A stretch of 50,123 nt of DNA from positions 1-50,123 of the forward strand of contig JAIESI010000022.1 in assembly GCA_019746135.1 (NCBI GenBank), given 5' to 3'. Below, one piece after another: positions 1 to 50,123 of this stretch. The position numbers and the translations under genes were made by a program. The notes below the pieces were generated by a model. That model saw only the letters and a program-made list of their open reading frames with translations, did no database searches and was not told the DNA's origin. The first letter of the stretch is position 1. Every line of letters starts with the position of its first letter. Source of the stretch: Xanthobacteraceae bacterium. GTDB lineage: Bacteria; Pseudomonadota; Alphaproteobacteria; Rhizobiales; Xanthobacteraceae.

Positions 1-77
1 TGAAGGATATTTTGGCGTCCTACGCCGACGAACCGAAATCGGCCGTCGCCCGGCCGAACAACCGGGCCAGGCGCTAG
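1..77 (+). CDS. 3' end of an unidentified protein (partial)
   Basis: A plus-strand frame is open from the window edge and ends at TAG 75-77. It encodes about 24 residues ending ...KSAVARPNNRARR. The basic, low-complexity tail would suit the C-terminus of an ordinary protein, but it is too short to assign. It is convergent with the deaminase that ends at 150. The alternative is non-coding sequence. Confidence 0.3.
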   Translation, partial: KDILASYADEPKSAVARPNNRARR

Positions 78-149
78 GTGGGAGCCTCGGTCGGGCCGAG
101 CGGAAATTCTCTGCGTCGCGCAAGCCGCCGTGCCTTCTTCGGTGGGACG

Positions 150-1172
150 TCATCGCTGCAGCTGCGCCACGACCGCGTCGAAATGGCTCAAGGCCGCCTT
201 GCGGTTGTCCTCTGACATCACTGCCGCGGAAAAACCGTTGCGTGCGGCCGCGATAATCTCTTCCGACGTGAGCGAAATCGACCTTGCGAGCGCGCGATAA
301 TTGTCGTTCACGTAGCCACCGAAGTAAGCGGGATCGTCCGAATTGAGCGTCACCAGCAGATCCTTCTGCACCATGTCGCGCAGCGGATGGTGCTTGAGGT
401 CGTCGACCACGCGGAGCTTCAGGTTCGACAGCGGACAGACGGTGAGCGGAATTTTCTCGCGCGCGAGGCGGCCGACCAAGGCCGCGTCTTCCAGCGCCCG
501 GTTGCCGTGGTCGACGCGCTTCACGCCCAGCAGGTCGAGCGCTTCCCAAACATAGGATGGCGGCCCTTCCTCACCCGCGTGGGCGAAGCAGTGAAATCCG
601 GCGTCGCGCGCACGATTGAACACGCGCTTGAACTTGCCGGGAGGATGGCCGCATTCCGACGAATCGAGCCCGACGCCGATGATCTTCGTCTTGTGCGTGA
701 GCGCCGCATCAAGGGTACGCTCGGCATCGGCTTCGTCGAGATGGCGCAGAAAGCACATGATCAGGCTGGCGCTGATGCCGAGCTTGTCGCCCGCTTCGCA
801 GCAGGCGCGATGCAGTCCATTCACGACCGTTTCAAAGGCGACGCCGCGGCTGGTATGGCCCTGCGGGTCGAAGAACATCTCCACATGCCGCACGTTGTCG
901 GCACATGCGCGCTCGAGATAGGCCCAGGCGAGGTCAAAGAAATCCCGCTCGGTGACCAGTACCGACATGCCCCGGTAGTAGATGTTCAGGAAGTCCTGCA
1001 GCTCCGTGAACTGATAGGCCCGGCGCAGCGCATCGACCGATTCATAGGGCAGACGGATATTGTTGCGCGCGGCCAGTGCGAACATCATCTCTGGTTCGAG
1101 GCTGCCTTCGATGTGGATATGCAGCTCGCACTTCGGCAACTGGCTGATCAGCAGCTCGGAGGATGACGGCAT
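150..1172 (-). CDS. Adenine deaminase-type (ADA/ADE superfamily) deaminase
   Basis: A cytosolic zinc hydrolase of 340 residues, predicted to deaminate adenine to hypoxanthine. The first metal ligands are in ELHIHIEG (His18, His20). HAGEEGPP (His198, Glu201) supplies the next ligand and the catalytic Glu. NSDDPAYFGGY (about residue 279) is the terminal Asp motif in the form I associate with the bacterial/fungal adenine deaminase (Aah1-like) branch rather than true adenosine deaminases. I chose the ATG at 1172 because GGAG lies 8 bases upstream; an upstream TTG at 1208 would add 12 residues. It lies 44 bp downstream of the NTF2-like gene on the same strand, so the two are probably cotranscribed. 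The family is secure. Adenine versus adenosine rests on motif memory. Confidence 0.85.
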   Translation of the reverse strand: MPSSSELLISQLPKCELHIHIEGSLEPEMMFALAARNNIRLPYESVDALRRAYQFTELQDFLNIYYRGMSVLVTERDFFDLAWAYLERACADNVRHVEMFFDPQGHTSRGVAFETVVNGLHRACCEAGDKLGISASLIMCFLRHLDEADAERTLDAALTHKTKIIGVGLDSSECGHPPGKFKRVFNRARDAGFHCFAHAGEEGPPSYVWEALDLLGVKRVDHGNRALEDAALVGRLAREKIPLTVCPLSNLKLRVVDDLKHHPLRDMVQKDLLVTLNSDDPAYFGGYVNDNYRALARSISLTSEEIIAAARNGFSAAVMSEDNRKAALSHFDAVVAQLQR

Positions 1173-1252
1173 GAGTGGAACTCCGATTTCGGAGCCGATA
1201 TTAGCCAATTTTTCGCGGGGTTAACGCCGCGGCCGCGTTGGTTCGAAGCTTG

Positions 1253-1696
1253 CTACGCTTCGATCCCATTGCGCGTCAGCAATCTCTCCGCGCTGTCGTT
1301 CCACACGTCCATCTGCACGATCTTGCCGCCGCGCACGACGAAGCGGTCGACATAGCGGTTGCCTTCGAACGGCGTGCCGTCCGGCCATTCGCCATAGAGC
1401 GTGCCGATGTTGTAGACGATGGTCTCGCCGTGCCCCGGCACCACGTCGGAGCGCTCCATCGCCTTCTTCACCCACTTGTAGCGCCTGGCGTTGAACGCCG
1501 TGCTCTCGCGCGGGTGGCTGAACCTGCGGCCGCCGGTGAAGGTGAGCTTCAGCGGCTCGGCGATGTAGCGCGCGGCAGTCTCCGGGTCCGGCACCATCGA
1601 GGCGACCAGGAACTTCTCGACGATCTCCGCCGCCGCGGCGGTCTCGTCGGAGGGCGCGATCACGGTGGCTTTGGCGGCGGATGCGGCGGGGGACAT
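1253..1696 (-). CDS. NTF2-like / SnoaL-like small protein
   Basis: A 147-residue protein with the alpha+beta cone pattern of the NTF2/SnoaL superfamily. An N-terminal helix (EIVEKFLVASMVPDPE) is followed by a stretch ending YIAEPLKLTFTGG, and the end is the typical strand pair NRYVDRFVVRGGKIVQMDVWND. Such folds act as hydrolases, isomerases or small-ligand binders; no specific activity can be read here. AAGGAG eight bases before ATG 1696 sets the start, although the frame stays open to 1837. It precedes the adenine-deaminase gene and is divergent from the transporter operon, so a role in the same N-compound metabolism is an inference only. Confidence 0.7.
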   Translation of the reverse strand: MSPAASAAKATVIAPSDETAAAAEIVEKFLVASMVPDPETAARYIAEPLKLTFTGGRRFSHPRESTAFNARRYKWVKKAMERSDVVPGHGETIVYNIGTLYGEWPDGTPFEGNRYVDRFVVRGGKIVQMDVWNDSAERLLTRNGIEA

Positions 1697-1796
1697 GGGG
1701 CGGTCTCCTTCGGCTTGGGCAGCCGGACGGGCCGGCGTTCGGCCTGACCCATGCATTTTCCGGCCAGGCGGATTGTACTGGAACGCATCGATAAAT

Positions 1797-1804
1797 TGTA
1801 TACA
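1797..1804. promoter_or_regulatory. TGTATACA palindrome, candidate GntR-type operator
   Basis: A perfect 8-bp palindrome within ATTGTATACAC lies between the divergent NTF2-like and transporter operons. Operators of FCD-type GntR regulators often have a TTGTATACAA-like core. No GntR gene is present in the window, so the assignment is tentative. The related half-site GCATAC follows at 1810-1815. Confidence 0.35.
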
Positions 1805-1907
1805 CTTCTGCATACGATTTGCCCAAGGCGACGGCATTTGCCTACGGCTTGGGCGGCGGACGGCGGGAAAATCCTGGATTCCCGGGGCTTTTCAACCGGC
1901 ACCGCGT

Positions 1908-1923
1908 TGGCATGCCGCTTGCG
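1908..1923 (+). promoter_or_regulatory. Sigma-54 promoter for the transporter operon
   Basis: TGGCATGCCGCTTGCG matches the -24/-12 consensus TGGCACG-N4-TTGCW with exact GG-to-GC spacing. The predicted start is near 1934, leaving a leader of about 29 bases before ATG 1963. Unlike most promoters at 9-37 kb, no TGT-N11-ACA site is seen upstream, so a different activator such as NtrC is possible. Confidence 0.6.
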
Positions 1924-1962
1924 AACGAAACGTGCAGTTTCACCCTCTGGAGAGGTTCCGCC

Positions 1963-3147
1963 ATGCCCGTTCCATCCCGCATTTTGCAAGTTTCACGACG
2001 CCTGCTGCTCGCCGCCGCGGCAGCCACGGCCGTTTCGGTCCCGGCGCTGGCGCAGGACGCGCTGAAGCTCGGTCTCGTCGCCGCGATGTCCGGCCAGTCG
2101 GCCAAGTCGGGCGAGGCGATCGTCCGCGGCCTGTCGGTCGCGATCGACGAGATCAACGCCAAGGGCGGCGTGCTCGGCAGGAAGGTCGAGCTGGTGGTCC
2201 GTGACGACGAAAGCAACCCGGCCAAGGGCGTGGTCGCGGCGCGCGAATTGGTGCAGCGCGAGAAGGTCGCGGCGCTGTTCGGCGGCCTCGACACGCCGGT
2301 GTCGATCGCCATCGTGCCGTTCGCCAACCAGGCCAAGGTGCCGTTCATGGGCGTGTGGGCGGCGGGCACGCCGATCACCCGCAACGGCGCGCCGGAGAAC
2401 TACGTGTTCCGCGTCTCCGCGGTGGACGTGCTGGTCGACAAGGCGCTGGTCGACTACGCGATCAAGAAATACAGCACGAAGAAGCCGGGGATGATCCTGA
2501 TCAACAACCCCTGGGGCGAGTCCAACGAGGCGGGGCTGAAGGCTGCCCTCGCCGAAAAGGGCATGCCCTATGCCGGCATCGAGAAGTTCCAGGATGCCGA
2601 CGTCGACGTGGTGCCGCAGCTCACGCGGCTGAAGAACGCCGGCGCCGACGTGCTGTTCATGGTGGCGAACGTCGCGCCCTCTTCGCAGGTGGTGAAGTCG
2701 CTCGACCGCATGGGCTGGAACGTGCCGATCGTCTCGCACTGGGGCCCGGCCGGCGGCCGCTTCAGCGAACTTGCCGGCCCGAGCGGCCAGCGCGTGCACT
2801 TCATCCAGACCTTCAGCTTCTCCGGCAAGCTCTCGCCCAAGGCCGAAGGGGTGCTGGCGGCGCTGAAGGCGAAGTACCCTGCGATCAAGACGCTGGCGGA
2901 CGTGACGCCCGCGGTCGGCATCGCCAACGCCTATGACGCCATGAACCTGATGACGCTCGCCATCGCCAAGGCCGGCTCGACCGAAGGCCCGAAGATCCGC
3001 GAGGCGATGTATGCGCTCGACAAGTACCAAGGCCTGATCAAGACCTATGACAAGCCGTTCACGCCGACCAACCACGACGCGCTGACCTCGGACGACTACA
3101 TCTTCACCTACTTCAAGGAAGGCGAAATCCTTCCGCTGACCAACTAG
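1963..3147 (+). CDS. ABC transporter periplasmic binding protein (LivK/HAAT family)
   Basis: A 394-residue type I periplasmic binding protein of the branched-chain amino acid (HAAT) class. A signal peptide (SRRLLLAAAAATAVSVPALA, cleavage near residue 30) precedes DALKLGLVAAMSGQSAKSGEAI, the usual first strand and ligand loop. The DEIN-AKGGVLGRKVELVVRDDESNP segment is diagnostic of the family. GGAGAGG seven bases before ATG 1963 fixes the start, since the frame is open further upstream. It is the first gene of an operon with LivH-like and fused LivMGF-like genes and an amidohydrolase. This suggests import of the amidohydrolase substrate rather than amino acids. The cargo is unknown. Confidence 0.88.
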   Translation: MPVPSRILQVSRRLLLAAAAATAVSVPALAQDALKLGLVAAMSGQSAKSGEAIVRGLSVAIDEINAKGGVLGRKVELVVRDDESNPAKGVVAARELVQREKVAALFGGLDTPVSIAIVPFANQAKVPFMGVWAAGTPITRNGAPENYVFRVSAVDVLVDKALVDYAIKKYSTKKPGMILINNPWGESNEAGLKAALAEKGMPYAGIEKFQDADVDVVPQLTRLKNAGADVLFMVANVAPSSQVVKSLDRMGWNVPIVSHWGPAGGRFSELAGPSGQRVHFIQTFSFSGKLSPKAEGVLAALKAKYPAIKTLADVTPAVGIANAYDAMNLMTLAIAKAGSTEGPKIREAMYALDKYQGLIKTYDKPFTPTNHDALTSDDYIFTYFKEGEILPLTN

Positions 3148-3176
3148 AGTTCTCGTCACGCCTTGTCGTCGTGCCT

Positions 3177-3208
3177 GGCGGGACGCGGGTTTGCGCCTGC
3201 GTCCCGCC
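3177..3208 (+). other. Intercistronic hairpin after the binding-protein gene
   Basis: A perfect 10-bp stem (GGCGGGACGC / GCGTCCCGCC) with a 12-base loop lies in the gap between binding protein and permease. There is no U-tract. Such hairpins usually protect the upstream mRNA and keep binding-protein levels above permease levels; that role is inferred. Confidence 0.5.
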
Positions 3209-3233
3209 GCTCCATCCGGGGGACCGCGGTGCC

Positions 3234-4106
3234 ATGCTGCTGATATCGGCGATCGTCACAGGACTCGCAGTCGGCAGCATGTACGGGCTGATCGCGCTCG
3301 GCTTCCACGTCACCTACGTGGTCTCCAACACCGTCAATTTCTCGCAAGGCTCCTCGATGATGCTCGGAGCCGTGCTGGGCTACACCTTCGCGATCAAGCT
3401 CGGCTGGCCGCTGCCGCTCGCCGCCGCGATGGCGCTGCTCCTTTGCGCGCTGTTCGGGCTTCTGGTCGAGCGCACGCTGGTGCGGCCGTTCGCCGAGCGC
3501 GGCTCGAACGGCTGGCTGATGGCGACCGTCGCCGGCGGCATCGTGCTCGACAACATCGTGCTGTTCACCTTCGGCAAGGAGCCGCGCGCGTTTCCGTCGC
3601 TCCTGGCGCAGAAGCCGATCGAGCTGTTCGGCACCGGGGTCTATCCGCTGCAGCTGGTCATTCCGCTCGTCGGCCTCGGCATCGCGGTCGCGCTCCAGCT
3701 CGCGTTTCATTACACGCGGCTCGGCAAGGCGCTGCTCGCCGTGGTGCAGAACAAGGATGCGGCGCGGCTGATGGGCATCAACGTGCGGCTCGCCATCGCG
3801 TTTTCGTTCGCGCTGTCGACCGCACTCGCCGGCCTTGCGGGACTTCTGATCGCGCCGCTGTTCAGCGTTCACTCCGACATGGGAACGCTGTTCGGCATCA
3901 AGGCCTTTGCCGTGGCGATTCTCGGCGGCATCACCTCGGCCTCGGGCGTGATGCTCGCCGGCCTGCTCTACGGGCTGATCGAGGCGCTGGTGACGGCCTT
4001 TGCCGGCTCGACCTACACCCAGATCGTCGCCTTCACCGTGGTGATCCTGGCGCTGGCCGCGATGCCCAACGGGCTTTTGGGCCGCAGCGCGATCAAGAAG
4101 GTGTAG
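3234..4106 (+). CDS. ABC transporter permease, LivH type
   Basis: A 290-residue inner-membrane permease with multiple hydrophobic spans. It shows the LivH signature AVGSMYGLIALGFHVTYVVSNTVNFSQGS near the N-terminus and the conserved cytoplasmic loop FAVAILGGITSASGVMLAGLLYGLIEAL near the C-terminus. I chose ATG 3234, after a GGGGGACC stretch, because the 21 residues encoded upstream are not hydrophobic and not LivH-like. It pairs with the permease half of the next gene, which begins two bases after its stop. Together they would form a heterodimeric channel for the LivK-like protein. Confidence 0.85.
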   Translation: MLLISAIVTGLAVGSMYGLIALGFHVTYVVSNTVNFSQGSSMMLGAVLGYTFAIKLGWPLPLAAAMALLLCALFGLLVERTLVRPFAERGSNGWLMATVAGGIVLDNIVLFTFGKEPRAFPSLLAQKPIELFGTGVYPLQLVIPLVGLGIAVALQLAFHYTRLGKALLAVVQNKDAARLMGINVRLAIAFSFALSTALAGLAGLLIAPLFSVHSDMGTLFGIKAFAVAILGGITSASGVMLAGLLYGLIEALVTAFAGSTYTQIVAFTVVILALAAMPNGLLGRSAIKKV

Positions 4107-4108
4107 CG

Positions 4109-6607
4109 ATGGCGCGCGCGGCAGCACCTTCGATCATGACGCTCGCGATCGCCGCGCTGACTGCGGCCGGCATCGGGCTGGTGTTTGCCTCGGAGGGCTA
4201 CACGCATTTCATTCTGGCGCTGGTGGCGCTGACTGCGGTCGTCGGCGTCGGCCTCAATGTCCTGCTCGGCCTCGCCGGACAGGTGTCGCTCGGGCATGTC
4301 GGATTCTATGCGATCGGCGCCTACACGGCGGCGATCCTGACGGTGAAGGGCGTGAGCTTCTGGCTCGCGTTCCCGGCGGCCGGCGTGGTCGCGGGCGCGA
4401 TCGGCGCGCTGCTGGCGCTGCCGGCGCTGCGCGTCACCGGACCCTATCTCGCGATGGTCACCATCGCCTTTGCCTTCATCGTCCACCACGGCACGGTCGA
4501 GTGGAAAGACCTCACCGGCGGCCAGAACGGCCTGATGGGCCTCGTCGCGCCGTCGCTCGGCGGACGCGCCTTCGCCGAACGCGAGATGGCGATGTTCGCA
4601 ATCGGGCTCGCGGGGCTGTCGCTCTATGTGTTCCACCGGCTCGCGGCGAGCGCCTGGGGCAAGGCCATGGTCGCGGTGCGCGACAGCGAGACGGCGGCCC
4701 GCTCGGTAGGGCTCAATCCGGTGGCGATCAAGACCGCGGCCTTCGCGGTCTCCGCGGTGTTCGCGGGGCTTGCCGGCGCGATCTTCGCACCGCTGATGAT
4801 GTTCGTCGCGCCCGACTCGTTTCCATTCTCGCAATCGATCCTGTTCCTGCTCGCGGTGATCGTCGGCGGCTCGGGCTGGGTTCTCGGACCGGTGGTCGGC
4901 GCAGCCGTCACCGTGATGCTGCCGGAGCTGCTGTCGGGCCTCGCCGAATACCGGCTGCTGTTCGTCGGCGCGCTGCTGCTGGTGGTCTTATGGATCGCGC
5001 CCGAGGGGGTGATCGGCACGCTGGCGCGGCATCTGCGGCGCATCGATCCAGCGGGAGCCGACAGCCGGGATTTCGATCTCGCCGCGTTTCTGTCCGCCGG
5101 CAAGGCGCGCTCTCCCCTCACCGTCCGCAGCGTCGGCATCAGCTTCGGCGGCATCAAGGCCGCCACCGATGTGAGCTTCACCGCCGAGCCCGGACGCATC
5201 ACCAGCGTGATCGGCCCGAACGGCGCCGGCAAGACCACCGTGCTCAACATGATCGGCGGCTTCTATCGCCCCGATGCCGGCAGCGTGATGCTCGGCGGCA
5301 CCGAACTCGCCGGCGCACCGGCCTGGCGCATCGCGCGCGACGGCGTGGCGCGGACCTACCAGACCACGCAGCTGTTCGGCGAGATGAGCGTGCTCGACAA
5401 CGTGCTTGTCGCGCTGCGCCGCGGACGGCTCGGCGACCCGCTGCGCAAGGTCGCCACCACGGACGACCGGCGCGCCGCCGAGGCACTGCTCGCGTTCGTC
5501 GGCTATCACGGCGCGCTCGCAGCGCCGGCCAACGGCCTGCCGCATGTGGACAGGCGGCTGGTCGAGATCGCGCGGGCGCTGGCGACGCGGCCGCGCGTGC
5601 TCCTGCTCGACGAGCCGGCCGCGGGCCTGATGCGCGCCGACAAGGCGGCGCTCAGCAAGCTCATCCGCCGCATCGCCGATCTCGGCGTGGCCGTGATCCT
5701 GGTCGAGCACGACATGGCGCTGGTGATGGGCATCTCGGATCACATCGTCGTGCTCGATGCAGGCACGGTGATCGCCGCTGGCAAGCCCGCCGAGGTGCGC
5801 CGCGATCCCCGCGTGCTGCGCGCTTATCTCGGTGACGGCGAAACGCGCGGGCGGCCGCGCGCCAAAGAATGGCACGGCTCGCAGGACGCGATCCTGTCGT
5901 GCCTGAAGCTCAGCGCCGGATACGGCGCAGCGCCGGTGCTCGACCAGGTGTCGTTCGAGGTGAAGCCCGGCGAGATGGTGGCGCTCCTTGGCGCCAACGG
6001 CGCGGGAAAGTCCACGGCAATGCGCGCGGTGACGGGACTGCTGCGTCCGGTCACCGGCACGATCGTGCTCGACAACGAGCGGGTGGAGCACATGGCAGCG
6101 CACCGGATCGCGGCGAGCGGCGTGGCGCTGGTGCCGGAAGGACGGCAGGTGTTCCCCGAGCTGAGCGTGCTCGACAACATCATGCTCGGCGCGCACACCC
6201 GCAAGGACGCCGACCGCGGGACGGACGTCGAGGCGCTGCTCCAGCGCTTCCCGCGGCTGCGCGACCGGCTCTCGAGCCGCGCCGGCCTCCTGTCCGGCGG
6301 CGAGCAGCAGATGCTCGCGATCGCCCGTGGCCTGATGGCGAAGCCGCGCATCCTGCTGCTCGACGAGCCGTCGCTGGGCCTTGCGCCCGCGATGATCAAC
6401 GAGCTGTTCGACGTGCTGGCCGAGTTGCGCGACGACGGCGTCACCATCCTGCTGGTCGACCAGATGGCGGCGCTGGCGCTCACGGTCGCCGACCGCGGCT
6501 ACGTGCTGGAATCCGGCCGCGTGGTGCGAAGCGACACCGCGGCGGCGCTGGCGCACGACCCGGCGCTGGAGGCCGCCTATCTCGGGCGCTCCGAGGCGGC
6601 GCAATAG
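4109..6607 (+). CDS. Triple fusion LivM permease - LivG ATPase - LivF ATPase
   Basis: An 832-residue protein carrying three normally separate subunits. Residues 1 to about 310 are a LivM-like permease (GLAGQVSLGHVGFYAIGAY). About 335-580 form the first ATPase (Walker A GPNGAGKT from 369; LLLDEPAAGL). About 595-832 form the second (GANGAGKS from 628; signature LSGGEQQ from about 729; LLLDEPSLGLAP). In the first ATPase the usual signature (LSYGQQ or LPxGQ) reads LPHVDRR at 477-483, so the key Gly is Val. The second site is canonical. This implies an asymmetric ATPase pair. ATG 4109 follows the LivH stop directly; the frame is open upstream but only as a shadow of livH. It lies three bases before the amidohydrolase gene. 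Confidence 0.9.
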   Translation: MARAAAPSIMTLAIAALTAAGIGLVFASEGYTHFILALVALTAVVGVGLNVLLGLAGQVSLGHVGFYAIGAYTAAILTVKGVSFWLAFPAAGVVAGAIGALLALPALRVTGPYLAMVTIAFAFIVHHGTVEWKDLTGGQNGLMGLVAPSLGGRAFAEREMAMFAIGLAGLSLYVFHRLAASAWGKAMVAVRDSETAARSVGLNPVAIKTAAFAVSAVFAGLAGAIFAPLMMFVAPDSFPFSQSILFLLAVIVGGSGWVLGPVVGAAVTVMLPELLSGLAEYRLLFVGALLLVVLWIAPEGVIGTLARHLRRIDPAGADSRDFDLAAFLSAGKARSPLTVRSVGISFGGIKAATDVSFTAEPGRITSVIGPNGAGKTTVLNMIGGFYRPDAGSVMLGGTELAGAPAWRIARDGVARTYQTTQLFGEMSVLDNVLVALRRGRLGDPLRKVATTDDRRAAEALLAFVGYHGALAAPANGLPHVDRRLVEIARALATRPRVLLLDEPAAGLMRADKAALSKLIRRIADLGVAVILVEHDMALVMGISDHIVVLDAGTVIAAGKPAEVRRDPRVLRAYLGDGETRGRPRAKEWHGSQDAILSCLKLSAGYGAAPVLDQVSFEVKPGEMVALLGANGAGKSTAMRAVTGLLRPVTGTIVLDNERVEHMAAHRIAASGVALVPEGRQVFPELSVLDNIMLGAHTRKDADRGTDVEALLQRFPRLRDRLSSRAGLLSGGEQQMLAIARGLMAKPRILLLDEPSLGLAPAMINELFDVLAELRDDGVTILLVDQMAALALTVADRGYVLESGRVVRSDTAAALAHDPALEAAYLGRSEAAQ

Positions 6608-6610
6608 CTC

Positions 6611-7840
6611 ATGCTCGATTTCGTGCTTCGCAATGCGCGCATGGCCGGAGGCGACGGCGCGACCTTCGACATCGGCGTCGCGGACGGACGCATCGCCGAG
6701 ATCGCCGCATCGATTGACTCGGACGCACCGGCCGAGGACGCCGGCGGACGGCTGGTGACGCCGGGCTTTGTCGACACCCACATCCATCTCGACAAGTCCT
6801 GCATCCTCGACCGCTGCCGCTCGGACGAAGGCACCTTGCAGGAGGCGATCGCGGAGGTCGCGGCCGCCAAGCGCGGCTTCACCGAAGACGACGTCTACGC
6901 GCGCGGACGCCGCACCCTGGAGAAAGCGATCCTGCAAGGCACGACGCGGATGCGGACCCATGTGGAGGTCGATCCGCGCATCGGGCTCAAGAGCTTTGCC
7001 GCCGTCCGCCGGCTCCAGCGCGACTATGCCTGGGCGATCGATCTCGAAATCTGCGTGTTCCCGCAGGAAGGCCTGCTCAACGACCCCGGCACCGAGGACT
7101 TGCTGATCGAGTCCTGCCAATCGGGTGCCGATCTGATCGGCGGCTGCCCCTACACCGACAGCGACCCGCACGGCCAGATCGCGCGCATCTTCGGCATCGC
7201 CCGCGATTTCGATCTCGACATCGATTTCCATCTCGATTTCGATCTCGACCCATCGCGCATGGACCTCGAGGAGGTCTGCCGGCAGACGCAGGCGCACGGC
7301 TACGGCGGCCGCGTCGCGATCGGCCACGTCACCAAGCTGACGGCGCTGCCGCCTGAGCGGCTCAAGGCTGCGGCCCGGCGGCTCGCCGACGCGGGCGTCG
7401 CCGTCACGGTGCTGCCTGCGACCGATCTGTTCCTGATGGGCCGGGCCCACGACCACAGCGTTCCGCGCGGCGTGACGCCGGCCCATACGCTTGCCGAGTA
7501 TGGCGTCACCTGCTCGGTCGCCACCAACAACGTGCTCAACCCGTTCACGCCGTTCGGCGACTGCTCGCTGGTGCGGATGGCCAATCTCTACGCCAACGTG
7601 GCCCAGGCCGGCGGACAACGCGCGCTGGCGGCCTGCTTCGATCTCGTCACCGCGCAGCCGGCGCGGCTGATGAACCTCAAGGACTATGGAATTGCGGTCG
7701 GCCACCCGGCCGATCTGATCGTGCTCGATTGTGCCGGCCCCGAGATGGCCATAGCCGAGATCGCGCAGCCGCTCCTCGGCATCAAGCGCGGACGCCGCAG
7801 CTTCACGCGCGCCGCACCCGCACTGCACCCGCCGCGCTGA
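6611..7840 (+). CDS. CodA-like amidohydrolase, probably not a cytosine deaminase
   Basis: A 409-residue amidohydrolase-superfamily protein resembling cytosine deaminase in overall layout. The short N-terminal beta-sandwich is followed by FVDTHIHLDKS (His57, His59), then by IDFHLDFDLD, RVAIGHVTKL and SVATNNVLNPFTPFGDCS. By alignment from memory to E. coli CodA, the H-x-x-E motif here is H-L-D-F, so the catalytic Glu is lost. The GHDD metal site is TNNV, so the Asp is lost. Hydrolysis of a different cyclic amide or amidine is therefore likely. Its ATG lies three bases after the fused transporter gene, so transporter and enzyme are translationally linked. The substrate is presumably what the transporter imports. 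Confidence 0.75.
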   Translation: MLDFVLRNARMAGGDGATFDIGVADGRIAEIAASIDSDAPAEDAGGRLVTPGFVDTHIHLDKSCILDRCRSDEGTLQEAIAEVAAAKRGFTEDDVYARGRRTLEKAILQGTTRMRTHVEVDPRIGLKSFAAVRRLQRDYAWAIDLEICVFPQEGLLNDPGTEDLLIESCQSGADLIGGCPYTDSDPHGQIARIFGIARDFDLDIDFHLDFDLDPSRMDLEEVCRQTQAHGYGGRVAIGHVTKLTALPPERLKAAARRLADAGVAVTVLPATDLFLMGRAHDHSVPRGVTPAHTLAEYGVTCSVATNNVLNPFTPFGDCSLVRMANLYANVAQAGGQRALAACFDLVTAQPARLMNLKDYGIAVGHPADLIVLDCAGPEMAIAEIAQPLLGIKRGRRSFTRAAPALHPPR

Positions 7841-7851
7841 CCAGGCAAGAA

Positions 7852-7971
7852 TTAGCCCGATGCGCCCGGGCCACCAAATCCTCCGCCGCCCGGGGTCAGC
7901 ACCCGAAGCAGGTCTCCGGACCGCAACACCAGGTCGTTGGCTGCGGATGGGAGCTTGCGTTCAGCGGCCTC
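7852..7971 (-). pseudogene. C-terminal remnant of hydantoinase B / oxoprolinase
   Basis: The minus strand encodes KLPSAANDLVLRSGDLLRVL followed by TPGGGGFGG and a stop at 7852-7854. That is the hallmark C-terminus of HyuB/N-methylhydantoinase B proteins (LPSK...L..GD..R..TPGGGG). The preceding 500 or so residues are absent: the homology stops at about 7971, just before the 3' end of the enone reductase gene at 8012. It is a decayed fragment at a recombination junction. Hydantoinase chemistry would fit the adjacent amidohydrolase and transporter. Confidence 0.6.
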
Positions 7972-8011
7972 ACATTTCGAGGGCCGTGTCTCTCGTGGAC
8001 GGATCAAACTC

Positions 8012-9070
8012 TCAAAACCGCGGAATGATCTTGTTGTCGCGCAACTCCTCAAAGCACCGAACGAACATCTTTTCCGTATCCATGAACTCGTTGAAACCGT
8101 ATTCGCGCGCTTTCATCGTGTTCGAAATGATGTCGTAACCTGTGTTGAAAACGTAGTCGCCGTAGTTCCACAGAACAATGTCTTCGTAGGCGATGTCCTG
8201 CAAGCCATGCCCGGCGACCAGCCGCTTCCAGATTTCGCCCTTGTCCTGCATCATGTGTGCGAGCTGGATGTGCTGTCTCGACCCAAGCTCCATGTTGAAA
8301 TAGTCGGCAAAGCGCGGCCAGATGCGCTCCCACCGGATCAGATCGCCGTTGGTGATGTTGAAGGGCTCGTTGGCGCATTTTGGATTCTGCGCCATCCATA
8401 GGACACCCTTCGCCAGCAATCCGCTGTCGGTGCACTGATAGAGCGCGCGGTAACTGGCCTCCGTTCCGGGAAAGCGCAGCGGCAGTCCGAGCGCCTTGGA
8501 TATCGTCGCATAGGCCGCAATCACCATGACCAGATTCATCGGATTGCCGGTCGCAAAGCCGCACACCGCGTGCGGCCGCGCCGCCGTCCAGGACCAGGCC
8601 TTGCCTTGCTGCCGAGCGACGATCCAGTCCTGCTGATCGTGATAGAAGTTCGGCGGCATGTGCCGTGGATCGCTTTCGCGCGCCGGATTGGGAAATGGTC
8701 CCAGGTGATTGCCGTACCACTTGGTGCCGTGCATCAGGTTGACGTGCTGGAGCCGTGGCGAGACAGGCTCGACCGCATTCATGAGATTGGCCAGCATCGT
8801 GATATTGGGCGCCACCATTTCGGCCGGCGTCGGTCTCTCCACGTAGGCCGAATAGAAGATGTGCGTGATCCCGAGCGGTTGCCCGAGCTGGGCCTTCGCC
8901 TGGCCGGCATCCATCAAATCCACCGAGCGATGACGATAGCTGCCCGGCACGTCCGGCTTGCGACGGGATACCGCGATGACGTCCCAGTCGGCGAGGCCGA
9001 TCAGATGCCGCAACATGTTTCGTCCGACCACCCCGGTTGCCCCCACGACGAGCGCCACTTTCCGATCCAT
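8012..9070 (-). CDS. PRISE-type SDR enone reductase (copy 1)
   Basis: A 352-residue atypical short-chain dehydrogenase of the progesterone 5-beta-reductase/iridoid synthase (PRISE) type, which reduces activated C=C bonds of enones with NADPH. Visible features are the dinucleotide loop GATGVVG (residues 10-16), the HGTKWYGNHLGPF motif carrying the PRISE catalytic Lys, and PPNFYHDQQDW carrying the catalytic Tyr. AGGAGAGG ahead of ATG 9070 sets the start. A sigma-54 box at 9105-9120 places transcription about 24 bases upstream. It is divergent from a TctC gene and shares the enhancer region. A paralogue lies at 13977-15047. Substrate unknown. Confidence 0.85.
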   Translation of the reverse strand: MDRKVALVVGATGVVGRNMLRHLIGLADWDVIAVSRRKPDVPGSYRHRSVDLMDAGQAKAQLGQPLGITHIFYSAYVERPTPAEMVAPNITMLANLMNAVEPVSPRLQHVNLMHGTKWYGNHLGPFPNPARESDPRHMPPNFYHDQQDWIVARQQGKAWSWTAARPHAVCGFATGNPMNLVMVIAAYATISKALGLPLRFPGTEASYRALYQCTDSGLLAKGVLWMAQNPKCANEPFNITNGDLIRWERIWPRFADYFNMELGSRQHIQLAHMMQDKGEIWKRLVAGHGLQDIAYEDIVLWNYGDYVFNTGYDIISNTMKAREYGFNEFMDTEKMFVRCFEELRDNKIIPRF

Positions 9071-9104
9071 CGTCACCTCTCCTGACTCCTGTGCGGTTTC
9101 CGGG

Positions 9105-9120
9105 GGCAATCCGCATGCCA
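9105..9120 (-). promoter_or_regulatory. Sigma-54 promoter for PRISE reductase 1
   Basis: Read on the minus strand, TGGCATGCGGATTGCC has exact -24/-12 spacing. The predicted start is near 9094, 24 bases before the ATG. The nearest TGT-N11-ACA site begins 61 bp upstream of the box. Confidence 0.75.
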
Positions 9121-9181
9121 CCACCGCAACCGGAGCGATGACACGCTCGCCGCGGCCGATTTGGCCGTCGGCGAACCTCAC

Positions 9182-9231
9182 TGTTCGCGACGGTGACAAA
9201 TGCACAGCCATTTCTGTGCGCTGCAACGACA
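9182..9231. promoter_or_regulatory. Pair of TGT-N11-ACA enhancer sites
   Basis: Two palindromic sites, TGTTCGCGACGGTGACA (9182-9198) and TGTGCGCTGCAACGACA (9215-9231), start 33 bp apart. They lie between the divergent sigma-54 promoters at 9105 and 9265 and could serve both. The same 33-bp pairing recurs at 19847-19896. Confidence 0.65.
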
Positions 9232-9264
9232 CAACGCCTGCCGTCACGGTGACAGCGGCAGCAA

Positions 9265-9280
9265 TGGCATGGCGCTTGCA
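9265..9280 (+). promoter_or_regulatory. Sigma-54 promoter for TctC paralogue 1
   Basis: TGGCATGGCGCTTGCA matches -24/-12 with exact spacing. The predicted start is near 9291, 44 bases before ATG 9335. The box lies 33 and 66 bp downstream of the paired TGT-N11-ACA sites. Confidence 0.75.
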
Positions 9281-9334
9281 GTTTCCGAGCCCAATAAAAG
9301 CAAGACCGTATCGCCGACACCGGGAGGACATCGG

Positions 9335-10306
9335 ATGAGAGAACCAAGAAGCCGCGCCGCCATGCTGCTTGCCGTGCCCATCGCGCTGAGCACCGCAGCA
9401 TCAACGACGGTCGGGGCCCAGGAAAAATACCCGGCGAAAGCCGTCGAGATCGTCGTTCCATTCGTTGCGGGCGGCTCCACCGACCTGGGAGCCCGCGTTT
9501 TCGCCGAAGCCCTGCAAACCCGCTGGTCGTCGTCGGTTCGCGTGATCAACGAGCCCGGCGGCAACACAGTCCCCGCCGTCACCAACCTCATGGGCGCGTC
9601 GCCGGCCGGCTATTCCGTGCTGATGGATGGGCCCGGGTCGAGCTCGATGCTCGAAACGGTCGTCAAAACCGTTCCCTTCAAGGTCGATGACCGCACGTTC
9701 CTCGGCATGGCCGCGCAGACGCCACTGATGCTGGTCGTCGCCGCGGACTCGCCATTCAAGACACTCGGCGACGCCGTCGCCGCACTCAAGGCCGATCCCT
9801 CGACCTTTTCATGGACCTCCGGCGCCGGCACAACCGACGTCACCTTCCGCCGCCTGTTCCAGATCGTCGGCATCGACTACCGCAAAACGCGGGCGATCCA
9901 GGTGCGAGGCGGTGCCGAGGCCATCAACCTGGCTGCAGGCGGACACGTGATGATCGGCGTTGGCTTCTGGGGCAGCATCGCGCCGCTCGTCACGGCAAAG
10001 AAGTTGCGCGTGCTCGCGGTCGCCGGGCCAAAGCGCTTTGCTGCGATCCCGGACGTGCCGACAACCGCCGAGGCCAGCTATCCCGACCTCATCGTCCTGC
10101 AATGGATCGGATTTTCGGGCCCGCCAAAGATGAACGCCACCGCGGTCGACGTCTGGCAAAAGGCAATCGCTGAAGTCAGCACGGCCCCCAAGGTCATCCA
10201 GGGTCTGGAGCGGGTTGGCCTTGTACCTTTCCCGACCACCCCTGCCGGCATGCGCGACTTCGTTTCAAAGGAGCGCGACATCGTGAAGGCCCTGTGGAGC
10301 AACTGA
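9335..10306 (+). CDS. Bug/TctC-family periplasmic solute-binding protein (paralogue 1)
   Basis: A 323-residue extracytoplasmic binding protein of the tripartite tricarboxylate transporter class. A signal peptide (cleavage near residue 28) is followed by EKYPAKAVEIVVPFVAGGSTD, the family's first beta strand and carboxylate-binding loop. GGGAGGA ahead of ATG 9335 and the sigma-54 promoter at 9265 fix the start. It is strikingly similar along its length to the convergent paralogue at 10398-11357 (shared SSMLETVV, FKTL.DA, GGHV, TTAEA segments), with which it shares a terminator. The membrane partners TctA and TctB are encoded at 20587 and 17669. The ligand is probably a carboxylate; its identity is unknown. 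Confidence 0.9.
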   Translation: MREPRSRAAMLLAVPIALSTAASTTVGAQEKYPAKAVEIVVPFVAGGSTDLGARVFAEALQTRWSSSVRVINEPGGNTVPAVTNLMGASPAGYSVLMDGPGSSSMLETVVKTVPFKVDDRTFLGMAAQTPLMLVVAADSPFKTLGDAVAALKADPSTFSWTSGAGTTDVTFRRLFQIVGIDYRKTRAIQVRGGAEAINLAAGGHVMIGVGFWGSIAPLVTAKKLRVLAVAGPKRFAAIPDVPTTAEASYPDLIVLQWIGFSGPPKMNATAVDVWQKAIAEVSTAPKVIQGLERVGLVPFPTTPAGMRDFVSKERDIVKALWSN

Positions 10307-10335
10307 TCGAGCGACAAGAAGTTCGCTCAGACAAC

Positions 10336-10374
10336 GAAAGCCTGCTGTTCACGTGCAGAGAACAGCAGGCTTTC
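10336..10374. terminator. Bidirectional intrinsic terminator between convergent TctC genes
   Basis: A perfect 15-bp inverted repeat (GAAAGCCTGCTGTTC / GAACAGCAGGCTTTC) with a 9-base loop is followed on the plus strand by TTATTT. It sits between the stops of the two convergent tctC genes and can serve both directions. Confidence 0.85.
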
Positions 10375-10397
10375 TTATTTGACAGCGCTGTCGCAGC

Positions 10398-11357
10398 TTA
10401 CTGTGTGTAAAGCGACCTGGTCTCATTCGCTTCTTTGTCCACGCGCTCGGCCATGCCCTTGGCATCGCGATAAAGGGGCAGCAAGCCGACCTTCAGCAGA
10501 CCGTCCGCATACGCCTTCGACTTCGCTATTTCGCGCAAAGTCTCGTCCCACACCTTCACGACGTGTGGCGGCAGCTTCGGCGGGCCGGAAACGCCAATCC
10601 AGTAGAGGACTTCGATCGACGGGAAGCCGGCTTCAGCCGTGGTCTGCGTATCCGGCAGGTTCGGCCAACGCTCAGGCGACGCCACCGCAAGAACGCGAAT
10701 GCGTTTGGCTTCAAGCGGAGCGGCAATCGAGCTATACGAACCGACGCCGAGCCGGACGTGACCGCCAGCCGTCATCGTTATGGCTTCCGAGCCGCCCTTC
10801 AGCTGAATCGCACGAGTGTTCTTCACATCCACGTTGGTGGCCTTGAAGAACTGCCGGAAGGCCATGTCCTGAGCGCCCGCGCCGCCAAGCGAGGTCCAGG
10901 TGAACGTGTTCGGATCCTTCTGCACCGCTTCGGCAGCATCCTTGAGCGTCTTGAATGGCGACTCATGAGGAACGACGAACTTCATCGGCGTGTAGGCCGC
11001 AATCGCAACGAAGGTGCGATCGGTCGTCTTGAACGGCAGATTCCTGACGACGGTCTCGAGCATCGAACTTTGTGGCGGCCCATCCATGAGCATGGTGTGG
11101 CCGTCGGGGTTTGCTCGCATCACCTCGCTCACCGCCGGAACGGTATTGCCGCCGGGCTTGTTGATGATGCGAACCGGCACACCCCATTTCGCCTCAAGCT
11201 GCTGTGCGAGAACGCGGCCCCCCAGATCGGTCGATCCGCCGGCCGCGAAAGGCACAATCAGTTCGACGGCCTTGGTGGGATACTTTTCTTGTGCTGCGGC
11301 GTTGCCGATACCCAAGGTCAGGGCCACGGCGCCGGCCAACAATGCAGCGCGTCTCAT
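10398..11357 (-). CDS. Bug/TctC-family periplasmic solute-binding protein (paralogue 2)
   Basis: A 319-residue Bug protein. The signal peptide MRRAALLAGAVALTLGIGNA is cleaved near residue 22 (AAA-QEK), then EKYPTKAVELIVPFAAGGSTD follows. Resemblance to paralogue 1 is far closer than to the third Bug protein at 42367-43350, which suggests a recent duplication. GGAGGAA three bases before ATG 11357 sets the start; the frame is open upstream to 11447 without family features. A sigma-54 box at 11429-11444 would drive it separately from paralogue 1. Two binding proteins serving one TctA/TctB channel could widen ligand range. Confidence 0.9.
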   Translation of the reverse strand: MRRAALLAGAVALTLGIGNAAAQEKYPTKAVELIVPFAAGGSTDLGGRVLAQQLEAKWGVPVRIINKPGGNTVPAVSEVMRANPDGHTMLMDGPPQSSMLETVVRNLPFKTTDRTFVAIAAYTPMKFVVPHESPFKTLKDAAEAVQKDPNTFTWTSLGGAGAQDMAFRQFFKATNVDVKNTRAIQLKGGSEAITMTAGGHVRLGVGSYSSIAAPLEAKRIRVLAVASPERWPNLPDTQTTAEAGFPSIEVLYWIGVSGPPKLPPHVVKVWDETLREIAKSKAYADGLLKVGLLPLYRDAKGMAERVDKEANETRSLYTQ

Positions 11358-11428
11358 CGCTTCCTCCGTTGTCAGTCTGGTCGTTGTTCCTGGGATAGGA
11401 GCGTCGCTCCGTATCTGCCCCGACAAGT

Positions 11429-11444
11429 CGCAAATTCCATGCCG
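11429..11444 (-). promoter_or_regulatory. Sigma-54 promoter for TctC paralogue 2
   Basis: On the minus strand the box reads CGGCATGGAATTTGCG, with correct GG-N10-GC spacing and the first T replaced. The predicted start is near 11418, 61 bases before ATG 11357. Confidence 0.6.
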
Positions 11445-11494
11445 CACAGAATGCGATCAGTTTTGCCGCCAGCGGGGGTCCAGCCAGTTCGTTT

Positions 11495-11542
11495 TGTCCT
11501 TGCAGACGACGTCTGCCGTCCAGACTGTCCTTCCGACAAACA
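11495..11542. promoter_or_regulatory. TGT-N11-ACA enhancer site with a near-match partner
   Basis: TGTCCTTCCGACAAACA (11526-11542) is a full match to TGT-N11-ACA. TGTCCTTGCAGACGACG (11495-11511) matches except for one base in the last triplet. They start 31 bp apart, upstream of the sigma-54 box at 11429. Confidence 0.5.
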
Positions 11543-11586
11543 CCGGCCGCCGTTCATGCTGCACCACAGCATTTTCAGTCGCCGTG

Positions 11587-12696
11587 TCAGAAGATATTTG
11601 ACCGCTCGTACTGGATCGGCCAGCGCGCGTCGGCGCGGAGAGCCCGTGCCGCCTTGAGAGGCCAATAAGGCTCCGACATCAGCGTTCGGCCGAGCACGAC
11701 GAGATCCGCCTGACCGTTTGCCAAGATCTGCTCGGCCATGTCGGCGCTATGGATCAGGCCGACCGCGGCGGTCGGCAGACCTGTCTCGCGACGCACCGCC
11801 TCTGCAAACGGCACCTGATAGCCGGGATGAATTGCAATCGATTGCCGCGGATCATTGCCGCCGCTCGAGCAGTCGATCAGGTCAACGTCGCCGCGGGCCT
11901 TGATACGCCGGCACAGCTCAATGCTCTGCGGCAGATCCCACCCGCCTTCGACGTGGTCGCTCACCGAGAGGCGCAGGAAAAGCGCCAGATCGTTCGGCCA
12001 TTCCGTGCGGACGGCATCAAGCGTCTCCATCAGCAGCCGAATGCGATTTTCGAACGAACCGCCATAGCCGTCGGTCCGCTGGTTGCTCAGCGGAGAACAG
12101 AATTGATGCAGCAGGTAGCCATGCGCGGCGTGCACCTCGATGACCTGGAATCCCGCCTGTCGAGCGTAGCGGGCCGACGTTGCCATCGACGCCGTCACCG
12201 TCTCGATTTCCTTCTCGTCCATTGCCGCCGGCGTCGGAAAGCCCTTGGCAAAAGCAAGCGCGCTCGGTCCGATGACGTCCCATCCCCCCTGCTCCGCCGG
12301 CAACGGCAAGGACCGTTCCCATGGCCGCATGGTCGATGCCTTGCGTCCTGCATGCCCGATCTGAATTCCGGCAACAGCGCCCTGCGCCCGCACGAACTTC
12401 GCGATCCGCGCAAATGCATCGCGCTGCTGCTCATTCCAAAGCCCGAGACAGTATTTGGTGATACGTCCACGCGGCTCGCTGTGCACGGCCTCAGTGAAAA
12501 CGATACCGACGCCGCCAACAGCGCGAGAGCCCAGATGTACCATATGCCAGTCGTCGGGCATGCCGTCCGTCGCGCAGTACTGGCACATCGGCGACAGCAT
12601 GATCCGGTTCGGCGCTTCGATGCTGCGGAAGCGTATCGGGCGAAGAAGGTACGGATGGGAATCGCGCTTGAGAATCCTGCGTTCGTTTTCGCTCAC
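11587..12696 (-). CDS. Old Yellow Enzyme family ene-reductase (YqjM-like)
   Basis: A 369-residue FMN-dependent ene-reductase that would reduce alpha,beta-unsaturated carbonyls. It carries the YqjM-class motifs SPMCQY (redox-sensing Cys plus Tyr), IQIGHAGRKAS, and HAAHGYLLHQFCSPLSNQRT with the following YGGSxENR (His-x-x-His substrate pair and FMN contacts). The start is a GTG at 12696 preceded by GAGG; a nearby ATG is out of frame and immediately terminated. It follows a small dabb-like gene by 71 bp on the same strand, so both probably use the promoter at 13146. With two PRISE reductases nearby, the cluster has at least three enone-reducing enzymes. Confidence 0.9.
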   Translation of the reverse strand: MSENERRILKRDSHPYLLRPIRFRSIEAPNRIMLSPMCQYCATDGMPDDWHMVHLGSRAVGGVGIVFTEAVHSEPRGRITKYCLGLWNEQQRDAFARIAKFVRAQGAVAGIQIGHAGRKASTMRPWERSLPLPAEQGGWDVIGPSALAFAKGFPTPAAMDEKEIETVTASMATSARYARQAGFQVIEVHAAHGYLLHQFCSPLSNQRTDGYGGSFENRIRLLMETLDAVRTEWPNDLALFLRLSVSDHVEGGWDLPQSIELCRRIKARGDVDLIDCSSGGNDPRQSIAIHPGYQVPFAEAVRRETGLPTAAVGLIHSADMAEQILANGQADLVVLGRTLMSEPYWPLKAARALRADARWPIQYERSNIF

Positions 12697-12767
12697 TGCT
12701 GCCTCATGATGGGGAACTCTTGCCTTGGTTCCAGGATGTCACGGCTACGACGACGGGCGACGCAGCC

Positions 12768-13103
12768 TCAGGGCTCGAGGGACTTCACGCGCTCGAACAT
12801 GCCGTGACGACGCACGGTCATGCGTGGACGGATTTCCTTTGGCCAGTCGCCGGCGCCGGATGCCGCGCGCCACTCCTTCGACTTTGGCACGTCTGGTGCA
12901 TCGACATCGTAGACGGCGAGATACTCGGGCATCTCCGGCGTATCCGCCCAAACGAGTTTGAAGCGCGAACACGACCGGACGCCGGGCACTGACATCAGCG
13001 CGGGAACATGCTCAGAATCGTAAAGCTCGGTGAAACGCCGTTCGAGCTCTGCCGGAATGGCGATCTGGGCAATGTAGATGAACGGCGCCTTGTCATCCGG
13101 CAT
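12768..13103 (-). CDS. Small EthD/dimeric alpha-beta-barrel protein
   Basis: A 111-residue protein with the ferredoxin-like dimeric alpha-beta barrel pattern: a first strand (FIYIAQIAIP), a helix, the motif LYDSEHVPALMSVPGVRSCSRF, then a second strand (EYLAVYDVD). The motif (L/W)Y-x2-EHVP-x4-PG is shared with the protein at 13301-13993 and resembles EthD proteins. EthD accompanies a P450 in ether degradation; other members are isomerases, dehalogenases or monooxygenases. AAGGGA precedes ATG 13103. It is the leading gene of a two-gene unit with the ene-reductase. Function unknown. Confidence 0.7.
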   Translation of the reverse strand: MPDDKAPFIYIAQIAIPAELERRFTELYDSEHVPALMSVPGVRSCSRFKLVWADTPEMPEYLAVYDVDAPDVPKSKEWRAASGAGDWPKEIRPRMTVRRHGMFERVKSLEP

Positions 13104-13145
13104 CGGACTGTCCCTTGCTGAAGTCGCATTTCAAGGACCCGAGTC

Positions 13146-13161
13146 TGCAAAGACCGTACCA
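13146..13161 (-). promoter_or_regulatory. Sigma-54 promoter for the dabb-protein/ene-reductase unit
   Basis: On the minus strand the box is TGGTACGGTCTTTGCA: correct spacing, one deviation in the -24 element. The predicted start near 13135 leaves 32 bases before ATG 13103. Confidence 0.55.
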
Positions 13162-13231
13162 GCGCCGGAACCGCGCCTTGGCAGACGCCACCCGCCTCGT
13201 CCCCGCGCAACTGTTCGCGGCACACTCACAT

Positions 13232-13248
13232 TGTCCGCCGTGCATACA
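13232..13248. promoter_or_regulatory. TGT-N11-ACA enhancer site
   Basis: TGTCCGCCGTGCATACA, flanked as T-TGT...ACA-A, lies 70 bp upstream of the sigma-54 box at 13146-13161 and 52 bp before the divergent ATG 13301. A degenerate partner, TGT-N11-TCA, starts at 13212. Confidence 0.5.
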
Positions 13249-13300
13249 ATGGGCGGTGCGCCTTCCAACACCAGCACGCACCAGCCCCTGAAAGAGCGCC

Positions 13301-13993
13301 ATGGCCCTGCTCGGAAGCTACGTTTTGTTGATCTGCCATGACTTTCCGGAGGCGGACGACAAGGACTTCAACGAATGGTACATCCGCGAGCACGTGCCTG
13401 AGCGCGTGGCCCTTCCCGGAATCAATCGCGGGCGCCGCTTTCGTTCGATCGGCGAAGGACCGAAATACCTTGCCTTCTACGAAGCGACCGGCGCCGGAGC
13501 GGTTTCATCCGCGGCCTATCTCAAGCTTGTGCGGAATTTCGATCCGCGCAGCCGGCAATTTGTCCCTCGCTTCGCGTCCGCTGCCCGTACGGTCTCCGTC
13601 ATCCGTGCTTCGACAGGTCTCGGCGAAGGCGGCGTCATTGCGCTCCTGGGCTTTGACGCCGAGGCAAAAGCCGCGCAATCGCTTCGTGACGATGCAGCGC
13701 GGCTGACGGACACTCTTGCACGCCGGCACGGGATTGCCGGCGCGCACCTGCTTGAAGCCGATGATGCGGCGCTGGCGCATTCACGCCAGGGACATCTCAG
13801 GCAGAACGACCTGGTTCTCCCCTGGACCTTGCTTGTCGAAGCGATCGACGAGGCAAGCCTGATGACGGTGTGGAACGAGCTGCTGACCCCCAACGGTCAA
13901 AACGCGCTCGGCGTCAGCAAGATCCTGGTACGCGGCCGATACCGGCTGCTTTACGGCCTCAGTGCGCCGCGGGTCCTCAAGCCGCTGGAATGA
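13301..13993 (+). CDS. EthD/dabb-like protein, possibly two-domain
   Basis: A 230-residue protein. Its N-terminal half (SYVLLICHDFP, then WYIREHVPERVALPGINRGR, then PKYLAFYEATG) has the dimeric alpha-beta-barrel motif seen at 12768-13103. The C-terminal half repeats the size and alternation of such a domain without the EHVP motif (GVIALLGFDA...TLLVEAID). This suggests a fused, diverged second domain. The ribosome-binding site is weak (AAAGAG). Its 3' end overlaps the convergent reductase gene by 17 bp (13977-13993). It lies divergent from the dabb/ene-reductase unit and close to its enhancer site. No -24/-12 box was found on its own strand. Function unknown. Confidence 0.65.
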   Translation: MALLGSYVLLICHDFPEADDKDFNEWYIREHVPERVALPGINRGRRFRSIGEGPKYLAFYEATGAGAVSSAAYLKLVRNFDPRSRQFVPRFASAARTVSVIRASTGLGEGGVIALLGFDAEAKAAQSLRDDAARLTDTLARRHGIAGAHLLEADDAALAHSRQGHLRQNDLVLPWTLLVEAIDEASLMTVWNELLTPNGQNALGVSKILVRGRYRLLYGLSAPRVLKPLE

Positions 13994-15047
13994 CGCGTGC
14001 TGCCCGCAGTGCGTCAAAGAGGCCATAGAACATGGCCTCCGAATCGACCACGTCCGGGAAGCCGAACTGCCGCAGCTTGGTCGTGCTCGACATCATGTCC
14101 CAGGACGGCGTGAACAGGAAATCGCCGTAGGACCAGATGGCGGCCTGATCGTATGGAATCGGCCGCAAATCGTGGCGCGCGACAATGCGATCCCAAACCT
14201 CTCCCTTGTCGCCCATTGCATTGGCCAGCTTGAGGTTGATGACAGGTCCGCACCGCATGCCGAAGTAGTCCGCGATCCGCGGCCACAGGTTCTCCCAGCG
14301 GAAGAACTCGCCGTTCGTGACATTGAAAGCGTTGTTGCCGCATTTCGGCTCGGTCGACATCCAGACGATCGCTTTGGCGAGAAGGCTCGCCTCGGTGCAC
14401 TGGTAGACGGCCCGGTAATTCGCCTCTGTGCCCGGAAAGGACAAAGGCCCCCCGAGCTCCTTGCAGATCGCCGCATAGACGCCGATCAGGCGCGCCATGC
14501 TGCGCACGATCGTGGGTGACGGATCGCAGATTCCGTGCGGCCTGCTGGCGCTCCAGGTCCAGCCGCCCATCTTGGCGCGTGCGATCGCCGCATCCTCCTG
14601 CGCGAAATAGAACGTGTCGTACAACGAGCGCGGGTCGCTCTCGCGTGCCGGTGTCGGAAAGCGCCCCTCCGTCGAACCGTAGTACTTGGTGCCTTGCACA
14701 AGGTGCACATGCCGCAGCGGACGCCCGCGCGGTTCCAACTGATCAAGGACGTTCAGGAACATGCGCGTGTTCACGTCGGCGGGCTCACGCTGTGTCGTCG
14801 TATGGTCGTAGCGCGCCGCATTGAAGAAGTGGGTCACTCCGGAGAGGTCACCCAGAACTTTCGCGCATGCAGCATCATCGGTCGCATCAAGCGACAGATA
14901 GTCGACGCCAGCGACACGCTCGCTGACGGCAGGGATGCGCCTCGACAGGCCGATGACGTGCCAACCGCCGATAGAGGCGAGATGCGAGGCTATGCGTGCG
15001 CCGACCACACCAGTGACCCCGGATATCAACGCCGTACCTGCCGCCAT
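13977..15047 (-). CDS. PRISE-type SDR enone reductase (copy 2)
   Basis: A 356-residue paralogue of the reductase at 8012-9070. It has SGVTGVVGARIA at the N-terminus, VQGTKYYGSTEGRFPTPARE with the PRISE Lys, TFYFAQED with the catalytic Tyr, and the same C-terminal blocks (FNVTNGEFFRWENLWPRIADYFG). GGAGGTG ahead of ATG 15047 sets the start; residues encoded further upstream come from the promoter region. It is divergent from the amidohydrolase gene at 15230. A 15-bp tandem duplication upstream duplicates its sigma-54 box. Two PRISE enzymes could act on stereoisomers or successive intermediates; this is inference. Confidence 0.85.
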   Translation of the reverse strand: MAAGTALISGVTGVVGARIASHLASIGGWHVIGLSRRIPAVSERVAGVDYLSLDATDDAACAKVLGDLSGVTHFFNAARYDHTTTQREPADVNTRMFLNVLDQLEPRGRPLRHVHLVQGTKYYGSTEGRFPTPARESDPRSLYDTFYFAQEDAAIARAKMGGWTWSASRPHGICDPSPTIVRSMARLIGVYAAICKELGGPLSFPGTEANYRAVYQCTEASLLAKAIVWMSTEPKCGNNAFNVTNGEFFRWENLWPRIADYFGMRCGPVINLKLANAMGDKGEVWDRIVARHDLRPIPYDQAAIWSYGDFLFTPSWDMMSSTTKLRQFGFPDVVDSEAMFYGLFDALRAARVIPAA

Positions 15048-15087
15048 CGCGCACCTCCAACCTGTTCGCCATCCTGCCTCGCCGCTT

Positions 15088-15118
15088 TGCAGAAAAGATG
15101 CCAGCAGAAAAGATGCCA
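15088..15118 (-). promoter_or_regulatory. Tandemly duplicated sigma-54 promoter for PRISE reductase 2
   Basis: A perfect 15-bp direct repeat (plus strand GCAGAAAAGATGCCA at 15089-15103 and 15104-15118) gives, on the minus strand, two back-to-back boxes TGGCATC-TTTT-CTGC with correct -24/-12 spacing. Predicted starts near 15077 and 15092 lie 30 and 45 bases before ATG 15047. Confidence 0.65.
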
Positions 15119-15141
15119 GATGACCGTGCCCCCTGTTGCTC

Positions 15142-15157
15142 TGGCATAGGGATTGCA
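15142..15157 (+). promoter_or_regulatory. Sigma-54 promoter for the amidohydrolase-2 gene
   Basis: TGGCATAGGGATTGCA matches -24/-12 with exact spacing. The predicted start near 15168 leaves 62 bases before ATG 15230. No TGT-N11-ACA site is visible in this short divergent region. Confidence 0.7.
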
Positions 15158-15229
15158 AATCCATGCGCGCGGCTGCCGGCAGCGCCGATGGTGCACTGCA
15201 AACCGCAAGATCAGACAGCGGAGACAGAA

Positions 15230-16069
15230 ATGCGTTTCTTCGATTTTCGTGTGCGCCCGCCCTACAAGGGTTTCCTCAGCATGGTGATGTACGCCCAGCC
15301 GGAGCGCCGAAACGGCTTCACCCGCAATCTGAAGTTCGAACCTTCGCCGGCCGCCGACAAGCAGTCGGTCGAACTGATGATCGACGAGATGAACCAGGCC
15401 GGCGTCGAGAAGGCGCTGGTCGTCGGCCGCAACTCCGGCATGCTGGGCTCGATCGACAACGCCGAGGTCGCCGAGTTCTGCAACATGCACCCGGGCAGAT
15501 TCCTCGCCGCCGCGTCGATCGACGCGAGCGAGCGCAAACGCGCCGTGCAGCAGATCGACGACGCCATCAAGGCCGGCTTCCGCATCGTCAACATCGAACC
15601 CGGCGCCTACGTGCCGGCGATGTTCACCGACGATCGCCGGCTCTATCCGATCTACGCGCATTGCGAGGACCGCAATATCCCGATCATCGTGATGACCGGC
15701 GGCAATGCGGGTCCGGACCTCAACTACACGCACCCGGCGCTGCTCGACCGCGTGCTCGCCGATTTCCCGAAGCTCAAGATCGTCTGCTCGCACGGCAACT
15801 GGCCGTGGGTGACGGAGATCCTCCACGTCGCGTTCCGGCGCAGCAACCTCTACGTCTCGCCGGACATGTACCTGCCGAACATGCCGGGCTCGGACGACTA
15901 CGTCAAAGCCGCAGACGGCTTCCTGCAGGATCGCCTCATCTATGCGAGCTCATTCCCGTTCTGCGGCATCAAGGAGTATGCGGAATGGTTCTCGCGCCTG
16001 CCGATCCGTCCGGAGGCAATGGAGAAAGTCGCCTATCGCAACGCGATGACGCTGCTCGGGCTAAGCTGA
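15230..16069 (+). CDS. Amidohydrolase-2 family protein lacking canonical metal ligands
   Basis: A 279-residue TIM-barrel protein of the amidohydrolase-2 (ACMSD-like) family, whose members are often decarboxylases or lactone/C-C hydrolases. It begins MRFFDFRVRPPYKGF where family members normally have D-x-H-x-H, so both first metal ligands are Arg. IVCSHGNWPWVTE keeps the later His. LIYASSFPF stands where (G)SD-x-P is expected, so the terminal Asp is Ser. GGAGA precedes ATG 15230. It is divergent from PRISE reductase 2. Catalysis, if any, is probably metal-independent or uses other ligands. It may be a recognised DFRxRPP subfamily; I cannot confirm that. Confidence 0.75.
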   Translation: MRFFDFRVRPPYKGFLSMVMYAQPERRNGFTRNLKFEPSPAADKQSVELMIDEMNQAGVEKALVVGRNSGMLGSIDNAEVAEFCNMHPGRFLAAASIDASERKRAVQQIDDAIKAGFRIVNIEPGAYVPAMFTDDRRLYPIYAHCEDRNIPIIVMTGGNAGPDLNYTHPALLDRVLADFPKLKIVCSHGNWPWVTEILHVAFRRSNLYVSPDMYLPNMPGSDDYVKAADGFLQDRLIYASSFPFCGIKEYAEWFSRLPIRPEAMEKVAYRNAMTLLGLS

Positions 16070-16104
16070 TGTCGCCGCAAGCGGCAGCTTCACAATCCGG
16101 CCTT

Positions 16105-16207
16105 CCACGGACGCCGACAGGCGTCCGTGGCCTGCTCGAGCGCGTGGGAAAGCGGGATGGTGATTGCCGTTGACGGCGGCAGCATCAACCGGCGCTGAGA
16201 CGCCGGT
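16105..16207. terminator. Two hairpins between convergent genes, weak terminator candidates
   Basis: An 11-bp stem (CCACGGACGCC, loop GACA, GGCGTCCGTGG; 16105-16130) and a 7-bp stem (ACCGGCG / CGCCGGT; 16188-16207) occupy the gap between the convergent amidohydrolase and MmgE/PrpD genes. Neither has a clear U-tract on either strand, so termination is plausible but not shown. Confidence 0.4.
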
Positions 16208-16210
16208 GTT

Positions 16211-17641
16211 CTAGGCGGCGACGGGACCGGCCTCGGGGAACGCCGCAACAATCGCGGCCACGTTGGCTTCGCCTTCCAGGGACAATACGCGGCGCGCCAA
16301 TACGTCGGCATCGCGAGCCCCCGTGGCGAGCCCGATCGACAGGCAGGACCGGAACTTGTCGATCAGCATGTGTTCCGGCAGCGGCGAATCCGGACCGCCA
16401 AGCAAGACCGCGCTTTCAAGCGTCTGCGTTGCACCCGAACGCAAGGTCAATTCAGCCCGCGCCGGTCCCATGGCGATGGGATCCATGGCAGGATCCATGA
16501 CAACCTCGATGCGGCCGGCGGTCGCCGCAATCACCGGGTCTGTGATCTGCGGGCGCTGGAACGTGCGCAGATCGACCTTGCCGTCATGCAAGGCCCGCGC
16601 GAAGCAATACGCCGCGTTGAACTGCGCGTGCACGACCGAGTCCCGGTTTGCCTCGTAGGGAACACCAACGGTGCGGAAGTTCACCGCAGGCTGCCAGATC
16701 GTGGCTTTCTCGACTCGAGCGGGATCGACACCCCGGCGGTGGAACTGCAGCCCGAGATCGATGGTGCTGTGGCAGCAGCGGCAGCACGGGAACGCCTTGA
16801 AGCCGTACCTCATGATCTCCCAGTGCTGCCCAAAGCCATCGAGGAGCCGCGACGGGATGACTTCACCCCGCTCCTGCAACAGGAACAGGCCTGAACGCCC
16901 CTCAAGCGGCCGCTGCGGACCTCTCAGTCCATCCATGGCCAGATAGGCCGCCATCACCGCAGAACGCGCCGCAAATCCCGGCCCCAGACGCTTGGTCAGC
17001 GCGCCGTCGAGAATGCTCTGCGACGAACCCGATGCAAGGTGGTGCGCGAAGCCCAGCGCGCCGAGCGTTGTCTCAATGTCAAGCTTCAGGAGGCGCGCGG
17101 CAGCCACGGCGGAGGACAGGACCCCAAACAGCATTGTCGGGTGCCAGCCGTGGTCGAGGCAGTTGAAGCAGGCGAGCCCGAGCCGCGCATTGATCTCGGC
17201 CCCGACCGCCATGGCCAGAATGAAATCACGGCCGTTGACCGAACCAAGGTCCTCCGCGGTTGCCAGCAGGGCCGGCAAAAGAACAGCCGACGTATGAACC
17301 CTCGCCTCATCGTGGATGTCGTCAAAATCGAGCGCGTGGGCGGCGGCACCGTTGGCGAGCGCCGCGCTCGGGGGGCACATGCGCAGCTTGCCGAGGAGCG
17401 CCGTCGCGGTTCCGGTCTTTTCCCAGCGCTGAAGACGCTCATGGAGCGTCTGAATGCCCGGCGCCGATCGGGCCGCCCCGATCACGCCGAGCGTGTCGAG
17501 CACCAGCAGCTTGACGTTGCGGATGACGTCATCCGGCAGATCTTCATAACGCAAGACGACCGCGGCTTCGACCAACTTGCGGCTCAGCCCCTCGATCGCA
17601 GCGGCATCGAGCGCCGTCGTTTTCGCTTCCACTGTACTCAC
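16211..17641 (-). CDS. MmgE/PrpD family protein
   Basis: A 476-residue member of the MmgE/PrpD family, which includes 2-methylcitrate dehydratase and cis-aconitate decarboxylase. Typical blocks are VKLLVLDTLGVIGAARSAPG, ALANGAAAHALDFDDIHDEA, a Gly/Ala-rich middle helix region, and FKAFPCCRCCHSTID near residue 290. Many proteins with this name sit in degradation clusters, hydrating or isomerising unsaturated acids, with unknown substrates. The start is GTG 17641 preceded by AAGGAG. It is the last gene of a three-gene unit (flavoprotein, TctB, MmgE) with gaps of 23 and 27 bp. Substrate not predictable. Confidence 0.85.
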   Translation of the reverse strand: MSTVEAKTTALDAAAIEGLSRKLVEAAVVLRYEDLPDDVIRNVKLLVLDTLGVIGAARSAPGIQTLHERLQRWEKTGTATALLGKLRMCPPSAALANGAAAHALDFDDIHDEARVHTSAVLLPALLATAEDLGSVNGRDFILAMAVGAEINARLGLACFNCLDHGWHPTMLFGVLSSAVAAARLLKLDIETTLGALGFAHHLASGSSQSILDGALTKRLGPGFAARSAVMAAYLAMDGLRGPQRPLEGRSGLFLLQERGEVIPSRLLDGFGQHWEIMRYGFKAFPCCRCCHSTIDLGLQFHRRGVDPARVEKATIWQPAVNFRTVGVPYEANRDSVVHAQFNAAYCFARALHDGKVDLRTFQRPQITDPVIAATAGRIEVVMDPAMDPIAMGPARAELTLRSGATQTLESAVLLGGPDSPLPEHMLIDKFRSCLSIGLATGARDADVLARRVLSLEGEANVAAIVAAFPEAGPVAA

Positions 17642-17668
17642 GATGCGCTCCTTTTCCCCTGCCCGTGC

Positions 17669-18133
17669 CTACACACCAAGAAACGATTTCGGCAACGACA
17701 TGTCCGCGAAGTAGATGAAGATCACATAGATGGCGACTGTCGTGAGCACGGCGTAGATCACGGTTCGCGGCCACGACATTTTGCCAAGGAACCGGTACAG
17801 AACCGAGAAGAACAACAGACAGCTAAAAGAAAAGCCGATGATCGGTATCGCGAAAACGAACAGCGCGAGAACAATGGCGACGATCAGAAAGTCGGGAAGC
17901 GGCCATCGGCGGAGATCGCTCCAATCGCCGGCTCCCGCGCTCGTCATCGGCCGCAACGCAAGCGAGAGCCCAAGGACGATCATCAGTGCGCTCAGGATTG
18001 CCAGATAACGATCCGGACCGATGCCGTCGAAATTGGTCGTCGGGCGTATCGTCTCGGTGATGCGCCAGCTGTCGAACAGGGAGACGGCGCCGAGCAGGAC
18101 GAAAAGAAGTCCCTGGATACGATGTGCTGCCAT
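17669..18133 (-). CDS. TctB-like small membrane subunit of a tripartite tricarboxylate transporter
   Basis: A 154-residue inner-membrane protein with four hydrophobic segments (IQGLLFVLLGAVSLF; YLAILSALMIVLGLSLAL; FLIVAIVLALFVFAIPIIG with following CLLFFSV; VIYAVLTTVAIYVIFIYFA). This is the layout of the TctB subunit. GGAGGGG precedes ATG 18133. Unusually, the large subunit TctA is not adjacent. It is in the divergent operon at 20587-22101, and the binding proteins are at 9335 and 10398. All these units carry candidate sigma-54 promoters, which would restore coordinate expression. Confidence 0.8.
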   Translation of the reverse strand: MAAHRIQGLLFVLLGAVSLFDSWRITETIRPTTNFDGIGPDRYLAILSALMIVLGLSLALRPMTSAGAGDWSDLRRWPLPDFLIVAIVLALFVFAIPIIGFSFSCLLFFSVLYRFLGKMSWPRTVIYAVLTTVAIYVIFIYFADMSLPKSFLGV

Positions 18134-18156
18134 GATCCCCTCCTCCCTGTCCGCGT

Positions 18157-19665
18157 CTACGATCCGAGCGTTGACGCGCGCGTTGCGGCATTGCGGCCGG
18201 CGATCTTTCCGGAAATGAAGGCCCAGCCCAGATGATGGCCGTGCCCTTCCAGCAACAACCCGCCTTGACCGGCCGAACCTGCCGCGAACAAGCCGTCGAT
18301 CGGATCGCCGTTCTCCTTCAGCACCTCAAGCCGTTCCGATACCTTGAGGCCGCCATCCGTGAAAACGACGTAGCTCTTGACCGGTCCCAGCGCGTAATAG
18401 GGCGCTTCGGTCAACGCCAGACGCTCCCCTCCCTGAAGACGACCGCCAGCGTTGAACCGGGAAATGCTGTCGGCCAACGCCGCCGCGGGCATCCCCGCCG
18501 ATTTCGCAAGCCCTTCGATCGTGTCGCTCTTGTGGAAGATGTCCTTGCGGTTGCGTCGATAGTCCTCGAGATAGGCGTAAGCGACACCTGGCGCTGTCGA
18601 AACGAAGTACGGCCACGCCGAGAACTCCCGCGCCATCCGTCCATCGACAATGATGAAGGCTTCGCGGTCACGCTGTAGCGGGACCATCCGTCCCGGCTTG
18701 TCCAGCTCGTCGGCAAAGCGCCGACCGTCCTTGTTGACGAGGATTGCACCCCGCTTGAACAGGTCGACCGATGGTCCGAGCGCGGTCGTCAGAAAGCTCA
18801 TGACGAAAGGACGAAGCAGATTTGGCGGCAGCCGGTCGAACGACCAGCGCATGATCCGCGCCAGCCAGCGATGCGGCGGCAGCATCTGCAACAGATTGGG
18901 TCGCGGTGGCGGCACGAAACGCATGATCGGACCGCGGACGATGTCGCCGTTCACGATCACGGCACCGAGATCGAGAGCAAGCTTGAAACCATCGCCGGTG
19001 GCCGTCGGATTGACCGGCTCCAGCTTCGCGGCATCCTCCCCGGCATAGCGCCCTTTCAATTCGGCGCTGGCGCTATAATCGCCGCTGGCGAGAACGACGC
19101 CGCCGCGAGCGCGAAACTCAAGCTGCCGTCCGTTGCAGCGAGCGACAACACCGACGACACGTCCGCCTTCGACGATAAATCGCTCGGCGAGCGACGTCAG
19201 GCGGATATCGACACCGAGTTTCCGGCAGTGACGTCCAAGGCGGTCCGGGAACGCCCGGGAGTTCGGCAGCACGTTGTGCATTCGCGGCTGCCGATGGGGA
19301 GGCTCGGGATTGGGGCCGACGAATACCAGACCGACAGACATCAACCAGTGCAGCATTTCGTTGGTGTGGTCGACCAGAATACGCCGCAGCGCGCGGTTAT
19401 CGCGGTTCGCGTAATTGCCAGCGAGGGTCTCGAGATCTTCGAAATGATCCTGCGGCGTATCAAGGATGCCCTTGCTGAGCTGGTGCGGCGTGTTGGTTGC
19501 AGAAATCGAACCGACCGACCATGCCGTGCTGCCGCCGAGCGATGGGTTCTTCTCAAGCAGGATCGTCTTGCGTCCGAGCCTCGCAGCTTCCGCCGCTGCC
19601 GACAGTCCAGCGCCACCTCCGCCGATCACAATGACGTCCGCAACCACCGCCCCCTTCGAATTCAC
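18157..19665 (-). CDS. FAD-dependent oxidoreductase, fumarate reductase/KstD superfamily
   Basis: A 502-residue flavoprotein with an N-terminal FAD-binding Rossmann motif (DVIVIGGGGAGLSAAAEAA, then a Glu-ended strand KTILLEK). The C-terminal FAD-binding block is GLFAAGSAGQGGLLLEGHGH. The family includes 3-ketosteroid dehydrogenases and fumarate or tricarballylate dehydrogenases. Near enone reductases, a role in introducing or removing a C=C next to a ketone is plausible, not proven. I chose GTG 19665 because GGAGAG lies 6-7 bases upstream. A TTG at 19704 would add 13 residues. The sigma-54 promoter at 19769 gives a leader of about 93 bases to the GTG. First gene of the flavoprotein-TctB-MmgE unit. 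Confidence 0.8.
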   Translation of the reverse strand: MNSKGAVVADVIVIGGGGAGLSAAAEAARLGRKTILLEKNPSLGGSTAWSVGSISATNTPHQLSKGILDTPQDHFEDLETLAGNYANRDNRALRRILVDHTNEMLHWLMSVGLVFVGPNPEPPHRQPRMHNVLPNSRAFPDRLGRHCRKLGVDIRLTSLAERFIVEGGRVVGVVARCNGRQLEFRARGGVVLASGDYSASAELKGRYAGEDAAKLEPVNPTATGDGFKLALDLGAVIVNGDIVRGPIMRFVPPPRPNLLQMLPPHRWLARIMRWSFDRLPPNLLRPFVMSFLTTALGPSVDLFKRGAILVNKDGRRFADELDKPGRMVPLQRDREAFIIVDGRMAREFSAWPYFVSTAPGVAYAYLEDYRRNRKDIFHKSDTIEGLAKSAGMPAAALADSISRFNAGGRLQGGERLALTEAPYYALGPVKSYVVFTDGGLKVSERLEVLKENGDPIDGLFAAGSAGQGGLLLEGHGHHLGWAFISGKIAGRNAATRASTLGS

Positions 19666-19685
19666 CAGCGTCTCTCCGCGACTTC

Positions 19686-19701
19686 TGCTGTGTGCACAGC
19701 A
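19686..19701. repeat. Inverted repeat TGCTGTG-TG-CACAGCA in the flavoprotein leader
   Basis: A perfect 7-bp palindrome with a 2-base centre lies between the predicted transcription start (about 19758) and the GTG start (19665). It could be an operator or, less likely with so short a loop, an RNA hairpin. Confidence 0.4.
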
Positions 19702-19768
19702 CAATTTTTAGCTTTTTGGTGCAGCGCGGCATACGTCAGCCCCAATGCAGCACCGCAACGAAACCAAA

Positions 19769-19784
19769 CGCAAAGGACATGCCA
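19769..19784 (-). promoter_or_regulatory. Sigma-54 promoter for the flavoprotein-TctB-MmgE unit
   Basis: On the minus strand TGGCATGTCCTTTGCG has exact -24/-12 spacing, predicted start near 19758. The first TGT-N11-ACA site begins 62 bp upstream of the box. Confidence 0.75.
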
Positions 19785-19846
19785 CAGGCTCATTTCGTCT
19801 CGGGATGCAGAGAGACAGAAGCGTCTCGGCGCTCTGCGCATCGGTC

Positions 19847-19896
19847 TGTCTGTCGCGTGCACAGATCATTCGAGGGCGATGTCGTTGGCGTGCACA
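19847..19896. promoter_or_regulatory. Pair of TGT-N11-ACA enhancer sites
   Basis: TGTCTGTCGCGTGCACA (19847-19863) and TGTCGTTGGCGTGCACA (19880-19896) start 33 bp apart and share the 3' block GCGTGCACA. They lie between divergent sigma-54 promoters at 19769 and 19936, repeating within 1 bp the minus-strand geometry seen at 9.1-9.2 kb. Confidence 0.65.
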
Positions 19897-19935
19897 AAGT
19901 CCTCGCCAGAGACGCAGTATTGCGAGTGGCTTCGA

Positions 19936-19951
19936 TGGCATAACTCTTGCC
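19936..19951 (+). promoter_or_regulatory. Sigma-54 promoter for the dabb-TctA-GST operon
   Basis: TGGCATAACTCTTGCC has exact -24/-12 spacing. The predicted start near 19962 lies downstream of an in-frame ATG at 19956, so translation should begin at ATG 19995. Confidence 0.65.
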
Positions 19952-19994
19952 AATCATGACGGACCTCGATCACCGAACCCGAGAAGTCCTGTCG

Positions 19995-20570
19995 ATGTTC
20001 GCTTACATTGTGCGATGCAACTTTTCTGAACCTGCCAAAGAGCAGGCATGGAACGACTGGTACAGCGGTCCAAAGATCGGACAGATGCTGTCAAAGCCGT
20101 ACTTCCGTTCGATCCAGCGGTTCCGTCGCTCTTCCGGCACCGGCCGCAACTACGTCGCGCTCTGGGTCATTGAAACGCCGGAAGCGTTCAAGACGCGCGA
20201 ATACACGTCGGACTGGGGCTTCTTCGAATGGCGGCCCTACATTATCGACTGGAGCCGCGACCTCTTCACCAGCAACGACATCACCGCCGACAGCTTCGCC
20301 GTCTCGCCGCAGGGAGCGCTGCACGTCGTATCCTTCGACGGCATGGAGAAGGACGAGGCGCAGCGCGCGCAGCAGGCCTACGCCTTCATCCATCAGAAAA
20401 TGGCGTGGCTCACGATCTCGGGGCTGGACCAGCACACCCAGGTGATCGGCGTCGAGGCCTTGCCTGAACTGCCGCGCTCCTGGCGGCCGAGCAATGCTTT
20501 CGCCGGCGTCCAGGAAGCCATCTACCTGCCGATCTCGGACTTCCGCAGCGTCGGTCCGCATCAGGCCTAG
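19995..20570 (+). CDS. EthD/dabb-like protein of unknown function
   Basis: A 191-residue protein beginning MFAYIVRCNFSEPAKEQAWN. Its DWYSGPKIGQMLSKPYFRSIQRF segment aligns by eye with the WYxxEHVPxxxxxPGxxRxxRF motif of the proteins at 12768 and 13301, although the EH pair is changed. A second half (GALHVVSFDGME... HQKMAWLTISGLD) could be another barrel strand set. I chose ATG 19995 because the sigma-54 box at 19936-19951 puts the transcript start beyond the earlier ATG 19956. First gene of an operon with TctA and GST. No known function. Confidence 0.65.
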   Translation: MFAYIVRCNFSEPAKEQAWNDWYSGPKIGQMLSKPYFRSIQRFRRSSGTGRNYVALWVIETPEAFKTREYTSDWGFFEWRPYIIDWSRDLFTSNDITADSFAVSPQGALHVVSFDGMEKDEAQRAQQAYAFIHQKMAWLTISGLDQHTQVIGVEALPELPRSWRPSNAFAGVQEAIYLPISDFRSVGPHQA

Positions 20571-20586
20571 AAGCAGGGATCGCATC

Positions 20587-22101
20587 ATGCAGATCGGCAT
20601 CATCGATGGTCTGATGAATGCGCTGACTTTCGCGAATATCGGCTACGCGATCATCGGCTGTCTGCTCGGGACGCTGGTCGGCGTCCTGCCCGGTCTCGGA
20701 CCCGCCTCGGCCATGGCAATTCTGCTGCCGGTCGCGCTCTATCTGCCGACGGCGGGAGCCATCATCATCATGGCTGGCATCTATTACGGCGCGATGTACG
20801 GCGGCTCGACGACTGCGATCCTGATGAATATTCCCGGCGAGGTGTCGTCAATCGTCACCGCGCAGGACGGCTTTCCGATGACAAAGAATGGGCGAGCCGG
20901 CGAAGCCCTGGCGATCGCCGCCATCGGATCGTTCATCGCCGGCATCGTCGGCACAATCGCCATCGCAATGCTCGGGCCGCAGATCGCCGGCGTTGCCTTG
21001 AAGTTCGGTCCACCCGAATATTTCGGCCTGGTCTTCTTCAGCATGACTGCGCTGATCAGCTTCTCGGGCCCCTCCCTGCTCAGCGGCGTGGCGCTTGGCG
21101 TATTCGGTATGTGGCTGGCCACTGTCGGCACCGACCCCCTCACCGGTACGCAGCGGCTGAATTTCGGCTCGATCGAGTTGATGAAGGGCTTCGATATCAT
21201 TCCGGTGCTGGTCGGCCTGTTCGGCATCGCCGAAGTGCTCACCAGCGTCGATCAGAAGATCGCGCAGATATTCACCGGCAAGCTCGGCTCCTGGCGCTCG
21301 ATGATGCCGCGGCTGCCCGAAATGCGTCGTGGATTGGCGGCGGCCTTGCGCGGAACCGGTATCGGCTTCGTGCTCGGACTGCTGCCCGGCATGCTGCCCG
21401 CTTTGGCTGCCTATCTGGCCTACGACGTGGAGAAGCAGATCTCAAAGACGCCGGAGAACTTCGGCAAGGGCATGATCGAAGGCGTCGCAAGCCCGGAATC
21501 GGCCAACAACGCCACGGCAATGGCCGGCTTCATCCCGCTGCTGTCCCTCGGCATCCCGACCAGCCCGGCGCTGGCCATTCTGCTCGGAACCTTGCTGATC
21601 AGCGGCGTAACGCCCGGGCCGATGCTGTTCGAACAGCAGCCTTTGCTGATCTGGACCGTGATCGGCAGCATGCTGATCGCCAACACCGCATTGGTCATTC
21701 TGAATTTGCCGCTGGTCGGCCTGTGGGCGCGTATCTGTCTCATTCCCTACAGCGTTCTCGGCCCCATCGTCCTTGCGATCTGCGTGATCGGCGCCTACGC
21801 GCCGCGCAATACGCTGTTTGACGTATGGGTTGCGCTGCTGTTCGGCGTGATCGGCTACATCATGCGGCGCCTGAACATGCCGGTATCGACGCTCGTCCTT
21901 GGCTTCCTGCTCGGACCCATGTTCGAACAGTCGCTGCGGCAGTCGATCGAGATGACCGGAACGCCGCTGATCTTCTTTACGCGCCCAATTCCGCTTTGCC
22001 TGATCATCGGCGCCTTTGCCGTCGTCGCGGTGACGACCTACTTCAAGCGGCGTTCTCGCGCCGTGGCCAGCCTGATTACACAAAGCAGCAACGAATCCTG
22101 A
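20587..22101 (+). CDS. TctA-like large permease of a tripartite tricarboxylate transporter
   Basis: A 504-residue polytopic inner-membrane protein. It carries the duplicated TctA signature, first as GTLVGVLPGLGPASAMAILLP and GIYYGAMYGGSTTAILMNIPGE, and again as FVLGLLPGMLPALAAYLAYDVEK and EGVASPESANNATAMAGFIPLLSLGIP. TctA forms the sodium- or proton-coupled channel that works with TctB and a TctC binding protein to import di- and tricarboxylates or other carboxylates. The start ATG 20587 lies 16 bases after the preceding stop. The next gene, GST, starts 10 bases after its stop. TctB is in the divergent operon (17669-18133). Confidence 0.92.
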   Translation: MQIGIIDGLMNALTFANIGYAIIGCLLGTLVGVLPGLGPASAMAILLPVALYLPTAGAIIIMAGIYYGAMYGGSTTAILMNIPGEVSSIVTAQDGFPMTKNGRAGEALAIAAIGSFIAGIVGTIAIAMLGPQIAGVALKFGPPEYFGLVFFSMTALISFSGPSLLSGVALGVFGMWLATVGTDPLTGTQRLNFGSIELMKGFDIIPVLVGLFGIAEVLTSVDQKIAQIFTGKLGSWRSMMPRLPEMRRGLAAALRGTGIGFVLGLLPGMLPALAAYLAYDVEKQISKTPENFGKGMIEGVASPESANNATAMAGFIPLLSLGIPTSPALAILLGTLLISGVTPGPMLFEQQPLLIWTVIGSMLIANTALVILNLPLVGLWARICLIPYSVLGPIVLAICVIGAYAPRNTLFDVWVALLFGVIGYIMRRLNMPVSTLVLGFLLGPMFEQSLRQSIEMTGTPLIFFTRPIPLCLIIGAFAVVAVTTYFKRRSRAVASLITQSSNES

Positions 22102-22111
22102 CAGACAGTTC

Positions 22112-22735
22112 ATGAAGCTCTTTGGTTCGGAAACCTCGCCCTACGTCCGCAAGGTCAGGGTTTATCTCGGCGAGACCGGAACCAACTACGAGTTCTCCGC
22201 AGTGGACGCCTGGAAGCCTGCGCCTTCATTCCTTGAGATCGCCCCTGTCGGCAAAGTACCCGTCCTGGTCCGGGATCAGGGCGAGCCGCTTCATGAATCC
22301 GACCTGATCATCGAGTACCTCGACAGCCTGCGGCCGGAGGCCAAGCGTCTCATTCCGGCTCCCGGAGAGCGACGGTGGCAGACGCTGCGCCTGCAGGCCC
22401 TCGCCGGCGGCATGATCGACGCTACGGCCACACGGACAGTCGAGCTGCGCAAGCCTGCCCCAACGCAATCGGCCGTCGTCATCGACCGGGAGCTCGGCCG
22501 AATTGGCCGGCTGCTCGCGCTTTTCGAAAAGATGGTTGAGCCCGGGCACTGGCTTGTCGCCAGCGGCATGACCACCGCCGATCTCGTGCTCGGCGTAGCC
22601 CTGCAGTACCTCGATTTCCGGCACACACCGGAATGGCGCAAGGCGGCCCCTCGCCTCGCCGCATGGTTCACACCAATGGCCCGGCGTCCGGCCTTCATGA
22701 GCACGTTGCCGCCAGGCTTTGTCCCGCTGGACTGA
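22112..22735 (+). CDS. Glutathione S-transferase family protein
   Basis: A 207-residue protein with an N-terminal thioredoxin-like domain (MKLFGSETSPYVRKVRVYLGE; SPYVRKVR carries the catalytic-position Ser/Pro/Tyr typical of the YibF/beta-like group). VGKVPVLV has the cis-Pro, and ESDLIIEYLD has the Glu-Ser glutathione contact. The all-helical C-terminal domain includes MTTADLVLGVALQYLDFR. In degradation clusters such GSTs isomerise maleyl-type intermediates or add glutathione to electrophilic enones. The latter would suit this cluster but is inference. Last gene of the dabb-TctA-GST operon, ending six bases before the convergent SDR gene. Confidence 0.85.
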   Translation: MKLFGSETSPYVRKVRVYLGETGTNYEFSAVDAWKPAPSFLEIAPVGKVPVLVRDQGEPLHESDLIIEYLDSLRPEAKRLIPAPGERRWQTLRLQALAGGMIDATATRTVELRKPAPTQSAVVIDRELGRIGRLLALFEKMVEPGHWLVASGMTTADLVLGVALQYLDFRHTPEWRKAAPRLAAWFTPMARRPAFMSTLPPGFVPLD

Positions 22736-22741
22736 CGACGG

Positions 22742-23485
22742 CTACGGCCCGACGTAGAGTCCGCCGTTCACCTCGACAGCGGTCCCGGTCATGTAGCCGG
22801 CGAGGTCCGAACAGAGGAAGAGCGCGACCTTGGCGATGTCTGTCGGCAGGCCAAGACGCCCGGCCGGGATCTGAGAGACGAACGCCTGGTTTATTTCTTG
22901 CGACACGTCGCGCGTCATGGCCGTCTCGATGCGGCCTGGATTGACTGCATTGACCAGAATGCCGTACGGCGCGACTTCCTTCGCCAGCGATTTCGTGAAG
23001 CCGAGGATCGCAGCCTTCGACGTCGTGTAGTGAACCGCGGCCTGATAGCCGGCGGTGCGGGCCGCATAGGACGCGATATTGACGATGCGACCGTATTTGT
23101 TCTCCATCATGCGTGGCAGATGCAGTCGGGTGCAGAGGAAATGCGCGGTGACGTTCACGGTCATGACCGTGTTCCACTGATCGAGCGTCATGGTCCAGGT
23201 ACGGACGCGGTTACCCGCCTTGTCGAACTTCGGCGAAATGCCGACATTGTTGATCAGCATATCGGCGACGTAGGGCTTGAGCCGGGATTCGATTTCGGAT
23301 TCCGAGGCAAGATCGCACTGAACGAGACGTATGTTCTTGTGCCGGTCCGCCAACGCTGCGCCGGCGTCGATCTTGGCATCGACCAGCACCACGTCCTTGC
23401 CGGCTTCCGCGAACAGCCGGCCCATCTCCAGACCGATACCGCCGCAGCCGCCGGTGATCATGACGCTTTTGCCGTCGATCTGCAT
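22742..23485 (-). CDS. Short-chain dehydrogenase/reductase (FabG-like)
   Basis: A 247-residue classical SDR: cofactor loop TGGCGGIG (residues about 11-18), Asp-ended second strand (VVLVDAK) favouring NAD, INNVG (NNAG position), catalytic Ser in IASYAA, and YTTSK (Y-x3-K). C-terminal NPGRIETAM is normal. It is the most distal gene of the 12-gene minus-strand operon, 16 bp after the hydroxyacyl-CoA dehydrogenase stop. A 3-hydroxyacyl-CoA or alicyclic-alcohol dehydrogenase role is the natural reading. Substrate not determinable. Confidence 0.85.
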   Translation of the reverse strand: MQIDGKSVMITGGCGGIGLEMGRLFAEAGKDVVLVDAKIDAGAALADRHKNIRLVQCDLASESEIESRLKPYVADMLINNVGISPKFDKAGNRVRTWTMTLDQWNTVMTVNVTAHFLCTRLHLPRMMENKYGRIVNIASYAARTAGYQAAVHYTTSKAAILGFTKSLAKEVAPYGILVNAVNPGRIETAMTRDVSQEINQAFVSQIPAGRLGLPTDIAKVALFLCSDLAGYMTGTAVEVNGGLYVGP

Positions 23486-23501
23486 TGCGTTCGCCCTTCT
23501 T

Positions 23502-24941
23502 TCAGCCGTTCGCTGCAGCGTCGCGTGCTGCCAGCCGCAGGTTCATCGCCACGCGATAGCGTGGATCGCCGGTCGCAGCATGGATCGCGTCGAGCACAGC
23601 GACGACGCGTCCGAGCCCGACCATCCGCCCCCACTCCACGGGGCCGCGTGGATAGTTGACGCCGTTGCGCATGGCACGATCGATTGCCGCGCCGTCGGCA
23701 ACGCCCTGAAGCATGGCCTCATGAGCCTCGTTCGCCAGCATCGCGACCGTGCGCATGACCACGAGACCAGGCCAGTCCGGCACCACCGTCACCGCCAGGC
23801 CGGTCGCCTGCAGACTGGAGACAACGTCGCGCCGGTCGTCATCGGGCATGTCCGACAAGGCGACAACGATGCGCTTGCTTTCCGGACCGAACCGCAGGTC
23901 ATGAACCGCCACCGGCCTGCCTTCGGCACGGGCGATATCCGCGGCCCGGCGGCCGTCGGTCGGCATGAGCAGGACGCGACCGACGGTGACCGGTCCTGTC
24001 TGCCAATCTTCAGGCAAGCGTGACATTGTCCCGCCAACCGCCGGCTCGGTTTTCGGCGACGGCGCCCCGCCCTGACCGTCGTAGCGATAGAAGCCGCGGC
24101 CGGTCTTGCGGCCGAGCCAGCCAGCCTCGACCATTTCCTGCTGAATCAACGAGGGCCGGTAGCGCGGATCGGCGGCATAGGCGTCGAAGACCGAGCGCGT
24201 CGAGCGATAGTTGATGTCGTTGCCGATCAGGTCCATCAGCGCGAACGGACCCATGCGGAAGCCACCAGCTTCGGTCATGATCGCATCGAGCGTGGCCGGA
24301 TCGGCAACGCCCTCCTCCAGAAGCCGCAGGGCCTCTGCGTAGTACGGACGGGCAATGCGATTGACGATGAAGCCCGGCGTCGAACGGCTTTGCGCGGTGA
24401 CCTTGCCCCAGGCCTGGGCCGTCGCCTCGATCGTGTCGACGACGGCGGGATCGCTGGCCATGCCGCGAATAACCTCGACCAGTTTCATCACGGTCGCCGG
24501 ATTGAAGAAATGCATCCCCACGACGCGCTCCGGCCGGGCAAGACCCGCCGCCATTGCCGTCACCGACAGCGTCGAGGTGTTCGTCGCAAGGATCGCGTCC
24601 GGCTTTGCGAGTGCTTCGAGCTTCGCGAACAGGGTGCGCTTGACCGCCATGTCTTCAGCGACCGCTTCGATGAACAAGGCGGCCGGCGCCAGATGCTCGA
24701 CCGCAGCAGCCGGGATCAGCCGCGCCGAAATCGCGTCGCAGGCTGCCTGGTCGAGCTTGCCATCGGCAACGCGCTTGGCGAGCCCGGTCACGGTCCTGGC
24801 CACCGCCTTGGCGGCAGCGCCCTCGACCACGTCATAGAGGAAGACCTTGTGACCCGCCTGCGCTGCGACCTGCGCAATTCCGGCACCCATCGTGCCCGCG
24901 CCGATGACGGCAACGGCACTGTCCTTCGGCAGCGCCGGCAT
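23502..24941 (-). CDS. 3-Hydroxyacyl-CoA dehydrogenase, two-domain PaaH/PaaC type
   Basis: A 479-residue NAD-dependent dehydrogenase oxidising 3-hydroxyacyl-CoA to 3-ketoacyl-CoA. It has the Rossmann motif VIGAGTMGAGIAQVAAQAG, the family blocks NTSTLSVTAMA and GMHFFNPATVMKLVEVI (catalytic His), and PGFIVNRIARPYYAEALRLLEEG of the first C-terminal domain. After a variable linker (about residues 300-385) there is a second C-terminal domain ending YPRGPVEWGRMVGLGRVVAVLDAI. Its ATG overlaps the TGA of the quinone-oxidoreductase-like gene (TGATG), indicating translational coupling. It would act in beta-oxidation of the ring-opened dicarboxylyl-CoA. Confidence 0.9.
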   Translation of the reverse strand: MPALPKDSAVAVIGAGTMGAGIAQVAAQAGHKVFLYDVVEGAAAKAVARTVTGLAKRVADGKLDQAACDAISARLIPAAAVEHLAPAALFIEAVAEDMAVKRTLFAKLEALAKPDAILATNTSTLSVTAMAAGLARPERVVGMHFFNPATVMKLVEVIRGMASDPAVVDTIEATAQAWGKVTAQSRSTPGFIVNRIARPYYAEALRLLEEGVADPATLDAIMTEAGGFRMGPFALMDLIGNDINYRSTRSVFDAYAADPRYRPSLIQQEMVEAGWLGRKTGRGFYRYDGQGGAPSPKTEPAVGGTMSRLPEDWQTGPVTVGRVLLMPTDGRRAADIARAEGRPVAVHDLRFGPESKRIVVALSDMPDDDRRDVVSSLQATGLAVTVVPDWPGLVVMRTVAMLANEAHEAMLQGVADGAAIDRAMRNGVNYPRGPVEWGRMVGLGRVVAVLDAIHAATGDPRYRVAMNLRLAARDAAANG

Positions 24942-25933
24942 CAGGCGACCTCGAGAATGAGTTTCCCCTGCGCCTGACCGTCGCGCAGCAGGCCGAGCGC
25001 ATCCTTGAAACCCGCCAGCGGGAAGCGGCGGCTGATCAGCGGATCGAGCTTGCCGGCAACACTCAAGGCAAAGATCTCCTCCTGTACACGGCGTACCCAG
25101 TCGGGTGTGCGGTCGCGGTAGTCCGACCATTGAAGGCCGGACACCTCGATATTCTTCACCAGCAAATAGTTCGCCTTGAACGTCGGAATCTCGCCGGCGG
25201 CAAAGCCGATGATCACCATGCGTCCGCGCCACGCCATGGCACGCAGCGCGGCCGCGTTCGCCGCGCCGCCAACCGGATCGATCACGACGTCGGCGCCATG
25301 CCCTTCCGTGGCAGCCCGCACCGCCTCGCGAAGACCGTCGCGCAGATCGATGAGCCCAAGGTCGATCACCACGTCGGCGCCGCACCGGCGCGCAATCTCG
25401 ACATTGGCCGGTCCGAGCACGCCACCGATGACGGTCGATGCGCCGAGCGCCTTGGCGAGTTGCACGCTGGCCATGCCGATGCCACCGGAGGCGCCCAGGA
25501 CCAGCACGCGCTCGCCCTTCTGCATGCGTGCGCGCTCGATCAAGGCGAAATGCGCGGTCTGATAGACGAGACCGAGCGCCGCCGCCCTGGCGAAGTCGAC
25601 GCCGTCAGGCATTCGGTACACGTTGACAGCCGGAGCCTTCAGCTTCTGGGCAAAGGCGCCGTATTCAACTTGCGTGCTGACGCGATCGCCGACCTTCAGC
25701 CCGGCGACGCCTTCACCGATCGCGCTTACTGTGCCGGCGGCCGCCTTGCCGGGCGAGAACGGCAGCGGCGGCTTGATTTGATAGGCGCCGCTGATCACCA
25801 GAATGTCCGGATAGTTGACTTCCGCAGCCTTCACTTCGATGACGACTTCGCCTGGGCCCGGCGTGGGATCGGGCAATTCACCGACCCCGATCTGATCGAA
25901 CGGGACGAACTCACGAACGACAACAGCTTTCAT
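24941..25933 (-). CDS. Zinc-independent MDR oxidoreductase (quinone oxidoreductase-like)
   Basis: A 330-residue medium-chain reductase related to NADPH:quinone oxidoreductase and acyl/enoyl reductases. It starts MKAVVVREFVPFDQI, shows PGPGEVVIEVKAAEVNYPDILVISG and PFSPGKAAAGTVSAIG, and has the nucleotide motif VLVLGASGGIGMASVQLAKALGA. There is no structural-zinc Cys cluster. It probably reduces an activated double bond with NADPH. It overlaps the upstream CoA-transferase/racemase gene by four bases (ATGA) and the next gene by one. Position inside the CoA-pathway operon suggests an enoyl-CoA or enone substrate. Confidence 0.85.
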   Translation of the reverse strand: MKAVVVREFVPFDQIGVGELPDPTPGPGEVVIEVKAAEVNYPDILVISGAYQIKPPLPFSPGKAAAGTVSAIGEGVAGLKVGDRVSTQVEYGAFAQKLKAPAVNVYRMPDGVDFARAAALGLVYQTAHFALIERARMQKGERVLVLGASGGIGMASVQLAKALGASTVIGGVLGPANVEIARRCGADVVIDLGLIDLRDGLREAVRAATEGHGADVVIDPVGGAANAAALRAMAWRGRMVIIGFAAGEIPTFKANYLLVKNIEVSGLQWSDYRDRTPDWVRRVQEEIFALSVAGKLDPLISRRFPLAGFKDALGLLRDGQAQGKLILEVA

Positions 25934-27048
25934 GCCTTGAACTCGGAATTGTGCGCGCCGAGCATGGGCGCAGACTGGGCCTCGGACGGCGCAGCACGGA
26001 ATTCCGGCGCCACCGGAACAGGAAGTGCCGGCATGCGCGCGCCTGCTTCGTTGACCAGGACATGATCGAACAGCCCGCGCGCCTTGAAGTGCGGATCGTC
26101 GAGCGCCTGCCGGATGTCGGCGACAATGCTACAGCAGCAATCGCGGCCGGTGAACCGCTGCCGCCAGACCTCGGCCGGCTGCGAACGGATGATCTCCGCG
26201 ACACGTCCCGTGGTCGCCGCCATGTCGCGGCGGTCGTCCCGCAACTCCTTGTCCAGTCCGATCAGTTCGCAGAACTCCTCCCAGAACTTCTGCTCGATCG
26301 GTGCCGCCGCGACGACCTTGCCGTCGCTGGTCGGATAGAGGCGGTAACGCGGCGTCCCGCCACAGACCATCGCGGTGCCGTTGCCGGGCCACGCGCCCGC
26401 CGCCAGACCGTCGCCGATCGCCCAATACATGAAGGGAAAGAGGTTATCGGTCATCGCGACGTCGAGCCTGCAGCCGCGCCCCGTGCGTTCACGTTGCATC
26501 AGCGCGAACATGATGTTCATCACCGCCGGATAGGCGCCGCCGGCGATGTCGGCGATCAGAGCCGGTGGCACGACGGGATGCGCGGGATCGCCCATCGAAA
26601 GCGCCAGCAAGCCGGCGTCACCGATGTAATTGAGATCGTGTCCGGCCACGTCCCGCTTCGGCCCGGTCTGCCCGTAGCCGGTGATCGCGCAATAGATGAT
26701 GCGCGGATTCTTCCGCGACAGCGCCTCGTAGTCGAGACCGAGCCGCGCCATGACGCCGGGACGGAACTGCTCCATCACAATGTCGGCGCGCGCGATCAGG
26801 GGATCGAGCCTGGCGCGGTCGGCCGGATTCTTCAGGTCGAGGGCCAAGCTCTTCTTGCCGCGATTGAGCAGCGCAAAGTTGACGCTGTCCTTGCCCCAGG
26901 TCGGCGCATAGGAGCGCATCTCCTCGCCCCTTTCCGGCCGCTCGATCTTGATCACCTCGGCACCGGCCTCGGCAAGCAACAGCGTCGCCATCGGTCCCGG
27001 CAACAGGGTCGAGAAGTCGAGGACCGTGATGCCTTCGAGCGGCCGCAT
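25930..27048 (-). CDS. CaiB/BaiF family CoA-transferase, alpha-methylacyl-CoA racemase-like
   Basis: A 372-residue family III protein. The N-terminus MRPLEGITVLDFSTLLPGP and AGAEVIKIERPERGEEMR are family signatures. VAGHDLNYIGDAGLL resembles the racemase branch (GHDINY His). IADIAGGAYPA carries the Asp used by transferases as nucleophile and by racemases as acid/base. It may epimerise a 2-methyl-branched acyl-CoA or transfer CoA; sequence alone does not decide. It overlaps the upstream gene by one base (TGATG) and the downstream gene by four. One of four family members in the window. Confidence 0.8.
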   Translation of the reverse strand: MRPLEGITVLDFSTLLPGPMATLLLAEAGAEVIKIERPERGEEMRSYAPTWGKDSVNFALLNRGKKSLALDLKNPADRARLDPLIARADIVMEQFRPGVMARLGLDYEALSRKNPRIIYCAITGYGQTGPKRDVAGHDLNYIGDAGLLALSMGDPAHPVVPPALIADIAGGAYPAVMNIMFALMQRERTGRGCRLDVAMTDNLFPFMYWAIGDGLAAGAWPGNGTAMVCGGTPRYRLYPTSDGKVVAAAPIEQKFWEEFCELIGLDKELRDDRRDMAATTGRVAEIIRSQPAEVWRQRFTGRDCCCSIVADIRQALDDPHFKARGLFDHVLVNEAGARMPALPVPVAPEFRAAPSEAQSAPMLGAHNSEFKA

Positions 27049-27671
27049 CAGCGTGCGCTTCTCTTCGCGGCTGCGAGGGCAAGGCGCGGCGGCGCATAGG
27101 CCGGCGTGCCATAGGTCTCGAACAGAGCCTGTGTGACATCATAGTGATGGGCAAGCCCTCCACGCAGCACACGCTCGATCGGCCCGTCGGGATAGCCGAG
27201 GCCGAGCTTGCAGGTCTTGTCCATGTCGGCGGCGGTCGCCAGTCCCTCATCCAGGAAGCGCAGCGCGGCGTTGTATTTCGGGCGCAGCAGGCGATCGAGG
27301 ATACGGCCAGGCTGGTCCGAGCAGACGACAACCGTCAGGCCGGCAGCCTCAAAGACAGCCTTGGCGACGGTGACGGCTTCCTCGGAGCTTGCGGAATGGC
27401 GCACCAGCTCGATCAGGTTGGACGGCGCATCGGCACCGTTGCGGTAGCGTGCGAAGCCGACGATGTTGCGGCTTTCCGGCCTGGCCTCGTCGATGTGATC
27501 TGCCAGGCATTCCGCGCCGAGCTCGACGACAACGGCCTTCTTCGTGACGTCCTCGACCGGCGTCCCGCCGAGACAGATGACGACGTCGGCTTGTGCCGCC
27601 GCCCCGGAAAGAAACTTGTCCCCCGGCGGAAACGAGGCGCTGTCGCCCTTTTGCTGGATCTCATAGCGCAT
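27048..27671 (-). CDS. 3-Hydroxyacyl-CoA dehydrogenase C-terminal-domain protein
   Basis: A 207-residue protein made of a short N-terminal part (ADVVICLGGTPVEDVTKKAVVVEL...) and a stand-alone hydroxyacyl-CoA dehydrogenase C-terminal domain (PGRILDRLLRPKYNAALRFL followed by DEGLATAADMDKTCKLGLGYPDGP). There is no Rossmann nucleotide loop, so it cannot act alone as a dehydrogenase. The same layout forms the C-terminal third of the protein at 23502-24941. It lies four bases after the stop of the 293-residue dehydrogenase. The two may assemble as a split version of the two-domain enzyme. Confidence 0.7.
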   Translation of the reverse strand: MRYEIQQKGDSASFPPGDKFLSGAAAQADVVICLGGTPVEDVTKKAVVVELGAECLADHIDEARPESRNIVGFARYRNGADAPSNLIELVRHSASSEEAVTVAKAVFEAAGLTVVVCSDQPGRILDRLLRPKYNAALRFLDEGLATAADMDKTCKLGLGYPDGPIERVLRGGLAHHYDVTQALFETYGTPAYAPPRLALAAAKRSAR

Positions 27672-27675
27672 GGCA

Positions 27676-28557
27676 TCAGCCTCCGAACATGGCGTTGCCG
27701 GAATATGTGTAGAAGCCGCGGCCCGACTTTCTGCCGAGCAGCCCGGCGGCCACCATCCTGCGCAGAAGAGGCGGACAGGCCGCGCGCGGATCGAGCGTGA
27801 TCGGGTAGAAGGCCTCGCACAGGCGGACCTGCGTATCGAGTCCGATGAGGTCGATCAGCTCAAGCGGTCCCATCTTGTAGCCGAGGCCGGACTTGATCGC
27901 CGTATCGATACTCGCGGCGTCCGCGACACCCGCCTCGATGGCCCGGATGGCGTCGTTGTTGAACGGCACCAGCAGTGCGTTCAGGATGAAGCCCGGCTTA
28001 TCCTGCGTCTTCACCGGCATTTGCCCGGCGGCGAGCGCCCAACCCCATGCCGTCTGGAACACCTCGGGCGCGGTCAGGATGCCAGGCGACATCTCCACCA
28101 GTTTCATCAGCTGTGCCGGCAGGCAGAAATGCATGCCTACGACGCGCTCCGGGTTCCGGCAGCCGGACGCGATCTCCGTGATCGACAAGGTCGACGTGTT
28201 GGAGCCGAAGATGGCGTTCTCGGTGCAGACAGCTTCCAGTTCGCCCATCAATTTGCGCTTGACGGCGAGATCCTCGAACACGGCTTCGATCACCAGCTCG
28301 CAACCGGCTAGCCTGCCGATGTCGGTGGTCCGCGTCAGACGGCCCAGTACGCCGTCCCGCTCGGCCTCCGTCATCTTGCCCCGCTCGACCGACTTCTGGA
28401 AAAAACCCTCGCTCTGCTTCGCGGCGCGCGCGAGCGGCGCGTCCGCGGTGTCGTAACAGACGACCGAGTAACCGGCGCGTGCCGCAACGATGGCAATTCC
28501 GGCACCCATGGTGCCGCCCGCCCCGCAGACTCCGACGGTCTTGATGTTCACGCTCAT
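27676..28557 (-). CDS. 3-Hydroxyacyl-CoA dehydrogenase
   Basis: A 293-residue single-unit hydroxyacyl-CoA dehydrogenase. It has NTSTLSITEIAS, GMHFCLPAQLMKLVEM with the catalytic His, PGFILNALLVPFNNDAIRAIE and the GRKSGRGFYTYS C-terminal signature. The nucleotide loop reads GAGGTMGAGIA, one Gly longer than the usual GAGTMGxGIA. FCLPAQ replaces the common FFNPAP, so the Asn contact is Leu. Both hint at a divergent substrate or altered activity. ATG 28557 overlaps the TGA of the acyl-CoA dehydrogenase gene by four bases. The stand-alone C-terminal-domain gene follows directly. Confidence 0.85.
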   Translation of the reverse strand: MSVNIKTVGVCGAGGTMGAGIAIVAARAGYSVVCYDTADAPLARAAKQSEGFFQKSVERGKMTEAERDGVLGRLTRTTDIGRLAGCELVIEAVFEDLAVKRKLMGELEAVCTENAIFGSNTSTLSITEIASGCRNPERVVGMHFCLPAQLMKLVEMSPGILTAPEVFQTAWGWALAAGQMPVKTQDKPGFILNALLVPFNNDAIRAIEAGVADAASIDTAIKSGLGYKMGPLELIDLIGLDTQVRLCEAFYPITLDPRAACPPLLRRMVAAGLLGRKSGRGFYTYSGNAMFGG

Positions 28558-29720
28558 TTCGCCGCGAAGCTCCGGCCGATAAGCTGACGGTGAATCTGGT
28601 TGGTGCCTTCCCATATCTGGGTGATCTTGGCGTCTCGCATCAGACGCTCGACGCGGTAGTCCTTGCAGTAGCCGTAGCCGCCGTGCATCTGCACCGCCTC
28701 GGTCGAGATCCGCATGGCGAGATCGGACGCACGCATCTTGGCCATCGAGGCCTCGAGGCCGAAGTCCCACCCGCCACTTTCCACCAGCGAGGCGACGTAA
28801 TCGAGCCAGCATTCGGCCATCGCGAGATCCGTCGCCATGTCGGCGAGCGTAAACTGATTGCCCTGGAAGTCGACGATGCGTCTGCCTGACTGCACGCGAT
28901 CATTCATGTAGATGACCGCATCCTTGAATGCAGCATGGGCTATGCCAAGCGCATGAGCGGCAACGCTCGGGCGTGACTTGTTCAGGGACGCCAGCAGCAA
29001 GCGCAGCCCCTCGCCGGGCTGACCGATCAGGTTGGCGCGCGGCACACGGCAGGCATTGAAGGCGATCGCCGCCGTCGACGCGGCGCGGTGACCCATCTTG
29101 TCCTCGAGCCGGATGACCTCGAACCCCGGCGTTCCCTTCTCGAAGACAAGCACGGAGATCGATTTCTTCGCATCGTCGATCTCCGACCACTTGCCGAACA
29201 ACAGGGTCAGGTCGGCGACGTCACCGTTGCTGATGAAGGTCTTGCCGCCCTGCACGATGATGGAATCGCCATCCGGCGTGAAGCTGGTGGTCATGCCGGT
29301 CGCGTCCGAGCCGGCATTGGGTTCGGTAATCGCCAGTGCTCCGAGCCCGCCTGCGGCGATGCGCGGCAGGAGACGCTTGCGCTGCTCTTCCGTGCCCCAG
29401 TCGATCAGCGGCTTCATGCCGTGAAAAGTCGTGGCGTAGATGATGCCCGTCGAGGCGCAGGCTTCCGAGATCTTCTTCACCACCTCGAGGTAAAGCCGGT
29501 ACGACATCGGCGCGCCGCCGTAGGCCTCGGGCACGAACATGGTATTGGCGCCCATGTCGTTGAGCGCCTTGATGTTGTCCCAAGGGAACTCGCCGCTTTC
29601 GTCATAGCGCGCCGCATTGGGCGCGATCAGGTCGTCGGCCAAACGCTGGATCTGGTCGAGCACGAGACGCTCGTCCTCGGTCCATTGCCGCTGCTGCTGC
29701 TGGGTCTCGAAAATCTTCAT
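28554..29720 (-). CDS. Acyl-CoA dehydrogenase, AliB-like position
   Basis: A 388-residue FAD acyl-CoA dehydrogenase. It has ALAITEPNAGSDATGM (FAD/substrate loop), the Arg/Gln-rich AVQMHGGYGYCKDYRVERLMRDA segment, and QIWEGTNQIHR with the catalytic Glu in its medium-chain position. In the gene order ligase, hydratase, SDR, acyl-CoA dehydrogenase with a BadI-like hydrolase, it corresponds to cyclohexanecarboxyl-CoA dehydrogenase (AliB), which makes the ring 1-ene carboxyl-CoA. That specific role is inferred from context. It is coupled by one-base (TGATG) and four-base (ATGA) overlaps to its neighbours. Confidence 0.88.
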   Translation of the reverse strand: MKIFETQQQQRQWTEDERLVLDQIQRLADDLIAPNAARYDESGEFPWDNIKALNDMGANTMFVPEAYGGAPMSYRLYLEVVKKISEACASTGIIYATTFHGMKPLIDWGTEEQRKRLLPRIAAGGLGALAITEPNAGSDATGMTTSFTPDGDSIIVQGGKTFISNGDVADLTLLFGKWSEIDDAKKSISVLVFEKGTPGFEVIRLEDKMGHRAASTAAIAFNACRVPRANLIGQPGEGLRLLLASLNKSRPSVAAHALGIAHAAFKDAVIYMNDRVQSGRRIVDFQGNQFTLADMATDLAMAECWLDYVASLVESGGWDFGLEASMAKMRASDLAMRISTEAVQMHGGYGYCKDYRVERLMRDAKITQIWEGTNQIHRQLIGRSFAAK

Positions 29721-30427
29721 CAGTGATTCATGCCCTGGCCGCCATCGAGATAGATGGTCTCGCCGGTAAGGTACGCAATATTTTCCGAGAAGATCGAACC
29801 GACGAAGCGCGCGACCTCATCGGCAGCGCCGGCGCGCGCCATAGGCACGCGGCGGCCCAACCAAGCCTTCACCTTCTCGCGGGCGAGAAATTCGCGGTTG
29901 AGATCGGTCTCGATATAGCCGGGCGCCACATCGAGCACACGAATGCCGTCCTTGGCCCATTCGACCGCCAGACAGCGCGTCATCGCGCCGACCGCCGCCT
30001 TGGAAGCGCAATAAGCGATGTTTTCGGCAACGCCGAGCTTGTCAAAGAACGAGCCGATATTGACGATGGTGCCGCCGCCGGCCGCCTTGAGATGCGGGTA
30101 AGCCTCACGGCAGGCGACCATCGCCGCGGTCAGATTGAGAGCCAAGGTCTCGTTGAGTTCGCTGACGGACAGGCGATCGCTGGGGGAAGCGCGATGAAAG
30201 CCGGCGTTGTTGACGAGGCCGACGACGCGCCCTTCCTTGGCTACGGCGTCAATCGTGCTCTTCAGGGCGTCCTCGTTGGTCACGTCGCAACGATAGCCTT
30301 TGCCAGCCGCCGCCTCGCCGCTGCGCGACAGTGCGGCGACATCAAAGCCGCGGCGCGCCAGATCGGCACTGACAGCCGCCCCTATACCACGGCTACCGCC
30401 GGTTACGATGATTGTCCCCTTAGGCAT
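29720..30427 (-). CDS. SDR, candidate 2-hydroxycyclohexanecarboxyl-CoA-type dehydrogenase (BadH-like)
   Basis: A 235-residue classical SDR: TGGSRGIG loop, CDVTNED (Asp contacting adenine), VNNAGF, catalytic Ser in NIGSFF, and YCASK. VAPGYIETDLN is normal. The start is ATG 30427, eight bases inside the end of the enoyl-CoA hydratase gene; the frame is open further upstream only as a shadow. Placed between a hydratase and an acyl-CoA dehydrogenase in an operon with a BadI-like hydrolase, it most likely oxidises the ring hydroxyl to the 2-keto-acyl-CoA substrate of ring cleavage. That is inference from pathway logic. Confidence 0.85.
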   Translation of the reverse strand: MPKGTIIVTGGSRGIGAAVSADLARRGFDVAALSRSGEAAAGKGYRCDVTNEDALKSTIDAVAKEGRVVGLVNNAGFHRASPSDRLSVSELNETLALNLTAAMVACREAYPHLKAAGGGTIVNIGSFFDKLGVAENIAYCASKAAVGAMTRCLAVEWAKDGIRVLDVAPGYIETDLNREFLAREKVKAWLGRRVPMARAGAADEVARFVGSIFSENIAYLTGETIYLDGGQGMNH

Positions 30428-31187
30428 CGCGGAACTCCGGTTTGCGCTTTTCGCTGAACGCCGCCATGCCCTCTTCGGCATCCGCCGTACGATACGCAAT
30501 CGTGCCGAGATCAGCCTCAATCTTGAGGCCGTCACGAACCGGCACGTCGAGCGCCCGCTGCACCGCTTCGCGCGCCAGCTTCAAGACCGGCAGGCTGTAG
30601 CCGGTGAATTCGCGGGCGAAGGCCAAACCGGCCTCGACGGCATCGCCTTCAACCAGCCGGTTCACCAGTCCGATGCGATAGGCTTCCGCAGCATCAATGG
30701 TCTTGCCGGTCAGGATCATTTCCAGAGCGCGTCCCTCGCCGACGAGGCGCGGCAGACGCTGGGTACCACCATAACCAGGGGTAAGGCCGAGTTTGATCTC
30801 CGGCAGGCCCATCTTTGCATTGGGCGTAGCCAACCGGAATGTGCACGCGAGCGCCAGCTCAAGCCCGCCACCGAATGCGAAGCCATTGAGGACGGCAATA
30901 GACGCCACCGGAAACGTGTCCAGCTTTGCAAAGACCGCCTGCCCCCGCTCCAGGCCTTCACGCTGCGCCGCGAGCGAGCGATTGCGCAGCTCCTTGATGT
31001 CGGCACCCGCACAGAATGCCTTCGGCCCGGCGCCTGTGATGACCAGCGCTCGCACGCTCATCTGTGCAATCTGATCGAAAGCCGATCCGATCTCGTCGAT
31101 GATTGCAAACGACAAGGCGTTGAGCGCCTCCTGACGGTCGAGAACCATGAGTGCGACGTCACCGCGTTGCCCGACTTTCACTGGCAT
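30420..31187 (-). CDS. Enoyl-CoA hydratase (BadK-like position)
   Basis: A 255-residue crotonase-superfamily hydratase. The first oxyanion-hole segment is KAFCAGADIKEL. NGFAFGGGLELALACTFRLA carries the first catalytic Glu, and MGLPEIKLGLTPGYGGTQRL carries the second, so both hydratase glutamates are present. The C-terminus SEKRKPEFRDA is typical. It would hydrate the ring 1-ene carboxyl-CoA to the 2-hydroxy compound. It overlaps the upstream ligase gene by one base (TGATG) and the downstream SDR by eight. Confidence 0.88.
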   Translation of the reverse strand: MPVKVGQRGDVALMVLDRQEALNALSFAIIDEIGSAFDQIAQMSVRALVITGAGPKAFCAGADIKELRNRSLAAQREGLERGQAVFAKLDTFPVASIAVLNGFAFGGGLELALACTFRLATPNAKMGLPEIKLGLTPGYGGTQRLPRLVGEGRALEMILTGKTIDAAEAYRIGLVNRLVEGDAVEAGLAFAREFTGYSLPVLKLAREAVQRALDVPVRDGLKIEADLGTIAYRTADAEEGMAAFSEKRKPEFRDA

Positions 31188-32806
31188 CAGACAGCCCTCG
31201 CCTGCGCGGTGAACCTAATCGACACGGGCGATACTTCGCCACGCCTGGTCATTTCGATCAGTTCGCGCTTGAGAATCTTGCCGCTGGCGGTCAGCGGAAA
31301 CGACGCCACTTTCAGGAAATACTCCGGCATGTCGTATTTGGAGAGGCCCTGCTCCGCAAGGTGATCGAGCAGCGCGTCCGATCCAATGTCACCGATAACA
31401 GCAATGCAGACGCGCTCGCCGAGACGCTCGTCTGCGACCGGATAACAGGCGACACGCTGTACATTCGGATGCCGCAGCGCCAGCGCCTCGATCTGAGCCG
31501 GATAGATGTTGTGGCCGCCGCGGATGATGAGATCCTTCAGCCGCCCCTCGATCCTGAGATTGCCGGCCTCGTCCAGCTCCCCGAGATCTCCGGACAGAAA
31601 CCAGCCGTCGCGATTGAAGCTTCCTTCCGTTGCCGCCTGGTTGTTGAAATAACCGAGCATCAGCGCCGCGCCCCGACCGCCGATCTGCCCCACCATACCG
31701 GCCGGCACTTCGCGGTTCTCGTCCGCCGGATCGAACAGTCTGACCTCATAGGCCTTCCCGCCGCGGCCACACGTCGAGGTAATGACCAGACTGTCGTCAC
31801 CGGGATGCGTGTACTGGTGCGACGAGTTTTCGGTCATGCCATAGATATTCTGTGGCTTGATGCCCTGGCGTACGAAAGCTTCGCACACCGACGGCGGGAT
31901 CGGTGAGCCCGCCATATAGAAAATCTCGACCGAACCCAGCTTCGACATTCCGACCTGGCCCTGCTCGGCGAGAATGTCCATTGCATGCGTCGGCACGCCC
32001 ATCACATAGGTTGCGCCGGTCTCAACGATCCAGCCAAGACGCGTCATGCCAACCGGAGGATCGTCGGTAATCAAGGTGGCACCCGCCAGCAGCCATTGTG
32101 CAACGGCGACCCAGGCAATGTGATGCGACAGCGGGCTGAGCGACAGAAGCCTTGTGTGCGGCCCATGACCCCAGTCGCGCACCATGTCGCGTGCATTGGC
32201 GAGCAGCGAATTGTCCGAATGCATGACGCATTTCGGCGTGCCGGTCGTGCCCGAGGTGAAAGCCAGATATGCGACCTTATCCGGATCTTCGACCGGCTGA
32301 CTGACGGCTGGGCCCGGCGCCGGGAAGGCGTCCGGCGTGTAGATGCGGCGCAGCGACTGCGCCCGCATCAGGCCGCCGGCCGTCGCGCCCTGCACGCCGT
32401 CGGCGCCCCAACCCGGCTCTGTCAGCAGCGCCTTGGCGCCAAGCTGATCCAATAGGCGCACGATCTCACCGGAGGTATATGTCCGGTGAAGCGACGGATT
32501 GCAGGCAATGCCGTTGCGCGTGCAGGCCAGGAACATGACGACGGCTTCGGCCCGATTGCCGAGCCACATCGACACGCGGCTGCCTGCCGTAATCTCCTGC
32601 GCATGCAGGTCCGCCGATACCCCGTCCACCCAGGCCTGCAACTGCCGCCAGCTCAATTGCCGCCGGCCGTCGCGCAGCGCAGGCGCATCCGGCATGCGCG
32701 CCGCGTGGTCGCGCAGCAACGAATAGAACGTGTCGGTCCGCCAGGTTCCTTCGGCGTAATAGCGCTTCGCCGCGGCGGGATGATGCAAGGTCAAAAACGG
32801 CCGCAT
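31187..32806 (-). CDS. Acyl-CoA synthetase (AMP-forming), AliA-like
   Basis: A 539-residue ANL-family ligase activating a carboxylic acid with ATP and CoA. Motifs in order: P-loop YLAFTSGTTGTPKCVMHSD near residue 185-203, IYGMTENSSHQYT (A5 motif), GWFLSGDLGELDEAGN (A7), GRLKDLIIRGGHNIYPAQIE (A8 hinge), and the A10 catalytic Lys in LTASGKILKREL. The overall look, starting MRPFLTLHHPAAAKRYY, reminds me of cyclohexanecarboxylate-CoA ligase (AliA) proteins. The following BadK-, BadH-, AliB- and BadI-like genes support an alicyclic acid as substrate. The exact acid is unknown. Confidence 0.85.
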   Translation of the reverse strand: MRPFLTLHHPAAAKRYYAEGTWRTDTFYSLLRDHAARMPDAPALRDGRRQLSWRQLQAWVDGVSADLHAQEITAGSRVSMWLGNRAEAVVMFLACTRNGIACNPSLHRTYTSGEIVRLLDQLGAKALLTEPGWGADGVQGATAGGLMRAQSLRRIYTPDAFPAPGPAVSQPVEDPDKVAYLAFTSGTTGTPKCVMHSDNSLLANARDMVRDWGHGPHTRLLSLSPLSHHIAWVAVAQWLLAGATLITDDPPVGMTRLGWIVETGATYVMGVPTHAMDILAEQGQVGMSKLGSVEIFYMAGSPIPPSVCEAFVRQGIKPQNIYGMTENSSHQYTHPGDDSLVITSTCGRGGKAYEVRLFDPADENREVPAGMVGQIGGRGAALMLGYFNNQAATEGSFNRDGWFLSGDLGELDEAGNLRIEGRLKDLIIRGGHNIYPAQIEALALRHPNVQRVACYPVADERLGERVCIAVIGDIGSDALLDHLAEQGLSKYDMPEYFLKVASFPLTASGKILKRELIEMTRRGEVSPVSIRFTAQARAV

Positions 32807-32809
32807 CGC

Positions 32810-33589
32810 TTAGCGCCCGAACTTGGTCGGATCCGGCTTTCTCTTCTGCGCGAAGGAAGCCGACAGTTCATGGCTCTCCTCGCTCTCCAGATAAGACCGC
32901 AGCAGCAGATCGTGCGCCATGCGCGCGAGACCAGAGACGCCGTTGTGGCGGGCATTGAACGCCGCCTTGACCGAGGCAAGCGCAAATGGGCCGCGGTCGG
33001 CCGTTTCGAGCGCAAAGGCTCGCGTCGCCTGCTTGAGTTCGGCGTCCGGCACCACTCGATTGATGAGGCCGAGCGAAAGCGCCTCACGTGCCGACATCTT
33101 GGGATTGTTGAACCAGATTTCCTTGGCTTTCTTCTTGCCCACCAGGTCTTCCAGATACCAGGTGCCGTAGCCAGCATCGAACGAACCCATCATAGGCCCG
33201 ACCTGGCGAAACACGGCGCTCTCCTTGGCGATGGTCATGTCGCAAACCATCTGCAGAACATTGCCGCCGCCGACCGCAAAGCCGTTTACCGATGCGATGA
33301 CCGGCTTCTGCAGCTTGTCGATCGCTTCGTACATTTCGAGCGTCGGCAGCGTCCCGGCATAGAGAATGGTTTTCTCCATGCCATCCTTGCGTCCGCCGAT
33401 GCAGAAGAACTTGTCGCCCGCACCGGTGATGACGACAACGCGTGTACGCGTCTCTCGGCGGATCGACTCGATGCAGTCACGGATCTCATGACACATCGTT
33501 GCGTTGAACATGTTGCCGTCGTCGGGACGGTTCAACGTAATCGTGCCGATAGAGCCATCTTCTTCGTACAGGATCGTCTGATAAGGCAC
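32810..33589 (-). CDS. BadI/MenB-like ring-cleaving acyl-CoA hydrolase
   Basis: A 259-residue crotonase of the DHNA-CoA synthase branch. NGFAVGGGNVLQMVCDMTIA and the hallmark QVGPMMGSFDAGYGTWYLEDLVGKKKAKEIWF match MenB and 2-ketocyclohexanecarboxyl-CoA hydrolase (BadI), including the Asp in SFDAGYG. Hydratase glutamates are absent (G-G-N instead of G-L-E). BadI opens the 2-keto ring to a pimelyl-CoA-like dicarboxylate. No other menaquinone genes occur nearby, which favours ring cleavage over MenB. I chose GTG 33589 because AGGAG follows the upstream stop directly with 6-base spacing. ATG 33616 would add nine residues and overlap the upstream gene by 17 bp. Confidence 0.85.
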   Translation of the reverse strand: MPYQTILYEEDGSIGTITLNRPDDGNMFNATMCHEIRDCIESIRRETRTRVVVITGAGDKFFCIGGRKDGMEKTILYAGTLPTLEMYEAIDKLQKPVIASVNGFAVGGGNVLQMVCDMTIAKESAVFRQVGPMMGSFDAGYGTWYLEDLVGKKKAKEIWFNNPKMSAREALSLGLINRVVPDAELKQATRAFALETADRGPFALASVKAAFNARHNGVSGLARMAHDLLLRSYLESEESHELSASFAQKRKPDPTKFGR

Positions 33590-33599
33590 CGCACTCTCC

Positions 33600-34865
33600 T
33601 CAGATAACGTCGTCACGCTGCAGCGCAGCTATCTCGTCCTGGTTCAGTCCTGCGATTTCGCGCAGAACGTCAACCGTGGACTCGCCGAGTCTCGGCGGCG
33701 CCATGCGGGGCACATTCGCCGCGCCGTCGACGTGAATGCCGGTGCCAACCTGCGGCACGTCCCGGCCATCGGCCTGCAGCGTATAAAACAGCCGCCGATT
33801 TTGGAACTCACGGTCGGCAGCGACTTCATCGACCCGGTAGATAGGCCCCGCCGGCACGCGCGCCTGGCTCATGAGATCCAGCCAGTACTGACGCGGCCTG
33901 CCGCGCAGGATATCCTGGATAAGCGCGACAATCTCCGTGCGATGCTGGCGTCTCTCGACATTGGTGGCGTAGCGCGCCTGGCTTCCTACCTCGGGTTGTC
34001 CGACCGCGCGCCAGAAACGCTCCCAGATACTGTCGGAGCCAAGACCGACGGTCATCGGCAGGTCGGCTGTGTCGAACACCTGATAGACGGCAATTACGCT
34101 GTCCTTGCCGCCCGAGCGGCGCGGCAGCTGCTGTGTCGCCAGGAACGGAACGATGCGGCACGACAGGAAGCGCGTCATGCTTTCGACCAGGGAGATATCG
34201 ATGGAGTGCCCCTTGCCGCTGCGACTTCGCTCGAACAGCGCAGACACCGTCGCGAAGGCCGCGTCCGAGCCAGCCAGCATGTCGGCGGCCGGCGCACCGA
34301 CTTTTTGCGGCGGGCCGTCGGGCTCACCGGTGATGTCCATGATCCCGGAGTAGCCTTCGGCGATCAGGTCGTAGCAGGTCCAGTCGCTGCGCGGGCCAAC
34401 AGCGCCAAAGCCGGTGATCGACACGTGCACAATGTCGGGCCGCAATGCGCGGCAGGCGGCGGCATCGATGCCGAGCTTCTTCTGCACGCGGGCCGGCTGA
34501 TTGACCAGGATGACATCGCTGGCCTTGATGAGCGCCGTGAGCGCCGACCTCGCCTGCGGTTTCGCATAGTCCAGCGTGACACTGCGCTTGTTCCGGTTGA
34601 CCGACAGATACCAGAGCGACTCGCCATCAACGAACGGCGGCCCCCAGGTGCGAGCGTCGTCGCCGACACCGGGACGCTCGACCTTGATCACGTCGGCGCC
34701 CATGTCTCCGAGAAGCATGGCGCCGTAGGGCCCGGCAATCGAAGTACTGAGGTCGAGCACGCGAACGCCCGCGAGCAACCGGAATCCCGGTCCCGGCGCG
34801 ACGATCGGGAGCTCAACCGGATCTCCCTCTTCGGCCGCGGCTCGCTGGGGGACTGACGAATGCAT
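33600..34865 (-). CDS. CaiB/BaiF family III CoA-transferase
   Basis: A 421-residue CoA-transferase and first gene of the 12-gene operon. LLAGVRVLDLSTSIAGPYGAMLLGDMGADVIKVERPGVGDDAR and VNRNKRSVTLDY are family signatures. GAPAADMLAGSDAAFATVSAL holds the conserved nucleophilic Asp. A 20-residue extension precedes the usual start. ATG 34865 follows GAGGTTGC and lies 31 bases from the predicted sigma-54 start. It could transfer CoA from a product such as a dicarboxylyl-CoA to the incoming acid, backing up the AMP-forming ligase. Donor and acceptor unknown. Confidence 0.85.
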   Translation of the reverse strand: MHSSVPQRAAAEEGDPVELPIVAPGPGFRLLAGVRVLDLSTSIAGPYGAMLLGDMGADVIKVERPGVGDDARTWGPPFVDGESLWYLSVNRNKRSVTLDYAKPQARSALTALIKASDVILVNQPARVQKKLGIDAAACRALRPDIVHVSITGFGAVGPRSDWTCYDLIAEGYSGIMDITGEPDGPPQKVGAPAADMLAGSDAAFATVSALFERSRSGKGHSIDISLVESMTRFLSCRIVPFLATQQLPRRSGGKDSVIAVYQVFDTADLPMTVGLGSDSIWERFWRAVGQPEVGSQARYATNVERRQHRTEIVALIQDILRGRPRQYWLDLMSQARVPAGPIYRVDEVAADREFQNRRLFYTLQADGRDVPQVGTGIHVDGAANVPRMAPPRLGESTVDVLREIAGLNQDEIAALQRDDVI

Positions 34866-34906
34866 GCAACCTCACGAGTTTGCTCGGCTAGAGCCGTCGA
34901 AGATAG

Positions 34907-34922
34907 AGCAACGGGCATGCCA
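34907..34922 (-). promoter_or_regulatory. Sigma-54 promoter for the 12-gene alicyclic-acid operon
   Basis: On the minus strand TGGCATGCCCGTTGCT fits TGGCACG-N4-TTGCW with a single deviation. The predicted start near 34896 gives a 31-base leader. A TGT-N11-ACA site begins 61 bp upstream of the box. Confidence 0.8.
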
Positions 34923-34983
34923 ACCCGCTGGACTCGCCAAAGCGCGCACAAATGCATCTCTGAACGTCAGTTGGGCGGAGTAG

Positions 34984-35030
34984 TGTTTTCTGGCTGGACA
35001 GGACACAATGGAGTGTCCGCACAACAAACA
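34984..35030. promoter_or_regulatory. Pair of TGT-N11-ACA enhancer sites next to the activator gene
   Basis: TGTTTTCTGGCTGGACA (34984-35000) and TGTCCGCACAACAAACA (35014-35030) start 30 bp apart, between the sigma-54 promoter at 34907 and the activator gene at 35098. A GGACAC-N6-GTGTCC palindrome (35001-35018) lies in the middle. Binding here could also autoregulate the activator. Confidence 0.6.
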
Positions 35031-35097
35031 GTGATGCTGCGTTGCAATATGACGGTTGAAGTGCCGCCCATAAGAAAACGAACGTGAGGGAGGTTGC

Positions 35098-36738
35098 ATG
35101 AAGGACGCGACGAGCGTGGCCGGCCTGATCGTAACGGACGCGGACGGCCGCATCGCCTACTCGGCAGGTGCCGGTACCGATCCTCACATCGTCACTCTCG
35201 TCGGCGACAAGATGTGGCGCACCGAAGCAGTCAACCGCAGGTTGATGCCGCTGGCGACGGCCAGGCAAAAGTTTCTCATCTGCTGGGTCAAGGTGAAGGA
35301 GCAGTATGTCGGCGTGATCGTCGACAATGTCACCGACACTGTTTTTGAATTCACGGCTGTGATCGACTTTGCGTGGGACATCATCAATCACCTGCTCAGC
35401 GACCCCTTCAGCGCGATGACTGTTGTCGATGCGGAAGCACGCATCGCATTTCTGTCGCCGGTTCATGAAGGCTTCTTTGGCCTCGACCGCGGTGCGGCGA
35501 TCGGCCGTCCGGTTGACGAGGTCATTGAGAACACCCGTCTCCACCGCGTCATAAAGACCGGCAAGGCAGAGATTGGCGACGTACAGCGCATGCGCGGGCA
35601 GGACCGCGTGGTGAACCGTGTTCCGATCATGCGCGACGGCGAGGTCGTCGGCGCTATCGGGCGCGTGATGTTCAAGAGCCCGCAAGAAGTTCAGGCCCTC
35701 AACAGCCGCGTCAATGCTCTCGAGAAGGAGCTGGAATTCTACCGCCGCGAAACGCACGTGCTCCGCCGTGAGGCTTTCGATCTTGATTCGATCGTGGGCA
35801 AGAGCGAGGCGATCCGCCGCCTCAAGGAAGATGTCGTCCGCGTGGCCCCACTCGACATCCCGGTGCTCATTCTCGGCGAAAGCGGCACCGGCAAGGAACT
35901 GGTGGCGCACGCGATCCATCGCCTCAGCTCGCGCAAGGCCGAGAAGATGGTGATTCTGAATTCAGCCGCCCTGCCGAACAACCTCGTCGAGAGCGAGCTA
36001 TTCGGATACGAACCCGGATCGTTCACCGGCGCCGACCGCAAAGGCCGCCGCGGCAAGTTCGAGCAGGCCAATGGCTCATCGCTGTTTCTCGATGAAATCG
36101 GCGACATGCCGGTGGATATCCAGGCCAAGCTCTTGCGAACCTTGCAGGACCGGGTCGTGCAGCGGGTCGGCGGCGAGGTCTATCGCGAAGTCAACTTCAG
36201 GCTCATCGCGGCCACCAATCGCGATCTGCAGAACCTCGTTTCCAACGAGCAATTCCGCCTGGACTTCTACTACCGGATTAGCCCGATCGTCCTGAATGTG
36301 CCGCCGCTGCGCGAACGCCTCGATGACATTCCGATCCTGATCCAGAAGTTTCTTTCGGAGTTCAGCAGCCGCCACCAGCTTGCGATTCCCGACATTGACG
36401 ACGAGGTTTACTCGTATCTGGCGAGCCAGCCGTGGCCCGGCAATATTCGCCAGCTCCGGCATGAAATCGAACGAGCCGTCATTTTCTGCAGCGGCAACAG
36501 GGTGCGCATTTCCGATTTCCGCCGCAACGAAACCACTCAGCCCGGCACGACGGCCGCGGCGACCGAGCCCATCACAACAGATGCTCCCAAAACAGGAGAC
36601 TTGCAGACAGCCCTGTCACGGGTCGAGGACAATCTGATCCGCGAAGCGCTTGCCCGCTACAAGGGCAACAAGAAGCGCGTGGCGGAGGAACTGGGGATTT
36701 CCCGCTCCTACCTCTACAAGAAGCTCGGCGTGTGCTGA
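35098..36738 (+). CDS. Sigma-54-dependent activator (PAS - AAA+ - Fis HTH)
   Basis: A 546-residue enhancer-binding protein. Residues 1 to about 95 form a sensory region of uncertain fold. About 96-200 is a PAS domain (SAMTVVDAEARIAFLSPVHEGFFGL), followed by a short coiled coil (EVQALNSRVNALEKELEFYRRE). The AAA+ domain begins near 222, with Walker A GESGTGKE from 260, the sigma-54 contact loop GSFTGA at 307-312 (Ala of GAFTGA is Ser), Walker B SLFLDEIGDM, and a C-terminal Fis helix-turn-helix (KKRVAEELGISRSYLYKKL). No receiver domain, so a small-molecule signal is likely. AGGGAGG precedes ATG 35098. It lies between two sigma-54 promoters and is the prime candidate to bind the TGT-N11-ACA sites. 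Confidence 0.93.
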   Translation: MKDATSVAGLIVTDADGRIAYSAGAGTDPHIVTLVGDKMWRTEAVNRRLMPLATARQKFLICWVKVKEQYVGVIVDNVTDTVFEFTAVIDFAWDIINHLLSDPFSAMTVVDAEARIAFLSPVHEGFFGLDRGAAIGRPVDEVIENTRLHRVIKTGKAEIGDVQRMRGQDRVVNRVPIMRDGEVVGAIGRVMFKSPQEVQALNSRVNALEKELEFYRRETHVLRREAFDLDSIVGKSEAIRRLKEDVVRVAPLDIPVLILGESGTGKELVAHAIHRLSSRKAEKMVILNSAALPNNLVESELFGYEPGSFTGADRKGRRGKFEQANGSSLFLDEIGDMPVDIQAKLLRTLQDRVVQRVGGEVYREVNFRLIAATNRDLQNLVSNEQFRLDFYYRISPIVLNVPPLRERLDDIPILIQKFLSEFSSRHQLAIPDIDDEVYSYLASQPWPGNIRQLRHEIERAVIFCSGNRVRISDFRRNETTQPGTTAAATEPITTDAPKTGDLQTALSRVEDNLIREALARYKGNKKRVAEELGISRSYLYKKLGVC

Positions 36739-36787
36739 CACGCCTTGCGGCGCCGGCGCGCCGTCTGGTGTGTCCTTGCATCCGCAC

Positions 36788-36804
36788 TGTCGCCGAAGCG
36801 GACA
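36788..36804. promoter_or_regulatory. TGT-N11-ACA enhancer site
   Basis: TGTCGCCGAAGCGGACA lies within the perfect inverted repeat ACTGTC-N9-GACAGT (36786-36806). It ends 62 bp before the sigma-54 box at 36867, the same distance as at 9.1, 19.8 and 34.9 kb. Confidence 0.65.
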
Positions 36805-36866
36805 GTCTGTCGACCTCGCGCGCACTCGGTGGCGTCCCGGCCGCCGGAACTGCAGCAAAGCCGCCT

Positions 36867-36882
36867 TGGCATGCTCCGTGCT
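36867..36882 (+). promoter_or_regulatory. Sigma-54 promoter for the two-gene CoA-transferase unit
   Basis: TGGCATGCTCCGTGCT has exact -24/-12 spacing, with one T of TTGC replaced by G. The predicted start near 36893 leaves 45 bases before ATG 36938. Confidence 0.7.
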
Positions 36883-36937
36883 TTGGTGCTGGACGATCTG
36901 CCGCCCATAACCACGCGCGACATAGCCGAAGCCGAAC

Positions 36938-38155
36938 ATGACCACACCGTCACGCCCAGCCATCCCCAGCCTTGCAGACCTGCCCCTCCACGGCGCACGG
37001 GTCATCGATTTCAGCCGGCTGTTGCCCGGACCATGGTGCACGCAGACCCTGGGCGATCTCGGTGCCGACGTGATCAAGATCGAGCAGCCGGAGGTCGGCG
37101 ACTACGCGCGCTACAATCCACCGACCTACAAGACTGTCGGGGCCTACTTCAACGGCATCAACCGCAACAAGCGCAGCATTGCTCTCGATCTTACGGACAA
37201 GAAGGATCGCGAGTCGGCCTACAAGCTGATCGACGGCGCAGACATTGTTGTCGAGTCGTTCCGGGACGGCGTCCCGCGCAAGCTCGCCATCGACTACGAA
37301 ACCCTGTCGAAGCGTAGTCCATCACTCATCTATTGCTCGATCACCGGCTTCGGAAACGGGTCGAAACTCGGACGCGTGCCGGGACACGATCTATCCATCC
37401 AAGGCGTCGCGGGAACGCTCCTCAAGACCGTCGAGCCGGGACAGAAGCCTTCAATGCCCTCGTATCAGGGCGGTGACTTCACCGCGGCCGCTTTTGCGAC
37501 GATGGGGGTTCTCTCGGCCTACATTCGCCGCATGAAGACAAACGCCGGCTGCTATCTCGAAATTCCGATGTTTCAGAGTCTCATCAGCGTCTCCAACGTC
37601 GGCATGTCGGGCGCCCTGGCGCGCGTTGCGGGCTATACCGGCACACCCGAGATGGAGCCGTGGGGAAAGAACCCTCGCTACAACATCTATCCGACTCGTG
37701 ACGGGAAGTACGTCACCGCGTGCCTGCTGGAATACCGCGCCTGGCAGCGCTTCTGCGAATATATCGGCCGCAGCGAACTGGCGCCCGCGGAGAGTTGGGC
37801 TGATCGCCACACCAATCACGGCGCGCGTACCGGGGCGATCCGCCAGGCGCTCGCCGATTTCTGCCTGTCGCGGGATCGCGATGCGCTGTTGGAGGAAACG
37901 CGCGCCGCGGAAATAGCGATCTGCGCCGTTTACACGGTGGACGAGGCGATCAATTCCGAGCACGCACGGGAAGTCGGTGTCGTCGGCTTCTCCGAGCATC
38001 CGAGCGAGGGACGCATTCCCCACTTCGTCGACCCGCTCGCCGCCGCCGGCCTTTCTCACCCTGCACGTCTGCCATCACCGGCGCTCGGGCAGCATACCGA
38101 GGAAATCCTGCAAGAGCTGAGCACGCAGACACGAAAGGCCGCAACCGGCGGCTAG
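36938..38155 (+). CDS. CaiB/BaiF family III CoA-transferase
   Basis: A 405-residue CoA-transferase. LHGARVIDFSRLLPGPWCTQ and LGADVIKIEQPEVGDYAR open the domain; INRNKRSIALDL follows. SYQGGDFTAAAFATMGVLSAY holds the nucleophilic Asp. GHDLSIQGVAGTLL is reminiscent of the racemase-like His-Asp motif, so racemase activity cannot be excluded. The ribosome-binding site is weak (GAAGCC). It has its own sigma-54 promoter and is followed after 25 bp by a second CoA-transferase, so a heterodimer or two successive CoA transfers are possible. Confidence 0.85.
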   Translation: MTTPSRPAIPSLADLPLHGARVIDFSRLLPGPWCTQTLGDLGADVIKIEQPEVGDYARYNPPTYKTVGAYFNGINRNKRSIALDLTDKKDRESAYKLIDGADIVVESFRDGVPRKLAIDYETLSKRSPSLIYCSITGFGNGSKLGRVPGHDLSIQGVAGTLLKTVEPGQKPSMPSYQGGDFTAAAFATMGVLSAYIRRMKTNAGCYLEIPMFQSLISVSNVGMSGALARVAGYTGTPEMEPWGKNPRYNIYPTRDGKYVTACLLEYRAWQRFCEYIGRSELAPAESWADRHTNHGARTGAIRQALADFCLSRDRDALLEETRAAEIAICAVYTVDEAINSEHAREVGVVGFSEHPSEGRIPHFVDPLAAAGLSHPARLPSPALGQHTEEILQELSTQTRKAATGG

Positions 38156-38180
38156 CGACGCAGCCGCCGGGAGGATCAAA

Positions 38181-39407
38181 ATGACCACTGTTGACGAGCC
38201 CGCCCTGTCCGGTGTGCGTGTTCTTGACCTGACGCAGGTTCTGTCAGGGCCTTATTGCACCCAGATGCTCTCCGACATGGGTGCAGAGGTCATCAAGCTC
38301 GAAGGACCGCAAGGCGACGTATCTCGCGACATGCCGCCGTATTATGTCGGCGAGGACAGCGTTTATTTCCTTTCGATCAATCGCAATAAACGCAGCATTG
38401 TCGTCGACCTGAAGACTGAAGCGGGCCTCGCAATCGTGCGCAAGCTCACGCTCGCTTCAGACATCGTGATCGAAAACTTCCGTCCTGGTGTGTGCGAACG
38501 GCTTGGCCTGTCGCCGGACGCGTTGCGGGCCGAAAAGCCTTCTCTCATCTGGTGCTCGATCAGCGGCTTCGGGCAACACGGCCCATACCGCGACAAACCG
38601 GCCTACGACATCATCGTTCAGGCGCTGTCGGGCGGGATGAGTCTCACCGGCGCGCGCGATGGCGTTTCCGTTCGCGCAGGTATCCCGATTGGCGATCTGT
38701 CGGCTGGGATGTATGCGGCTTCAGCCATCCTCGCCGCGCTTCACCGCCGGTCGAGGACCGGCCGTGGCGATGTGATCGATATTTCGATGCTCGACTGCCA
38801 GGTGGCCATGCTTTGCTATCAGGCCGCCTTTCATCTTCATTCGGGGACCGTGCCTGGCCGGCAAGGTCGCGAGCACGATGGGATCGCCACTTACGGAACC
38901 TTCGCCACAAAGGACGGCATCGACGTCGTCATTGCGGCTGTTACCGACCGGATGTGGGCGACGTTGTGCGACATTCTCGGTTGCGCGGAGCTGACCAAAG
39001 ACCCGCGGTTCCTGACCGCCGACGACCGAAAGAACAATCGCGACGCCCTCATTCCCGTTCTTGAGCAATGCTTCTTGCGGCGCCCTGCCGACGAATGGAT
39101 GACGCTCTGCGATCAGAACGGCGTTCCGGCCGGCATCGTCAATACACTCGACCGGGTCATGATTGATCCTCAGGTTAGACACAGAGGCATGATCATCGAA
39201 CTCGACAACGGCGAAAGGCAACGCGCGCGTGTCATTGGCGACCCGATATTTTTTCAGGAGTCACGAAGGCCCGAGCCTCGATTCCCTCCGTCTTCCGGGG
39301 CGGACTCGAGGGCCATACTCAAGGATGTGCTCGGGCTTGGCGACGTCGAAATTCAGCTGATGATCGACAGCGGCGCCGTGACCGACCGACAATCCCGGAA
39401 AACTTGA
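38181..39407 (+). CDS. CaiB/BaiF family III CoA-transferase
   Basis: A 408-residue CoA-transferase close to the formyl-CoA/succinyl-CoA-dependent branch. LSGVRVLDLTQVLSGPYCTQMLSDMGAEVIKLEGPQGD and INRNKRSIVVDLKTEAG are typical. RAGIPIGDLSAGMYAASAILAAL contains the Asp nucleophile. GGGAGGATCAAA precedes ATG 38181. It is probably cotranscribed with the preceding CoA-transferase. Substrate unresolved. Confidence 0.87.
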   Translation: MTTVDEPALSGVRVLDLTQVLSGPYCTQMLSDMGAEVIKLEGPQGDVSRDMPPYYVGEDSVYFLSINRNKRSIVVDLKTEAGLAIVRKLTLASDIVIENFRPGVCERLGLSPDALRAEKPSLIWCSISGFGQHGPYRDKPAYDIIVQALSGGMSLTGARDGVSVRAGIPIGDLSAGMYAASAILAALHRRSRTGRGDVIDISMLDCQVAMLCYQAAFHLHSGTVPGRQGREHDGIATYGTFATKDGIDVVIAAVTDRMWATLCDILGCAELTKDPRFLTADDRKNNRDALIPVLEQCFLRRPADEWMTLCDQNGVPAGIVNTLDRVMIDPQVRHRGMIIELDNGERQRARVIGDPIFFQESRRPEPRFPPSSGADSRAILKDVLGLGDVEIQLMIDSGAVTDRQSRKT

Positions 39408-39463
39408 CCTTCCATGCTGTGCGGCCGTCCGATTGGCTATCTGAAACGCAACCGCCAACCGAC

Positions 39464-39490
39464 GTCCGCTTCTGGCGGCGCAAAGCGGAC
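39464..39490. repeat. Inverted repeat GTCCGCTT-N11-AAGCGGAC
   Basis: A perfect 8-bp stem in the 275-bp gap between the CoA-transferase unit and the LysR gene. It lacks a U-tract. I recall similar TCCGCTTCTGGC...AGCGGA palindromes as dispersed intergenic repeats in related bacteria, so it may be a REP-like element or part of a transcription end. I see nothing else in this gap beyond a probable LysR leader. Confidence 0.45.
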
Positions 39491-39682
39491 ATCAATCGTT
39501 GCCCGCTCCCGTGTCGGATAGCCTGCTGGTAGCACTCTATTATTGCCCTACATGCTCAAGCGGCAGAGCTCCAGCCCGGAAGATCTGGGGCGCGCTGGGT
39601 GAGCTGGTACCTTTGAAACGAGAGTTGCTATTGTCCACGTGGCTCCAGGGCCCCACGTGATGATCGACCCGACCAGGCCTGC

Positions 39683-40588
39683 ATGAACATCTCCCTCCGG
39701 CAGATTCGCGCATTTCTAGCGGTTGCCGAGCTTGGCAGCTTTACGCAAGCAGCCGAGCGCCTCGGATTGAGCCAGCCCGCATTGTCGCTCCTTATTCGGC
39801 AGCTCGAGTCGGACCTGGATCTGCGTCTCTTCGATCGGACGTCCCGACGTACAGTGATCACTGCCGGAGGGCGCGAGTTCGAGCAGGCCGTTGCCAAGGT
39901 CGTTTCCGACCTTGATGCGGCTGTGACCGGCGCCCGGGATCTGGCATCCCGCAAGCGGGGCAGGCTGGTTATTGCGGCTCCCCCCACCCTCTCCTCCGTC
40001 CTCTTGCCGCGTGTCATCGGCGAGTTTCGAAAGTCCTTCGAGGGCGTCAAGATCACGCTGATCGATACGACCGACGAGATCAGCGAGCTCATACGAAGCG
40101 GAAGAGTCGATCTGGGAGTTGGCACGTTCTCCCCAAACGTCGAGGGGATCGAGCGCATCGTCCTGGTACGGGACTCGCTGCTCCTCTTCTGCCTCGCCAA
40201 CTCCGGGTTCGCGCGACGGGACACCGTACGGTGGAAGGATCTCGAAGGCGCTCCGCTGATCGCGCTGACGCCCGAGAGCGGCGTACGCCACTTGGTTGAC
40301 GCCAGCCACTACAAGGCCGGTCTTCGCGTCGAGTACGCCCATGAGGTCAGCGGCATGACCACCGCTCTGTCCTTCGTAGAGGCCGAACTCGGCGTGACCA
40401 TCTTGCCGACATACGCGCTTGCGCTCAGGCGCAGAGAGTCGATCGTTGCGCGCCCTTTGGTCGAGCCCCACGTCGCGCGAGAGATCTGCGCGATCTCGCG
40501 GCACGGCCGCTCGCTGCCCCCCTCTGGAGTGCATTTCCTGGCTACGCTCCGGAAATGGGCCAGGCGATCGTTGCCCACGTCTCCCTGA
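39683..40588 (+). CDS. LysR-family transcriptional regulator
   Basis: A 301-residue LysR regulator. The N-terminal winged helix (MNISLRQIRAFLAVAELGSF followed by TQAAERLGLSQPALSLLIRQ) is standard, followed by the linker helix and a periplasmic-binding-like effector domain (GRLVIAAPPTLSSVLLPRVIGEF...; SGMTTALSFVEAELGVTILP). It is convergent with the ThDP-enzyme operon (19 bp between coding ends), so it is not in the usual divergent position. It may still control that minus-strand operon, which begins at the 3-hydroxyanthranilate dioxygenase gene. It is unlikely to belong to the sigma-54 regulon, since no -24/-12 box precedes it. Confidence 0.92.
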   Translation: MNISLRQIRAFLAVAELGSFTQAAERLGLSQPALSLLIRQLESDLDLRLFDRTSRRTVITAGGREFEQAVAKVVSDLDAAVTGARDLASRKRGRLVIAAPPTLSSVLLPRVIGEFRKSFEGVKITLIDTTDEISELIRSGRVDLGVGTFSPNVEGIERIVLVRDSLLLFCLANSGFARRDTVRWKDLEGAPLIALTPESGVRHLVDASHYKAGLRVEYAHEVSGMTTALSFVEAELGVTILPTYALALRRRESIVARPLVEPHVAREICAISRHGRSLPPSGVHFLATLRKWARRSLPTSP

Positions 40589-40606
40589 ACCCTGCGCTGC
40601 AGGGAA

Positions 40607-42319
40607 CTATCTCGCCGGCAGCACCGCATCGATCAGAGCTGTGCGCTTATTCGCGAGCGACTCAACGGCAACCCTGACCGCTTGCTCGAACTCGGCCGCC
40701 GAGGTCGCTCGCGACGCAAAGAAGCCGAACGTCGACGCGAGCTCCGTAAAGTGCGGCATATCGATCTTCACGCCATACTCGTAGCCGACCGCGTTGCCGG
40801 CGCCATCCGGATAGAACAGCTTGTGGCCGGCTTTCATCGTCGAGTAGCCACGGTTGTTGAGCACGATAACGAGGATCGGTATCTGATGCTGCTCCGAGGC
40901 GCCGAAGGCCTGCACGATCGGGTTGTAGAGCATGCTTCCGTCGCCAACGATGAGCACGACGGGCTGATCTGGTGCGGCGAGCTTCAGCCCCAAAGACAGA
41001 CCGAGGCCCTGCCCCAGCCCGCCGAGCGCGGCGCGGAAGAACGTCCCCCCGCACTGGATCGCCAGATGGCGGCGCAGCGGAACGGCGTGCGAGAGGGTCT
41101 CATCGACAAAGATGGCGTTGGCGGGAAGGAACTCCTCCAGGATCGCGCACATGGAGGCGATGCTCAGCGCACCGCTCTGACGATCGGCATTCTTCTCGCG
41201 CTCGACCTCGGCCACGAACGCGGCATGCGCCGCCTCCCATCTCGAGCGGCGCGCCGCGACTGCCGTGGTCGAGAGCCGCTGCTCGCCGACGGCCTCTCTC
41301 AGCAGCTGGAGCGTAGGTGCGATGTCGCCTTCAAGGTACTCGTCGGCCTGCATGTTCTGGTAGATCAGCCAATCTTTGATGGGATGATCGCTCAGCGCGA
41401 CAATGCGCCCCCTGGTCCTGCGCCGGGATGGAGGATTGAAGGGTGTCCGCCCGCCGACGAGCAGCACCAGGTCCGCTGCCTCGAGATGCTGGAATGAACC
41501 ATATCCCAGCCACAGCGGATGCTTGGTCGGAAAGTTTGCGAAGCTATTGCCCGGCGCACCTACCACGGGAATGGCGAAAGCCTCGGCGAGCTCTCTCAGA
41601 GCATCGAACGCCGCGCTATCGCTACCAGCTTGCTCCACTAAAATGACGGGGTTGTCCGCTTGCGCGATGCGGCCCGCTACTCTCGCTATGTCAGACTGGA
41701 GCGGCACACGCATTGGCACGGGCGGAGCAGCGGAGATCTCCTCAGGGGGAGTCCAGCGCTGCAGCATGTACTCCAAAGGAATATCGAGATGTACGGGTCC
41801 CCGCGGCGTCCTTCTGCTCATCTCTCCCGCGCGAAGTACGCTATGGTAGAGGGTCGCGGCGCTATGCACACGCGCTGACCACTTCGTGAGCGTCTCGGTG
41901 TAGCGGTTCGCGCCGCCCGAGCTGACACCCGTGTACCACTGGAGCTCCATCGGCTGCTCCGGATCTTCACCGAGCGTGACGGACTCTCCCGACAGCACGA
42001 GGAGCGCAGCCTCAGCGCGCGTCGCGCTATACAAGGCCATGGCTCCTTGCAGGATGCCGACCGAGGCGTGCAGAAGGACGGCCTGCATGCGTCCTGTCTT
42101 CAGGAACAGGCCCATCGCGATGTTGACCGCGAGCGTCTCGTGCCAGCACTGCACGAACTTTGGACCAGCGATGCCGTCCAGCTTCTGTCTGCTGAGCGCT
42201 TCCCAGACCGGCGACCATTCAGACCCAGGAGACGTGACGACGTAGTCTACACCCTGCTGCCGCAGCGCCTCGACGATGGCTTCGCCGCCATCAAGCTTCG
42301 CATTCGATCTTGCATCCAT
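40607..42319 (-). CDS. Thiamine-diphosphate-dependent enzyme (acetolactate synthase-like)
   Basis: A 570-residue ThDP enzyme. The N-terminal pyrimidine domain has the Glu of CWHETLAVNIAMGLFLKTG. There is a middle Rossmann-like domain. The C-terminal pyrophosphate domain contains the GDGSMLYN...VLNNRGYS metal/ThDP motif (GDG-x-about 25-NN). The sequence is divergent from true IlvB. Decarboxylation or carboligation of a 2-oxoacid is the general chemistry (benzoylformate, oxalyl-CoA and related enzymes share it). Last gene of a minus-strand series with TctC, GlcG-like, RidA-like and 3-hydroxyanthranilate dioxygenase genes. No good ribosome-binding site precedes ATG 42319. Confidence 0.85.
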   Translation of the reverse strand: MDARSNAKLDGGEAIVEALRQQGVDYVVTSPGSEWSPVWEALSRQKLDGIAGPKFVQCWHETLAVNIAMGLFLKTGRMQAVLLHASVGILQGAMALYSATRAEAALLVLSGESVTLGEDPEQPMELQWYTGVSSGGANRYTETLTKWSARVHSAATLYHSVLRAGEMSRRTPRGPVHLDIPLEYMLQRWTPPEEISAAPPVPMRVPLQSDIARVAGRIAQADNPVILVEQAGSDSAAFDALRELAEAFAIPVVGAPGNSFANFPTKHPLWLGYGSFQHLEAADLVLLVGGRTPFNPPSRRRTRGRIVALSDHPIKDWLIYQNMQADEYLEGDIAPTLQLLREAVGEQRLSTTAVAARRSRWEAAHAAFVAEVEREKNADRQSGALSIASMCAILEEFLPANAIFVDETLSHAVPLRRHLAIQCGGTFFRAALGGLGQGLGLSLGLKLAAPDQPVVLIVGDGSMLYNPIVQAFGASEQHQIPILVIVLNNRGYSTMKAGHKLFYPDGAGNAVGYEYGVKIDMPHFTELASTFGFFASRATSAAEFEQAVRVAVESLANKRTALIDAVLPAR

Positions 42320-42366
42320 ACCGCGTGGGCTCGCTATGCAGCACGATCAGCCGCGCGCCAGATGAT

Positions 42367-43350
42367 CTAGCGATTGTCTGCCTTCACTCCCGTGCGCGCC
42401 ACAATATCGCGCCATCTCGCAATCTCCGAGGAGATGAACGCAGTCAGCTCGTCCGGCGTGGTGGTCACCGGGAATGCTCCGAGCGTCTCGAAACGCTCCA
42501 GTACCGACTTATCGGCGACCGCGCTTCGCACTTCCCTGCTGAGGCGGTCGATAATCGGCTTCGGTGTGCCGCGCGGCGCGAGCAGCGCAAACCAGGCGCT
42601 CGAATCCGGCTGAGCGTAGCCTGCCTCGGCAAGCGTCGGGAGGTTCCTGACGGCGGCCAGTCGCTTGTCCGCGCCTACGGCGAGCGCCTTGACGCTGCCC
42701 GCTTGCATAGGCGCCAAGACATTCGACAGGACGGTAAAGGTGACCGGAACCTCGCCGCTGATGAGGTCTGAGACCAGCTGCGATGTCGCGCGATACGGAA
42801 CGTGCGTCATCTCGATACCCGTGAGATATGCAAAGTACGCACCCGAGAGGTGAGAGGCGCTGCCATTGCCGATCGAGCTGTACGTCACCAGGGACGTCTT
42901 CGGCTTCTGCTTTGCGAACGCGATAAACTCCGAGACCGTGTTCACCGGAAGCTTCGCGTTCACGGCCAGCAGATTTGGCATGGTCGCGACCCGCGTGATG
43001 GGCGCAAAATCCTGCTCCGGATCGTACGGAAGATCGGTCAGGACCTTATTGACCGTGAGCGGGCCTGAAGCCGTGAATACAAGCGTGTAGCCATCGGCAG
43101 CGGCCGTGGTTATGGCCTTCGTGCCCATGACGCCGCCGGCACCCGGCCGGTTTTCGACGACGAAGCGCTGTCCCATGCTGGCGCCCATGCGCTCCAGCAC
43201 GACGCGCGCGATGACGTCGCTGCCGCTGCCGCCGGCAAAGGGAACGATCACCTGAATTGGACGGCTCGGATACTCATCGGCGCGTGCGGCGCTCGGCAAC
43301 CAGCCGAGGCAACACATCATAGCCCCCCAGAACAACAATGACTTTCGCAT
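42367..43350 (-). CDS. Bug/TctC-family periplasmic solute-binding protein (paralogue 3)
   Basis: A 327-residue Bug protein. The signal peptide (MRKSLLFWGAMMCCLGWLPS, cleavage near residue 24) precedes DEYPSRPIQVIVPFAGGSGSD. VVENRPGAGGVMGTKAI and the later LPTLAEAGY are canonical family blocks. It differs clearly from the 9-11 kb pair (GSGSD rather than GGSTD). GGGAGGGG precedes ATG 43350. It sits in the dioxygenase operon without TctA/TctB partners nearby. It may use another transporter's membrane subunits or serve as a receptor. Probable ligand: an aromatic or unsaturated carboxylate; inference. Confidence 0.9.
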   Translation of the reverse strand: MRKSLLFWGAMMCCLGWLPSAARADEYPSRPIQVIVPFAGGSGSDVIARVVLERMGASMGQRFVVENRPGAGGVMGTKAITTAAADGYTLVFTASGPLTVNKVLTDLPYDPEQDFAPITRVATMPNLLAVNAKLPVNTVSEFIAFAKQKPKTSLVTYSSIGNGSASHLSGAYFAYLTGIEMTHVPYRATSQLVSDLISGEVPVTFTVLSNVLAPMQAGSVKALAVGADKRLAAVRNLPTLAEAGYAQPDSSAWFALLAPRGTPKPIIDRLSREVRSAVADKSVLERFETLGAFPVTTTPDELTAFISSEIARWRDIVARTGVKADNR

Positions 43351-43369
43351 CGACCCCTCCCGCCATCTT

Positions 43370-43391
43370 GCAGGCGATACCCTCCGCCTGC
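43370..43391 (-). other. Intercistronic hairpin upstream of TctC paralogue 3
   Basis: A 7-bp stem, GCAGGCG / CGCCTGC with an 8-base spacer, lies in the 72-bp gap between the GlcG-like and TctC genes. It could adjust relative expression. No U-tract. Confidence 0.35.
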
Positions 43392-43422
43392 CATTTGTCT
43401 GCTTCGCCGGTTCGCTGCCGGA

Positions 43423-43824
43423 TCACTGCTCGAGCGCAGCGAGCCCCGCGAGAGCGATCTGCTCATCTTCCTTGGACTGCACTCCGGACACGCCGATACC
43501 GCCTACACATTCTCCCCCATACGTGAGCGGCACGCCACCTTGGAGCATCATGTCCGCCGGGAACGTCAAGAAACCGGGACGCTCCTTTGCGCGATCCTCC
43601 CAGAACTTGGTCGGCCGACGCGTAACCGCCGAGGTGCGAGCCTTCCGAAGGGCGACCTCCGCGGAGATCGGCGCGGCTCCCTCCATCCGCTCGGCCAACA
43701 GAAGCGCCCCGAGCTCATCGACGATAACGATCATCGCTTGCCAGCTATTTCGGCTCGCTTCCGCTTTGCAGGCGGCCATGATGCGGTGGGCATCCTCGGA
43801 CGTAAGGCACGGGCGGGTTCTCAT
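43423..43824 (-). CDS. GlcG/HbpS-family protein
   Basis: A 133-residue protein of the GlcG/HbpS (DUF336) family. IVIVDELGALLLAERMEGAAP, a KARTSAV helix, and the glycine-rich end GGVPLTYGGECVGGIGVSGV are diagnostic. Members bind heme or cobalamin or are orphan accessory proteins in oxidation pathways; function is mostly unknown. AGGTGG precedes ATG 43824. It lies 11 bp after the RidA-like gene. Confidence 0.85.
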   Translation of the reverse strand: MRTRPCLTSEDAHRIMAACKAEASRNSWQAMIVIVDELGALLLAERMEGAAPISAEVALRKARTSAVTRRPTKFWEDRAKERPGFLTFPADMMLQGGVPLTYGGECVGGIGVSGVQSKEDEQIALAGLAALEQ

Positions 43825-43835
43825 GAAACCACCTG

Positions 43836-44222
43836 CTAGACCTCAGCGATGCAGTCGATCTCGAGCAGGAACTCCTTCCGGGGCAACCTTGCTTCGATGG
43901 TTGTACGAGCCGGCCACTTGGAAGAGTCGTCGCCGAAGAATTCTCGATAGATATCGTTCATCTCGTCAAAGTCCGCGCGACGGTCGAGATAGACATTCAC
44001 CTTCGCGACCTTCTCGAGCGAGCTTCCCGCGTACTCCAGGGTACGACGAACGTTCGTGAGCGCCTGCCGCATCTGCGTAGCGAAATCGCCTTTCGCCACC
44101 TGCACGTCCTTGTCGTATCCCGGGAAGCCGGAGACGAACAGAAGGTTTCCGACCTTCACCGCATTGGAGTGCGGCGACTTCGACCGCGGCAGCTCCGGAT
44201 TGTTGACGACTACTCTCGACAT
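43836..44222 (-). CDS. RidA/YjgF-family protein, candidate 2-aminomuconate deaminase
   Basis: A 128-residue RidA-superfamily protein. SPHSNAVKVGNLLFVSGFPG, TNVRRTLEYAGSSLEKVAKVNVYL and the C-terminal ARTTIEARLPRKEFLLEIDCIA follow the family. The Arg of PARTT, used by RidA for imine hydrolysis, is present. In 3-hydroxyanthranilate pathways (nba/amn) the 2-aminomuconate deaminase belongs to this family, and a 3-hydroxyanthranilate dioxygenase gene lies 62 bp upstream. A pathway role is therefore likely. A generic enamine/imine deaminase role remains possible. Confidence 0.8.
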   Translation of the reverse strand: MSRVVVNNPELPRSKSPHSNAVKVGNLLFVSGFPGYDKDVQVAKGDFATQMRQALTNVRRTLEYAGSSLEKVAKVNVYLDRRADFDEMNDIYREFFGDDSSKWPARTTIEARLPRKEFLLEIDCIAEV

Positions 44223-44284
44223 CCAGTTCCCCTATGACAGTTGCTTCTCTCGCGACAGGCCCGGCTCAGCCCTTGCGTGCTTGT

Positions 44285-44851
44285 TCATCGCGCGGGCTTG
44301 GCGAGCGCTGACGCGCCGCTTCTCCAGACGGTCGGCGTACGGCGGTTTGGATCCTTGCTCCATTCGCGCCAGGCGGCCTGCACATTGGTGAGGTCTTGCT
44401 CGATGTTCGCAACGAGGAACTCGCCGCGAAACTCGAGCTCGCCGGCGTCGCTGTACCATTCGAGCGCGTCAACCTCGCCCGGCTGCCGGTAGCGCTCGAT
44501 GACGAGCCCCACGCATCCCTCAGGTCGCTGAGGCGAGTGGCGAACGTGCGACGGAAGGAGGAACATCTCCCCTTCCCTGACGATGACCTGACTGCGATGG
44601 CGCGACACCGGGTCGATCAGGTTGAGCGTGACGTCGCCCTTGAGCTGGATGAAGAGCTCCTCGCCCGGGTCGTCGTGATAATCCGGCCGATAGTTTGGCC
44701 CGCCGACCATCATCACGATGAAGTTCTGCCAGTCGCGCTTCCAGAACTGGAAGTTGCCGATCGGCGGCTGGAGTTGGGCCTTGTTCGCTGCGATCCACTG
44801 CTCGAGGTTGATCGGCGTATTCGGCCCTGGATCTGTCACGTCAATCTCCAT
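44285..44851 (-). CDS. nbaC: 3-Hydroxyanthranilate 3,4-dioxygenase
   Basis: A 188-residue cupin dioxygenase that opens the 3-hydroxyanthranilate ring to 2-amino-3-carboxymuconate semialdehyde with Fe(II) and O2. Signature: PNYRPDYHDDPGEELFIQLKGD (metal His and Glu), then FLLPSHVRHSPQRP with the third metal ligand His. The start PINLEQWIAANKAQLQPPIGN is typical. I chose ATG 44851; a TTG at 44896 would add 15 residues with no better ribosome-binding site. It heads a series with RidA-like, GlcG-like, TctC and ThDP genes. The usual next enzymes (decarboxylase ACMSD, semialdehyde dehydrogenase) are not in this operon. Confidence 0.88.
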   Translation of the reverse strand: MEIDVTDPGPNTPINLEQWIAANKAQLQPPIGNFQFWKRDWQNFIVMMVGGPNYRPDYHDDPGEELFIQLKGDVTLNLIDPVSRHRSQVIVREGEMFLLPSHVRHSPQRPEGCVGLVIERYRQPGEVDALEWYSDAGELEFRGEFLVANIEQDLTNVQAAWREWSKDPNRRTPTVWRSGASALAKPAR

Positions 44852-45217
44852 CTCATCCGGGAGGTGCGGTCCGGCAATGGGCGGCCCCGGCGTCAAGGTA
44901 CCGGCGCCAGCTCAGTCGCACTCGCTTCCGGACTCGCTCGGCAAAGCGCTCGCTGCGATCCATGGAAGGTCAACGCTGCTGCGCTGTAAATGCTGGAATC
45001 CTTCTTGATCCATAAGCTTTCCAAATCGATCGACACGATAGCAGCGCGCTCCCGCCCAGCGATTCCATAAGTCCAGTTTATCGATGGATATCAATCCGCG
45101 CATTGAACCGCCCGACGCGACATCTAGCATTGTCAGCAGCGACAAGGATCGATCCAACCGCTCGCAGAGCAGCCGACTGCTGCGATCGCAAAGCCTTTAG
45201 AACCGGAGCGCAGGCGC
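44852..45217. other. Divergent intergenic region, no confident element
   Basis: A 366-bp gap between the dioxygenase and luciferase-like genes. I see no -24/-12 box, no TGT-N11-ACA site and no convincing terminator. A minus-strand frame at 44912-45157 encodes 81 residues unlike any family I recognise. Some ATCGAT-rich stretches (45023-45035, 45079-45085) could be operator parts for the LysR protein. Confidence 0.3.
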
Positions 45218-46306
45218 ATGAAATTTGCTCACTTCTCTCACGTGTGGGGCAAGCCCGATATGACCGCGCACGCGCGATACGAGCAGCTCTGGCGCGAGCT
45301 CGAGCTGTGCGACGAGCTCGGATTCGACTATAGCTTCTGCGTCGAGCACCACTTTCGACCTGACGAGAGCTGGATGTCTTCGCCGGCGCTCTACGCCGTC
45401 GGCGGCAATGCGCGCACCAGGCGTCTGCGCGTAGGCGTCATGGGATTTGTCGTCCCTCTCCACCACCCCCTCCGGCTCGCGGAAGAGATCGCCATCGTCG
45501 ATCAGATGTCTGGCGGCCGCTTTGAGTGCGGTCTCGTCCCGGGCATCAGCCCCGGATACTTCACGCCCTTTGGGATCGATTACAACTTTCGAAAGTCGCC
45601 GACATTCGAGTTTGTAAATTATCTGCGGGCCGCCTACGGCGAGGCGCAGCCGTTCTCGTTCAAGGGCGACAACTTCACCACCGATAGTGCGCTGCTTGCC
45701 GTACAGCCGGTCCAACGTCCCCATCCGCCGCTCTGGATGATGAGCCGCGACCCGCAGACCCTTGCGTTTTGCGCGGAGAACGGGATCAACACCGGCTACT
45801 TCATCAGTGTCTCTCGCGCCGAAGCCGGACCGCGGTACCGCAAGTTTCTCGAAGACTGGAATCGGCACGGTCACAAGACGAAGCCGAACATCGGCTACAG
45901 CACCGTCGTCTATGTCGACGAGACCGATGAGAATGCGCTCGAGCGGGGGCTCCAGCGCGCGAGCCAGGCCTATGTCGGACTTCTCCCGCTCGCGGAGCGG
46001 GGCGAGACATTCCAGGACCGCCTGATGCGTCAACGCAAGCGATTTGAAGAGAGGGGCGAGCACAGCGCGGCGAAGATCATGTCGAGCATGTTCGATCCGA
46101 ACTTCATGCTGCAGAACGAGCTCGTGTTCATCGGCTCGCCAAAGACGGTCGCGGACAAGATCCGCAAGGCCTCCGAGATCGGCTTCTTTAACACGCTGAT
46201 GTGCGAGTTCAACTTTGCCGACCTGCCGGAAGCGGACCTGATGCGTTCGATCCGGCTCTTTGGCGAAGAGGTTATTCCGGCACTGAGGGGCTACGAACCC
46301 TTTTAG
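45218..46306 (+). CDS. LLM-class (luciferase-like) flavin-dependent monooxygenase
   Basis: A 362-residue TIM-barrel flavoenzyme. It has the CVEHHFRPDESWM motif (EHH, as in bacterial luciferase alpha-like members), VGVMGFVVPLHHPLRLAEEIAIVDQMSGGRFECGLVPG, and a late FIGSPKTVADKIRKASEIGF segment. Such enzymes use reduced FMN, from a separate reductase not seen here, and O2 to oxidise or cleave substrates. GGAG precedes ATG 45218. It is divergent from the dioxygenase operon and may belong to the same pathway. Substrate unknown. Confidence 0.9.
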   Translation: MKFAHFSHVWGKPDMTAHARYEQLWRELELCDELGFDYSFCVEHHFRPDESWMSSPALYAVGGNARTRRLRVGVMGFVVPLHHPLRLAEEIAIVDQMSGGRFECGLVPGISPGYFTPFGIDYNFRKSPTFEFVNYLRAAYGEAQPFSFKGDNFTTDSALLAVQPVQRPHPPLWMMSRDPQTLAFCAENGINTGYFISVSRAEAGPRYRKFLEDWNRHGHKTKPNIGYSTVVYVDETDENALERGLQRASQAYVGLLPLAERGETFQDRLMRQRKRFEERGEHSAAKIMSSMFDPNFMLQNELVFIGSPKTVADKIRKASEIGFFNTLMCEFNFADLPEADLMRSIRLFGEEVIPALRGYEPF

Positions 46307-46463
46307 CTGGACGGCCGTTTGCGGATTTTCGAAGCCGGACTAAAGCGGCGTGAGATCCATCGCGGGCGGAAGGAAGGGACATCCGCCATGCGCACTCAAG
46401 AGGCATCGCTGCATCGTTTCAACCGGCTCCTGAGGAGTTTGAGCACGCCCGTAATGATCGAGA

Positions 46464-46811
46464 TCACACGCGGTTTGTGTTGCCGGAGGTAGACGTCAAC
46501 AAGGTCTTGAAGCGGTAGACGTCAACAAGGTCTTGAAGAAGCGGTACAGCTTGGCCGGTCCCATCCATCATGGGAGCGATTTGCGTGAGCAACAACTTGT
46601 CGGTCTTGGCCTGCCTGACAGCCTTCCCCCACAATTCGTAATCCGACCTCAGTCTGGCCGCGAAGTCTTGCCGCGGTGACACGCGCCTGTCGAACCCTTG
46701 CCGTTGCAGTTGTTCCGCAATGGTCGGATCCTTCATGGTTGTCTGGATCGCCGCGGCAAGCTTGGCTGTGATCGCAGCCGGCAGATTGGCGGGGCCGAGG
46801 AACCCGTGCGG
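46464..46811 (-). pseudogene. Decayed Bug/TctC-family gene, C-terminal remnant
   Basis: The minus strand reads HGFLGPANLPAAITAKLAAA, then MKDPTIAEQLQRQGF and LRSDYELWGKAVRQAK. This is the C-terminal third of a TctC/Bug protein (typically F..APAGTP..I..L......KDPE....L...G). There is no signal peptide or N-terminal two thirds. Upstream of about 46811 the frame loses family character. The homology ends near 46596, and the open frame then runs through a 26-bp tandem duplication to 46464. It is non-functional in this form. It is related to, but different from, the three intact Bug genes here. Confidence 0.6.
46488..46539. repeat. Tandem 26-bp duplication
   Basis: Two adjacent 26-bp units (46488-46513 and 46514-46539), each beginning GGTAGACGTCAACAAGGTCT, are identical at 25 positions. 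The unit length is not a multiple of three, so it shifts the reading frame of the decayed TctC tail. Slippage duplication is the likely origin. Confidence 0.85.
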
Positions 46812-47066
46812 CCCTGGCCGGTTGCGTCCTGACGCTAAAAAATCGCACCCTCAGCCCCTTGGTCGAGCATTTCATCGAAGAAGTCCGCGCGTTCACGCGC
46901 GGGCAATCCGGTAAGGTGCCAACCCGAACCCGCCACCGAGAGCACAAGGCTTAGCGGCGAGTGTGCGCGCCAACTGACAAGGTTTTCAGCCATTGCTTAT
47001 CAGTCGCACCGACGTTTCGGTACCCCCGGTGTTTCGTTGTCTTCGTGGGCAGACCCGGCTTGGATG

Positions 47067-48479
47067 CTATCCCCTGCTCCATTGTGGCATCGTGCGCTGG
47101 TTCAATTCGGCCCTCGCGATAATTTCTGCTGCCCTGCGCTGCCCCCTATCGAGCAGACCATGGACGTCAACCCGGCTGACCAGCTGATATTCGCGGACCA
47201 CTACCTTGCCGTTCACCAGAACAGTATGCGCATCGCTGCCCTTGGCGGAGCAGACCAATGCGCTGACCGGATTGTTCACTGGGCCACAATGCGGGTTTGC
47301 GAGATTGAACATGGCGATATCCGCGCGCTTGCCGGGCTCGAGTGAGCCGATCTCGTGCTCTAGGCCGAGTGCTTTTGCTGCGTTGATTGTAGCGAACTCC
47401 AGCGAACGCTCCGGTGGCATGGCGCTGGGGTCAAGATGCTTCACGTTCTGCAAGAGCAAGCACGCCTTCATTTGCTCAACCATATCGACCGAATAGTCGA
47501 CCATGGGACCGTCCGATCCCAATGCGACGTTGACACCAGCTCGGGCCATGGCCGCGGCCGGGCCAATGCCGCCGGCGCGAATGGCCTCGCTGGTGGGCGT
47601 GTAGACAACGCTTGCGCCGCTTCCCGCGATCAATTCGATGTCGGTCTCGGAGCAATGAATGCAGTGGGCGAGAATAAAGTGGTCGTCGAGCAGACCCAAT
47701 TGCGCCAACGCTTGCGTCTCCGTCCGTCCGGTCTTCCGCATGAGCTGCAGATAGCTTTTGTCGAAGGACAAGGTCCCAGCGGCGTGATGGGTCGACACCT
47801 TCAAGCCAAAGCGATCTGAGAGCTCCTTGCATTCGATCAGCATCGACTCGGATGCCACACCCGCTTCCATTGCAACCGCGTTGCACTCGACCGCGAGACA
47901 AAGGCGGATGAGACCGTCAGAACGGCTCTGCCAGTGCGGAATGAGCCCATCGAGGAAAGCGATTTCCTCGGGAAGAGTCCTTGGATGACGCGGGTTTCCA
48001 GGCAGCCTGCATTGCACCTCCTTTCCGACGACTTGCCGGATTCCCAGCTCAATGGCCGGGCGGGAGAGCTTTTCGAGTGTTGCTTCCGTCGAAGCGAGAC
48101 GCAGGTGATTCAAGCTGCAGGTCGTGCCGGACAGTAGCATTTCGATGTTCGCAAGATACGACGTCAGTTCCATATCGTCGTCGGTGAGATACGGTGTGAC
48201 TTTGAACACCACCTGCGGAAACCAGTCCTCGATCAACAGGCCGTTCGCGAGACCCTTGAAGAGGTGATAGTAGAAATGCTGGTGCGCATTGATGAGCCCG
48301 GGAATGACGATCATGCCGGACGCATCGATGACGTTCTCGAAAGGTCCGTCGAGCCGAGCGTCGCCCGGGCTCACCTTCTCGATTTTCGTACCATTGACAA
48401 CGACCGACCCTGCCGAGAACACGTCGCGTTGACGGTTCATCGTGACGACGTACCCGTTGCGTATCAGCGTTCGCGTCAT
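47067..48479 (-). CDS. Atz/Trz-type amidohydrolase (8-oxoguanine deaminase/chlorohydrolase family)
   Basis: A 470-residue metal-dependent amidohydrolase. MIVIPGLINAHQHFYYHLFKG supplies the first His-x-His. KVSTHHAAG, FILAHCIHCSETDIELI and VALGSDGPMVDY supply the remaining His and the metal Asp. The C-terminal strand set is normal (EIGSLEPGKRADIAMFNL). The family deaminates or dechlorinates N-heterocycles (guanine analogues, triazines). Metal residues appear complete, unlike the CodA-like protein at 6611. The ribosome-binding site is weak. It follows the flavin monooxygenase gene by 61 bp on the same strand. Substrate not predictable. Confidence 0.85.
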   Translation of the reverse strand: MTRTLIRNGYVVTMNRQRDVFSAGSVVVNGTKIEKVSPGDARLDGPFENVIDASGMIVIPGLINAHQHFYYHLFKGLANGLLIEDWFPQVVFKVTPYLTDDDMELTSYLANIEMLLSGTTCSLNHLRLASTEATLEKLSRPAIELGIRQVVGKEVQCRLPGNPRHPRTLPEEIAFLDGLIPHWQSRSDGLIRLCLAVECNAVAMEAGVASESMLIECKELSDRFGLKVSTHHAAGTLSFDKSYLQLMRKTGRTETQALAQLGLLDDHFILAHCIHCSETDIELIAGSGASVVYTPTSEAIRAGGIGPAAAMARAGVNVALGSDGPMVDYSVDMVEQMKACLLLQNVKHLDPSAMPPERSLEFATINAAKALGLEHEIGSLEPGKRADIAMFNLANPHCGPVNNPVSALVCSAKGSDAHTVLVNGKVVVREYQLVSRVDVHGLLDRGQRRAAEIIARAELNQRTMPQWSRG

Positions 48480-48540
48480 GGGTCGGGGGAGAGTGGTTTA
48501 TCGGATCTCCAGCCTGGGCGACAGCGAGCTCCACGCATCA

Positions 48541-49731
48541 TCAATATTGGCCCTTGGGCTCAAGCCCAACGAGATGCTGGCCGTACATCGTGCTGACAGC
48601 ATCCCAGTTGAGACTGATGTGCGAACTCGCCGCGTGAGCGTCACGCCAGATGCGTTGCAACGGCAAATCGAGAAACAAGCCCTGACCGCCGGCCGCCAGA
48701 AACACGGCGTCCACCGCTTGCACCAGAAGGCGCACACAGAACGAATGATCGCGCCGATTGCGTAACCGCAAGTCCTTGCTGGGAGACTCGCCGCGGCTGA
48801 CGGTCGCCAGCATCTCATCGAGATCGCGCAGGGTTATCAGCCGCGCGGCGTCAATGCTGGCGGAAGCCTCCGCGATGCGCATCTGTATGGTGGTGAAGTC
48901 GGCCATCGCGCGCTGGCCACCCACCGCCGCGCCGCGGGTCACACGCTCCCTGATCATCGCAAGGAAGTATTCGAGCGCCCCTTCCGCCATGCCGAGCACG
49001 GGGGCAACGATCGTGACGGGCAGCGAAGCAAAGAACGACTGGCGGTACAGCGGGTTCGTGTTGACGCGAGTGCCCGGGGCAATTCCTTCAGCAAGCTCGA
49101 CGTAGGGAACGAAACGATGCGCGGGAACGAATGCATTGTTGACGACGATGTTCATGCTGCCGGTGCCCGCCAACCCCATCGTGCGCCAGTTGTCGTCGAT
49201 CGTGCAATCCGCTGACGGAACCAGAAAAAGTCCAGGACGCGGCCCGGCCGCATCGGGAATCGTCCCGCCGAGGTACAGCCACTGGGCATTGTCGCAACCG
49301 CTGGCGAACCCCCATTTGCCGGTGAGGCGGTATCCCCCTTCCACGGCCATAACCTGGCCAATGGGCGCATAGCTGCCGGCGGCAAGCGCGTTCCGGTCGC
49401 TCCAGAAATCGTCCTGCGCCTGCTTGGGAAAGCAGGCGGTGATCCATTGATGCGATGCCAGCAGACCATAAACCCAACTGGACGACCCGCATCCGCGCGC
49501 AATCGCCGCGATGATTTTTACGAACACATCAAAGCCGTACTCGAATCCCCCATAGACCTTCGGCTGCAGGATCTTGAAAAGCTCCGCCTTCCGCATGGCC
49601 TCGATGACTTCGGGCGATATGCGCCGGTCCACCTCGGTCTGCTGAGCCCGCGCCCGTACCAACTCCGCAATCGCGCGCGCACGATTCAGGAGCTCCTTGA
49701 CATCAGGACGCGATGCGTTGGGTTCGACCAT
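48541..49731 (-). CDS. Group D flavin-dependent monooxygenase (acyl-CoA dehydrogenase fold)
   Basis: A 396-residue protein with the acyl-CoA dehydrogenase fold but features of the HsaA/DszC/HpaB-type oxygenase group. ARGCGSSSWVYGLLASHQWI near residue 85, YRLTGKWGFASGCDNAQWLYLGG, and the C-terminal RIWRDAHAASSHISLNWDAV replace the catalytic Glu region of true dehydrogenases. It would use reduced flavin from a partner reductase, not present here, to hydroxylate an aromatic or heterocycle. It sits between two amidohydrolase genes on one strand (gaps 24 and 61 bp), suggesting oxidative plus hydrolytic degradation of one compound. Confidence 0.82.
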   Translation of the reverse strand: MVEPNASRPDVKELLNRARAIAELVRARAQQTEVDRRISPEVIEAMRKAELFKILQPKVYGGFEYGFDVFVKIIAAIARGCGSSSWVYGLLASHQWITACFPKQAQDDFWSDRNALAAGSYAPIGQVMAVEGGYRLTGKWGFASGCDNAQWLYLGGTIPDAAGPRPGLFLVPSADCTIDDNWRTMGLAGTGSMNIVVNNAFVPAHRFVPYVELAEGIAPGTRVNTNPLYRQSFFASLPVTIVAPVLGMAEGALEYFLAMIRERVTRGAAVGGQRAMADFTTIQMRIAEASASIDAARLITLRDLDEMLATVSRGESPSKDLRLRNRRDHSFCVRLLVQAVDAVFLAAGGQGLFLDLPLQRIWRDAHAASSHISLNWDAVSTMYGQHLVGLEPKGQY

Positions 49732-49755
49732 GGAATTCTCGCTGTATAGACGGAT

Positions 49756-50123
49756 TCAGCCGGACCAGCCGGGCGTATCATAAACGATCCGCCCGCCAAC
49801 CATTGTCATGAGCGCGTGCGTCTGGGCGAGCTGATCCGGGGAGACAGCAAGCGGATCAGAACTCGGCACCACAAGATCGGCGAACTTGCCGGGCTCCAGA
49901 GTGCCCTTCTTGTCTTCGTCGAACGTCGCGTAAGCGCCATTCACCGTGGCGCATCGCAGCGCTTCGATGGGCGACAGCGCCTGCGTCTCGCCAAAGACCC
50001 GATTGGAGCCGATCGCGCGCCGCAATACCGTCTGCTGGACCGGGTGCCAGGTGCTGTCCGAAAAGTGGTTGGAATTCGGCGTGGCGCGATCTCCGATAAC
50101 ATGAGGGTATCGTTTCAGGCTGC
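49756..50123 (-). CDS. Amidohydrolase family protein, YtcJ-like C-terminus (runs off the window)
   Basis: A minus-strand frame is open to the right edge and ends at TGA 49756-49758, giving about 121 C-terminal residues. ALSPIEALRCATVNGAYATF followed by DEDKKGTLEPGKFADLVVPSSDPL is the standard end of amidohydrolase-3 (YtcJ-like) proteins. The preceding NSNHFSDSTWHPVQQTVLRRAIG fits the same family. The metal-binding N-terminal part is outside the window. It is the upstream member of the three-gene minus-strand unit. Confidence 0.75.
   Translation of the reverse strand, partial: SLKRYPHVIGDRATPNSNHFSDSTWHPVQQTVLRRAIGSNRVFGETQALSPIEALRCATVNGAYATFDEDKKGTLEPGKFADLVVPSSDPLAVSPDQLAQTHALMTMVGGRIVYDTPGWSG

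Follow-up and report, generated by a model that had tools for sequence, protein, structure and literature searches.

The catabolic cluster at positions 8012-39407 of the window (the whole 50,123-nucleotide stretch of Xanthobacteraceae DNA that was analysed) very probably forms a single sigma-54 regulon, whose ten transcription units would be run by the enhancer-binding protein encoded at 35098-36738 via dyad sites of the form TGTCCGC-N3-GCGGACA. Within ~31 kb, the cluster combines about ten matching promoters with a paired enhancer sequence, and boxes and dyads go together with the clade to which the activator belongs. This kind of circuit is already known, with NifA-RpoN as an example, and the cluster adds another member. 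The activator and its enhancer dyad themselves appear to be uncharacterised: among the matches listed in a literature search of open-licence papers, none dealt with this cluster or dyad. The original prediction, which had joined the scattered genes into one circuit, is thus borne out for the cluster, most likely through this activator, but not for an ABC transporter operon behind a box at 1908, which is assigned to another circuit; for the boxes at 15089, 15104 and 15142, the link to the activator is one of position and conservation.

-24/-12 boxes of the cluster

A -24/-12-like box with the predicted spacing was present at 12 of 12 positions listed earlier, although minus-strand coordinates had been off by one ("9105(-)" is 9106-9120) and the distance of 24-93 bases to the starts becomes 35-104 nt to the start codons chosen here. 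The exact sequence TGGCATG-N4-TTGC, originally ascribed to about a dozen boxes, was found at five only (1908, 9106, 9265, 19770 and 34908), compared to 0.04 expected in shuffles. The remaining boxes deviate as TGGCATA (15142, 19936), TGGCATC with CTGC (15089, 15104), CGGCATG (11430), TGGCATG with GTGC (36867) or TGGTACG (13147). The eleven cluster boxes and box 1908 all show the sigma-54 promoter pattern (GG and GC at fixed spacing in a TGGCAY-N5-TTGC-like sequence), and these boxes are real and more than chance.

Counting consensus mismatches was too permissive to serve as the main test and was dropped: with at most two mismatches allowed, the window has 29 matches versus 18.2 (s.d. 4.2) in shuffles, and one of 100 shuffles reaches 29, which makes mismatch counting alone weak. 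This modest excess is what favours the idea that GC-rich DNA produced the boxes by chance or that they are relics no longer in use, an extremely improbable explanation that is already refuted in the main by the position, orientation and distance to starts of the boxes, by their distribution, and by their conservation. A box score requiring GG and GC, with weights from the general sigma-54 consensus and a cut-off of at least 9, returned 14 boxes, 12 outside genes (4.0 kb) and two inside (46.1 kb; 12885 and 28933), on a gene map that is partly circular because several starts were set downstream of boxes and 19931-19974 was taken out of coding by hand; the two hits in ~46 kb of coding sequence are independent of this hand-adjusted map. 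Density in non-coding and coding DNA, the comparison proposed with the original prediction, was not equal. Homologous boxes were found at all ten cluster box places in the near-colinear contig G033, although the flanks diverge. In the 7.74-Mb assembly, where exact boxes only were counted outside the window, TGGCATGN4TTGC occurs seven times, five of them in the window (reversed control, one), and TGGCAYRN4TTGC 15 times, seven of them in the window (reversed control, 12 in all).

At the left end of the cluster, the minus-strand box TGGCATGCGGATTGC (9106-9120) is the predicted promoter of a PRISE-like reductase gene (8012-9070); it has a homologous box in G033, followed there by a PRISE gene whose match covers only 107 of 352 residues. 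The divergent plus-strand box TGGCATGGCGCTTGC (9265-9279; TGGCACGGCGCTTGC in G033) would serve a TctC receptor gene (9335-10306), and the minus-strand box CGGCATGGAATTTGC (11430-11444; CGGCATGGAAATTGC in G033) a second one (10398-11357). Predicted to drive 12768-13103, whose product is weakly DUF4286-like, together with an OYE-type oxidoreductase gene (11587-12696) is the minus-strand box TGGTACGGTCTTTGC (13147-13161; TGGTACGATCCTTGC in G033). Two tandem identical 15-bp boxes, each TGGCATCTTTTCTGC, occupy 15089-15118 on the minus strand as predicted promoter(s) of a further PRISE-like reductase gene (13977-15047), with a single copy, TGGCACCGTTTCTGC, in G033. Box 15104 stands back to back with the plus-strand box TGGCATAGGGATTGC (15142-15156), the putative promoter of an amidohydrolase gene (15230-16069), with 23 bp between them; G033 keeps this layout with 27 bp.

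Further along, the minus-strand box TGGCATGTCCTTTGC (19770-19784; TGGCATGCCGCTTGC in G033) is predicted to serve genes for an FAD-dependent oxidoreductase, TctB and an MmgE/PrpD protein (16211-19665), and the plus-strand box TGGCATAACTCTTGC (19936-19950; TGGCATAAGTCTTGC in G033) the unit of 19995-20570, TctA and GST genes (to 22735). The core catabolic operon (22742-34865) probably starts from the minus-strand box TGGCATGCCCGTTGC (34908-34922), which has homologues in G033, G182 and G286, and two CoA-transferase genes (36938-39407) from the plus-strand box TGGCATGCTCCGTGC (36867-36881; TGGCACACTCCCTGC in both G033 and G286).

The T of TGGCATG had been called uncommon and read as a sign of common descent. 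Neither view held: among the 49 boxes outside the training set, 18 have T, and G033 has C at seven of the ten homologous boxes, as do G182 caiB2, G286 caiB2 and G286 caiB3, so that the T mainly reflects a change that occurred in this lineage. T/C differences run six one way and none the other (background 1699:1140; p = 0.09). The accessible part of a survey of Clostridiales gives the consensus as TTGGCATNNNNNTTGCT (PMC6615313). Compared with the 18 of 49, T in 11 of 12 window boxes is an excess (p = 0.0008, Fisher test, including 1908 and both tandem copies and comparing one lineage with many) that is thereby only partly explained.

A paired dyad upstream of the boxes

The dyad TGTCCGC-N3-GCGGACA was found by expectation maximisation in 16 intergenic regions, with a score of 178 versus 71-77 in six shuffled sets, a control that flatters the dyad because the shuffling was done letter by letter and the real regions are in part homologous to each other. 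It stands upstream of eight of the 11 cluster boxes, usually as a pair 19-20 or 30-33 bp apart, and these spacings account for 33 of 42 dyad-dyad distances, training loci included. In related clusters outside the training set, a dyad was present at 44 of 49 strong boxes, pooled at fixed cut-offs (31/34 chosen boxes and 13/15 in loci added once the motif search was done; the cut-off of 10 was chosen after the first of these counts), and absent from five. Controls gave 1/49 downstream of the same boxes, 65/2000 random stretches and 3/133 weak boxes. With divergent pairs merged and near-duplicate genomes dropped by eye, 26 of 30 regions carried it. These frequencies outside the training set, together with homologous boxes at ten of ten places in G033, indicate that the cluster is one dense sigma-54 circuit.

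Six of the 12 window dyads were in the training set; the remaining six include three with scores below 10. Between the divergent boxes 9106 and 9265, the pair at 9182-9198 and 9215-9231 scores 10.9 and 13.9, and G033 has a matching pair with the same 33-bp spacing. Likewise, the pair between the divergent boxes 19770 and 19936 (19847-19863 and 19880-19896; 15.5 and 12.0) corresponds to a G033 pair scoring 11.5 and 17.3 at 32-bp spacing; in both cases, one pair probably serves both promoters. Between core operon and activator gene, 34984-35000 and 35014-35030 score 13.0 and 18.2, with the 30-bp spacing kept in G033, G182 and G286. The other pairs combine a weak with a strong site: 11495-11511 and 11526-11542 (9.4 and 18.2; G033, 17.6 and 13.7), 13212-13228 and 13232-13248 (9.1 and 17.2; in G033 one dyad of at least 8, scoring 18.0), and 36788-36804, strong, with 36808-36824, weak (15.0 and 8.5; a G033 pair of 17.1 and 10.0, a single G286 site of 19.2).

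No conserved dyad was found for boxes 15089, 15104 and 15142: none scoring at least 7 lies within 220 bp upstream of 15142, and their G033 counterparts have none of at least 5 within ~300 bp. A single dyad-like site at 15250-15266, 132 bp upstream of box 15104 inside the amidohydrolase gene, passes the cut-off (10.2) and was not credited as enhancer of 15089/15104, being unpaired, coding and below 5 in G033. Dyad-like sites at 14343 and 14427 were rejected as well; they are coding, and the G033 sites at matching 84-bp spacing score 6.1-6.7. It is possible, if rather doubtful, that the regulon is a self-contained accessory unit, its activator clade travelling with the catabolic cluster and the ten-promoter set, divergent promoters sharing phased dyad pairs, and the back-to-back boxes 15104/15142 being activated through dyads at other places in the cluster, so that enhancers would be shared over kilobases.

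The dyads might instead be operators of another local regulator, e.g. a repressor, with the boxes still sigma-54 promoters but served by different activators. A TGT-N11-ACA dyad is a simple palindrome, an XRE-like gene without a nearby box is preceded by a similar pair, and for three of the cluster boxes no conserved dyad was found. In addition, plasmid relatives with 50-53% identical activators keep boxes mostly without dyad: it was found at two of 19 strong boxes (L169 1/3, L170 1/10, L171 0/5, L172 0/1), L173 having no box of that strength, so that the dyad holds for one clade and not for all relatives. We nevertheless consider this explanation improbable, since the dyad tracks both box and activator clade (3/45 around other activators, in 79 loci), its paired, phased spacing fits an activator, and many activators with TGT-ACA dyads of 10-12 bp spacers are described in the accessible part of the Clostridiales survey (PMC6615313).

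Box 1908 (1908-1922, plus strand) falls outside the regulon; judged by its orthologues, it is a bona fide promoter belonging to a different circuit and is predicted to serve an ABC transporter operon (from 1963). That the circuit is wider than the catabolic cluster and includes this operon is very improbable: the box is perfect, and the ATG 40 nt downstream of it has a Shine-Dalgarno-like GGAGAGG, but while the box recurs in each of the 12 orthologous operons that were aligned (the window and 11 from other genomes), no dyad of at least 8 lies within 200 bp in any of the 12, which instead carry a ATTGTATAC-like element ~110 bp upstream.

Elsewhere in the assembly, the eight other exact TGGCAYRN4TTGC boxes have no dyad of at least 10 within 1.5 kb upstream and, with no dyad in reach, were rejected as regulon members; one of these loci has a dyad ~1 kb downstream. 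The paired-dyad pattern occurs at four places, two of them in the window (reversed control, none). A pair on C316 sits before a gene named XRE-like from its sequence, with no box close by, and a pair on C237 has no box in its 3-kb locus. Exact palindrome word counts gave no clear signal, and a first 18-bp palindromised matrix was discarded as wrongly centred.

Catabolic genes and candidate substrate

The twelve genes of the core operon (22742-34865, minus strand), which their layout suggests to be a single operon, encode a CoA-transferase III, a MenB/BadI-type crotonase, an acyl-CoA ligase, an enoyl-CoA hydratase, an SDR and an acyl-CoA dehydrogenase, followed by two 3HCDH-type proteins, a CoA-transferase, a Zn-type dehydrogenase, a third 3HCDH protein and an SDR. 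Probably, the cluster degrades a ring-shaped (alicyclic) acid. Like the cyclohexanecarboxylate route (AliA, AliB, BadK, BadH and BadI), it unites in one operon the genes for an acyl-CoA ligase, an acyl-CoA dehydrogenase, a hydratase, an SDR and a MenB/BadI-type crotonase; unlike it, the window adds extra CoA-transferases, PRISE reductases, OYE and Tct transport. The resemblance goes no further, as all cyclohexanecarboxylate equivalog models (ligase, dehydrogenase, BadI) stayed below cut-off. The crotonase matched MenB best (241 of 380; badI, 224 of 468), the dehydrogenase acryloyl-CoA reductase (347 of 640; cyclohexane-1-carbonyl-CoA dehydrogenase, 288 of 650), and the ligase reached 227 of 792 with the cyclohexanecarboxylate-CoA ligase model. 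The substrate route resembles an alicyclic-acid pathway outside the curated models searched. The ten units would encode TctABC uptake, CoA activation and transfer, and beta-oxidation-like ring cleavage, with enone-reducing steps presumably preceding the ring-cleavage route.

The activator and related regulons

The plus-strand gene 35098-36738 encodes a sigma-54 enhancer-binding protein with the features of that family in bacteria: a tandem PAS sensor, an AAA+ domain with a GAFTGA-type loop (GSFTGA) and a Fis HTH. As predicted, it is the only such gene in the window, with the one PF00158 match on the contig (214 bits, cut-off 20.2; among five above 180 bits of 11 in the assembly); its Fis HTH matches PF02954 (44.7 bits), and PAS models fall just under their cut-offs (E 3e-4). 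GSFTGA or GAFTGA was found in six of six readable clade relatives and was absent from two readable rows of 39% identity, in a comparison that left out activator rows G033, G054, G049 and G018. The tandem-PAS model was predicted with a mean pLDDT of 84, and its best Foldseek matches are PAS proteins, e.g. FixL, DhaR and an NifL-NifA chain; a sensor fold predicted without alignment (pLDDT 44) was not used. The assembly has one rpoN match and, being 8.5% contaminated and in 395 contigs, might have drawn its activator and rpoN contigs from different organisms.

In the proposed mechanism, the PAS-PAS/AAA+/Fis protein would sense the substrate or an intermediate, and its dimers would bind two dyads, two or three helical turns apart and ~35-110 bp upstream of window boxes. 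There its ATPase ring may assemble and loop to RpoN holoenzyme, opening the promoters.

NifA upstream sites have the form TGT-N10-ACA. In the accessible part of a paper on Mesorhizobium loti ICEMlSymR7A, they are printed as TGT-N10-AGA, with a 10-bp spacer, and a single mobile island carries sixteen candidate -24/-12 promoters for NifA-RpoN (PMC3538637). The window resembles that system, as described there, in having one activator, many promoters and TGT-N10-class upstream sites; it differs in a dyad spacer of 11 instead of 10, mostly paired dyads, a PAS-PAS sensor, and targets that are transporters and CoA enzymes, with no nif/fix genes. PrdR (NF041552) is the best NCBIfam model for the activator (403 bits, below the cut-off of 795). 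With PrdR and other TGT-N10-12-ACA regulons in the accessible part of the Clostridiales survey, the cluster shares a local one-component activator, the same dyad class and often several upstream sites, although organisms and pathway are different (PMC6615313). According to that part, 170 of 263 activators act on a single operon and the others on two to six, whereas about ten units here stand above this range and nearer to NifA. Natural test pieces are provided by the divergent promoters, for enhancer sharing, and by good -24/-12 boxes without a conserved enhancer nearby. An uncharacterised activator clade hereby gains a DNA target and a regulon that can both be tested, which allows clusters carrying this clade to be annotated as single circuits.

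Sigma-54 boxes and genes of the cluster

To judge from its sequence, the cluster at 8012-39407 appears to be a genuine, dense local sigma-54 (RpoN) regulon with its own activator. All positions listed in the original prediction hold a correctly spaced -24/-12-like element, minus-strand coordinates being off by one; just five of these boxes, not about a dozen, read exactly TGGCATG-N4-TTGC. Five exact matches in the window compare with 0.04 expected from shuffles. Allowing two mismatches gave only a modest excess (29 matches versus 18.2 in shuffles, with 29 reached by one of 100 shuffles), and we therefore used a box score in which GG and GC are obligatory and the weights follow the sigma-54 consensus. 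Fourteen boxes in the window scored at least 9, of which 12 lay outside genes (3.01 per kb) and 2 within them (0.043 per kb), on a gene map that is partly circular because several starts were set downstream of boxes, which leaves the low coding count unaffected. Equal density in coding sequence was not found, in keeping with the regulon originally proposed. From 39683 of the window onward, no box scoring at least 9 was detected. Across the assembly holding this contig, C365 (7.74 Mb, 395 contigs, 97.55% completeness, 8.52% contamination), TGGCAYR-N4-TTGC occurs 15 times, seven of them on C365, and the reversed pattern 12 times in total.

Upstream of each of the ten inferred transcription units stands a cluster box (9106, 9265, 11430, 13147, the tandem 15089/15104, 15142, 19770, 19936, 34908 or 36867), at 35-104 nt from the chosen start codon. 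According to Pfam and NCBIfam searches, the genes encode a Tct uptake system (TctC receptors, TctA, TctB), four class III CoA-transferases, an acyl-CoA ligase, two crotonases, an acyl-CoA dehydrogenase, three dehydrogenases of the 3-hydroxyacyl-CoA type, SDRs, a Zn-type dehydrogenase, two PRISE-like reductases, an OYE-type and an FAD-dependent oxidoreductase, MmgE/PrpD, an amidohydrolase and a GST. Of the two crotonases, the first belongs to the MenB/BadI type (it scores 241 against a cut-off of 380 with the MenB model and 224 of 468 with badI), and the acyl-CoA dehydrogenase best matches acryloyl-CoA reductase (347 of 640), followed by cyclohexane-1-carbonyl-CoA dehydrogenase (288 of 650). 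We infer that the pathway may be an alicyclic ring-cleavage route; no model for such a route reached its cut-off in these searches of the cluster genes. Two genes that each lead their own transcription unit, 12768-13103 (-) and 19995-20570 (+), weakly resemble DUF4286 (E 0.001 and 0.04) and encode two small, perhaps related proteins. An ORF at 13301-13993 (+) lies within the regulon with neither a box of its own nor a Pfam match; genomes G033 and G051 conserve it (66% over 165 and 44% over 183 residues, respectively).

This kind of system is known already, and the C365 regulon is a new member. One study describes sixteen candidate promoters of the M. loti NifA-RpoN system on one island (PMC3538637). 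Another reports that, of 263 activators in Clostridiales, 170 have a single operon under their control and the others two to six, that many recognise TGT-ACA dyads with 10-12 bp spacers, and that the box consensus is TTGGCATNNNNNTTGCT (PMC6615313). Among the open-licence papers listed in our literature searches, none dealt with the C365 cluster or with the TGTCCGC-N3-GCGGACA dyad described below.

The activator and its candidate enhancer dyad

The predicted activator (35098-36738, +) is 546 residues long and combines a Fis HTH with an AAA+ domain that carries a GSFTGA loop. An AlphaFold model of residues 1-231 (16-row alignment, mean pLDDT 83.7, pTM 0.54) predicts two PAS folds with a long helix at the end. 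Its best 15 Foldseek matches include the FixL tandem PAS, the DhaR N-domain, a NifL-NifA chain and the single PAS of CitA (TM 0.8 by target), all four at TM 0.36-0.42 by query. The assembly has one rpoN match and five PF00158 matches above 180 bits, the activator among them. A related activator on plasmid pPABY4 of Salipiger abyssi has beside it an annotated rpoN gene (1903-3333 of the fetched locus), possibly a cluster-dedicated sigma-54.

An EM motif search in 16 intergenic regions from the window and its relatives G033, G182 and G286 returned TGTCCGC-N3-GCGGACA, that is TGT-N11-ACA, with a score of 178 versus 71-77 in six shuffled sets, a control that flatters the motif because the real regions are partly homologous. 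This newly recognised dyad is probably the enhancer of the C365 regulon. A matrix scan placed dyad pairs at 9182/9215, 11495/11526, 13212/13232, 19847/19880, 34984/35014 and 36788/36808, one dyad of each pair being in the training set and three of the six partners scoring below 10; between them, the regions with pairs cover eight of the cluster's 11 boxes. Among neighbouring dyads, training loci included, 33 of 42 spacings were 19-20 or 30-33 bp, two and three DNA turns.

The matrix was built without the clusters around activators of 50-56% identity. In these clusters, a dyad scoring at least 7 lay within 220 bp of 31/34 boxes, and a dyad was present at 13/15 in loci retrieved once the motif had been found. 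When these were pooled under fixed cut-offs (box 9.9, dyad 10, distance 180 bp), 44 of 49 boxes had a dyad, compared with 1/49 downstream, 65/2000 random stretches and 3/133 weak boxes; merging by eye of divergent boxes sharing dyads and of near-duplicate genomes left 26 of 30 regions with one. Around other activators (79 loci, L060-L138) the dyad occurred at 3/45 boxes. Genome-wide, where exact TGGCAYRN4TTGC boxes only were examined, the 8 that lie elsewhere in the assembly had no dyad in reach. Plasmid relatives (Aminobacter, Celeribacter, Salipiger, Burkholderia) have strong boxes with the dyad at just 2/19, and recognition therefore seems to have diverged outside the activator clade, or to work differently there. 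The Celeribacter indicus pP73A locus carries divergent promoter pairs (3074/3150 and 11787/11875) whose 15-bp boxes are identical in every letter and oriented as mirror images.

Conservation in relatives and the sixth base of the box

Among 296 genomes of the family, the closest activator relatives are those of G033 (78% identity), G286 (76%) and G182 (74%), the next being at 50-56%. Contig C8 of G033 is almost colinear with the TctC1-CaiB4 stretch of the window and carries an additional CaiB-like gene; at the TctC1 end, the match to the PRISE gene covers just 107 of 352 residues. With tandem copies counted as one, all ten box places have a box at the homologous spot in G033, five of the ten regions having been aligned with flanks. 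The T at the sixth base had been read as a sign of common descent or co-selection. G033 has C there at 7 of 10 homologous boxes, the window having T in six of those seven, and the shared T is therefore no mark of the boxes' common descent. Six changes ran one way and none the other, which, set against an overall asymmetry of 1699:1140, is not compelling (p = 0.09), and the excess of T in window boxes (11/12 versus 18/49 elsewhere, p = 0.0008) is only partly explained.

The cluster at 8012-39407 was probably acquired, or lies on a contaminating contig. Its G+C content is 62.9%, compared with 65.5-67.3% in five of the six stretches measured on other contigs and 60.7% in the sixth (C316). In 10 other listed genus members, activator matches were no better than E 7.7e-64.

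Back-to-back boxes at 15 kb and a separate circuit at 1908

Boxes 15089/15104 and 15142 form a back-to-back pair also present in G033, with 23-27 bp between. No dyad was found upstream of 15142, and 15089/15104 has a single dyad-like site at 15250 (score 10.2), which is coding and scores below 5 in G033. Positions 15089-15118 are a perfect tandem duplication of a 15-bp box (TGGCATCTTTTCTGC twice), a single copy in G033.

The box at 1908-1922 (+), ahead of an ABC transporter (substrate-binding-protein) operon, looks to be a genuine sigma-54 promoter that belongs to a different circuit. The operon has eleven orthologues at 80-90% identity, and the box is kept in 12 of 12 aligned operons, window included. 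Activator searches in the genomes of the eleven gave generic matches or none, no TGT-N11-ACA dyad scoring at least 8 lay within 200 bp of the box in the 12 operons, and no activator motif was found near the operon in stretches of G080 (40 kb), G262 and G012 (20 kb each). About 110 bp upstream of the box stands instead a ATTGTATAC-like element; in 9 of the 12 operons a GCATACGAT-like one comes after it.
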